Source: Parabacteroides faecalis
GTDB lineage: Bacteria > Bacteroidota > Bacteroidia > Bacteroidales > Tannerellaceae
DNA: 41,287 nt
Direction of reading: 5' to 3'
NCBI RefSeq assembly: GCF_022809355.1
Contig: NZ_JAKZMM010000036.1
Location: 1-41,287, forward strand
The position numbers and the translations under genes were made by a program. This document shows, in pieces, positions 1 through 41,287 of this stretch (position 1 is its first letter; each line of letters begins with the position of its first letter). Below the pieces are notes generated by a model that worked only from the letters and a program-made list of their open reading frames with translations, did no database searches and had not been told where the DNA came from.

Positions 1-478
1 AAACGGACAATTTGAACTCAATACTGAATTTGCGATGACTGATTCCTTTCTTTCCCATTGCTTTCTCTTTTTTTGTTAAATGGGTGTAAAGTAAATCTGT
101 AGCATGACATATTTTACGAAAAAGCTCGTTACTTTTGTAAGAAAAGCTGGCGTGTTTTGATAAAAAGACTGGGTATTTTCACCAAAAGGTACCGTTGAAG
201 AGGTTTTTGAAGCCGAGAATTTCGTTTTTCAGAGGTTCAGAGAGGCATTTTAACACTTTTTATGACTATAAACACAACCCGATTTTATCACTTTTCAATC
301 CCCTTAGAACGCTGTTCAGCAATGCATTAAGAGTCCAATCAGTATATTTTAACCCCTTTAAAACTCGAATATTTTCGTCACTGCTGTAATGGGATCCGAA
401 ATAGACGAATCTGAAAGGGGTTAAAATGACATTTTGTTATTATTGACAAATTGATAAACCGTTGGAGACGTATAAAAG
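1..478. other. non-coding left end of window
   Basis: No convincing gene is seen in these 478 bases. The sequence is AT-rich with several T and A runs. A sequence fitting the Bacteroidota -7 element (TACTTTTG, 130-137, + strand) is present, but no -33 partner was found and no gene follows on that strand. A long-range inverted repeat (346-359 and 414-427) is listed separately. The region lies downstream of the leftward gene ending at 479, so it may include that gene's 3' untranslated region. Confidence 0.5.
346..427. repeat. 14-bp perfect inverted repeat with 54-bp spacer
   Basis: ATTTTAACCCCTTT at 346-359 is matched exactly by its reverse complement AAAGGGGTTAAAAT at 414-427. A partial copy of the same motif (CATTTTAACACTTTTT) occurs near 246-261. 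The arms could form a long-loop hairpin or be paired protein-binding sites. No T-run of terminator type follows the right arm. Function unknown. Confidence 0.5.
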
Positions 479-1429
479 TTATCCAAATAAATCCAATGTA
501 AGTTGTTCCCGTTCTGCCTGAAGCTTTCGCAGATGTTTCTTTCCTTGCGGAGTAACGATTTCCATCTTGTCTACCCGCGTACGAACTACGGTTTTAACGG
601 CATAACAAGTATTAACCACTTCACCCAATTCAGACAAACGACGGGAAATCTCCAACACACAATCGATACACATACCGCTGGCAAAGGCGATTTTATCGTC
701 AATCATCTGCCGTTTGAAGTCTTCGTCCTGCATATAAAAATCGATGGTGATTCCACCTTTATTATAAATACCTTTCCAACGATAGCGGGCATCGCTCAAA
801 ACCGGTGATATAATCTCGATCGTTGCCTTTTGGTCAACTACTGGAGTCAATTCGTCGGTACGAAGAATATAATAGTCAAACTGATCCCGTTTCACCTCAA
901 GCGATCCGGAACGGATACGGTTGTTTTCATTCAATTCGCGCACCACAATTTTGGAAATCTTCGGGAATCCTTTGATAGCTTCGAAGAAGTTCGATTTATA
1001 TTTGCAGAAGCGAGGGGAAGAACTCAGCAATTCTACCAGCTTATGTGGAACACCTTGAGCCCGCAACTTCAGGTCTTTACGGAACAAAGCTGTCTCTCGC
1101 TGCAACAAAACGTCATCATCTGCCGAGCGTTCACTCAGTGGCTGTCCACCCACCGATAAAGTTTTCCGGACCAACACCTGCATCATCAGATTCAAGATGA
1201 CAGAGATACAACGAGCGTCCTCACCTGCTACAGCCCAAATTTCCCGGTAACTGTCCGGAGCAGCTGCCACCGGTTCATTATAGACCATCAGACGGACATC
1301 CAACATATCCGCCAACGCACGGACCATCGTCAGAATCTCCTTCTCACAACGATTCCGGATCACGGCATCCATATAATTAGACTTCTCGTTGAAAACGTAT
1401 CGCAATTCAAGTTTATTCAAGAATTTCAT
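479..1429 (-). CDS. conserved hypothetical protein, 316 aa
   Basis: I do not recognise a family. The protein is soluble, with no signal peptide and no membrane segment. It is mixed alpha/beta with a charged C-terminal helix rich in Lys, Arg, Glu and Gln (about residues 285-312). A short Cys pair (CIDC) lies near residue 256. It follows the DUF2148 Fe-S protein on the same strand after a 27-bp gap and probably shares its transcript. This is the last gene of the leftward pair; nothing on its strand follows inside the window. The long uninterrupted frame, normal codon use and tandem position make it a real gene, but its function is open. Confidence 0.75.
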   Translation of the reverse strand: MKFLNKLELRYVFNEKSNYMDAVIRNRCEKEILTMVRALADMLDVRLMVYNEPVAAAPDSYREIWAVAGEDARCISVILNLMMQVLVRKTLSVGGQPLSERSADDDVLLQRETALFRKDLKLRAQGVPHKLVELLSSSPRFCKYKSNFFEAIKGFPKISKIVVRELNENNRIRSGSLEVKRDQFDYYILRTDELTPVVDQKATIEIISPVLSDARYRWKGIYNKGGITIDFYMQDEDFKRQMIDDKIAFASGMCIDCVLEISRRLSELGEVVNTCYAVKTVVRTRVDKMEIVTPQGKKHLRKLQAEREQLTLDLFG

Positions 1430-1456
1430 ACCAATGCTTTTCTGTAATAGACAGGG

Positions 1457-1996
1457 TTATTTGTTTTCTTTCGGTTTCCGGTCGAAGAAAGGATTCTTGG
1501 AAGAAGCACTTACCGGAATTGCCATCACACATTTACTTTCTTTGCCCAGGTAATGCAAATGCTGAGCGGCCAGACCAGCACTGAACATAACCCGCGTATC
1601 CAAACGAAGATCGGCAGCCATGGCACAGGCCGAACCTATGGCAATACCCAAATCAATGGCATTAATGGCGCACGGAACGGCTTCCGGTTTCTCTGCACAA
1701 GTAGCGAAACCACAATGCGCACAATTCAATCCCTGTACTTGCTGGCGCGTACCTAATAAAACGATTGCTTCGGCGCTCTTTATATTCTCGGCGTCGCGTA
1801 AAAAGAATTTCAGTCCGGTCTCTTCGGCAATACGAACCATTTCGACCGACAGGCGTTCGATGTCATCATCAGTAGCCAAGGCCACTTCCACAATATCTAT
1901 TCCTTTTCCTTTCGGAGCTGTCCGGGCAGCAACCATCATCCGATGAACAGCTTCCAGCACCAATTGATGTCTTATATCTCTTTCATTTATAATCAT
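1457..1996 (-). CDS. DUF2148 ferredoxin-domain protein
   Basis: A 179-aa soluble protein resembling the DUF2148 family, annotated as containing a ferredoxin-like 4Fe-4S site. Visible evidence is a Cys cluster, C92-x2-C95-x4-C100-x8-C109 (core NCAHCGFATC), suited to binding an iron-sulfur centre. The N-terminal half (residues 30-80) looks like an alpha/beta domain with KGKGIDIVEVAL. The ATG at 1996 is preceded at 2070-2077 on the same strand by a clear -7 element, giving a leader of roughly 70 nt. It heads a two-gene unit with the unknown 316-aa protein and is divergent from pyrB. The redox partner or substrate is unknown. Confidence 0.82.
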   Translation of the reverse strand: MIINERDIRHQLVLEAVHRMMVAARTAPKGKGIDIVEVALATDDDIERLSVEMVRIAEETGLKFFLRDAENIKSAEAIVLLGTRQQVQGLNCAHCGFATCAEKPEAVPCAINAIDLGIAIGSACAMAADLRLDTRVMFSAGLAAQHLHYLGKESKCVMAIPVSASSKNPFFDRKPKENK

Positions 1997-2069
1997 AACG
2001 TAACCCTTTCTTTCAAAAACAAACGTCCTTGTTGCCTGCTAATCGAAAGCAAACGACATATTGATTTTT

Positions 2070-2077
2070 CAAAGATA
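2070..2077 (-). promoter_or_regulatory. -7 element for the DUF2148 gene
   Basis: The minus strand reads TATCTTTG, an exact match to the Bacteroidota -7 consensus TAnnTTTG. It lies about 75 bases upstream of the ATG at 1996. I found no good -33 TTTG at 19-21 bp spacing. Confidence 0.5.
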
Positions 2078-2202
2078 ATAGATTTTAATCAGACTATCGT
2101 ATTTTTGCGAGGATATTTCACTCCATTCGTACCAAGAAAAAAAATAACAGGCAGATATGTATTTTCAAATACAAAAAGCATCCACTTTCGGAAATGTTTA
2201 TG

Positions 2203-2210
2203 TAAGTTTG
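2203..2210 (+). promoter_or_regulatory. -7 element for pyrBI
   Basis: TAAGTTTG matches TAnnTTTG and lies 32 bp upstream of the pyrB ATG, predicting a leader of about 28 nt. A second match, TATTTTTG, is at 2100-2107. Neither has a clear -33 box. No attenuator-like hairpin with a T-run is seen between 2210 and 2243. Confidence 0.5.
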
Positions 2211-2242
2211 CATAGTATAAAAGACAGAATATACACAAATCT

Positions 2243-3160
2243 ATGAAAAGTAAAAGTTTAGTATCAATCGATCAATGTTCTAAAGAAGACATTCTTCGTA
2301 TTCTGGACAACGCAGCCAAGTTTGAAGAAAACCCGAACCGGCGTCTGCTGGAAGGGAAAGTAGCCGCCACTTTATTCTTCGAACCTTCTACGCGTACCCG
2401 ATTAAGTTTTGAAACAGCTGTCAATCGTTTAGGCGGACGTGTCATAGGCTTCCAAGATGCTTCAACGACCAGTTCTTCCAAAGGTGAAACATTAAAAGAC
2501 ACCATTCTGATGGTTAGTAATTATGCAGACCTGATCATCATGCGTCACTATCTGGAAGGAGCTGCCCGCTATGCCTCTGAAGTCACCCAAATTCCTATTA
2601 TTAATGCCGGAGACGGAGCTAACCAGCACCCGTCACAAACCATGCTCGACTTGTATTCAATCCGGAAGACACAAGGAAAGCTGGAAAACCTGACCATCAC
2701 CATGGTTGGCGACTTGAAATACGGCCGAACGGTTCATTCATTAATCGTTGGTATGTCTCACTTCAATCCGACATTCCATTTTGTTGCACCGGATGAATTG
2801 CGCATGCCCGATGAACAAAAGAACTTCTGTGACAAGCACGGACTGAAATATTACGAACATACCGACTTCACTGAAGATATCATTAACCAAAGTGATATTC
2901 TGTACATGACCCGCGTACAACGCGAACGCTTTACAGACCTGGAAGAGTATGAACGTGTAAAGAATGTGTATATTCTAAAGAATGCTATGCTGGCTAACAG
3001 CAAAGACAACTTGCGTATCCTGCATCCGCTGCCACGTGTCAACGAGATTGCATATGATGTGGACGATAATCCAAAAGCCTACTACATCCAGCAGGCACGT
3101 AACGGCCTATTCGCACGTCAGGCTATCATTTGTGAAGTATTGGGTATTTCTATCGATTAA
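2243..3160 (+). CDS. pyrB: aspartate carbamoyltransferase, catalytic subunit
   Basis: Catalyses carbamoyl phosphate + L-aspartate to N-carbamoyl-L-aspartate, the committed step of de novo pyrimidine synthesis, in the cytoplasm. The 305-aa length is normal for PyrB. The carbamoyl-phosphate loop is intact ([16 protein letters not shown]49-T50-R51-T52), followed by the HPSQ segment near residue 130 and the late HPLPR aspartate-binding segment. The regulatory subunit gene pyrI starts 14 bp after the stop codon, so this is the class B (catalytic plus regulatory) enzyme of the enterobacterial type. The ATG fits the alignment start of the family and the nearby -7 element. Confidence 0.97.
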
Positions 3161-3174
3161 ACAAGAAAATCATT

Positions 3175-3645
3175 ATGTCAGCAGCTAAAAATAATAAAGA
3201 ATTGCAGGTGGCCGCTATCGAAAACGGTACAGTCATAGATCATATTCCTTCTAACCAGTTATTCAAGGTAGCTTCCTTGCTGGAACTGGACAAGATGGAA
3301 GGAAACACCATTACGATTGCCAATAATCTGCCGAGCAAGAAATGCGGATTCAAGGGAATGATCAAGATATCAGACAAGTTTTTCAACGATGACGAGATCA
3401 GCCGCATCGCTCTGGTAGCCCCAAATGTAATTCTGAATATCATCCGCAATTACGAAGTGGTAGAAAAGAAACGGGTAGCCTTGCCAGACGAAATTATCGG
3501 ACTGGTGAAATGCAACAACCCGAAGTGTATCACCAACAACGAACCGATGCCGACTCGCTTCGAAGTCATCGACAAGGAAGCTGGTACGATCAAATGTCAT
3601 TATTGCGAACGCAAGATCAATAAAGACGACATCATTATCAAATAA
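3175..3645 (+). CDS. pyrI: aspartate carbamoyltransferase, regulatory subunit
   Basis: Regulatory chain that binds nucleotide effectors and holds the catalytic trimers together. The 156 residues show the N-terminal allosteric domain (about 10-100) and the C-terminal zinc domain with C113-x4-C118 and C141-x2-C144, the exact four-Cys pattern of PyrI. It lies 14 bp behind pyrB and is followed 20 bp later by a strong hairpin with a T-run, which closes the two-gene operon. Presence of the zinc Cys set argues that the holoenzyme is assembled and allosterically controlled. Confidence 0.97.
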
Positions 3646-3663
3646 GTTATTACTCATTCGAAT

Positions 3664-3716
3664 GGTACAGGCCGAAGCCTTGCGTAAGCAACAGCAAAGG
3701 CCTGTACATTTTTTCT
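3664..3716 (+). terminator. Rho-independent terminator after pyrBI
   Basis: GTACAGGCC (3665-3673) pairs perfectly with GGCCTGTAC (3699-3707). The loop contains a small inner hairpin TTGC-gtaa-GCAA. A run of T follows at 3709-3714. Confidence 0.85.
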
Positions 3717-3741
3717 CTGTTTTCTTTTTATATTCCATTGT

Positions 3742-4308
3742 ATGAAACAGTCCTGGAAACCGGGAACCATGATTTATCCGCTTCCGGCCGTCATGATCAG
3801 TTGCGGAAGTTGTCCCGAAGAATACAACATCATAACCGTTGCCTGGGTGGGAACCATCTGTACCAATCCGCCCATGTGTTATATTTCTGTCCGACCGGAA
3901 CGTTTCTCCTACCCGATTCTCAAGAAGAACATGGAGTTTGTGATTAACCTGACAACGAAAGATCTGGCTTATGCAACCGATTGGTGTGGTGTCAATTCAG
4001 GCAAAGATCATCATAAATTCGATGAAATGAAGCTGACGCCCGGAAAGGCAGGCATGGTAAATGCTCCTATCATTGAGGAGTCGCCGCTTTGCATCGAATG
4101 TCGGGTGAAAGAAATCATTGCACTCGGTAGTCATGATATGTTCATTGCAGATGTTGTCAACGTTTTGGCCGACGACAAATACCTGAATCCGGAAACAGGA
4201 GCTTTCGATATGCAGAAAGCCAATCTGATGGCCTACTCACATGGGAAATATTATGAACTAGGTGAGTTTATAGGTAAATTCGGCTGGTCTGTCCAAAAGA
4301 AGAAGTAA
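3742..4308 (+). CDS. flavin reductase family protein
   Basis: A 188-aa protein of the FMN-binding split-barrel (flavin reductase-like) family. Members bind FMN and are reductases or flavin-binding proteins, often with unknown partners. The N-terminal part has the family's pattern of a Pro-rich start, a Cys-Gly-Ser-Cys segment (about residues 21-24), then WVGTICTNPPMCYISVRP, the segment that binds flavin in relatives. A later YATDWCGVNSGKDHHKFDE region matches the family's substrate-side loop. It follows the pyrBI terminator. An outer-membrane barrel gene begins 2 bp after its stop, suggesting co-transcription. The substrate cannot be read from sequence. Confidence 0.88.
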   Translation: MKQSWKPGTMIYPLPAVMISCGSCPEEYNIITVAWVGTICTNPPMCYISVRPERFSYPILKKNMEFVINLTTKDLAYATDWCGVNSGKDHHKFDEMKLTPGKAGMVNAPIIEESPLCIECRVKEIIALGSHDMFIADVVNVLADDKYLNPETGAFDMQKANLMAYSHGKYYELGEFIGKFGWSVQKKK

Positions 4309-4310
4309 AT

Positions 4311-5033
4311 ATGAAATACGGCAAATGGCTCATAGGAAGTTGTCTGGCTCTGGCTTCATGGGCAGCACCAGCACAAAGTATCATGGAAGTCTATGACAAA
4401 CCATGTAGTGTTGGCGTGCGTGTCGGATTCAATTCTACCTTTCCAGTGATCCATTCGTTCATGCTTGACGACCAACCTATCGATCATTTCCGCCTACATT
4501 ATAAAGTAGGTTATATGGCTTCCGTCTCTTTCAGTGTCAATATGAATCAGTTCTTCATCCAACCAGCCGTGAATTGGGAAAGATGCAGCACAGAGATTCA
4601 ATTTGCCTGGCCTCAAACAGATGAGATTTATCCGTCAGGAAATACTATCCAATACGATCATAAACTGGATGCTGAATACAATTCGGTGGCTGTACCGGTA
4701 TTGGTTGGTTATCACCTGGTAAAAGAAGGACCTTACGGATTAAACATTAAGTTAGGACCCAAAGGTATCTATCATTACAAGAAACAACAAACCGGCTCAG
4801 GTCCGCAAGCCGTTATCACGCATCAGGACGATAATATCAACTATGCCATTGACTTCGTAACGGCAGTTGGTGTCACAATCGGTCGTCTCTTTCTCGATTT
4901 CTCTTACGAATTCGAACTGCACAAGACGCAATCTACATACGCTTATCAATGTCTGACACAAGATCGGGCAGGAACACTTTCGATCCAACAGCGGCGCAAT
5001 GCCTTGAGTTTCTCCTTAGGAATGATTTTCTAA
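4311..5033 (+). CDS. outer membrane beta-barrel protein (PorT-like)
   Basis: A 240-aa secreted protein. Residues 1-22 form a signal peptide (KWLIGSCLALASWAAPAQS). The rest alternates hydrophobic and polar residues, with many aromatic residues and a C-terminal LSFSLGMIF typical of the last beta strand of an outer-membrane barrel. Length and pattern fit the Bacteroidota porin-family/PorT-like eight-stranded barrels. Residues such as GVRVGFNSTF and VGYHLVKEGPYGLNIKLGPK are typical strand-turn-strand segments. It starts 2 bp after the flavin reductase stop. It ends 16 bp from the convergent nuclease gene. Specific function unknown; type IX secretion involvement is only a family-level possibility. 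Confidence 0.75.
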   Translation: MKYGKWLIGSCLALASWAAPAQSIMEVYDKPCSVGVRVGFNSTFPVIHSFMLDDQPIDHFRLHYKVGYMASVSFSVNMNQFFIQPAVNWERCSTEIQFAWPQTDEIYPSGNTIQYDHKLDAEYNSVAVPVLVGYHLVKEGPYGLNIKLGPKGIYHYKKQQTGSGPQAVITHQDDNINYAIDFVTAVGVTIGRLFLDFSYEFELHKTQSTYAYQCLTQDRAGTLSIQQRRNALSFSLGMIF

Positions 5034-5049
5034 TCCGGCATCTATCTTT

Positions 5050-7944
5050 TTACTTACCGCACAATCCACGGAAAGAACAATAAGCGCATGCTTTTCCTGT
5101 TTCCGTTTGAGTAAAAGGAATATCCAGATTGAATATTTCGTCCAGACATTGGCGAAGCTTGTCTTCAAAGTCAGATGCAAAGTCTTGAAATGAATTTACT
5201 TTATCTGCTTTTCCCCGACCTTTTTTCTGTTCCACAACAGGATTAAACGAACGCTGAAATAATGTCCGCAGATAATAAATGGCCGGTTGGATCAGCATTC
5301 CGGTATATTCAGGCAATTGCTGATACATCCAAGCATAAAGGAAAACTTGCATAACAGCTTTAGGACGATCTTTTGCCTCTTTGTCGAATAAGCCTTCCAC
5401 CGATTCAAACTCCAGCTTGCCGCTACCCGTCTTATAATCTACAATACGCAATACCCGATCCAATGAATCTACCCGGTCAATGAAACCCTTTAGCTGAACG
5501 ACTCTTTTATCACTCAAAGTTATCGTTGCCCGAACCTTTTTCTCCGACTCTATATAATGAAATGGCGTGAAACGGGCATCTTGTTCCAGAATCTTCTCAG
5601 CATACTTACGGATCATCTCACCTGTCAGGAAATTCTCACCTTCCAAAGGACGGACAACAGGCGACTTGAAGAACAATTCCGCAAAAGCCCTTGCTATTGT
5701 TCCTGTAAGTAATGGCTGGTCTTTACGCAACAACTTCAATAAATCTGCTGTCACCAACTTTCCTTTGAACGGAGCATACAAATCTTCCATCACTTTATGC
5801 AAGATACTACCAAAGACATCACGCTCGACTGTTTCGGTAATTTCATCTTCCTCCTGAATCTGTTCAAGTACTGAGAAATAGAACTTCAGCGGACAATCCA
5901 GATACGTATTGATTGCACTGGCAGATAAAGCTCGCGGTCCACCAGACAGGAAGTCAGACAATAACTTCTCTACTTCAGCTGTCTTCTGTACGGAAATCGG
6001 AGGAACAGCCGATGAAGCGACATCATAAACTACCAGTTCATCTATCAGCGGAGATTGATAATGATAACGAAGCTGATGCACAAAGCGACTTACTTCGCCC
6101 GTTTGTAATCCGGTCGTCCGCGTATCATATAATAACGTAACTTGTTTAGCCCGCCGGATCAGTCGGTAGAAATGATAAGCCCACACGCTGTCCTGATGTT
6201 CATACGTAGGCAAGCCAAATCCACGGCGCAAGTTATATGGAATAAACGAGTTGGCAGCTTTCTTCAGTGGGAAAATACCTTCATTCATGGAGAGAATAAT
6301 CAACCGATCAAAATCAAGAGCACGCGTTTCCAGCACACCCATGACCTGAAGTCCCGACAACGGCTCGCCTTCAAACGGAATCATGATCAGATCAGTCATT
6401 CGTTTCAATAAGCGGAAATACGTATCCAGACGCATTTCAATCTTGGCTTCACGCATAACCTCCTTCATCCGATTCACGGTAGCAAAGTAATGGAAGATAA
6501 ATTCCTGCTCAATGTCCGCAGTTGTTTGAGTACTGTTGGAAATCATCTCCTCATCATCCGGATTCGGACGATTATTACGCAAACAGGCATTTAAGGCTTC
6601 GAGTACATGAATCAGATAGTCCGACAATTCTTCCGTATTTTGTACCGGAGTAAAAAGAATTGACAACAGCTCATGCCTGTTCAGATCAGCCGCATGAACA
6701 TAAATCCGATTTCCGGCTGTCATATCTTTCACCAGCTGCGATACTTCTTCAGGTGCAGCCGCCATCACATACTGATGATTCAAGATTGGTAATACATCCC
6801 GGAAGTAGAAAACCGGAACACGATCAATATAACGTATGTTCTTCTGCAATGTCAGGATATATTCCATCAAGGCAGCCACCGGCGTTCCTGTCAGCGGATA
6901 ACCCATTGTCACATTAATATGTTGGATAGCTTCCGGAATCGCATTTAATACCGGAACAAGTAGATGTTCATCCGGCAAGACAATTGCTGTCCGTAAAGCC
7001 GATTCATCAGTTAGCTGTTGCTCATCTGCAAGAGCCTGGAGGATAGGATAAACTTGCTTGGCTTGTCCGATAGCCGATGGAACACCCATCACCCGAATCT
7101 CCGCCTGAACCGGTTCGGTTGCCGGTAACTCCATACGGGAAGGGAAAAGTCTCAGGTTTCGTTCCAGGAAAAACGAAGCCTTATTATCCGGATCTGTTAC
7201 CCATGGTCCTACATAATCCCAATAGAAATCTGCCACACCTTTCTTCTGCAACGCCAGTAATAACCGTTCTTCCGAGACCGAAAGAGCATTTAGTCCGACA
7301 AACACCACTTGGTCAAACGGGAAATCGGACATCGATTCTTTCTCCAGCTGTTCCACAACTTCCCGAAAGATCATTCCGTCGTAACCACAACCATCTTTCA
7401 CCAGCGATGTACGCAGACCGGCATACAGATCATATAAGATTTCCCATAATTCCAGGAAATGTTGCTGATTCGGTGAATCACCTTTCGGATAAAAAGAGGA
7501 CCAAAACGAACGGATTGCCTGCACTTGTTCGGGAGACAAATAATTGAAGTCGTCATCCAAGCTCTTCAGGTCGGAAACATTCCGGAATAACATCCGGGCA
7601 TCTACCATATATTTATCAATGTCATCAAAGTCGTTGAGCAACATTTCTCCCCAATAGATAAACTCATCGAACGACTCGGAAGAACCACTTCGCTGCTTAT
7701 AAAGCTCATAAAGTCGAAACAGCATCTGAATCTTATCCGCCGGATGCTTACCCGAGAGCTGCATGAAGAGGTCATTTATCGTGAGGATTGAAGGAGAAAA
7801 CAAAGGTTTCTCTGAAATTTCCGACAAATACTTCTGGAAGAACAGACCGGCTCGGCGATTGGGAAAGACAAATGCCAACCGATGAATCTCTGCTCCGTAC
7901 TGCTGATAAAACAAGGTAGCTACCTGATATAAAAAAGGCTTCAT
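5050..7944 (-). CDS. PD-(D/E)XK nuclease, AddB-like
   Basis: A 964-aa cytoplasmic protein resembling the AddB subunit of AddAB-type recombination nucleases. The C-terminal nuclease domain is complete: motif His H716, then D823 (GFIDRVD), D836-Y-K838 (IVDYKTG) and Q866-x3-Y870. An iron-sulfur staple is visible as C684 plus C953-x2-C956-x5-C962, the AddB pattern. The N-terminal 650 residues look like the inactive helicase-like part: FVFPNRRAGLFF takes the place of Walker A with no canonical GKT. It is last in a seven-gene leftward block, 27 bp after dnaB. No AddA-type UvrD helicase partner lies in the window. DNA end processing and double-strand-break repair is the likely role. Confidence 0.9.
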   Translation of the reverse strand: MKPFLYQVATLFYQQYGAEIHRLAFVFPNRRAGLFFQKYLSEISEKPLFSPSILTINDLFMQLSGKHPADKIQMLFRLYELYKQRSGSSESFDEFIYWGEMLLNDFDDIDKYMVDARMLFRNVSDLKSLDDDFNYLSPEQVQAIRSFWSSFYPKGDSPNQQHFLELWEILYDLYAGLRTSLVKDGCGYDGMIFREVVEQLEKESMSDFPFDQVVFVGLNALSVSEERLLLALQKKGVADFYWDYVGPWVTDPDNKASFFLERNLRLFPSRMELPATEPVQAEIRVMGVPSAIGQAKQVYPILQALADEQQLTDESALRTAIVLPDEHLLVPVLNAIPEAIQHINVTMGYPLTGTPVAALMEYILTLQKNIRYIDRVPVFYFRDVLPILNHQYVMAAAPEEVSQLVKDMTAGNRIYVHAADLNRHELLSILFTPVQNTEELSDYLIHVLEALNACLRNNRPNPDDEEMISNSTQTTADIEQEFIFHYFATVNRMKEVMREAKIEMRLDTYFRLLKRMTDLIMIPFEGEPLSGLQVMGVLETRALDFDRLIILSMNEGIFPLKKAANSFIPYNLRRGFGLPTYEHQDSVWAYHFYRLIRRAKQVTLLYDTRTTGLQTGEVSRFVHQLRYHYQSPLIDELVVYDVASSAVPPISVQKTAEVEKLLSDFLSGGPRALSASAINTYLDCPLKFYFSVLEQIQEEDEITETVERDVFGSILHKVMEDLYAPFKGKLVTADLLKLLRKDQPLLTGTIARAFAELFFKSPVVRPLEGENFLTGEMIRKYAEKILEQDARFTPFHYIESEKKVRATITLSDKRVVQLKGFIDRVDSLDRVLRIVDYKTGSGKLEFESVEGLFDKEAKDRPKAVMQVFLYAWMYQQLPEYTGMLIQPAIYYLRTLFQRSFNPVVEQKKGRGKADKVNSFQDFASDFEDKLRQCLDEIFNLDIPFTQTETGKACAYCSFRGLCGK

Positions 7945-7971
7945 ATATCCATTCGTTTTCGGCGTATTACA

Positions 7972-9498
7972 CTAAAATGGAAAATCGTTGTTTCCTGAAC
8001 TCGTCAGCAATTCTGTTGGCGGCAAAGCTTGTTCCTGTGCTCCTGTCGTATCAGGTGGCAACTGATTTCCGGAACGGAACTCCTGCACTGGAATATCATC
8101 TTCAATATTCATGAACTTGGCAAACTCACTCTTAAATCGCAAACGGACATCTCCCGTCGCACCATTACGATGCTTGGCGATGATAATTTCCGCCAGTCCA
8201 ACCAATGAATTACCGCGTTCGTCTTCTGTGATCTTATAGTATTCCGGACGATGGATGAAACAAACCATATCGGCATCCTGCTCGATGGCTCCGGATTCAC
8301 GCAAGTCTGCTAGCTGCGGACGCTTTCCTTCTGCTCCCTGACGGTTTTCCACACCACGGTTCAACTGCGAAAGAGCAATGATCGGAATATTCAGTTCCTT
8401 CGCCAGTCCTTTCAATGATCGGGAAATCATACTGACTTCCTGCTCACGGCTACCGAAACTCATACCACTTGCATTCATCAGCTGCAAATAGTCGATGATG
8501 ATACACTTGATATCATGCTCACGAACCAGACGACGCGCCTTGGTTCTCAACTCGAAGACCGACAAACTTGGTGTATCATCTACATAAATCGGAGCATCAT
8601 AAAGTTCCTTAATCTTATAGTCCATCTGTTCCCATTCGTATTTCTCCAACCGTCCGCTCTTGATCTTCTCACCCGGAATCTCACAGACATTCACAATAAG
8701 ACGATTTACGAGCTGGACGTTACTCATTTCCAACGAGAACAAAGCTACCGGCGTATTGAAGTTGACAGCCATGTTCTTGGCCATCGAAAGGACGAAAGCC
8801 GTTTTACCCATAGCCGGACGGGCAGCAATAATAACCAAGTCTGAATTTTGCCAACCGGAAGTAATCTTGTCAAGTCCGTCAAAGCCTGTACGCAAACCAC
8901 TCAAACCTTCTTTCTGATTGGCTGCATTTTCCAGCATCTTCAAGGCTTCCTTGATAACCGGATTAATCTGCGTCACGTCTTTCTTTACGTTTCGCTGCGA
9001 AATCTCAAACAACTTTCCTTCGGCTTCCTGCATCAGATCATCCACATCAGTGGTCTCATCGAATGCTTTTGACTGAATTTGCGAAGAGAAAGAAATCAGT
9101 TCGCGTGCCAGGTATTTCTGGGCAATGATCCGGGCATGGTATTCGATATGCGCGCTACTTGCTACTTTACTTGTCAGTTGAGCTATATAATAAGGACCGC
9201 CCACCTGATCCAAGTCTCCCCGCTTCCGAAGTTGTTCCGTCACGGTCATCATATCTATCGGAAGCTGCTGAACAGCCAGATCAACGATGGCTGCATAAAT
9301 CAGTTCATGCGCTTTCTCGTAAAAGCATTCCGGCTTTAATATTTCACTGACAATCGAATACGCATCCTTTTCCAGCATTAAAGCACCCAAAACTGCTTCT
9401 TCCAATTCAGGCGCCTGCGGCTGCAATCGTCCCATTTCCGGAACAACGACTGTCTTCTGTTGCGAACGACCTGTTGTTTTACGTATTTGTTCTGCCAT
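7972..9498 (-). CDS. dnaB: replicative DNA helicase
   Basis: The ring helicase that unwinds DNA at the replication fork. The 508 residues show the N-terminal DnaB domain (about 25-130, PELEEAVLGALM) and a RecA-like ATPase domain with Walker A ARPAMGKT (226-233), Walker B IIIDYLQL (333-340) and a C-terminal KHRNGATGDVRL arginine-finger region. No intein is present and the length is standard for Bacteroidota. It sits between gtrA-like (15 bp upstream) and the AddB-like nuclease (27 bp downstream) in a leftward DNA-repair/replication block. The start is supported by the adjacent upstream stop and the PELEEAVLG alignment. Confidence 0.97.
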   Translation of the reverse strand: MAEQIRKTTGRSQQKTVVVPEMGRLQPQAPELEEAVLGALMLEKDAYSIVSEILKPECFYEKAHELIYAAIVDLAVQQLPIDMMTVTEQLRKRGDLDQVGGPYYIAQLTSKVASSAHIEYHARIIAQKYLARELISFSSQIQSKAFDETTDVDDLMQEAEGKLFEISQRNVKKDVTQINPVIKEALKMLENAANQKEGLSGLRTGFDGLDKITSGWQNSDLVIIAARPAMGKTAFVLSMAKNMAVNFNTPVALFSLEMSNVQLVNRLIVNVCEIPGEKIKSGRLEKYEWEQMDYKIKELYDAPIYVDDTPSLSVFELRTKARRLVREHDIKCIIIDYLQLMNASGMSFGSREQEVSMISRSLKGLAKELNIPIIALSQLNRGVENRQGAEGKRPQLADLRESGAIEQDADMVCFIHRPEYYKITEDERGNSLVGLAEIIIAKHRNGATGDVRLRFKSEFAKFMNIEDDIPVQEFRSGNQLPPDTTGAQEQALPPTELLTSSGNNDFPF

Positions 9499-9513
9499 AT
9501 CTCTCGTTGCTTA

Positions 9514-9891
9514 TTACTCTTTAAATGTATAGACTTTGTTAAAGATAAAATTAATGACTGTATAAAACGCCATTGCTATTAATTGATTATAATACGGATC
9601 AATGGGAAGCCAAGCATTCAGCAGGAACAGACATCCCAATTGCAGGAAATAACAGATACCGAATACCAATCCGAAACGAACGGCACTCTTCACCCAACCC
9701 ACCTGACTTTGGAATGTCCATTGCTTATTCCAGATAAAACTATTGACGACTCCGGCAATGTAACCTACCACATTCGACAATACATCCGAGCAATGCAATC
9801 CTTTCATCATTACCCAAATCACCAAAGCCGTGATCAAGGTATTACTGACTCCTACAATACCATATTTAATCGCTTGTCTGACTGTTTTCAT
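9514..9891 (-). CDS. GtrA family membrane protein
   Basis: A 125-aa protein with four predicted transmembrane segments (about residues 11-30, 36-56, 69-89, 96-117). It has the GtrA signature features: YGIVGVSNT at the N-terminus, NKQWTF after the second helix and FNKVYTF at the end. GtrA proteins are thought to help translocate polyprenyl-linked sugars for cell-surface polysaccharide decoration. Its ATG lies inside the end of the upstream 258-aa gene (26-bp overlap), which indicates translational coupling. dnaB follows after 15 bp. No glycosyltransferase partner is nearby, so its substrate is unknown. Confidence 0.9.
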   Translation of the reverse strand: MKTVRQAIKYGIVGVSNTLITALVIWVMMKGLHCSDVLSNVVGYIAGVVNSFIWNKQWTFQSQVGWVKSAVRFGLVFGICYFLQLGCLFLLNAWLPIDPYYNQLIAMAFYTVINFIFNKVYTFKE

Positions 9892-10642
9892 CTGCCTTTT
9901 CCAATATCTCCTGAATCTCCTGTTCTGACAATGGTTTCACGTTGGTAATTGTATACCGGTCAGACAGAAAATGACCGTATTCATTACATTCCCGGATGGT
10001 ATCACCCATTACTTTCTTGATATTTCCGGCAATCGGAATCAGTAACAGTAATTCCACATAGTTTTCTGCCACATGCAAAGTTTCAGTTTCCCAACCAGCT
10101 TGTGAGAAAGCATACGTGAACTCCCGCTCGATTACCTGTCGCTGATAGGATTCGAACGGTTTCCGCCCAGCTGAAACCAGCAAAACATAGAAACGAAGCT
10201 TCGTCCCTTTGCCGCCCATTCCGGTAGAAATATAAATCTGCCGTTCTTCAGAATAATCAGACTCAAGGGCTATCTGAATTTCCATCAACGCCAGATATGC
10301 CCAATTGGCCACTTCCGGATCCGGTCCGTCGGCGACATACTGCTTCAACAACCGGAATGAAACAGGATTCTTTGAGTTAGCCAGATTGAGTAAAAGCTCT
10401 TTCTTCTCCTCTACCGACTTTATCTCTTCCTGATCCGTCAGTTTCCGAAACCAATGATTACATTCTTCATCGTATGCCGGCAGCAAACCACCCGCATTCT
10501 TCTTCCACCGTTCGGAAGCACGGAAATAACGCATCTGTTCTTCTACCGGCACCTGTTGTTCCAGTATATGAATCTTTCCCTTCATGTTTCTGAAGGAATG
10601 TTGGTATTTCCGCAATATATCGTCTTCTTCCTTTTCCATCAT
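9866..10642 (-). CDS. conserved hypothetical protein, 258 aa
   Basis: I do not recognise the family. The protein is soluble, highly charged and without a signal peptide. The N-terminal 60 residues look helical (EEDDILRKYQHSFRNMKGK). Residues about 85-130 have a helix-turn-helix-rich pattern that could be HEAT-like. The C-terminal half (about 145-240) looks alpha/beta. It is 17 bp downstream of yigZ and overlaps the GtrA gene by 26 bp, so it is a true member of the operon. A second possible start is the adjacent Met2. Function open. Confidence 0.72.
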   Translation of the reverse strand: MMEKEEDDILRKYQHSFRNMKGKIHILEQQVPVEEQMRYFRASERWKKNAGGLLPAYDEECNHWFRKLTDQEEIKSVEEKKELLLNLANSKNPVSFRLLKQYVADGPDPEVANWAYLALMEIQIALESDYSEERQIYISTGMGGKGTKLRFYVLLVSAGRKPFESYQRQVIEREFTYAFSQAGWETETLHVAENYVELLLLIPIAGNIKKVMGDTIRECNEYGHFLSDRYTITNVKPLSEQEIQEILEKADENSQTSD

Positions 10643-10659
10643 TATTCTGTTTTGGTTCT

Positions 10660-11265
10660 TTATTCGTCTTCTTTCAGATATGCTGTTTCTACCTTTTGCA
10701 AACGGTTTCGCAGGCGTTCGGCTTCTCCTTTCCGGATGCGTAAGGTCATCACACAGTCCATATCAAACTGCTGGGAAATAATAGTCGGACCATCTTCCTT
10801 TACAATCCGCATGATCTGATTCAGATAAGGATATTCGAATACAACGGTAATGTCTTCATCCACGGTTCGTTCTTCGATGGTTGCAGCCGCAATGGCTTCG
10901 GCGGCGGCTGTCCGGTAAGCAACAATCAGTCCGCTTGTACCTAATTCGATTCCTCCAAAATAACGGATGACAATTACCAGAATATCCGTCAGCTCATTCG
11001 AATTGATCTGTCCCAAGATCGGCTTTCCTGCCGTAGATGAAGGCTCGCCATCATCGTTTGCCCGAAAGGTTTTCCGGTCGGAACCCAGCATATAAGCCCA
11101 ACACACATGGCGGGCATCATAATATTCCTTCCGGTATTTCACCAATTCTGCTTTTACTTCGTCAACGGTTCTGACCGGAATAGCATACGAGATAAAACGG
11201 CTTCGCTTTTCCGTATAATAGCCTTCCGCCAAACCTGTAATCGTTTTATAAGTATCTTCTGCCAT
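10660..11265 (-). CDS. yigZ: YigZ/IMPACT family protein (UPF0029)
   Basis: A 201-aa protein with the UPF0029 N-terminal domain. Clear family segments are KRSRFISYAIPV (about 20-31), ARHVCWAYMLG (50-60), the NDDGEPSSTAGKPIL stretch (about 70-84) and VIRYFGGIELGTSGLIVAYR (about 98-117). The C-terminal 70 residues fit the DUF1949 EF-G-like domain. Family members are linked to ribosome or translation control (the IMPACT homologues), but the bacterial role is not settled. It is separated by 1 bp from the 73-aa gene upstream and 17 bp from the 258-aa gene downstream, within the uvrA-to-nuclease block. Confidence 0.92.
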   Translation of the reverse strand: MAEDTYKTITGLAEGYYTEKRSRFISYAIPVRTVDEVKAELVKYRKEYYDARHVCWAYMLGSDRKTFRANDDGEPSSTAGKPILGQINSNELTDILVIVIRYFGGIELGTSGLIVAYRTAAAEAIAAATIEERTVDEDITVVFEYPYLNQIMRIVKEDGPTIISQQFDMDCVMTLRIRKGEAERLRNRLQKVETAYLKEDE

Positions 11266-11266
11266 A

Positions 11267-11488
11267 TCAATCCGGTATTTTGGTACGTTCCACTTCTTCC
11301 CGATAAGCCCGGAAGTCTTTCATGATCTCTTCTATCTCTTCCACAAAATAAGGATTCTTGACTTGTTCCTTTACTTCGTTATAATAGGCTTCGATGGCAG
11401 CCAGTGCACAGCGGTCTTGTCCGCGAAGGACGAAATAGGGTTCGTCTTTCTCTACACACTGCTTAATCATCTGTATCGGATTCTTCAT
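11267..11488 (-). CDS. small hypothetical protein, 73 aa
   Basis: A small, acidic, helix-rich soluble protein with no recognised domain (QDRCALAAIEAYYNEVKEQ in the middle, a coiled, Glu/Lys-rich second half). It is packed between uvrA and yigZ with single-base gaps on both sides (uvrA stop at 11490-11492, own start at 11488; own stop at 11267-11269, yigZ start at 11265). This spacing strongly suggests a translated, co-regulated gene rather than chance. It may be a partner or regulator of a neighbour, but nothing in the sequence shows which. Confidence 0.72.
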   Translation of the reverse strand: MKNPIQMIKQCVEKDEPYFVLRGQDRCALAAIEAYYNEVKEQVKNPYFVEEIEEIMKDFRAYREEVERTKIPD

Positions 11489-11489
11489 G

Positions 11490-14351
11490 TCATTTCTGTT
11501 TATGTTTGTTCGACCATTCCAGTTCTTCTTTCAGATAAGGTGCCGTAAAACCTACTTGCTGCGCTGCCAGCATTTCGGGTGTTCCGGCAAACAGGATTTC
11601 TCCTCCGCGCCGTCCGCCTTCCGGTCCCAGGTCAATGATATAATCGGCCGACTTGATTACGTCAAGATTATGCTCGATCACAACGACGGTATTGCCTTTC
11701 TCTACCAGCTTATTCAAGACTCCCAACAATACACGGATGTCTTCGAAATGCAATCCGGTTGTCGGTTCATCCAATACATATAAAGTATTACCGGTATCTT
11801 TCTTGGCCAGTTCGGTAGCCAGTTTTACGCGTTGACTTTCTCCACCGGAAAGTGTCGTAGATGGCTGCCCCAACTTGATATATCCTAATCCTACATCTTG
11901 CAGCACCTTTATCTTCGACAAGATGGAAGGTATATTCTCAAAGAATTCAACGGCCATATTGATGGTCATATCCAATACGTCGGCAATTGACTTTCCTCGG
12001 AAACGGACTTCCAATGTTTCCCGGTTATAACGCTTTCCCTGACAATCTTCGCAAGGAACCAAAACATCCGGAAGGAAATTCATTTCGATTGTCTTGTAGC
12101 CATTCCCTTTACAGGTTTCACAACGTCCGCCAGATACATTGAACGAGAAACGCCCTGGTTTGTAACCACGCATCTTAGCTTCGGGCAACTCAACGAAGAG
12201 ATTGCGGATATCGGAGAAGACACCGGTATAAGTAGCCGGATTGCTTCGTGGCGACCGACCGATCGGCGACTGGTCAACATTCACGATCTTATCCACGTAT
12301 TCCAATCCTTCAATGGCTTCGTAAGGCAACGGATCTTCCAGTGAACGATAGAAATGCTGGCTCAAGATCGGTTGCAAGGTCCGGTTGATCAAAGAAGATT
12401 TACCACTTCCCGACACACCGGTCACACAAATAAAGGTTCCCAAGGGGAAAGATGCCGTAACATGCTTCAGGTTATTTCCGCTTGCCCCGATAATCTTCAG
12501 GAATTTCCCATTACCCGGACGGCGTGTCTCCGGTACGGCTATTTCCGACTTCCCGTTCAGGTAAGCCGAAGTCAAGGTATCCGACTTCAACATCTCTGCC
12601 GGAGTTCCGGCAAAGACGACTTCACCACCCAAACGTCCGGCCCGTGGTCCCATATCAATGATATAATCGGCATTCAGCATCATGTCTTTGTCGTGCTCCA
12701 CCACAATCACCGAATTACCCAAGTCGCGAAGCTGCTTCAACGAATGAATCAAACGGATGTTATCCCGCTGGTGCAATCCGATACTGGGCTCGTCGAGGAT
12801 ATAAAGCACATTCACCAGCTGACTCCCGATTTGCGTTGCCAACCGGATACGCTGACTTTCTCCGCCCGACAAACTCCCCGACGAACGGTTCAGTGACAAA
12901 TAATCCAGTCCTACTTCGAGGAGGAAATTCAAACGCGAACGGATTTCTTTCAGGATTTCGACTGCGATCGTCCGTTGTTTTCCATCCAGTTTATCTTCCA
13001 GTCCGTCGAGCCATTCCTTCAATTCCGAAATATCCATGGCAGCCAGCTCGGCAATGTTCTTGCCGGCGATGCGATAGTGCAAAGCCTCTTGATTCAGGCG
13101 TTGCCCCTTACACTCCGGACAGACCGTCATCTTGATAAACTGTCCCGCCCACTTCTGGGCAGAAGCCGATGCATCCATCTCCTGTTGCATCATGATATAC
13201 TTGGCCACCCCTTCATACGAAAGGAAATAACGCGACGTATCCAGCAGTTCTCCTTTGATTTGTAACGGCTCGTCGGTTCCGTTCATGATTTCATCCATTG
13301 CTTCTTCCGGAATCTCCTGAATAGGCGTCTTAAGCGTTAGTCCGTATTTCTGACATATAGCTTCAATCTGCCAGAAGATCAGTGTATTTTTATATTTACC
13401 CAACGCCACGATACCACCATTATAGATGCTTACCGACGGATCAGGCACGATTTTCTCCATATCCAACAGATTGACTTGTCCCAGCCCTTTACACTTCGGA
13501 CAAGCTCCTTGTGGCGAATTAAACGAGAAGTTATGCGGCGCCGACTCACTGTATGAAAGTCCCGTTACCGGGTCCATCAATCGCTTACTGTAATGACGCG
13601 CCTCGCCCGAGTCGGCATCCAAGACGAGAATAAGTCCGTCGCCTTGCTTCATCGCCACTTGCAGACTTTCCTTCAGACGCCGCTCGTCACTGTCGGAAAC
13701 AATCAACTTGTCGATCACCACTTCTACGTTGTGCATCTTGTACCGGTCGAGCTTCATCCCGTGGATAATCTCACGCATTTCGCCATCCACCCGCACATTC
13801 AGATACCCTTTCTTCCGCAACTGTTCGAACAATTCCTTATAATGTCCCTTACGGTTGCGCACAACAGGTGCCAGGATATAGGTACGTTTCCCCTTATAAC
13901 GTTCGAGAATCAGGTGCAAAACCTGCTCTTCGGTATATTTAACCATCTTCTCTCCGCTCAGGTACGACCAGGCTTCGCCGGCACGGGCATACAACAAGCG
14001 CAGGAAATCGTATATTTCTGTCGTTGTTCCCACGGTCGAACGCGGGTTCTTATTGGTAGTTTTCTGCTCAATTGAGATGACAGGGCTCAACCCGGTGACT
14101 TTATCCACATCCGGGCGTTCCATATTTCCCAGGAAATTCCGGGCATAAGCCGAAAAGGTTTCCACATAGCGCCGCTGACCTTCGGCAAAAAGCGTATCGA
14201 AAGCCAACGAAGACTTTCCGCTGCCACTCATTCCCGTAATCACCGTCAGTGTATTACGCGGAATCTCAACGTCTATATTCTTCAGATTGTGAACCCTAGC
14301 TCCCCAAACGGAAATTTTACCTGTCTCTAATGCATCCTTGTCTATCGCCAT
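11490..14351 (-). CDS. uvrA: excinuclease ABC subunit A
   Basis: The damage-recognition ATPase of nucleotide excision repair, acting with UvrB and UvrC. The 953 residues show both ABC modules: Walker [10 protein letters not shown] near residue 40 and GVSGSGKSS near 643, with ABC signatures LSGGESQR near 490 and 831. The zinc modules are present as CPKCKG near 280 with CPECKG later in the first half, and CETCKG...CEDCQG near 742-766. Length is normal. It is the first gene of the leftward block and is divergent from the oxidoreductase operon. A poor -7 match (TATCTTTA on its strand, 14392-14399) is the only promoter-like element noticed upstream. Confidence 0.97.
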
Positions 14352-14532
14352 ACGTTAAAATAACAGATTAGCTCATTTCTATTTTGACCCGTAAAGATAC
14401 ATTTTTTCCAGGCTTCACGCACCATCGTCCCATCCTAATTCTCGAAAATTAAGAAAAATCGTACTTCCGCAAGGCTGTTCCGGCTCTGCCATACACCTTA
14501 TTATCCTTCGCCAGCCCCCAAGTAAAGAAATG

Positions 14533-14546
14533 GATGTCATGACATC
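14533..14546. promoter_or_regulatory. 14-bp perfect palindrome, possible operator
   Basis: GATGTCATGACATC is self-complementary over all 14 bases and lies in the uvrA/kor divergent region. It is followed by a short T-run (14547-14550). The stem has no loop, which fits a dimeric regulator site better than a terminator. No regulator can be named. Confidence 0.35.
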
Positions 14547-14574
14547 TTTTTGAGATTTTCTTATGGAAATCTTT

Positions 14575-14658
14575 ATTCGCCCAGGGCGAATATATAAACT
14601 GCACTAGCGAATACATATTCGCCTAGGGTGAACATATATTCAACAAGGGCGAATAAAC
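14575..14658. repeat. four-unit 21-bp palindrome array (array A)
   Basis: Units start at 14575, 14596, 14617 and 14638, exactly 21 bp apart. Unit 1 contains a perfect 17-nt palindrome, ATTCGCCCAGGGCGAAT, and units 3 and 4 are degenerate versions (ATTCGCCTAGGGTGAAC, ATTCAACAAGGGCGAAT). Unit 2 keeps mainly the right arm (GCGAAT). Four AT-rich bases separate successive 17-nt cores. There are no unique spacers and no translated product, so this is neither a CRISPR array nor part of a gene. Confidence 0.8.
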
Positions 14659-14730
14659 TTTTCTTGCAGACATCTTGAAGTATTTTTCACTAAAAAAGGA
14701 GAAAAAGAAAACAGTATTCAAAGTTTTTAT

Positions 14731-14738
14731 TACCTTTG
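14731..14738 (+). promoter_or_regulatory. -7 element for the 2-oxoacid oxidoreductase operon
   Basis: TACCTTTG is an exact TAnnTTTG match, 43 bp upstream of the first ATG (14782), predicting a leader near 40 nt. No clear -33 box is seen at the usual spacing, which would fit a promoter needing an activator. Confidence 0.6.
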
Positions 14739-14781
14739 GCAACCGAATAAAAGTGTTACAATCGTTTAATCATAAAGGTAT

Positions 14782-15012
14782 ATGGCAAAATTCAGAGGCG
14801 CCGTCGTAGTCAATACAGAGCGGTGTAAAGGCTGTAATCTTTGCGTAGTAGCCTGTCCGGCCGATGTATTGGAACTACACCCGCGGGAAGTAAACAACAA
14901 AGGTTACCATTATGTATATATGAAGCATCCCGACAACTGCATCGGGTGTGCAAGTTGTGGATTAGTATGTCCGGACGGATGTTTAACGATCTATAAAAAG
15001 AAAATTGATTGA
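14782..15012 (+). CDS. 2-oxoacid:ferredoxin oxidoreductase, delta (ferredoxin) subunit
   Basis: A 76-aa dicluster ferredoxin subunit. The two 4Fe-4S motifs are complete: C15-x2-C18-x2-C21-x3-C25-P and C53-x2-C56-x2-C59-x3-C63-P. It carries electrons between the thiamine-containing core and soluble ferredoxin in four-subunit KorDABC/VorDABC-type enzymes. It is first in the operon, with the alpha subunit starting 3 bp after its stop. The enzyme reversibly converts a 2-oxoacid plus CoA to acyl-CoA, CO2 and reduced ferredoxin. Whether the acid is 2-oxoglutarate or a branched-chain 2-oxoacid cannot be told from this subunit. Confidence 0.92.
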   Translation: MAKFRGAVVVNTERCKGCNLCVVACPADVLELHPREVNNKGYHYVYMKHPDNCIGCASCGLVCPDGCLTIYKKKID

Positions 15013-15015
15013 CCT

Positions 15016-16098
15016 ATGGCTGAAGAGATAAAACTTATGAAGGGCAACGAGGCAATCGCCCGTGCAGCTATCCGCTATGGTGTGGACGGATATTTCGGTT
15101 ATCCTATCACTCCACAGTCGGAAGTCCTGGAAACACTCATGGCTGAAATGCCGTGGGAAACAACTGGTATGGTGGTTTTGCAGGCAGAGAGTGAAGTAGC
15201 AGCTATTAATATGGTATATGGCGGAGCCGGAACCGGTAAAAGAGTCATGACATCTTCGTCAAGTCCGGGCGTCAGTCTGAAGCAAGAAGGTATTTCTTAC
15301 CTGGCAGGTGCCGAACTTCCTTGTCTGATTGTAAACGTCATGCGTGGAGGTCCGGGTTTAGGAACCATTCAGCCCAGTCAGGCCGATTATTTCCAGACTG
15401 TAAAAGGTGGCGGACACGGAGATTACCGGTTAATCGCTTTGGCTCCTTCATCCGTACAGGAAATGGCAGACTTCGTAGGCCTTGGTTTTGAATTAGCATT
15501 CAAGTATCGGAATCCGGCTATTATTCTGGCCGACGGAATCGTTGGGCAGATGATGGAAAAAGTAGTACTTCCTCCTTTCCATCCGCGCCGTACCGAAGAA
15601 GAAATCATTGCAGAATGTCCATGGGCAGTACAAGGTAAAAAGGCAAACCGCAAGCCGAACATCATCACTTCTTTGGAATTAGATCCGGCTCGCATGGAAG
15701 AAAACAACATCCGTTTCCAGGCTAAATACCGTCAGATAGAAGAAAACGAAGTCCGTTACGAAGAATTCATGTGCGAAGATGCCGAATATCTGCTGATCGC
15801 CTTTGGTTCGTCGGCTCGTATCTGCCAAAAGGCTGTTGAATTGGCCCGCGCTGAAGGTATCAAACTCGGATTACTTCGTCCGATCACCTTGTGGCCGTTC
15901 CCGACAAAGCAAATTGCCCGTTATGCAGATCAGGTAAAAGGTATGCTATCTGTTGAGCTGAACGCCGGACAAATGGTAGAAGATGTTCGTCTGGCCGTTG
16001 AATGTCGTGTGAAAGTAGAACACTTCGGTCGCTTGGGTGGAATCGTATTCACTCCGAATGAAGTATTAGATGCTTTGAAAGAGAAAATCATCGGATAA
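15016..16098 (+). CDS. 2-oxoacid:ferredoxin oxidoreductase, alpha subunit (VorB/KorA)
   Basis: A 360-aa subunit of the anaerobic 2-oxoacid:ferredoxin oxidoreductase. The N-terminal pyrimidine-binding domain is marked by GNEAIARAAIRYGVDGYFGYPITPQ-type sequence (about residues 9-33) and TSSSSPGVSLKQEG (about 79-92). The C-terminal domain II follows from about residue 255 (YLLIAFGSSARICQKAVE). Homologues are annotated as 3-methyl-2-oxobutanoate dehydrogenase subunit VorB or 2-oxoglutarate ferredoxin oxidoreductase subunit alpha; sequence reading alone does not decide. It is 3 bp behind the ferredoxin subunit and 5 bp ahead of a small membrane protein gene. Confidence 0.92.
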   Translation: MAEEIKLMKGNEAIARAAIRYGVDGYFGYPITPQSEVLETLMAEMPWETTGMVVLQAESEVAAINMVYGGAGTGKRVMTSSSSPGVSLKQEGISYLAGAELPCLIVNVMRGGPGLGTIQPSQADYFQTVKGGGHGDYRLIALAPSSVQEMADFVGLGFELAFKYRNPAIILADGIVGQMMEKVVLPPFHPRRTEEEIIAECPWAVQGKKANRKPNIITSLELDPARMEENNIRFQAKYRQIEENEVRYEEFMCEDAEYLLIAFGSSARICQKAVELARAEGIKLGLLRPITLWPFPTKQIARYADQVKGMLSVELNAGQMVEDVRLAVECRVKVEHFGRLGGIVFTPNEVLDALKEKIIG

Positions 16099-16103
16099 AA
16101 GCC

Positions 16104-16277
16104 ATGATGCGAGGAAGCAAATTAGATGAAATACTGACTCTGTTGTTCATGCTTTTGGCAATAGGGACGGTTGTATGTTTCTTTCTGGGCGCAGCCTATC
16201 GGACCGAAGTACTTGTTATCGGAGGTATCGCTGTGGTGATCCGGATCGCACAATACATACTAAGATATTTTTATTAA
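16104..16277 (+). CDS. 57-aa two-helix membrane protein inside the oxidoreductase operon
   Basis: A short gene starting ATG at 16104 and ending TAA at 16277. It is easy to miss because of its size. The product starts MMRGSKLDEILTLLFML and has two hydrophobic segments (about residues 9-31 and 36-52) joined by a short polar turn (AYRTE), with a basic, aromatic C-terminus (RYFY). It begins 5 bp after the alpha-subunit stop and ends 19 bp before the beta-subunit ATG, so it is transcribed with the enzyme. The likely topology is a hairpin in the inner membrane. A role in tethering the enzyme to the membrane is inference only; I know of no named family. Confidence 0.78.
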   Translation: MMRGSKLDEILTLLFMLLAIGTVVCFFLGAAYRTEVLVIGGIAVVIRIAQYILRYFY

Positions 16278-16296
16278 AGAAGAAGCTGGATTGATT

Positions 16297-17061
16297 ATGG
16301 AAATAAACGAAATCATAAAACCGGAAAACTTGGTATATGAAAAGCCCAAGTTAATGAACGACAATCCGATGCACTACTGCCCCGGTTGCAGTCATGGTGT
16401 CATCCACAAGCTTATTGCTGAGGTGATTGCCGAAATGGGAATGGAAGACAAGACTATAGGTGTGTCTCCGGTAGGCTGCGCAGTGTTTGCCTACAATTAT
16501 ATAGATATTGACTGGGAAGAAGCAGCCCACGGACGTGCGCCAGCCATTGCAACAGCCATCAAAAGACTGAATCCGTCGAAGATGGTATTCACTTATCAGG
16601 GCGACGGCGACTTGGCTGCTATCGGTACAGCAGAAACGATCCACGCAGCTAACCGCGGAGAGAATATTGTAATTATCTTCGTCAACAACGCCATCTATGG
16701 TATGACTGGCGGACAAATGGCTCCGACAACCTTGGTTGGCATGAAGACTGCCACTTGTCCTTACGGCCGTAACGTAGCACTTAATGGCTATCCTTTGAAG
16801 ATCAGCAACCTGTTGGCCGAACTCGAAGGTACTTGTCTGGTAACTCGTCAAAGCGTACACAACGCGGCTGCCGTACGGAAAGCCAAGAAAATGTTACGCA
16901 AGGCATTCGAAAACTCTATGGCTGGAAAAGGAACTTCGGTAGTCGAATTTGTTTCGACTTGTTCTTCTGGTTGGAAGATGTCGCCCGAACAAGCCAACAA
17001 ATGGATGGAAGAAAACATGTTCCCCTTCTATCCGCTGGGTGATTTAAAGAATGTGGAATAA
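16297..17061 (+). CDS. 2-oxoacid:ferredoxin oxidoreductase, beta (TPP-binding) subunit
   Basis: A 254-aa thiamine-pyrophosphate-binding subunit. The TPP/Mg motif is visible as G102-D-G-D105 followed by N130-N131 (VNNAIYGMTGGQ). A Cys pair CPGCSHG (28-34) is typical of this subunit family. I prefer the ATG at 16297 over an in-frame TTG six bases upstream, because MEINEIIKPENL is the usual kind of beginning and ATG dominates in this genome. It follows the 57-aa membrane protein gene and precedes the gamma subunit by 15 bp. Confidence 0.92.
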   Translation: MEINEIIKPENLVYEKPKLMNDNPMHYCPGCSHGVIHKLIAEVIAEMGMEDKTIGVSPVGCAVFAYNYIDIDWEEAAHGRAPAIATAIKRLNPSKMVFTYQGDGDLAAIGTAETIHAANRGENIVIIFVNNAIYGMTGGQMAPTTLVGMKTATCPYGRNVALNGYPLKISNLLAELEGTCLVTRQSVHNAAAVRKAKKMLRKAFENSMAGKGTSVVEFVSTCSSGWKMSPEQANKWMEENMFPFYPLGDLKNVE

Positions 17062-17076
17062 TAAACGGAAAAAGAG

Positions 17077-17619
17077 ATGAAACACGAAATAATTATAGCA
17101 GGATTTGGTGGTCAGGGAGTCTTGTCAATGGGTAAGATTCTGGCTTATTCCGGACTAATGGAAGGCAAAGAAGTAACCTGGATGCCTTCTTACGGACCCG
17201 AACAACGCGGTGGAACAGCCAATGTAACCGTGATTTTGAGCGATGATCCGATCAGTTCTCCGATTCTGAACGAATACGATATCGCCATCATTCTGAACCA
17301 GCCCTCACTCGATAAGTTCGAAAGCAAAGTAAAGCCGGGCGGTATCCTGATTTATGACGGCTACGGCATTCACTCAGAAATCAAACGCAAAGACATTCAG
17401 GTCTATCGCGTAGATGCCATGGATGCAGCAGCCGAAATGAATAATGCAAAAGCTTTCAACATGCTGATCTTAGGTGGTCTGCTGAAAGTTGTTCCGATGG
17501 TAAAGATGGAAAATGTACTGTTAGGTTTGAAGAAATCATTACCCGAACGGCATCATAACCTGATTCCGATGAACGAAGCAGCCATCCTCAAAGGCATGGA
17601 GATCATTCAGAAAGTCTGA
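17077..17619 (+). CDS. 2-oxoacid:ferredoxin oxidoreductase, gamma subunit
   Basis: A 180-aa gamma-domain protein with the Gly-rich start G9-F-G-G-Q-G14 and the GPEQRGGTANVTV segment (about residues 47-59) that is characteristic of the POR/KOR gamma family; this domain helps bind coenzyme A. It completes the delta-alpha-(membrane protein)-beta-gamma set. A strong terminator begins 23 bp after its stop, so the operon ends here. Confidence 0.93.
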   Translation: MKHEIIIAGFGGQGVLSMGKILAYSGLMEGKEVTWMPSYGPEQRGGTANVTVILSDDPISSPILNEYDIAIILNQPSLDKFESKVKPGGILIYDGYGIHSEIKRKDIQVYRVDAMDAAAEMNNAKAFNMLILGGLLKVVPMVKMENVLLGLKKSLPERHHNLIPMNEAAILKGMEIIQKV

Positions 17620-17642
17620 GTTCGACAAAAAATGATAAAGAT

Positions 17643-17675
17643 AAGGCGTTTCTTTCGAGAGAAACGCCTTTTTTA
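17643..17675 (+). terminator. Rho-independent terminator of the oxidoreductase operon
   Basis: AAGGCGTTTCT (17643-17653) and AGAAACGCCTT (17660-17670) form a perfect 11-bp stem with a TTCGAG loop, followed by TTTT (17671-17674). The T-run abuts the promoter of the next gene. Confidence 0.92.
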
Positions 17676-17683
17676 TATCTTTG
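17653..17683 (+). promoter_or_regulatory. promoter of the porin gene, overlapping the terminator
   Basis: -7 element TATCTTTG at 17676-17683, 5 bp before the ATG at 17689. A 3-of-4 match to the -33 TTTG box (TTTC, 17653-17656) sits 19 bp upstream, inside the preceding terminator hairpin. With the usual offset the transcript would start at or within 2 nt of the ATG, giving a leaderless mRNA. Confidence 0.65.
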
Positions 17684-17688
17684 CCCCG

Positions 17689-19761
17689 ATGAAACGCAGT
17701 TTGTATTTATTCATATTGACTCTTATACCCACATGTCTTCTTGCGCAAGCTCCGCGAGGAGGCAAAGGTGGATTTTCTCTATCAAACTTATCCAAAGGAA
17801 GCAATAAGGTTCCGGATAGTTTGCTGATTGCCGATAGTACTGAACTTAAAAGTAAGAAAGTTATTGCTTATCGCCTGACACCATTGTTGGGTGATTCTTA
17901 TATGGCTCCTATGGATACCAGTATCCTCAATACAGCCAACAGTACTTTAGTAGAAGGGAAAGGGCTGGCGATCGGTTATCTGGCGAATCTTGGATCGGCA
18001 GCTCAGACACGTATCTTCTCAGAACGGAAGGAAGCACGCGACTTTATCTTTGCCGATGCTTACGATTACTATATCACAACACCCGAAAATGCCCGCTTCT
18101 ATGATACTAAAACGCCTTTCACCGACATTATGTACACAACGGGTGGAAGCAGTACCAACAAGGAAGAGCAATTGGTCGGTACATTAGCCATCAACTTTGG
18201 GAAGAAAATCAACGTGGGTGGAGATTTCGACTATATCTATGGCCGTGGTCATTATAATTCCAACGGAAACAAACTCGTCAATTACCGCGTTTTCGGCAGT
18301 TATCGTTCTGACCGTTATGAATTAAATGCTTACTTCAGAGGGCTCAATTATGTAACACACGAAAACGGTGGCTTGACAAACGATGCCGTATTGACAAATC
18401 CGGATGATTATGCCGAAGGGAAAAAACAGATGATGTCGAAAGACTTTCCGGTCAAATACACCGATGTTTTCAACCGTATCCAGGGAAAAGAACTATTCCT
18501 GACTCATCGTTATAATCTCGGTTTTATCCGCGAACTCGATGAAACGGACGAAGAAGGTTATGCCAAAGAAGTATTCGTTCCGGTCTCAAGTATCATTCAT
18601 ACCTTTCAGTATGAAGACATGAACCGGCAGTTTACGGCACCCAACAGCACAGGTATCGACACTCTCTATAATCAAGGTATGCCATTTAATTATGATGAGA
18701 ACCTCAATGACCTTACCTATTACTGGCAAATGAAGAATACATTTGCTTTGTCGCTGCGGGAAGGATTCCAAAACTGGGTTAAATTCGGACTGACAGCTTT
18801 CATAGACCTTGAAAAACGTCGTTACCAGATGCAGGATGGCAAACGAGATTACACACAAGAAGGGAATTCCAGCCAAAGTTCCTTCTCTTCTCCTTTTATA
18901 CAAGGATCAAGTATTGCCACCTACGATGAATTCTCGACCTTCATTGGAGCAGAACTTTACAAACGACAAGGTAAACTCCTCACCTACAACGCCAGAGGCG
19001 AACTCTGTGTAGTGGGTGATGATGTAGGTGAATTTCGTGCCAATGGTGAATTACAGACTTCATTCAAGCTCTTCAAGAAAGATGCGTATATCAAAGCGAA
19101 TGCGTATATTAAGAATACAACGCCGGCATTCTTCCAGCGGCATTATCATTCGCGCTATTTCTGGTGGGATAAAGACTTGAACAATATACAACAGTTTTAT
19201 GCCGGAGGTGAAATCAATTTAGCTTCGACAGAAACACGTATCTCTGCAGGAGTCGAAAGTATTCAGAATTATGTTTACTTCGGAAAGAATGGAGAACCGG
19301 AACAACACGATAGTAACATTCAGGTAATCACTGCCCGTCTCAAGCAAGATTTCCATTTTCGGGCTTTAGGTTGGGAAAACGAACTGGCTTATCAGATCAG
19401 TAGTAACCAAAGTGTTCTTCCGCTGCCCGACTTAAGTGTATATACCAACTTATACCTGAAGTTCAAACTGGCCAAGGTTTTGAGTGTTCAGATCGGAGCA
19501 GATATGCACTACAACACGGCTTATTATGCGCCTTATTATGAGGCAGCCACCCAACAGTTTCAGGTACAGGACGAAGTGAAAGTGGGTAATTATCCACTTA
19601 TCAATGCCTATGTCAATTTCCATTTGAAGCAAGCACGTTTCTTCGTCACTGCCTACAACCTGAGCAGTAAGTTTGTTGCCCCCAATTATTTCTCACTGGC
19701 ACACTATCCGCTGAATCCGATGGTATTGAAGATGGGAGTTGCCGTACGATTCAATAACTGA
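17689..19761 (+). CDS. putative porin, Porin_10-like
   Basis: A 690-aa outer-membrane protein. The start at 17689 gives a clear signal peptide (KRSLYLFILTLIPTCLLAQ, residues 2-20). An in-frame ATG at 17632 lies upstream of the terminator and promoter and is rejected. The body is rich in aromatic and polar alternation, Tyr/Asn/Phe-rich strands and long loops, and ends in a strand with LKMGVAVRFNN. Length and style fit the Bacteroidota putative porin family (Porin_10). The stop overlaps the next gene's start by one base. Substrate not predictable; the co-transcribed solute-binding protein may share it. Confidence 0.82.
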   Translation: MKRSLYLFILTLIPTCLLAQAPRGGKGGFSLSNLSKGSNKVPDSLLIADSTELKSKKVIAYRLTPLLGDSYMAPMDTSILNTANSTLVEGKGLAIGYLANLGSAAQTRIFSERKEARDFIFADAYDYYITTPENARFYDTKTPFTDIMYTTGGSSTNKEEQLVGTLAINFGKKINVGGDFDYIYGRGHYNSNGNKLVNYRVFGSYRSDRYELNAYFRGLNYVTHENGGLTNDAVLTNPDDYAEGKKQMMSKDFPVKYTDVFNRIQGKELFLTHRYNLGFIRELDETDEEGYAKEVFVPVSSIIHTFQYEDMNRQFTAPNSTGIDTLYNQGMPFNYDENLNDLTYYWQMKNTFALSLREGFQNWVKFGLTAFIDLEKRRYQMQDGKRDYTQEGNSSQSSFSSPFIQGSSIATYDEFSTFIGAELYKRQGKLLTYNARGELCVVGDDVGEFRANGELQTSFKLFKKDAYIKANAYIKNTTPAFFQRHYHSRYFWWDKDLNNIQQFYAGGEINLASTETRISAGVESIQNYVYFGKNGEPEQHDSNIQVITARLKQDFHFRALGWENELAYQISSNQSVLPLPDLSVYTNLYLKFKLAKVLSVQIGADMHYNTAYYAPYYEAATQQFQVQDEVKVGNYPLINAYVNFHLKQARFFVTAYNLSSKFVAPNYFSLAHYPLNPMVLKMGVAVRFNN

Positions 19762-20600
19762 TGGGAATGAAAAAGACACGGAAAATCCTAGTTGTTTATT
19801 GTATTCTTCTTGTGCTTGTCGTTGCCACAATGATCTCATTATGGCCATACCGGGAGAAAAAACAACCGTTACAACCACGGGACTATCCGGAGATCTGCAA
19901 TGAAGGAATCTTGCGTGTCGTAACAGAATATAACCCTACGGGATACTTTGTGGACGGCGATACAATACTTGGCTTTCAATACGAATTATGCCAGGCCATT
20001 GCTCTCATATCCGGATTAGAAGTTCAGATGCAGCTTGAAATGACACTCGATAAAAGTTTCGATCTATTGAACCAACAAACAGTTGATATCATAGCCCGTA
20101 ACATTCCTATCACGACGGAAGTAAAGGAACACTACCTGTTTACAGATCCGATCATTCTTAACCGTCAAGTCTTGGTACAGCGTACAGCAGAAGCTAATCA
20201 GGGTATCAAACCAATCCGAAACCAGTTACATTTGGGAAAGAAAGAATTGTATCTTCCCAAGAACTCTCCTGCTTTATTACGGATCCGAAACCTAGAGCAT
20301 GAGATCGGTGATACAATTTATATCCACGAAGACGAGTTGTATTCTGATGAGCAACTTATTATTCTGGTCGCCAAAGGAGACATAGACTATGCTGTCTGTA
20401 ACCAGCAAAATGCAGAGCAACTGCTCAGCCAATATCCCGAAATAGATATCCAAACAGATATTAGCTTTACTCAACTTGAATCATGGGTTATGCGCAATGA
20501 TTCTCCTATCTTGCGTGATAGCCTCAATCATTGGTTAGAGCAACTCAAAGCCAATGGAACTTACAAGAAAATCTATAATCAGTACTACAATCAGAAATAA
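19761..20600 (+). CDS. transporter substrate-binding domain protein (SBP_bac_3)
   Basis: A 279-aa protein with an N-terminal hydrophobic anchor (about residues 8-27, no lipobox) followed by a periplasmic solute-binding domain of family 3. Visible family features are GILRVVTEYNPTGYFVDGDTILGFQYELCQAIA (read as the first lobe, about residues 47-80), DIIARNIPITTEVKEHYLFTDP in the middle and GDIDYAVCNQQNAEQL in the second lobe. This resembles the N-terminal module of MltF-type proteins, but the lytic transglycosylase domain is missing. Its ATG overlaps the porin stop by one base, implying translational coupling. No ABC permease or ATPase is nearby, so it may sense or scavenge rather than feed a classical transporter. 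Confidence 0.82.
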   Translation: MGMKKTRKILVVYCILLVLVVATMISLWPYREKKQPLQPRDYPEICNEGILRVVTEYNPTGYFVDGDTILGFQYELCQAIALISGLEVQMQLEMTLDKSFDLLNQQTVDIIARNIPITTEVKEHYLFTDPIILNRQVLVQRTAEANQGIKPIRNQLHLGKKELYLPKNSPALLRIRNLEHEIGDTIYIHEDELYSDEQLIILVAKGDIDYAVCNQQNAEQLLSQYPEIDIQTDISFTQLESWVMRNDSPILRDSLNHWLEQLKANGTYKKIYNQYYNQK

Positions 20601-20606
20601 ATGATG

Positions 20607-20614
20607 TATCTTTG
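20607..20614 (+). promoter_or_regulatory. -7 element for the DEAD-box helicase
   Basis: TATCTTTG, an exact consensus match, 19 bp upstream of the ATG at 20634. The -33 box is not obvious. Confidence 0.55.
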
Positions 20615-20633
20615 AACGCATTTAAGTACGGAT

Positions 20634-21896
20634 ATGAGATTTGACGAATTAAATTTAGAAGATGCTATTTTGGACGGACTCGACGCCATGAACTTTCAAG
20701 AGGCGACTCCGGTACAAGAACAAACGATTCCAGTTATTTTAGCTAAGAAAGATATTATAGCTTGTGCACAAACCGGCACAGGAAAGACTGCGGCCTATGT
20801 ATTGCCGATCATTAACGAGTTGAGCAAAGGTGGATTCTCAGAAAATGCAGTTAATGCCGTTATTATGGCTCCAACTCGTGAGTTAGCACAACAAATTGAT
20901 CAACAGATTGCGGGCTTTACATATTTCGTTCCGATCTCTGCTGTCGCTATTTATGGAGGAACAGACGGCGTTGCTTGGGAACAACAACGACGCGGACTTG
21001 AAATGGGCGCAGACATTGTGATTGCAACGCCAGGACGATTGCTTTCATACATTAAGCTTGGCACAGTCGATCTCTCACAAGTCTCTTATTTTGTACTTGA
21101 CGAAGCAGATAGAATGCTTGATATGGGTTTCTATGACGACATCATGCAAATCTACAAACAACTACCTCCAACTTGTCAGATCATCATGTTTTCGGCGACG
21201 ATGCCACCGAAGATCCGGACACTTGCAGAAACAATTCTAAAGAATCCGGAAGAAATTCAACTGGCTATTTCCCGTCCTCCGGAAACTATTATGCAGACAG
21301 CTTATATCTGTTATGATGCCCAAAAGATCAAAATTCTCGAAGATCTGTTCAGCAAAGCTCGCCCACAACGAGTAATCATTTTTGCTTCTGCTAAAGTTAA
21401 GGTGAAAGAACTGGCGAATACATTGAGTCGGATGAACTTTAACGTAGCACAAATGCACTCGGACTTGGAACAAGCGCAACGGGAAGAAGTCATGAAAGAC
21501 TTCAAGAACGGGAAAATAGATATCCTTGTAGCAACCGATGTCGTGGCTCGCGGTATAGATATCAATGATATTCGTCTGGTTGTTAACTTTGATATACCTC
21601 ATGATCCAGAAGATTATGTGCATCGCATCGGACGTACAGCTCGTGGTACAAACGGAGAAGGCTTAGCAATCACCTTTGTCTCACCCGAAGAACAATCCGG
21701 ATTCAAACGAATCGAAGACTTTTTGGGAAAACAAGTCTATAAAATACCCATCGATCCTTCATTTGGAGAAACTCCAGAATATAAGCCTGTCACCAGAAGC
21801 AGAAAGAAAGGTCGGTCACAGAAAGGAGGAAATACGTCTAGCAAAAGTCGTAAACGTCCGTCACGTAAATCCCAAAATCAGAAAAGTGCTTCCTAA
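20634..21896 (+). CDS. DEAD/DEAH-box ATP-dependent RNA helicase
   Basis: A 420-aa RNA helicase of the RhlE/DeaD type, acting in RNA remodelling (ribosome assembly, mRNA decay or cold adaptation in relatives). All core motifs are intact: Q-motif region near F21, AQTGTGKT (45-52), PTRELAQQ, DEADRMLDMGF, SAT, and HRIGRTAR near the end of the second RecA domain. The last 40 residues are a basic Lys/Arg/Ser-rich tail typical of RNA-binding extensions. It has its own -7 element and stands alone, convergent with fhs. Confidence 0.95.
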   Translation: MRFDELNLEDAILDGLDAMNFQEATPVQEQTIPVILAKKDIIACAQTGTGKTAAYVLPIINELSKGGFSENAVNAVIMAPTRELAQQIDQQIAGFTYFVPISAVAIYGGTDGVAWEQQRRGLEMGADIVIATPGRLLSYIKLGTVDLSQVSYFVLDEADRMLDMGFYDDIMQIYKQLPPTCQIIMFSATMPPKIRTLAETILKNPEEIQLAISRPPETIMQTAYICYDAQKIKILEDLFSKARPQRVIIFASAKVKVKELANTLSRMNFNVAQMHSDLEQAQREEVMKDFKNGKIDILVATDVVARGIDINDIRLVVNFDIPHDPEDYVHRIGRTARGTNGEGLAITFVSPEEQSGFKRIEDFLGKQVYKIPIDPSFGETPEYKPVTRSRKKGRSQKGGNTSSKSRKRPSRKSQNQKSAS

Positions 21897-21905
21897 CTAT
21901 ACAAA

Positions 21906-21958
21906 CAGAGGCCCGGAAACACAATTACTATTCAGCAAAATGTGTATCCGCGCCTCTG
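21906..21958. other. imperfect long hairpin between convergent genes
   Basis: CAGAGGC (21906-21912) pairs with GCCTCTG (21952-21958), and an inner ACACA/TGTGT pairing (21919-21923 / 21941-21945) is possible. It lies between the ends of the DEAD-box helicase gene and fhs. No T-run follows on either strand, so an ordinary intrinsic terminator is doubtful. Confidence 0.35.
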
Positions 21959-21985
21959 CACTCATTATAACAAAACCACTCGTAT

Positions 21986-23653
21986 TTAGCTAAGTCCTTC
22001 AATCAGACCATCCACTAAATCAATATGTTTAGCTTGTGGTTCTTTAGGCAAACCTGGCATACGCATAATTTCACCCATCACCACAACAATCATCTCAGCA
22101 CCATTATTGATAATGACATCACGTACTTTTAATTCGAAGTCCTTTACATCTCCGTATGCTTTAGGATCAGAAGAGAAAGAATATTGTGTCTTTGCAATAC
22201 AAATCGGATAGTGACTGATACCTAACTCATCGATTTGTTTCATCTTCTTCTCAGCAAGTGTCGTATAAGTTACCAATCCAGCCTGATAAATACCTTTAGC
22301 TACTTTCTCAATCTTCGTACGAACAGAATCTGAATCTTCATAAGTGAACTTCAATGGAGCAGAAGGTTGCTTTTCTATCGTGTCAATTACCAAACGGGCT
22401 AATTCTTCTCCTCCTTTTCCGCCCTCAGCAAAAACAGTGTTCAAAGCAAATCCTACACCTTTCTCGCGACAATGCTCGGCTACTAATGCAATTTCTTCAT
22501 CTGTATCTGTAGCAAAACGATTGAAAGTAACAATTACCTGCTGACCAAAACTACGTAAATTATCAATGTGACGATCTAAATTCTTCAGACCATTCTTTAA
22601 TCCTTCCAGATTCTGTTGTTTGATATCAGCTTCAGCCACTCCGCCATGCAATTTGAGACTCTGCGCCGTAGCTACAAGAATTGTTACTTTAGGCGATAGA
22701 CCAGCCTTACGGCATTTTATATTAAAGAACTTTTCAGCACCCAGATCAGCACCGAAACCAGCTTCTGTAATCGTATAGTCGCTAAAGGTCAAGCCCATTT
22801 TAGTGGCTAATACCGAATTACAACCATGTGCAATATTAGCAAAAGGACCACCATGTACAAAAGCAGCTGTATTTTCCGTTGTTTGTACCAAGTTGGGCAG
22901 TAAAGCGTCTTTCAATAACACCGTAATCGCACCTGCAACTCCCAGATCACGTACCGTAAAAGGTTTGTTCTCGTAGGTGTAGCCTAACAGAATATTTCCT
23001 ATACGACGCTTCAAATCGTCGATATCCGTTGCCAAACACAAAATAGCCATAATCTCAGAAGCAGGAGTAATATCGAATCCGGTTTCTGTCGGAACTCCAT
23101 TTGCACTTCCGCCCAATCCGGTAACTACATTACGAAGACTACGGTCGTTCACATCCAATACACGCTTCCACTTGATTTCCTTCAAACCGGCACAATTATT
23201 CCGATTCTGATAAATATAATTATCAAGCAGAGCTGTAATCATATTGTGAGCCGATGTGACAGCATGGAAATCGCCTGTAAAATGTAGATTAATATTCTCC
23301 ATCGGCAATACCTGTGAATAACCGCCTCCCGCAGCACCACCTTTCATACCGAAACACGGACCCAATGACGGTTCCCGCAAAGCCACTACAGCTTTCTTTC
23401 CTAAACGGTTTAAACCTAAAGCCAATCCAATTGAAACAGTAGTCTTTCCTACTCCTGCCTTATTCGGTGTAATGGCCGTAACTAAGATCAGATTATGTTC
23501 CTTAACCATGGCTTCATCGATCAGATGAATCGGAATCTTAGCCATGTATTTCCCATAATTCTGAACTTCTTCCCGGGGAATTCCCAACTGAGTCGCTACT
23601 TCTTTGATCTTTTTCAGAGGTGTCTCTCTTGCAATTTCAATATCTGTTTTCAT
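21986..23653 (-). CDS. fhs: formate--tetrahydrofolate ligase
   Basis: Makes 10-formyltetrahydrofolate from formate, tetrahydrofolate and ATP in one-carbon metabolism. The 555-aa length is standard. The ATP-binding segment [17 protein letters not shown] (about residues 62-78), the [25 protein letters not shown] region (about 94-114, read in part) and late [13 protein letters not shown] are diagnostic. It has its own -7 element upstream (23679-23686, minus strand). phoH lies upstream on the same strand, 86 bp away, and the helicase gene is convergent. Confidence 0.97.
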
Positions 23654-23678
23654 ACCATTTATATAGGCTTATTTACAG

Positions 23679-23686
23679 CAAATGTA
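23679..23686 (-). promoter_or_regulatory. -7 element for fhs
   Basis: The minus strand reads TACATTTG, fitting TAnnTTTG, 26 bp upstream of the fhs ATG. No clear -33 box. Confidence 0.5.
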
Positions 23687-23739
23687 CACAAAATTCGCCA
23701 GTTACCTATGCTGTTTGCTTATACATTGCTACTCTTTCT

Positions 23740-25065
23740 TTATAACAGGTTGGAAGCCAACTCTGATAACTGACTACGTTCTCCCTTCACTAAATTAATG
23801 TGGGCAAACAAATCCTGCCCTTTCATCTTGTCAACCATATAAGCCAAACCATTACTTTGGGCATCCAAATATGGAGAATCTATCTGTTGGATATCACCTG
23901 TAAAAACCATTTTGGTTCCTTCGCCTGCCCGTGTGATAATCGTCTTGATCTCATGAGGAGTCAGATTCTGAGCTTCATCTACAATAAAGTAGGTTTCAGA
24001 AAGGCTTCTACCACGTATAAACGCTAATGCTTCAATCACCAGCTGGTTACTCTTCTGCATTTCTTCCAATTTACGGGCTTCTGCTCCGTTAACTGGTATC
24101 TGGCCTTTGATCACATTCAAATTATCAAACAAAGGTTGCATATATGGAGCCACTTTCTGCTTCTCATCTCCCGGTAAAAAGCCCAAATCTTTATTGGCCA
24201 AAGCAACAATAGGACGAGCCAACAAGACTTGTTTATATAAATCGGCCTGTTTCAATGCCGATGCCAAAGCCAGTAAAGTCTTTCCTGTCCCGGCTTTTCC
24301 TGTCAATGCCACTAACTTGATTTCCGGGTCATTTAACACTTCAAAAGCAAAACTTTGCTCGGCATTCCGGGGTTGGATACCGTAGTTTGTACTTTTATCT
24401 ACACGCTTAATCTTATGCGAAAATGGATTAAAACGGGCTAAGACTGAATTTCGTTCACTCTTCAGGATAAAACAATCATTGGGCGAAAATTTAACACTAA
24501 TATCAAGCTTGTCGGCATCAATACCAGCAGGATTTGCATAAATCTGATCGATCAGTTCCGGGTCGATTCCTTCATACGTTTCCTGTGAACGCTCAAAGAT
24601 ATCTACATTCGTTACTTTGTCGGTAATATAGTCTTCCACCTTGATACCTAACGAACGAGCCTTCATCCGCAGATTGATATCTTTTGTTACCAAAATGGTT
24701 TGCATATCCGGATGCTGTTGTGCTACATACAAGGTACACGACAAGATCCGATGATCTGCATTTTTCTCCGAAAAGGCATTTGCCACTTCTTTCTGATACG
24801 GCTCTCCTGTTACTACATGCAACATGCCTAAATTCGGACCTAAAGAAGCTCCTTTCGTGAACAGATCATTGGTTGTGATTGTATCCAACTCACGCACAAA
24901 CTCACGTGCATTATAATTAATTTGTTCACTTCCCTTCTTGAAGCGATCCAACTCTTCCAGTACTACAATTGGCAAGTAAATATCGTTTTCTTGAAAATTC
25001 TCAATGCACTTGTAATCATGCAGGATGACATTCGTGTCAAGTACAAAATTCTTTTTTGTTCCCAT
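23740..25065 (-). CDS. PhoH family ATPase with N-terminal PIN domain
   Basis: A 441-aa two-domain protein of the PhoH2-like type. The N-terminal PIN ribonuclease domain (about 1-150) begins with FVLDTNVILHD, in which the first acidic residue D9 is one of the metal ligands, and later has LVTKDINLRMKA. The C-terminal PhoH P-loop ATPase domain has Walker A TGKAGTGKTLLA (about 254-265) and a Walker B-like FIVDEAQNLTPHE. Such fusions are proposed RNA-unwinding and RNA-cleaving enzymes. The gene stands between fhs and the GGGtGRT operon, all leftward. Confidence 0.93.
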   Translation of the reverse strand: MGTKKNFVLDTNVILHDYKCIENFQENDIYLPIVVLEELDRFKKGSEQINYNAREFVRELDTITTNDLFTKGASLGPNLGMLHVVTGEPYQKEVANAFSEKNADHRILSCTLYVAQQHPDMQTILVTKDINLRMKARSLGIKVEDYITDKVTNVDIFERSQETYEGIDPELIDQIYANPAGIDADKLDISVKFSPNDCFILKSERNSVLARFNPFSHKIKRVDKSTNYGIQPRNAEQSFAFEVLNDPEIKLVALTGKAGTGKTLLALASALKQADLYKQVLLARPIVALANKDLGFLPGDEKQKVAPYMQPLFDNLNVIKGQIPVNGAEARKLEEMQKSNQLVIEALAFIRGRSLSETYFIVDEAQNLTPHEIKTIITRAGEGTKMVFTGDIQQIDSPYLDAQSNGLAYMVDKMKGQDLFAHINLVKGERSQLSELASNLL

Positions 25066-25256
25066 GGCTCTTCTCTTTTTACGTTCAACAATCAGTCAGG
25101 AACGTTTGGAAAACAGATGTACATTTTCCTGAAGCGTTTCTATATTAATATAACCAATTCAGAGGCCTAAAAGTTTATTGTCTAGACACCTGCCATATGT
25201 GAAATCTTATCAAAACTCTATATTCATAGTTAAGTTTTACATTATACCATAATACA

Positions 25257-25296
25257 AATAAAAAAACTCCTGCAACCATAACGATTACAGGAGTTT
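25257..25296 (-). terminator. Rho-independent terminator of the GGGtGRT operon
   Basis: On the minus strand AAACTCCTG (25296 to 25288) pairs with CAGGAGTTT (25272 to 25264) around a 15-nt loop, followed by a T-run (25266 to 25261). It begins 21 bases after the GGGtGRT stop codon. Confidence 0.88.
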
Positions 25297-25317
25297 ATAT
25301 ATCAGTAATAACTTATA

Positions 25318-26319
25318 TTACTTCTTCATTGCTTCTTCGATAGCAACGGCAACAGCAACTGTAGCACCTACCATCGGGTTGTTACCCATACCCAAGAAGC
25401 CCATCATTTCAACGTGAGCAGGAACTGAAGAAGAACCAGCGAACTGAGCGTCTGAGTGCATACGACCCATAGTATCAGTCATACCATAAGAAGCAGGACC
25501 AGCAGCCATGTTATCCGGATGCAAAGTACGACCTGTACCACCACCTGAAGCTACTGAGAAGTAAGGCTTACCAGCCAATGTACGTTCTTTCTTGTAAGTA
25601 CCTGCTACCGGATGCTGGAAACGAGTTGGGTTTGTAGAGTTACCAGTGATAGATACATCTACATCTTCTTTCCACATGATAGCAACACCTTCGCGTACAT
25701 CGTCAGCACCATAACATTTTACTTTTGAACGTAAACCATCTGAATAAGGAATTTCTTCGATTACGTTTACTTCACCTGTCATATAGTCGAACTGAGTCTG
25801 AACATATGTAAAGCCGTTGATACGAGAAATGATCTTAGCCGCATCTTTACCCAGACCGTTCAAGATAACGCGCAACGGAGATTTACGTACTTTGTTTGCC
25901 ATTTCAGCAATCTTGATAGCACCTTCAGCAGCAGCAAATGATTCGTGACCTGCCAAAAATGCGAAGCACTGAGTTTCTTCGCGCAACAGACGAGCTGCCA
26001 AGTTACCATGACCGATACCTACTTTACGATCATCAGCAACAGAACCTTTGATACAGAATGCCTGCAAACCGATACCGATTGCTTCAGCAGCATCAGCAGC
26101 GTTTGTGCAGCCTTTCTTAATAGCGATAGCAGCACCTACTACATAAGCCCAACATGCGTTTTCGAAGCAGATAGGCTGAGTTTCTTTACACATTGTGTAT
26201 GGATCAAGGCCTTTAGCTGCGCAAATTTCTTTTGCTTCTTCGATGCCATTGATACCGTATTCTTTCAAAACCGCATTGATATGATCGATTCTGCGGTCGT
26301 AACTTTCAAATAAAGCCAT
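25318..26319 (-). CDS. GGGtGRT family protein
   Basis: A 333-aa soluble protein carrying the family-defining motif SGGGTGRTLHPDN (G259-G-G-T-G-R-T265). The family is named for this motif and has no established biochemical function that I know of. Residues 1-60 contain several Cys (C33, C44, C51, C56) and a GIGHGNLAARLLREET segment is near 101-116. Codon choice is strongly biased (GGT, GCT, CGT, AAA), which suggests high expression. It is third in a tight operon after a NifU-like protein and a 63-aa membrane protein, and is closed by a terminator. The partnership with a NifU-like scaffold suggests a link to Fe-S or metal chemistry, which is inference. Confidence 0.92.
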   Translation of the reverse strand: MALFESYDRRIDHINAVLKEYGINGIEEAKEICAAKGLDPYTMCKETQPICFENACWAYVVGAAIAIKKGCTNAADAAEAIGIGLQAFCIKGSVADDRKVGIGHGNLAARLLREETQCFAFLAGHESFAAAEGAIKIAEMANKVRKSPLRVILNGLGKDAAKIISRINGFTYVQTQFDYMTGEVNVIEEIPYSDGLRSKVKCYGADDVREGVAIMWKEDVDVSITGNSTNPTRFQHPVAGTYKKERTLAGKPYFSVASGGGTGRTLHPDNMAAGPASYGMTDTMGRMHSDAQFAGSSSVPAHVEMMGFLGMGNNPMVGATVAVAVAIEEAMKK

Positions 26320-26325
26320 ATTGTT

Positions 26326-26517
26326 TTACTTTTTAAAATTCTTGTTTACGAAAAATAATGAAATCAGAAAATTGAAAACAAGCACGCCACCACAACAAGC
26401 TACGAAGAAAGCCAACCAAGGCTTCTCACCTTTCAAGACAAAGTAGGCTATGGAAAAACCAACAGCCGTCAGAATAATAAGCCCGATGAGGACACGTGTT
26501 AATGTTTTCTTATTCAT
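26326..26517 (-). CDS. 63-aa two-helix membrane protein
   Basis: A small protein with a basic N-terminus (MNKKTLTR) and two hydrophobic helices (about 9-28 and 34-57) separated by LKGEKPW; a Cys pair (ACCGG) sits in the second helix. It overlaps the end of the NifU-like gene by 8 bp and ends 6 bp before the GGGtGRT start, so it is an integral member of that operon. No family recognised. The tight coupling to two soluble, probably redox-related proteins suggests a membrane anchor or small membrane partner. Confidence 0.8.
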   Translation of the reverse strand: MNKKTLTRVLIGLIILTAVGFSIAYFVLKGEKPWLAFFVACCGGVLVFNFLISLFFVNKNFKK

Positions 26518-27202
26518 TACGAGGATCGATATATTTTACTGCATCTTTGAAGCGGCCGTATGAACCTTTTGCTTTTTCCAAAGCTTCATTGGCATCCATG
26601 CCTTTCTTAACCATATCCATGAACTTGCCCAGGTGTACGAATTCGTAACCGATTACTTCGTCGTTAGCATCCAAAGCCATGCGAGTACAATAACCTTCTG
26701 CCATTTCCAAGTAACGAGTTCCTTTAGCCAATGTTCCGAACATTGTACCTACCTGGCTACGCAAACCTTTACCCAGGTCTTCCAAACCTGCGCCGATAGG
26801 CAGACCACCTTCTGAGAAAGCAGACTGTGTACGACCGTAAACGATCTGCAAGAACAATTCGCGCATTGCTGTATTGATTGCATCACAAACCAAGTCTGTA
26901 TTCAAAGCTTCCAACAATGTCTTACCCGGCAGAATTTCTGATGCCATAGCAGCAGAGTGAGTCATACCTGAGCAACCGATTGTTTCAACCAAAGCTTCCT
27001 GAATGATTCCTTCCTTAATGTTCAGAGTCAGTTTACATGCACCCTGCTTTGGAGCACACCAACCGATACCGTGAGTCAAACCTGAGATGTCTGAGATCTG
27101 AGTTGCTCTAACCCATTTTCCTTCTTCTGGAATCGGAGCGCAAGGGTGATTAGCGCCCTTCTTAACAACACACATGTGTTGAACTTCATGTGAATAAATC
27201 AT
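26510..27202 (-). CDS. NifU-like iron-sulfur cluster scaffold homologue
   Basis: A 230-aa protein related to the N-terminal domain of NifU/IscU scaffolds. The relevant segment is ETIGCSGMTHSAAMASEILPG (C77 within GCSGMT, about 73-93), which parallels the GCGAAIASSS region of NifU and is followed by GKTLLEAL. Other Cys are C11, C21, C49, C56 and C106. The N-terminal extension and the approximately 100 extra C-terminal residues differ from ordinary scaffolds. It heads the operon with the 63-aa membrane protein and the GGGtGRT protein, and a -7 element lies about 65 bp upstream. Strong codon bias suggests high expression. Cluster binding is inference from the Cys pattern. Confidence 0.82.
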   Translation of the reverse strand: MIYSHEVQHMCVVKKGANHPCAPIPEEGKWVRATQISDISGLTHGIGWCAPKQGACKLTLNIKEGIIQEALVETIGCSGMTHSAAMASEILPGKTLLEALNTDLVCDAINTAMRELFLQIVYGRTQSAFSEGGLPIGAGLEDLGKGLRSQVGTMFGTLAKGTRYLEMAEGYCTRMALDANDEVIGYEFVHLGKFMDMVKKGMDANEALEKAKGSYGRFKDAVKYIDPRNE

Positions 27203-27267
27203 AATCGCTAATTTATTATATTAATGATAATAAAAACTTTATATCGCTCTTCTTTTGTAAAACCATG

Positions 27268-27275
27268 CAAATATA
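27268..27275 (-). promoter_or_regulatory. -7 element for the NifU-like/GGGtGRT operon
   Basis: The minus strand reads TATATTTG, fitting TAnnTTTG, with a partial -33 match (ATTG at 27296-27299) 20 bp upstream. The ATG at 27202 is about 65 bp downstream, leaving a leader of roughly 60 nt. Confidence 0.6.
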
Positions 27276-27396
27276 AGAGTTTTTCTTTTTTCATGCAATA
27301 GCGTACAAAAGTTTGCAGAATAGAATAAAGATTCTTTACATACACTTTTTTAGGGAAGCTCTTCATTTTAAATATTTCACCCGCCGTATATTCTTT

Positions 27397-27480
27397 AGTT
27401 CACGTCGAGAATTACTTAGTTCACGCCGTGGTTTAAGTAGTTCTCGACGTGGATTACTTAGTTCACGCCGTGAACTAAAG
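27397..27480. repeat. four-unit 21-bp palindrome array (array B)
   Basis: Units begin with AGTTC at 27397, 27418, 27439 and 27460, exactly 21 bp apart. Unit 4 contains a perfect 17-nt palindrome, AGTTCACGCCGTGAACT; units 1-3 keep the left arm AGTTC(A/T)CG and carry a degenerate right arm. Four bases (ACTT or AAGT type) join successive 17-nt cores. Core sequence differs from array A, but unit count, period and 17+4 layout are the same. Confidence 0.82.
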
Positions 27481-27585
27481 AATTTGTAACCGGATTTATA
27501 TCTTTCTCCGGTTACCTCCGACAAAATGAATAGCGATTTTTGCAAAAATATCCGGCGGAATCCTTCGGCTTAGTAAAGTTTTTTG

Positions 27586-27593
27586 TAGGTTTG
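27586..27593 (+). promoter_or_regulatory. -7 element for cobQ
   Basis: TAGGTTTG fits TAnnTTTG, 29 bp upstream of the cobQ ATG. No -33 match found. Confidence 0.5.
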
Positions 27594-27622
27594 TCTCCGC
27601 AAAAAAAATAAAGAAACGACAC

Positions 27623-29143
27623 ATGAAGAATCATAAGATATTAAAACCAATCATGTTTGTAGGGACTTGTTCGGATGCCGGTAAAAGCGTAATCAATGCG
27701 GCCTTTTGCCGAATCTTCAAACAAGATGGTTATTCTCCTGCACCTTTCAAGGCTCAGAACATGTCACTTAACTCGTTTTCCACACCCGAAGGAGGCGAAA
27801 TGGGACGGGCTCAAGTCGTACAAGCCGAGGCTTGCGGCATTGCGCCTCACACGGATATGAATCCGGTATTGCTCAAACCAACCAGTGATAAAGGTTCGCA
27901 GGTAATTTTGAACGGACGCCCTATCGGGAATATGTCGGCTCATGATTACTTTGGGATGAAACTCCAGAAAGAAGATTTGTTCAAAGAAGCGCAGGCGGCC
28001 TTCGACCGGCTTAAAAGCCAATACAATCCGATTGTGCTGGAAGGTGCCGGAAGTATCTCCGAAATCAATTTGCGCGATCGGGATATTACCAATATGCGGA
28101 TGGCTATATACGCCCAAGCCGATACGTATCTGGTTGCCGATATTGACCGGGGCGGCGTGTTTGGCTCGGTTTATGGAACCATTGCTTTGCTGAAACCCGA
28201 AGAGCGAAAGTTGGTCAAAGGTATTATCATCAATAAATTCAGGGGAGATATCTCGCTGTTCGAGGAAGGACGGAAGATTATTGAGAAGCTGACGGGTATT
28301 CCTGTTGTAGGTATTATTCCTTATTTCCGGAATATCAAGATCGAAGAAGAGGATTCTGTTGCGCTCGAAATGAAAACAAATACCTATCAGGACGGGAAAA
28401 TCAACGTAGCAATCATTCTGCTTAAACGGATGTCTAACTTCACCGACTTTGACGTTCTGGAAATGGACAGCCGCTTCAATGCCTACTATACTAATAATGT
28501 AGAAGAAATAGAAAAAGCAGATATAATCCTGCTTCCCGGCACCAAAAACACATTGGCCGACTTGCAAAGTATCCGGGCCAACGGTACAGCCGAAGCCATT
28601 GTCAGAGCTTACAAAAACGGGAAAAAGGTGATTGGCATCTGCGGAGGATATCAAATGATGGGTGTACGCCTGGAAGATCCGGAAGGAATGGAAGGAAGCT
28701 TAAAGGCTGTCCCGGGATTGGGTTTATTACCTCAAATCACCACGATCGAACAAGAGAAGGTAACCAAGCAAAGCCATTTTGCCTTCTTGCAAGAGATGAA
28801 AGGAAAACAACCGGTCTTGTCGTGCAAAGGATACGAAATCCACATGGGAAAAACAGAAACGATGGGCGATGCTCAACCACGACCTGTTGCATTGTTGGAA
28901 GACGGTCGCCTGGATGGGTATTATCTGAACGATCGTTGTTGGGGAAGTTACCTGCATGGTATCTTAGACAATCCGGAAGTATTAGATAGTCTGGCAGCAG
29001 GTTTTGATACAGCCCAAGGAACTGCTCATTTTGATTATGCAGCATTCAAGGAAGAACAATATGATAAACTAGCTGATTGGGTACGCCAACACTCGGATCT
29101 GGATTACATCTACCGTACGGCAGCCGTCAGCGAATCCGATTGA
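27623..29143 (+). CDS. cobQ: cobyric acid synthase
   Basis: Amidates four side chains of adenosylcobyrinic acid a,c-diamide using glutamine and ATP, in cobalamin synthesis or corrinoid salvage. The 506-aa protein has the N-terminal dethiobiotin-synthetase-like ATPase domain (GTCSDAGKSVINAAFCR, about 14-30; APFKAQNMSLNS, about 41-52) and the C-terminal class I glutamine amidotransferase domain with the nucleophile C340 in GICGGYQMMG and a late YLHGILDNP histidine region. It stands alone, without other cob/cbi genes in the window. Its last 17 bases overlap the end of the convergent UpxY-type gene. Confidence 0.96.
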   Translation: MKNHKILKPIMFVGTCSDAGKSVINAAFCRIFKQDGYSPAPFKAQNMSLNSFSTPEGGEMGRAQVVQAEACGIAPHTDMNPVLLKPTSDKGSQVILNGRPIGNMSAHDYFGMKLQKEDLFKEAQAAFDRLKSQYNPIVLEGAGSISEINLRDRDITNMRMAIYAQADTYLVADIDRGGVFGSVYGTIALLKPEERKLVKGIIINKFRGDISLFEEGRKIIEKLTGIPVVGIIPYFRNIKIEEEDSVALEMKTNTYQDGKINVAIILLKRMSNFTDFDVLEMDSRFNAYYTNNVEEIEKADIILLPGTKNTLADLQSIRANGTAEAIVRAYKNGKKVIGICGGYQMMGVRLEDPEGMEGSLKAVPGLGLLPQITTIEQEKVTKQSHFAFLQEMKGKQPVLSCKGYEIHMGKTETMGDAQPRPVALLEDGRLDGYYLNDRCWGSYLHGILDNPEVLDSLAAGFDTAQGTAHFDYAAFKEEQYDKLADWVRQHSDLDYIYRTAAVSESD

Positions 29144-29627
29144 CAGGATAGACTTTCTCGAGCGACACGCATACGTGAGCGCCCAGCTGTGCCAGATAAA
29201 GCAACAAGTATTTCTTACGGATACGCCGGATTTTCCCGGAGACATGCTTCATCACCCCACAAACAATTTCAGCCTCTTCACCTTCCATCAGAGGGTGATT
29301 GGCTGCTTCTTCCAAGAAAGTACGAATAGAATCCAGTTCCTTTTCACGGACAACAGCCGGCTTACCATTATAATATACAATACGGGAAACGCCGGGAATG
29401 CGTAATAACTTATACAGATCTGTTTCGGCGCATTTCACAAATATATAAGAAGGGAATAAAGGAATATCCACAATTTTTACCCGATCCGACCATACCCGAG
29501 GCGATTTATGTAACGGAAGCCAGCAAATCACACCCATCCCCTGGATACGGCTTTCCACTTGTTTCTCGGCTCGTGGAGCAGTATATAGAACATACCATTT
29601 CTGATTATCTACTTCTGTCTGTTGCAT
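29127..29627 (-). CDS. UpxY-family transcription antiterminator (NusG paralogue)
   Basis: A 166-aa protein with an NGN domain: WYVLYTAPRAEKQVESRI (about residues 11-28), a VDIPLFPSYIFVK core (about 54-66) and a C-terminal region whose KOW fold is recognisable only by position. UpxY proteins are specialised NusG paralogues that act on the leader of the operon they head, usually capsular polysaccharide loci. I chose the ATG at 29627 because a -7 element (29657-29664, minus strand) lies between it and a longer frame that opens at 29762. Unusually, no polysaccharide genes follow: downstream is the convergent cobQ, whose 3' end overlaps by 17 bp. It is therefore an orphan, and its target is unknown. 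Confidence 0.85.
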   Translation of the reverse strand: MQQTEVDNQKWYVLYTAPRAEKQVESRIQGMGVICWLPLHKSPRVWSDRVKIVDIPLFPSYIFVKCAETDLYKLLRIPGVSRIVYYNGKPAVVREKELDSIRTFLEEAANHPLMEGEEAEIVCGVMKHVSGKIRRIRKKYLLLYLAQLGAHVCVSLEKVYPVNRIR

Positions 29628-29656
29628 TGCTTTCTGTTTTTCTTTCTTCCCAGCCA

Positions 29657-29664
29657 CAAAGGTA
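29657..29664 (-). promoter_or_regulatory. -7 element for the UpxY-type gene
   Basis: The minus strand reads TACCTTTG, an exact consensus match, 30 bp upstream of the chosen ATG. It argues against the longer start at 29762, which would be upstream of the transcript. Confidence 0.6.
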
Positions 29665-29816
29665 ACACTCCGATTCAAAATAACCGGTTTTCGACCCCGG
29701 AAAAACGTCTCAATTCCGAAAAGAAAAGAGAAATTCACGATTTTATGACAAATACACATCAAAGTAGAATTATTTTTTGTAACATTGCAACGTAATAAAC
29801 ACTTTTTACTATTACC

Positions 29817-31139
29817 ATGAACAGACGAAACTTTATACAGAAGACAGCTTTATCGGCTGTAGGTCTAGGTTTAGGACCGATCATCAGTTCTTCCTACTCA
29901 TCTATATACGGAGCTACTGCTCCCAGTAACAAGGTAAAAGTAGCCCTTATCGGTTGCAGAAGCATGGGATTTGCAGACTTAAATACATTTCTCCAATATC
30001 CGGAAGTGGAATGTGTCGCCCTGTGTGATGTAGATGATGAATGGCTGCAGAAGAGAGCCGGTGACGTAGAGAAGAAAACAGGGAAGAAAGTCCCTAACCT
30101 CTATAAAGACTGGCGTAAAGTCATTGACAACAAAGATGTGGATCTGGTCATCATCGGTACGCCCGATCATTGGCATTGTCTCCCGACAATCGAGGCTTGC
30201 CAAGCAGGAAAGGATGTTTATGTCGAAAAGCCGCTTTCGAATACCATCGAAGAATGTGATCTGATGGTAAAGGCAGCCCGTAAATATAATCGCATTGTAC
30301 AAGTCGGTCAGTGGCAACGTAGCGATCCGCACTGGGATGAAGCCGCCAATTTCCTGAAGAAAGGAGGAATAGGTCGTATCAGAACCGTTAAAGTATGGGC
30401 TTACCAAGACGGGAAACCAACTTTACCGGTAAAACCGGATTGTCCGCCTCCTGCCGGAGTCGATTATGATATGTGGTTAGGTCCGGCACCCAAGCGTCCG
30501 TTCAATCCGTATCGTTTCCATTATAACTTCCGCTTTTTCTGGGATTACGCCGGCGGATTGATGTCCGATTGGGGCGTGCATTTACTGGACTATGCTTTGG
30601 AAGGTATGCATGCAGACCTGCCCAGTCATGTATATGGCAGTGGAGGGAAATTCGCTTATCCGAATGATGCAATGGAAACGCCCGATACCCTGATGGCAAC
30701 TTATACCTATAAAGATTTCAATATCATTTGGGATCATGCCTGCGGCATTAACCATGGCTTATACGACCGCCGTGAAGGACTGGCTTTCTTTGGCGAGAAC
30801 GGAACATTAGTTCTTGACCGCGCCGGTTGGGAAGTAATCTCGGTTGTAGCCAATAAAGAAGCCCGCATGGAAGCCATTCCATTCAAGAAAGGTGAAGGGA
30901 AAGGTTTGTATAACCATGTAGGTAATATGTTGTCCTGCATCAAAAGCAGGGAATTACCCAACGCTGATATCGCAATCGGTGCCCGCGTAGCCAAGATGGC
31001 TCACTTGGCCAACATCTCTTGCCGGCTTGGCAGAGAAGTTAGATGGGATGATGAGAAACATCTCTTCATCAATGACGAAGAAGCTACTGCCCTATCGAAG
31101 GCTTATTACAGAGCTCCTTGGAAATTACCTGAATTGTAA
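29817..31139 (+). CDS. Gfo/Idh/MocA-family oxidoreductase with Tat-type leader
   Basis: A 440-aa NAD(P)-dependent sugar or cyclitol oxidoreductase family member. The N-terminus MNRRNFIQKTALSAVGLGLG has a twin-arginine motif (RRNFIQK) followed by a hydrophobic stretch, predicting folded export by the Tat route. The Rossmann motif follows at about 42-50 (VALIGCRSMGF, where the Gly pattern is slightly atypical). The EKPLSNTIEECDLMV segment (about 139-153) is the family's conserved Lys-Pro motif, and HYNFRFFWDYAGGLMSDWGVHLLD (read in parts) marks the substrate domain. Exported Bacteroidota members often act on glycans or glycosides. It precedes the CoA ligase gene by 19 bp; functional linkage is doubtful. 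Confidence 0.92.
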   Translation: MNRRNFIQKTALSAVGLGLGPIISSSYSSIYGATAPSNKVKVALIGCRSMGFADLNTFLQYPEVECVALCDVDDEWLQKRAGDVEKKTGKKVPNLYKDWRKVIDNKDVDLVIIGTPDHWHCLPTIEACQAGKDVYVEKPLSNTIEECDLMVKAARKYNRIVQVGQWQRSDPHWDEAANFLKKGGIGRIRTVKVWAYQDGKPTLPVKPDCPPPAGVDYDMWLGPAPKRPFNPYRFHYNFRFFWDYAGGLMSDWGVHLLDYALEGMHADLPSHVYGSGGKFAYPNDAMETPDTLMATYTYKDFNIIWDHACGINHGLYDRREGLAFFGENGTLVLDRAGWEVISVVANKEARMEAIPFKKGEGKGLYNHVGNMLSCIKSRELPNADIAIGARVAKMAHLANISCRLGREVRWDDEKHLFINDEEATALSKAYYRAPWKLPEL

Positions 31140-31158
31140 AACAAAAATAATCGCATAT

Positions 31159-32463
31159 ATGGAATACTGGCAAAAAGACATCGAAACGATGGGACGCGAT
31201 CAGTTGCAGGAACTTCAACTGACGCGTCTGAAAGAGACCGTAAAACATGCGGCCAACTCTCCTTTCTACAAGGAAGTATTTGAGAAGAACGGAATCACAC
31301 CCGATTCTATCCAGACACTGGATGATTTACGGAAGATTCCATTTACTACCAAAAATGATTTACGCAGCCATTATCCGTTTGGAATGGCAGCCATACCTAT
31401 TCAGAAGTGTGTTCGTATCCATTCTTCAAGTGGTACGACCGGAAACCCGACAGTAGTACTTCACTCTGCCAAGGATTTGGATCAATGGGCAAACCAGGTA
31501 GCTCGCTGTATGTATATGGTCGGACTACGGGATACTGATGTTTTCCAGAACACATCCGGTTATGGTATGTTTACAGGAGGATTGGGATTCCAGTACGGAG
31601 CTGAACGTTTAGGAGCCTTGACCGTTCCGGCTGCAGCAGGAAATACCAAACGGCAGATCAAGTTCATTACCGACTTTGGTACGACTTGCCTTCATATCAT
31701 TCCCAGTTACGCTACCCGTCTGGCAGAAGTGATGTACGAGATGGGAATTGATCCACGCCGCGACACCAAACTGCATACCGTATGTATCGGAGCCGAACCG
31801 CACTCGGAAGAACAACGGAAACGTATCGAGCAATTGCTGGGTGTAAAGGCTTACAACTGTTTCGGTATGTCGGAAATGAACGGTCCGGGAGTAGCATTCG
31901 AATGTCCGGAACAAAACGGTCTTCACATTTGGGAAGATTATGTTATTCCTGAAATCATTAATCCGCAGACCTTGGAACCCGTTCCGGAAGGTGAGATCGG
32001 CGAATTGGTTTTAACTACGATTAATCGGGAAGCCATGCCATTGCTCCGCTATCGGACACGAGACCTGACCCGATTCATTCCGGGTGAATGTCCATGCGGT
32101 AGAACACATCGCCGTCTGGCCCGCTTCGTCGGTAGAAGTGATGATATGATCATTCTGAAGGGTGTCAATATCTTCCCGATCCAGATTGAGAAGATCTTGA
32201 TGAACTTCAAAGAACTGGGAAGTAATTATCTGATTACAATCGAGACAGTAGGTTATAACGACGAGATGCTGATCGAAGTAGAATTGAGCGACCTGTTCAC
32301 GGATGATTACAGTGCATTGCAGCGCTTGGCTAAGGAAGTAACCCGTCAGTTAAAAGATGAATTATTGTTGACACCACGCGTTAAGCTTGTAGGAAAAGGC
32401 TCATTACCTTCTGCCGAAGGTGGAAAAGCTGTCCGCGTAAAAGATTTAAGAAAGCTATGTTAA
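31159..32463 (+). CDS. paaK: phenylacetate--CoA ligase family protein
   Basis: A 434-aa adenylate-forming enzyme that activates an aryl acid (phenylacetate or an indole/aryl-acetate) with ATP and CoA. The P-loop-like motif HSSSGTTGNPTVV is at 88-100; the family's later YRTRDLTRF and LKGVNIFPIQIEKIL segments are present. I take the ATG at 31159 (MEYWQKDIETM), which is the usual family beginning; an in-frame start at 31027 lies inside the upstream gene. The ACT-domain gene follows after 36 bp, a common pairing. In relatives the pair sits with indolepyruvate:ferredoxin oxidoreductase genes, which are absent here. Confidence 0.93.
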   Translation: MEYWQKDIETMGRDQLQELQLTRLKETVKHAANSPFYKEVFEKNGITPDSIQTLDDLRKIPFTTKNDLRSHYPFGMAAIPIQKCVRIHSSSGTTGNPTVVLHSAKDLDQWANQVARCMYMVGLRDTDVFQNTSGYGMFTGGLGFQYGAERLGALTVPAAAGNTKRQIKFITDFGTTCLHIIPSYATRLAEVMYEMGIDPRRDTKLHTVCIGAEPHSEEQRKRIEQLLGVKAYNCFGMSEMNGPGVAFECPEQNGLHIWEDYVIPEIINPQTLEPVPEGEIGELVLTTINREAMPLLRYRTRDLTRFIPGECPCGRTHRRLARFVGRSDDMIILKGVNIFPIQIEKILMNFKELGSNYLITIETVGYNDEMLIEVELSDLFTDDYSALQRLAKEVTRQLKDELLLTPRVKLVGKGSLPSAEGGKAVRVKDLRKLC

Positions 32464-32499
32464 ATTGTTCATTCGTATCAATCCTAAATACTATCCGTT

Positions 32500-32928
32500 A
32501 TGACAGTCAATCAAATATCAATTTTCTTGGAAAACAAGTACGGCAAGTTGTCTGAAATACTGATGTTACTCGCCGAAGCCAAGATCCGGATCATTGCAGC
32601 TACTGTAGCTGATACCTCCGAATATGGTATTCTTCGTATCATCGTAAATGATCCGCAGCGGGCATTCAAGATTCTAAAGGAGAATAACGTCAGTGCCAAT
32701 CTGACGGACGTACTGGCCATTGTCACTCACTCTGAAGCTGCCGGATTTGCCCAAACGCTTCAGGCATTTACAAAAGCAGGACTGAGCATTGAATATATGT
32801 ACTGCTTCTCTATCAAAGACAAATCCATTCTGATCCTGCGAACCAACAACCGCGAGGCAGCGCGCGAAGTAATCCGCCGGCAGAATATGGAATATCTTAG
32901 TGAAAGTGATCTATTGAAGATGGATTAA
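32500..32928 (+). CDS. double-ACT-domain protein
   Basis: A 142-aa protein made of two ACT modules (about 1-68 and 70-142) with no catalytic domain. The first begins VNQISIFLENKYGKLSEILMLLAEAKI, a classic ACT beta-alpha start. ACT modules bind amino acids or similar small ligands. Pairing with an aryl-CoA ligase suggests sensing of an aromatic amino acid or its derivative, which is inference. It ends 7 bp before a bidirectional terminator. Confidence 0.92.
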   Translation: MTVNQISIFLENKYGKLSEILMLLAEAKIRIIAATVADTSEYGILRIIVNDPQRAFKILKENNVSANLTDVLAIVTHSEAAGFAQTLQAFTKAGLSIEYMYCFSIKDKSILILRTNNREAAREVIRRQNMEYLSESDLLKMD

Positions 32929-32935
32929 TACCAAC

Positions 32936-32964
32936 AAAAAAGGGAGCTAAAAGCTCCCTTTTTT
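32936..32964. terminator. bidirectional Rho-independent terminator
   Basis: GGGAGC (32942-32947) pairs with GCTCCC (32953-32958) around TAAAA, flanked by AAAAAA on the left and TTTTTT on the right, so it serves both the ACT gene (+) and the convergent outer-membrane protein gene (-). Confidence 0.93.
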
Positions 32965-32988
32965 ATCTTTATAACAAATACTCAATGA

Positions 32989-33462
32989 TTAGAAACAATA
33001 AGCGGCACGCAAAGCGATAAACGCCTGATCCAAATCCTTGATGATATTGTATTTTGCTTCCAGTCCTAATGAAAATTCAGGAGTTGCATAGACTTCTCCA
33101 CCCAAACCGATATTTGCACCGAAACGGGTAACGCCATCATGATGACCATCCCAATCCCAGAACGACATGCTGACACCAGCCAACGGATAGAATCCGAACA
33201 TACTACTCAGTTTAAACACATAGTGAGCATTCACGTCAATCATCCAGGCACTCACGCCATGGTTCTTTACCAGATAGGTCAACCCCGGATTCAATCGTAC
33301 TTCGTCAGTCAGACAATACCGGTAATCCAATCCTAAGGTGGCTTGTTCGCTATCGAATGCATACCCTAAATTAAAGCCGAATGAAGAACGGCCCTTATCC
33401 GCCTGAGCAAATACGGTTAAACTCAGGCAAATCATACTTAATACAAGAAATAACTTTTTCAT
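32989..33462 (-). CDS. small outer membrane beta-barrel protein
   Basis: A 157-aa protein with a signal peptide (KKLFLVLSMICLSLTVFAQA, residues 2-21) and about eight amphipathic strands rich in Gly and aromatics, ending ALRAAYCF with a terminal aromatic residue. The size fits an eight-stranded OmpX/OmpW-like or porin-family barrel. It lies 43 bp behind the C69 peptidase on the same strand and ends at a shared terminator. Function not predictable. Confidence 0.8.
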   Translation of the reverse strand: MKKLFLVLSMICLSLTVFAQADKGRSSFGFNLGYAFDSEQATLGLDYRYCLTDEVRLNPGLTYLVKNHGVSAWMIDVNAHYVFKLSSMFGFYPLAGVSMSFWDWDGHHDGVTRFGANIGLGGEVYATPEFSLGLEAKYNIIKDLDQAFIALRAAYCF

Positions 33463-33505
33463 ATCGCAGTTATTTTAATGAATAATAGGCCCTAATATAC
33501 GACTT

Positions 33506-35146
33506 TTATTTCACTTTCAAGCGTTCGCCGGCTGATTTTACGATAGCACGATAAAAATCTTCGCTGTATCCCGGTGAATCGGGTGCTGCACCCAAACCAT
33601 AACCATTGTCGAGGAACTTACCGTCTTTCTCTTTACGAGCCACACCGTCTGAATATTTCACGATCAGGAATTCTCCTAATTTCTTCCAGCGGTCAACGGA
33701 TTCATCGGCTGTTGTAGTGCTGTACCAGGTCAGGAACTTCGCCGCTTCTTTCGGATCTTTCTGATAGAGTTCGGAAGCAGCCTTGTCGATGGCGGGTTGC
33801 ATGTCCAGATAACCGTTTTCCAACTCAGACTGTACTTTGCGAAGGTCTCCAATCATCTGGTTATAGCGTCCGTATACCATATTAGCCACCCAGTTACGAA
33901 TCCAGAAAGCAGATGTCCATGAGAATTGCATCATGCTGCCATTTCCCTGGCGATAACATTCGGGCACGTCGGTTGATGAACAATAGATCGGTGTGAAAAC
34001 AGTCGTATTGGCATCATCGACAGCAAACCACAGTACACCACCAATGGCATCAGGAAGCCAACTACGCAATTGCGGAACGATGACGAATCCACTCTGCTGT
34101 GTTGAAATCGGACGTTCGTTTGTATAAGTTTCGCCATCTACTTTATAGGTAAGCGGACGGAAACGGTACGGTGCCTTGTACGGACCAGCTCCGGGATCAT
34201 TCGTCATGTCGAGTTCGGTACCTTCGTAGTGATCGCGCATCATATCACGCACATCGGCAACCGACAACTTCCGGTCGGGCTTGATATAAAGTGGCATTGG
34301 TTCAGCGTTCACATCACCTTTGGCAAAACCGAGGTACTTGCCCATATCCTTGTTATACTTGTTGAAGAAAGACCACACACGGGCTTCGCAGATACGAAGA
34401 GCACTGAAATCATACGGACAATAAGCTTTTGCAAAGCTGAAATCCTCATCCTTTCCGCTGAAGTATCCTTTCTCGCGGGCAAACGATACTACATCGGGCG
34501 AATACATACAGTTCTCTTTGTCGTCGAACGGTATTTGCTGGATGCGCGACTGGTTCGCGTGGGCTGCGATACAGTCATCAGGGATACGAATGGCAACCCA
34601 TACAGCGCCTTTATTTCCTGTACCTTTTCCTACCATCTCCATGATCCAAGCTTCATTTTTATCAGCAATCGAGAATGACTCGCCACCGCTATAGTAACCA
34701 TACTTAGCGACCAGATCGGTCATCACCTGGATAGCTTCGCGTGCAGACTTCGAACGCTGCAGGGCTACATAGATCAGGCTTCCATAATCCATGATACCGG
34801 TCGTATCAACCAGTTCAGGCCGTCCGCCAAAGGTACTTTCCGTGATTGCCACCTGGTGTTCATTCATATTCCCCACAACCGAGTAAGTCTGACGCACCTG
34901 CGGGATCTGTCCCAATGGTTTTCCCGTATCCCATTCAGTGATGTCGAGCATAGCTCCTTCGGGCCAGACAGCAGCCGGCCAGTGATACAACTCTCCGTAA
35001 AGGGTGTAAGAGTCGGCAGCATAACTGATCATCACCGAGCCATCGACAGAAGCCTTTTTCCCCACCAGGAGACCCGTACATGCCATCACTTCAGCGGTCG
35101 AAGCCAGACCGAAGCAGGCAGCTAATGTAATCCAAAACTTTTTCAT
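33506..35146 (-). CDS. C69-family dipeptidase
   Basis: A 546-aa secreted Ntn-hydrolase of peptidase family C69 (PepD/dipeptidase A). The signal sequence (about residues 1-22) ends at MA|CTGLLVGKKASVDGS, leaving C23 as the N-terminal nucleophile, as expected of the family. Later family features include YGYYSGGESFSIADKNEAWIMEMVGKG (read in parts, about residues 150-176). I chose the start at 35146, not an in-frame ATG 33 bases upstream, because a good promoter (35179-35210, minus strand) ends at the upstream candidate and the shorter form starts directly with the signal peptide. Likely a periplasmic peptide-degrading enzyme. Confidence 0.94.
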   Translation of the reverse strand: MKKFWITLAACFGLASTAEVMACTGLLVGKKASVDGSVMISYAADSYTLYGELYHWPAAVWPEGAMLDITEWDTGKPLGQIPQVRQTYSVVGNMNEHQVAITESTFGGRPELVDTTGIMDYGSLIYVALQRSKSAREAIQVMTDLVAKYGYYSGGESFSIADKNEAWIMEMVGKGTGNKGAVWVAIRIPDDCIAAHANQSRIQQIPFDDKENCMYSPDVVSFAREKGYFSGKDEDFSFAKAYCPYDFSALRICEARVWSFFNKYNKDMGKYLGFAKGDVNAEPMPLYIKPDRKLSVADVRDMMRDHYEGTELDMTNDPGAGPYKAPYRFRPLTYKVDGETYTNERPISTQQSGFVIVPQLRSWLPDAIGGVLWFAVDDANTTVFTPIYCSSTDVPECYRQGNGSMMQFSWTSAFWIRNWVANMVYGRYNQMIGDLRKVQSELENGYLDMQPAIDKAASELYQKDPKEAAKFLTWYSTTTADESVDRWKKLGEFLIVKYSDGVARKEKDGKFLDNGYGLGAAPDSPGYSEDFYRAIVKSAGERLKVK

Positions 35147-35178
35147 ATATTCTTGTTTTATGTATTTCTTTTTCCACA

Positions 35179-35210
35179 CAAAAGTAGATCATTCTTTGTT
35201 TTCTTGCAAA
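35179..35210 (-). promoter_or_regulatory. promoter of the C69 dipeptidase gene
   Basis: On the minus strand a -33 box TTTG (35207-35210) and a -7 box TACTTTTG (35179-35186) are separated by 20 bp, matching the Bacteroidota consensus at both elements. Its -33 half lies inside the end of the HU-like gene. Predicted leader about 29 nt. Confidence 0.72.
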
Positions 35211-35953
35211 TCGGCAACAACCAGTACCGAAGGCATTGTATAAACGGCCGGTGTATTCAGAGGTCTTGGGCTCGTCGTACACTGGCTCACCACACGCAGA
35301 TTATATTCTCCCTTCGGCAGATCCCGAGGTATCAAGGCGATAATATTCCGACGCGTACAACGGACAAACGACTCGGGTGGAATGTGCAAAACCACCTCCT
35401 CGGTTCCTGCCCGAAGCAGATAAAGGCCCCGCTCAGGAGAAGTTCCGTTCATCAACAGCATAGAACCGGTCAATGAAATGCTCAGCCCACGCGTAATCCG
35501 CTCATTGATCGTTCGGCTACCCGCATCTTCCACCGTGTAGATGGCCAACCGTGAAGCTGCTGCATCTGTTTCATGCAAAAGTGGGTCGGCCAACGCTTTC
35601 TTTAAACGCGGACTTAATGAGAAGCGAACTGTAGCCTCGTTCTTACGCCGGGCCTCGGGTTGGAGGCGATTGGTATCCCACAAGCCCGTCACACTGGGAG
35701 TCAGTATCCCTAACGGCAGATGAACCGACGAGCCGTCCAACAGGCAGTCTTCCATCTCATTAAACAAAGCGGTAGCTGCATGACGAAGTGTTTCGGCATT
35801 CAATCCGCACGCCTGGTCTTTCGCCAAACGCTCAATGATATCGTCGAGTGTATATGCACCCTTCAATACGACTTGCGGGAACAAACAACCCTCTGAAGGC
35901 TTTAAGTTTGACCGTACCAGTCTGATTTTCCATTCAGCTCTTTTCTTTCTCAT
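35189..35953 (-). CDS. HU-like DNA-binding protein with C-terminal DUF4469 domain
   Basis: A 254-aa protein. Residues about 1-120 match the atypical HU/IHF-like family of Bacteroidota (DIIERLAKD, TLRHAATALFNEMEDCLLDGSSVHLPLGILTPSVTG in parts), but the usual long DNA-binding arm is altered. Residues about 135-250 resemble the DUF4469 immunoglobulin-like domain (ISLTGSMLLMNG, GLYLLRAGTEE, LPKGEYNLRVVSQ). The paralogous family is common, and its role is unknown (nucleoid or surface association are both conceivable). It is divergent from ygiQ, across a region with array C, and is followed 42 bp later by the C69 gene. Confidence 0.82.
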   Translation of the reverse strand: MRKKRAEWKIRLVRSNLKPSEGCLFPQVVLKGAYTLDDIIERLAKDQACGLNAETLRHAATALFNEMEDCLLDGSSVHLPLGILTPSVTGLWDTNRLQPEARRKNEATVRFSLSPRLKKALADPLLHETDAAASRLAIYTVEDAGSRTINERITRGLSISLTGSMLLMNGTSPERGLYLLRAGTEEVVLHIPPESFVRCTRRNIIALIPRDLPKGEYNLRVVSQCTTSPRPLNTPAVYTMPSVLVVADLQENKE

Positions 35954-35984
35954 CTGTACAGCTTATTATTAGTTAATATCTTTA

Positions 35985-35992
35985 CAAAGATA
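35985..35992 (-). promoter_or_regulatory. -7 element for the HU-like gene
   Basis: The minus strand reads TATCTTTG, an exact match, 31 bp upstream of the ATG at 35953. Its upstream side runs directly into array C, so the array overlaps where a -33 box would be. Confidence 0.6.
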
Positions 35993-35999
35993 GAGAATT

Positions 36000-36087
36000 A
36001 TTCCAGAAAGAATATATTTTTATTCTTAGAAAGATAAATAAATATTCCAAGAAGAATATTTTATTATTCCAAGAAAAATAACAACTA
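36000..36087. repeat. four-unit 22-bp palindrome-like array (array C)
   Basis: Units begin with ATTC at 36000, 36022, 36044 and 36066, exactly 22 bp apart. The core is ATTC-N6-GAAT (ATTCCAGAAAGAAT, ATTCCAAGAAGAAT) in units 1 and 3 and degenerate in units 2 and 4; unit 3 extends to AATATTC/GAATATT arms. It is AT-rich throughout. It shows the same four-unit layout as arrays A and B, with a one-base longer period and a different core. Confidence 0.75.
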
Positions 36088-36121
36088 CTACACGGATAGG
36101 ATGAAAGGTCGTGATAACTCC

Positions 36122-36153
36122 ATTGACTGCCAGAAAGAAAATTATTACCTTTG
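36122..36153 (+). promoter_or_regulatory. promoter of ygiQ
   Basis: -7 box TACCTTTG at 36146-36153 with a 3-of-4 -33 match (ATTG, 36122-36125) at 20-bp spacing. The -7 box ends 4 bp before the ATG at 36158, predicting a leaderless transcript. Confidence 0.65.
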
Positions 36154-36157
36154 CAAC

Positions 36158-37978
36158 ATGAAAACGTATAGACCTGAGGCATGGTTGCCTACAACAAAAA
36201 AAGAGGTAGAAGCGCGTGGCTGGGACTACCTGGATGTGATCCTGTTCAGCGGAGACGCGTATGTGGATCATCCGTCGTTTGGTGCCGCCGTCATCGGACG
36301 GACACTGGAAGCAATGGGACTACGGGTGGCGATCGTCCCGCAACCCGATTGGCGGGGTGATTTCCGCGACTTCAAGAAGCTGGGAGCACCCCGTCTGTTC
36401 TTCGGCGTTTCGGCCGGAGCGATGGATTCGATGATCAATCACTACACCGCCAACAAGCGGTTGCGTAGCGATGATGCTTACACGCCAGACCGCCGTGCCG
36501 GTATGCGGCCCGATTACCCCAGCATTGTTTATACCAAGATACTGAAGGAACTCTACCCCGACGTACCAGTCGTATTAGGCGGTATCGAAGCCTCCATGCG
36601 CCGCCTGACGCACTACGATTACTGGCAAGACCAGTTGCGGCCGGGTATCCTCATCGACAGTCCGGCAGACTTGCTGATCTATGGCATGGGAGAAAAACCG
36701 ATACAGGAGCTGGTACGCCGTCTGCAGACTGGAACACCCTTTCACGAGATTCATGACATTCCACAGACTGTCTATCTCTCTGCCAAGGTTCAACCAGAAG
36801 CAGATGATATCCTTCTCTTTTCCCACGAAGAATGTCTGAAAGACAAACTCAAGCAGGCCAAAAACTTCCGTCATATTGAAGAAGAATCGAATAAGCAGCA
36901 TGCTCAGCGCATCCTGCAGCGATGTGGCAGGCAGACCCTTGTCGTCAATCCTCCCTTCCCTCCCATGACAGAAGCCGAGATAGACGCCAGCTTCGACCTG
37001 CCCTATACCCGCCTGCCCCATCCGAAGTACAAGGGCAAAGTGATCCCAGCCTTCGAGATGATCAAGTTTTCGGTCAATATCCATCGCGGATGCTTTGGCG
37101 GTTGTGCCTTTTGTACCATCTCCGCCCATCAGGGGAAGTTCATCGCCTCCCGAAGTAAAGAATCCATCCTGAAAGAAGTCAAGGCGATCACCGAGATGCC
37201 GGACTTCAAAGGCTATTTGAGTGATTTGGGCGGACCCTCGGCCAATATGTACCGCATGAAAGGACTGAATCCGGAGATCTGCGCCAAATGCAAGAAGCCG
37301 TCGTGTATCTCGCCCGTAGTCTGTAAGAACCTGAATGCAGATCATACCCCACTTCTGGAACTATATAAAGAAGTAGATAAGATTCCGGGAATCAAGAAAT
37401 CTTTCATCGGAAGCGGAGTGCGCTACGACCTGCTCCTCCATCGTTATGATAATGAAGCCCTCAACCAGTCGGCACATAAGTATGTAGAGGAGTTGATAGC
37501 CCGTCACGTTTCGGGTCGCTTGAAAGTCGCCCCCGAACATACACAAGACGAGGTATTGAAACAGATGCGTAAGCCCTCGTTCAAACTCTTCGAACAATTC
37601 AAGAAGATCTTCGACCGGGTGAACAAGCAGCAGGGACTGAACCAGCAACTCATCCCATACTTCATTTCCAGTCATCCGGGCTGTACCGAACTCGATATGG
37701 CAGAGTTGGCTGTTATCACGAAAGGTCTCCACTTCCAGTTGGAACAGGTACAGGACTTCACTCCTACACCCATGACTCTGGCTACCGAGATGTATTACAC
37801 AGGCTACCATCCTTATACCCTGGAGAAAGTCTATACGGCACGGACTAAAGAGCAGAAGTTAGCTCAGCGTCAATTTTTCTTCTGGTACAAACCGGAATAC
37901 CGGCAACAGATCATGAAGGAATTACAGAAGATGAAACGGCGAGACCTGATCGATAAGCTCTTCAGAAGGAATAAATAA
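36158..37978 (+). CDS. ygiQ: YgiQ family radical SAM protein
   Basis: A 606-aa radical SAM enzyme of the YgiQ family (unknown reaction). The cluster motif C312-x3-C316-x2-C319 lies in HRGCFGGCAFC. Flanking family features are the N-terminal YgiQ domain (LPTTKKEVEARGWD, about 9-22; SAGAMDSMINHYTANKR, about 89-105) and further Cys at CAKCKKPSC. I take the ATG at 36158 (MKTYRPEAWLP) because the promoter -7 box occupies 36146-36153; a frame opening at 36101 would start upstream of the transcript. A VOC protein gene follows after 44 bp. Confidence 0.94.
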   Translation: MKTYRPEAWLPTTKKEVEARGWDYLDVILFSGDAYVDHPSFGAAVIGRTLEAMGLRVAIVPQPDWRGDFRDFKKLGAPRLFFGVSAGAMDSMINHYTANKRLRSDDAYTPDRRAGMRPDYPSIVYTKILKELYPDVPVVLGGIEASMRRLTHYDYWQDQLRPGILIDSPADLLIYGMGEKPIQELVRRLQTGTPFHEIHDIPQTVYLSAKVQPEADDILLFSHEECLKDKLKQAKNFRHIEEESNKQHAQRILQRCGRQTLVVNPPFPPMTEAEIDASFDLPYTRLPHPKYKGKVIPAFEMIKFSVNIHRGCFGGCAFCTISAHQGKFIASRSKESILKEVKAITEMPDFKGYLSDLGGPSANMYRMKGLNPEICAKCKKPSCISPVVCKNLNADHTPLLELYKEVDKIPGIKKSFIGSGVRYDLLLHRYDNEALNQSAHKYVEELIARHVSGRLKVAPEHTQDEVLKQMRKPSFKLFEQFKKIFDRVNKQQGLNQQLIPYFISSHPGCTELDMAELAVITKGLHFQLEQVQDFTPTPMTLATEMYYTGYHPYTLEKVYTARTKEQKLAQRQFFFWYKPEYRQQIMKELQKMKRRDLIDKLFRRNK

Positions 37979-38022
37979 AAGACATTTGAAAACGAGTCAA
38001 CAACAATAAAAACAGACAATAT

Positions 38023-38400
38023 ATGGAAATCAAAGCAAGATTCGACCATTTCAACATCAATGTATTGGACTTACAGCGTAGTATCGCTTTTTATGAGAAA
38101 GCATTAGGTCTGAAAGAACACCATCGTAAAGAAGCTTCGGATGGTTCCTTTATCTTAGTCTATCTGGCAGACGACCAAGGGAACTTCCTTCTGGAACTGA
38201 CTTGGCTACGAGACCGGCAGGAAGCCTATGAATTAGGTGATAACGAAAGCCACTTATGTTTCCGAGTAGCTGGAGATTACGATGCTGTCCGTGCTTATCA
38301 TAAAGAGATGGGATGTGTATGCTTCGAGAATGAAGCCATGGGGCTTTACTTCATCAACGACCCAGATGACTATTGGATTGAAGTTCTCCCGATGAAATAA
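38023..38400 (+). CDS. VOC-family protein (lactoylglutathione lyase-like)
   Basis: A 125-aa single vicinal-oxygen-chelate module pair. It begins FDHFNINVLDLQRSIAFYEKALGL, where H9 is the expected first metal ligand, and ends with YFINDPDDYWIEVLP, where the Glu before VLP is the expected last ligand. This pattern matches glyoxalase I-like enzymes. Whether it acts on glutathione adducts is uncertain, since Bacteroidota often lack glutathione. It follows ygiQ and is closed by a terminator. Confidence 0.9.
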   Translation: MEIKARFDHFNINVLDLQRSIAFYEKALGLKEHHRKEASDGSFILVYLADDQGNFLLELTWLRDRQEAYELGDNESHLCFRVAGDYDAVRAYHKEMGCVCFENEAMGLYFINDPDDYWIEVLPMK

Positions 38401-38417
38401 AGAATCATACAAAAACT

Positions 38418-38457
38418 AAAAAGTCCGTTGGAACGAACAACCAACGGACTTTTTTTA
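38418..38457. terminator. bidirectional Rho-independent terminator
   Basis: AAGTCCGTTGG (38421-38431) pairs with CCAACGGACTT (38441-38451), with A-rich sequence on the left and seven T on the right. It serves the VOC gene (+) and the sulfatase gene (-). Confidence 0.93.
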
Positions 38458-38460
38458 TTC

Positions 38461-40002
38461 CTATTCTACTTCATCCGGCCAAGGCACTGCTTTCCCCGTC
38501 GCTTTGAAAGCCGGACGCTGTGCATCAACCGACCGCAGATACTTACCCAAATCAGCCGACAAACGTTTTACTATATCCGGATGCGAAGCCGCCACATCAT
38601 GCTTCTCGCTGATATCTTCCGGAATGTTATACAGTTCTTTCTTTCCTGTCTCATAGAAATAAATTAATTTCCAATCTCCTTGACGAATAGTACAAGTGGC
38701 CGCGATGCCTGGTCCATGTTCACCAGCCCAAATATTCGGGAAATTCCAATACAAGCTACGTCCTTCCGAAGGATCACCCGTTTGCTTCAACAACGGCACG
38801 AAACTGACACCATCAATCGGCTGCGGTGTCTGATAGTCTGTAATACCTGCCATCTCGAGAATCGTCGGGTAATAATCTTCAATCATCAGGTACTTATCGC
38901 ATCGAGTTCCTGGCTTCACCACCTTCGGCCAAGCCACAATCATCGGTTCACGAATTCCTCCTTCATAAGCAGAACCTTTCCCCGCTGTCAACGGATAGTT
39001 TTGGGTAAACAAAGGCTCATCCCGCCAACCAGATCCACTGGCATAGCCACCATTATCACCCATAAACAGAATGATCGTGTTATCAGCCTCGCCATTCTTC
39101 TCTAACCAATCCATGATGTCACCCAGGCTTTTGTCCATTCCTTCAATCAAAGAAGCATAAGCCGCTTCTTTATCCGACAACCCTTTTTGCTTGTACTTTT
39201 CATAGTACCGCATATCCTTGTCAATCGGGATATGGATTGCATAATGCGACATATACAAATAGAACGGCTGATTATAAGCCTTCGCTTTATCAAGGGCCTT
39301 CAACGCCTCTTGAGTCAAGGCTTCCGTAGCGAAAGTACCCGTCTGCCAATAATGCTCCAGTCCCGGTATTGCCATCAATGAAGTAGGATTTCCTTTCTCA
39401 TCATGACCATAATTCCGTTCACTCAAATAAGTAGCCAAACCACCGGCTGCATGTCCACAGATATTCGTTTCAAAACCAAAGTGACAAGGATTTTCTCCTG
39501 GTGTGTCAATAGCTCCCCAGTGCGCCTTTCCGCAATGAATCGTATGATAACCATTCTCCCTCAACAACTCAACGAAAGAAGTCCCGACAAAAGTATGTTC
39601 TGTCCCTGACACCTGCGCAATCCCATTAATATTCCATACGGGAAGATTCAATACCTCTGTTTCTCCATCCGTACTCTTGTCCTTCTCCAAAGTCCAGTTA
39701 GTGACCCGATGCCGGGCAGCGTTACAACCTGTCATCAAACTACACCGAGTAGGCGAACTAATGCTACAAGCATAAGCCTGCGTAAACATCATCCCCTGTC
39801 GGGCCAGCCGCTCCATATTCGGAGTTTCATACCGCTCGTTGTACATTGTCTTCTGATTCCAAAACGGAAGCGACGTATCCTGCCATCCCATGTCATCCAC
39901 CAAGAAAAGAATGATGTTCGGTTTCTTTTCTTGCTCTTGAGCCATTCCATTCACTATTGGCAGCATCGCCAACGAAAATAAAAGAGTCTTCTTCATCGTC
40001 AT
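38461..40002 (-). CDS. Ser-type sulfatase
   Basis: A 513-aa secreted sulfatase (S1 family). A signal peptide (about residues 3-21, ending NGMAQEQ) precedes the metal-binding VDDMGW (D36, D37). The formylglycine motif is S82-S-P-T-R86-C-S-L-M-T-G, so the modified residue is Ser, which needs the radical-SAM maturase anSME rather than the Cys-type system. The catalytic His/Lys segments (YHTIHCGKAHWG, about 152-163) and a late GDNGGY are present. Substrate is a sulfated glycan of unknown type. It stands alone, without a SusCD pair. An alternative start at Met3 is possible. Confidence 0.94.
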   Translation of the reverse strand: MTMKKTLLFSLAMLPIVNGMAQEQEKKPNIILFLVDDMGWQDTSLPFWNQKTMYNERYETPNMERLARQGMMFTQAYACSISSPTRCSLMTGCNAARHRVTNWTLEKDKSTDGETEVLNLPVWNINGIAQVSGTEHTFVGTSFVELLRENGYHTIHCGKAHWGAIDTPGENPCHFGFETNICGHAAGGLATYLSERNYGHDEKGNPTSLMAIPGLEHYWQTGTFATEALTQEALKALDKAKAYNQPFYLYMSHYAIHIPIDKDMRYYEKYKQKGLSDKEAAYASLIEGMDKSLGDIMDWLEKNGEADNTIILFMGDNGGYASGSGWRDEPLFTQNYPLTAGKGSAYEGGIREPMIVAWPKVVKPGTRCDKYLMIEDYYPTILEMAGITDYQTPQPIDGVSFVPLLKQTGDPSEGRSLYWNFPNIWAGEHGPGIAATCTIRQGDWKLIYFYETGKKELYNIPEDISEKHDVAASHPDIVKRLSADLGKYLRSVDAQRPAFKATGKAVPWPDEVE

Positions 40003-40026
40003 TTATCTTTTGCATTAACTAGTGGA

Positions 40027-40034
40027 CAAAAATA
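40027..40034 (-). promoter_or_regulatory. -7 element for the sulfatase gene
   Basis: The minus strand reads TATTTTTG, fitting TAnnTTTG, about 25 bp upstream of the sulfatase ATG. No good -33 match. Confidence 0.45.
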
Positions 40035-40084
40035 CGGAATTATTTTTATCTGCCGGCCAACATTCTTCCCCTGAGAAGAAATTT

Positions 40085-40116
40085 CTTGCACGTATGAATA
40101 AAACCCCGTATCTTTG
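40085..40116 (+). promoter_or_regulatory. promoter of the queuosine-precursor transporter
   Basis: -7 box TATCTTTG (40109-40116) with a 3-of-4 -33 match (CTTG, 40085-40088) at 20-bp spacing. Predicted transcription start is near 40119-40121, directly at the 5' edge of the putative riboswitch stem. Confidence 0.7.
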
Positions 40117-40120
40117 CAGT

Positions 40121-40151
40121 CGAGTGCTTGATAAACCTCGTTAAAAACAAG
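40121..40151 (+). ncRNA. putative preQ1 class I riboswitch
   Basis: Stem P1 is CGAG (40121-40124) with CTCG (40137-40140). The 12-nt loop contains CTTG (40127-40130), which pairs exactly with CAAG (40148-40151) after an A-rich tail TTAAAAA, giving an H-type pseudoknot. By position the expected ligand-contact bases are present: U just inside P1 (40125), C at the end of the loop (40136) and A before the P2 strand (40147). The tail resembles that of known short preQ1-I aptamers. The P2 strand ends 5 nt before the ATG, so ligand binding could block translation initiation. P1 is only 4 bp, which is short. The downstream gene is a queuosine-precursor transporter, the expected target. Confidence 0.75.
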
Positions 40152-40156
40152 AATAT

Positions 40157-40840
40157 ATGCAAAGAACAACAGTTAGTGTGCCCTTCATGTTATTGGGCAT
40201 TCTTTTTAATGTCTGCCTAGTTGCAGCCAATCTTTTAGAGACAAAAGTAATTCAATTCGCAGGAGTTACAGCGACTGCCGGTCTGATTGTCTTTCCCGTA
40301 TCTTATATTATCAACGATTGTATTGCAGAAGTCTGGGGATTTAAGAAAGCCCGCTTAATTATTTGGAGTGGCTTTGCTTCCAATTTTTTGGTTATTGCTT
40401 TCGCTCAAATTGCAACAGCTTTACCTGCAGCTCCGTATTGGAATGGCGAAGAAGCCTTCAATTTCGTATTTGGTTTAGCTCCTCGTATTGCGATAGCCAG
40501 TTTACTTGCCTTTTTGGTAGGTTCTTTTCTTAATGCCTACGTAATGAGTAAAATGAAATTGGCATCTCAAGGGAAAAACTTCTCCTTACGAGCTGTTCTT
40601 TCTACCTTAGTGGGCGAAAGTGCAGATTCATTAATTTTCTTTCCCATCGCATTTGGTGGATTAATACCTGGGAATGAGTTATTGATCATGATTATGACTC
40701 AAGCCGTACTAAAATCTTTATACGAAGTTATCATTCTTCCTATTACTATCTGTATCGTCCGTTACATTAAGAAAGTAGATGGTAGCGATGTATTTGATGA
40801 ACATATTTCTTATAATGTATTAAGAGTAAATGATCTTTAA
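40157..40840 (+). CDS. yhhQ: queuosine precursor transporter (VUT family)
   Basis: A 227-aa inner-membrane protein with about six transmembrane helices (about 11-27, 37-56, 67-86, 106-126, 148-169, 177-199). It matches the YhhQ/QPTR family (DUF165, COG1738), which imports preQ0/preQ1 or queuine-type precursors of the tRNA base queuosine. Family segments visible are LLETKVIQFAG, SYIINDCIAEVWGFKKAR and STLVGESADSLIFFPIAFGG (in parts). A putative preQ1 riboswitch fills its 5' leader, which supports the assignment. It is a single gene, divergent from the sulfatase. Confidence 0.93.
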   Translation: MQRTTVSVPFMLLGILFNVCLVAANLLETKVIQFAGVTATAGLIVFPVSYIINDCIAEVWGFKKARLIIWSGFASNFLVIAFAQIATALPAAPYWNGEEAFNFVFGLAPRIAIASLLAFLVGSFLNAYVMSKMKLASQGKNFSLRAVLSTLVGESADSLIFFPIAFGGLIPGNELLIMIMTQAVLKSLYEVIILPITICIVRYIKKVDGSDVFDEHISYNVLRVNDL

Positions 40841-40945
40841 GAGAAATCGTCAAGTTTCCTCTTTTTGAGCAATCGAGAAATCTCCTTGACAAACAAACGA
40901 TTCATCAATTATTTATCAAGCATCAATAAAAAAGTAGAACAAATA

Positions 40946-40976
40946 TTTGCTTATTCAAATAAAATGCGTACCTTTG
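40946..40976 (+). promoter_or_regulatory. promoter of tRNA-Arg
   Basis: -33 box TTTG (40946-40949) and -7 box TACCTTTG (40969-40976) with 19-bp spacing; both match the Bacteroidota consensus. The -7 box ends 19 bp before the mature tRNA 5' end. Confidence 0.78.
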
Positions 40977-40995
40977 CAACGCATTTGACAAGGAT

Positions 40996-41069
40996 GGTCA
41001 GGTAGCTCAGCTGGATAGAGCAACAGCCTTCTAAGCTGTGGGTCCTGGGTTCGAATCCCAGCCCGATCA
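40996..41069 (+). tRNA. tRNA-Arg (anticodon UCU)
   Basis: A 74-nt cloverleaf: D stem GCTC/GAGC, anticodon stem ACAGC/GCTGT with loop CTTCTAA (anticodon TCT at 41030-41032, decoding AGA), five-base variable region, and T arm CTGGG-TTCGAAT-CCCAG. CCA is not encoded. The acceptor stem (GGTCAGG 40996-41002 / CCCGATC 41062-41068) has an A-C mismatch at pair 5-68 and a G-U at 2-71, which is unusual but leaves five Watson-Crick pairs. It has a good promoter upstream and a terminator downstream. Confidence 0.95.
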
Positions 41070-41080
41070 CTCAAATATAG

Positions 41081-41117
41081 ACGTGAATAACTGAAACAAA
41101 GTTATTCACGTTTTTTC
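41081..41117 (+). terminator. Rho-independent terminator of tRNA-Arg
   Basis: ACGTGAATAACT (41081-41092) and AGTTATTCACGT (41100-41111) form a perfect 12-bp stem with a 7-nt loop, followed by a T-run to 41116. Confidence 0.93.
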
Positions 41118-41154
41118 TTTTATCTACTTACACAACAATTGCACAACACACAGA

Positions 41155-41198
41155 GGATCAACGTAAAAATATGAGGGGATCAACGTAAAAATATGAGG
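41155..41198. repeat. 22-bp perfect tandem duplication
   Basis: Two identical 22-bp copies, each starting GGATCAACGTAAAA, run head to tail at 41155-41176 and 41177-41198, downstream of the tRNA-Arg terminator. Unlike arrays A-C the unit is not palindromic. It could be the edge of a longer element cut by the window end, or a recent slippage duplication. Confidence 0.75.
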
Positions 41199-41287
41199 GA
41201 TTAGAAATTTAAGCATAAATATTGCAAAGTCTAAAGAGAAAGAAAGCTTTGTCTTTCACCCCTCTGAACTGAGAACGAAAGTTCTTT

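Follow-up and report, generated by a model that had tools for sequence, protein, structure and literature searches.

Three palindrome arrays of the same layout, built on different cores, lie in one short stretch of the Parabacteroides faecalis genome, each between divergent genes. Are they local promoter features, or members of something that extends through the genome? An earlier note on this DNA took them for exactly four units each, stacked on one face of the helix as for a dimeric binding protein, and offered two origins, local homogenisation of units or a family of related elements with divergent specificities. We examined the window (the whole stretch analysed, 41,287 bp), its own genome and related genomes.

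Results

The arrays at periods of 21, 21 and 22 bp are real, since a core-blind scan, which combines palindrome pairs over four units with the identity of neighbouring units at periods 14-30, returned exactly these three in the window (Table 1). The palindrome-plus-lag scores in the window are 10.1, 14.4 and 12.0 for types A, B and C. Tandem Repeats Finder lists arrays B and C (3.8 copies at 21 and 22 bp), with higher scores at 42 and 44 bp, and array A is absent from its list. The only known structured RNA in the window at the Rfam gathering score is a tRNA; separately, a 22-bp perfect direct duplication lies directly after the tRNA-Arg gene (41155-41199).

Table 1. Positions of the arrays and their flanks in the window.
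Feature	Position	Strand	Description
Type A array	14575..14654	.	Four 17-bp palindromic units, period 21 bp, unit 2 degenerate; core ATTCGCCC/GGGCGAAT (direct reading and core-blind scan)
Type A left flank	14487..14574	.	Type B flank profile fits type A flanks at one register
Type A right flank	14655..14742	.	Type B flank profile on type A flanks
Type B element, 94 bp	27390..27483	+	Four units, array proper 27397-27476, period 21 bp; ATTCTTT, four AGTTCACG-N-CGTGGATT-like units, AAAGAAT (terminal inverted repeat); linkers between units 4 bp, ACTT/AAGT
Type B left phased flank	27302..27389	.	A/T tracts at 22-bp intervals, with the right flank as mirror image
Type B right phased flank	27484..27571	.	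Profile from 46 flanks of 23 type B copies
Type C array	about 35997..36080	.	Four ATTC-N6-GAAT units, period 22 bp

Mostly four-unit arrays occur in many core families, each of them dispersed. Type B has 25 places in its own genome, 23 of which match the window copy over at least 70 bp with 82-94% identity, the other two being short matches. Type A has 15 places (three short) and type C two, the window and one further copy (L040) with more than four units. Family D, with core AATTAATTCAC, has 17 places, several short, and the own-genome sample described below holds further cores, some present once or twice. Family G is found at no fewer than 40 places (the best 40 of 59 candidates), with terminal inverted repeats TTTTTGACA ... 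TGTCAAAAA, by which its copies were parsed, and AAAGCTTT linkers. Parsing of 29 G loci gave 25 distinct places, of which the 23 at exactly 86 bp were used, while the two 64-bp parses resemble four-unit copies with one worn end. We also parsed nine copies of type A and 22 of 30 loci of family K, which is found in congeners. Among the 23 type B loci parsed (L009-L031), 20 have four units, two have three and one has five, so that four is a strong mode but not the fixed number first supposed. These findings support the view of related elements that differ in specificity, many cores in one layout. They speak against an origin of each core by local homogenisation, since A, B and G each recur at many places in the genome. 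Two longer 23-bp tandem arrays of five or more units (L077:19620-19770 and L127:1690-1850) stand outside the four-unit pattern.

Abundance was estimated in a sample of 780,895 bp in 40 stretches, which took in most of contigs C1, C2, C3, C4 and C6 and one C33 stretch chosen for its type C copy. The core-blind scan found 38 arrays at periods 21-23 (18 at 21, 18 at 22 and 2 at 23), a further three at 14-16 and none at 17-20 or 24-30, against 0 arrays when each of the 40 stretches was resampled once with a second-order Markov model. Scaled to 4.3 Mb, this gives roughly 200 arrays per genome. Called gaps of at least 100 bp contain 32 of the 38. Lag analysis of gaps between 100 and 1500 bp, drawn from a listing of 200 gaps of at least 100 bp, picked out 13 at lag 21 (1 in shuffles) and 15 at lag 22 (0 in shuffles), with 12 and 11 at the doubled lags of 42 and 44; lags 16, 32, 40, 41 and 48 gave 9 gaps altogether (shuffles 0). 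The arrays are thus a genome-wide feature and not local promoter arrays.

The siting between divergent genes holds for all three window arrays but is no general rule. In gaps of 230-1500 bp in the own-genome sample, 27 of 96 carry an array: 7/30 divergent, 17/54 tandem and 3/12 convergent. At equal gap length this comparison shows no specificity for divergent promoters, and the siting of the three window arrays seems to be coincidental. Both neighbours were called for 80 of 90 catalogued arrays (46 tandem, 31 divergent, 3 convergent); the scarcity in convergent gaps (3/80 versus 31/200, P = 0.005) can be explained by the shorter length of such gaps. The gene adjoining array C (window 35189-35953, minus strand) encodes HU-DNA_bdg, HU-HIG and DUF4469 domains.

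Type B copies are set in a wider rhythm. Across 46 flanks of 23 copies, A/T positions return at 22-bp steps away from the element, separated by G/C, and the left side mirrors the right: the A/T share is 100, 100 and 95% at +20 to +22, 100, 97 and 93% at +42 to +44, and 89, 93 and 82% at +64 to +66, and the rhythm reaches ~85 bp and has faded by about 88 bp. The 22-bp power exceeds that of all 2000 shifted controls. Scored leave-one-out, flank pairs reach a median of 19.8 bits, whereas none of ~760,000 genome positions exceeds 15.4; a quarter of the pairs are below 14 bits, a level that two genome positions reach. The flank sequences cannot be aligned between loci, and within them we found no within-locus repeat (lag-22 identity 0.316 versus 0.312 expected), no palindromes except for one marginal centre, at +8 (z = 3.1), and no pairing of left with right flanks (inverted identity 0.318 within loci versus 0.320 between loci).

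This rhythm is partly common to other families. The B flank profile fits type A flanks best at offset 7 and next at 29 (18 flanks, nine copies) and family G best at offset 6, with the G profile in B at -6; in type A flanks the G profile misses the expected register (best offsets -10, -12 and -11). Family K flanks carry AAGTTTTC at +17 and +39. In 600 kb of six other congeners, the four best matches to the K flank profile lie two on and two beside arrays, while of the four best to the B profile the first alone adjoins an array. Among non-B arrays, those of period 21 have a weaker rhythm and those of period 22 almost none. In B and K, copies with more similar cores do not have more similar flanks, and close G copies have some flank sequence in common. 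At two orthologous sites in genomes G019 and G045, flank motif positions are kept at 55/88 versus 81/176 for other positions (P = 0.013); this is no demonstration of selection on the flanks, as unrelated copies give the same bias (0.53 versus 0.33).

Type B units have conserved arms around a variable centre base. No arm covariation was found when Watson-Crick pairs were compared with column shuffles (z = 1.3 in B, -3.2 in G and -1.6 in K). One distinct unit stands at an inner position in 22/22 K arrays and 21/23 G arrays, and this inner unit of a different subtype gives the arrays a direction. In tandem contexts, 2 type B arrays run with transcription and 9 against (G 5/3, K 3/6), so array direction has no clear link to gene direction and RNA polarity was set aside. 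Conserved arms, a free centre, absence of covariation and two-turn spacing together point to dimers on double-stranded DNA, and the proposal of stacked dimers on one helix face gains from the phased flanks as well.

The ends of the elements bear on how they may spread. Over 20 type B copies, the 15-bp ends pair in 283/300 cells, a terminal inverted repeat, and four G copies (L233, L238, L247 and L248) share ~30 bp beyond the core. A search for target-site duplications in 208 settings each gave nothing convincing for B, G or K arrays (best z 2.8, 2.0 and 3.8, the K value being a weak hint). The Y1/RAYT transposase domain PF01797 has 0 matches in the own genome, a draft 99.98% complete, while a control search found it in 5 of 14 named genomes; mobilisation by a RAYT was therefore rejected.

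An insertion sequence with ends CAGGGCTGACGCATTACAA (L062:7615-8901) encodes a 392-aa DDE transposase with DDE_Tnp_1 and DDE_Tnp_1_assoc domains, which we take to be of the ISAs1 type. Of 10 distinct junctions, the majority of them found through searches for arrays, 8 have an end of the insertion sequence at or inside a G or D array; in the 781-kb sample this holds for 3 of 5 ends (one in a D-like array missed by the scan). The junctions are in L072, L237, L238, L249, L252 and L254, and four of them, counted by hand, fall 18-20 bp outside the G array edge. Several assembly contigs end in this type of insertion sequence.

Among relatives, the cores are narrowly distributed. Of 41 genomes, type B matches two, its own and, at a single weak place, G009, and type A matches its own alone; family G is present in 4 of 38 genus members: its own, G018 (five distant places), G021 (one) and G045 (one short place). 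Judged by sequence matches, the three tested cores (A, B and G) are restricted or almost restricted to their own species. Plasmids gave no match for B or G, and phages none for B. Four-unit arrays with other cores at 21-23 bp were found in 100-kb samples of the congeners G012, G013, G015 and G009 (raw scan without shuffles), several of the G009 matches resembling other tandem repeats; G018 and G006 had no array in one scan and two and one matches at 23 bp in another. Masked N runs account for the matches at period 30 in G015 and G018, and probably for those in G039, an artefact of the scan. Samples of 61-80 kb from each of five further families of the order (raw scan) gave one clear array, in G027 at 22 bp, and one weak match each in G026 and G039. 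Family K occupies at least 40 places in G045 (the best 40 of 85 candidates) and is also present in G019. By eye, G-like units centre on ACC-GGT in G018 and on ACA-TGT in P. faecalis, with the four units, layout and ends kept, the cores having changed together between the two genomes.

The genes flanking window loci A and B have matches at separate places in congeners (one genome per species). Upstream of the same two genes, arrays with other cores stand at 4 of 25 anchored congener loci (two without usable upstream sequence) and at 3 of the first 29. At L159/L156 and L180/L201, G019 and G045 both have K arrays upstream of these two genes, where P. faecalis has B and A; between G019 and G045 the K cores there are 83% and 89% identical and the flanks largely diverged. 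Neighbours of G045 arrays match neighbours of P. faecalis arrays in 6/59 cases versus 9/402 control genes (P = 0.007). We do not claim conserved sites with swapped cores on this basis, because two of the six were the route by which the K family came to light and conserved genes are favoured.

Discussion

Operator arrays of cooperatively stacked dimers consist of helically phased palindromes with a free centre. The arrays described here seem analogous to these in helical phase and free centre and would differ from them in their many cores and dozens of dispersed copies. REP/BIME sequences and REPINs with their RAYTs are described as clustered short intergenic palindromes, many per genome and in several families (PMC3733652, PMC3116915, PMC2817692), and REPs as targets of insertion sequences (PMC1525189). 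As far as the cited parts of these papers go, our arrays resemble them in all these respects, the ISAs1-type element in arrays being a parallel to insertion sequences that target REPs (PMC1525189). They differ in that most have four units spaced by two helix turns, in their phased flanks and, in a search of the own genome, in the absence of a Y1 transposase. Aligned copies of A, B and G show by eye no common GTAG/CGTC tag, and their linkers read ATAT-like (A), ACTT/AAGT (B) and AAGCTT (G). The BrickBuilt MITE of Porphyromonas gingivalis is intergenic, with 23-bp head-to-tail units of one sequence, small inverted-repeat ends and leader and tail segments; it has 19 copies in one strain, its unit number expands and contracts, and in the portions consulted the word palindrome is absent (PMC4596501). 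Compared with that account, our arrays are alike in intergenic siting, small inverted-repeat ends and units of about two turns, and unlike in that most have four palindromic units, one genome contains many cores and the flanks are phased; the BrickBuilt 23-bp unit, leader and tail, and GAGACCTTTGCA-like ends were not seen, the units and ends read here being different. Among known repeat families, tested features of REP/REPIN-RAYT and BrickBuilt are lacking, and the terminal inverted repeats of MITEs are present. No published description of these arrays was found in openly licensed PMC papers. We file them as a variant of dispersed intergenic palindromic repeats, apart from REP/REPIN and BrickBuilt, since each of these fails a tested feature.

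We consider it about evenly balanced whether the arrays are dispersed, fast-evolving platforms on double-stranded DNA for stacked dimers, spread in a REP/MITE-like manner. Each palindrome would be one dimer site with a free centre, four of which would stack on one face two turns apart and nucleate a cooperative nucleoprotein complex. This complex may then extend outward in register, by up to about four 22-bp steps per side, requiring mainly A/T at linker positions and G/C between. Families of one core each would be copied within a genome by a REP/MITE-like process, with the cores turning over rapidly from species to species and the geometry staying the same; any host role might lie in chromosome organisation or in control of neighbouring genes. 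Protein binding is the favoured reading. Beyond the unit structure, the restriction to periods of 21-23 bp, the single registers of the B profile in A and G, the K profile matches at arrays of congeners, the one distinct inner unit and the joint change of cores speak for the platform. Several results tell against it: the G profile misses the A register, the B profile is weak in congeners, non-B flanks are near-flat at 22 bp, close G copies are partly alike in their flanks, and predicted single-strand folding is strong (for example -47.4 kcal/mol, z = -9.8, for type B).

Such folding would be expected of hairpins acting in RNA as attenuators, processing or stability elements, and one strand of type B has G.T mismatches in excess of A.C (105 versus 22), an excess partly by construction because the copies had been oriented by that feature. 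Arms without covariation favour protein binding to the double strand over hairpins, however, and with the inconsistent polarity and the failure of left and right B flanks to pair they leave an RNA-level role highly improbable. A somewhat unlikely reading, to our mind, is that these are purely selfish MITE- or REPIN-like elements without host role, their palindromes being transposase sites and their flanks a target preference. It would account for dispersed families with terminal inverted repeats, for cores nearly confined to one species, for the mostly intergenic siting and for the likeness beyond the core among the four G copies and the closest G pairs. Against it stand the missing Y1/RAYT transposase, the want of convincing target duplications and the B flank scores, hard to obtain from random targets even though a quarter are low. 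We regard as improbable a nested replacement, in which new cores enter older arrays at their centre and the worn remnants of earlier cores make up the phased flanks. The flanks do have the core rhythm, in B and K their similarity does not depend on that of the cores, and K flanks hold, by eye only, TGCCTATGAAA-like stretches resembling arrays of G012 and G013; but B flanks carry no within-locus repeat signal, and a constant phase would demand exactly central insertion every time.

Returning to the stacked-dimer platform, we tentatively propose, as a possibility, a genus-wide class of element of ~260 bp set by geometry, whose core turns over together with a putative family of DNA-binding proteins. 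In the same tentative spirit, the class may be defined by four dimer palindromes and phased flanks with a lasting outer register, and may occupy more than a quarter of the longer gaps. If this holds, a large fraction of the longer non-coding gaps of this genome, and perhaps of the genus, would belong to one undescribed nucleoprotein system, which sequence comparison alone would miss because its geometry is kept and its sequence is not. It would also offer a test bed for the joint change of a DNA-binding specificity and its dozens of sites.
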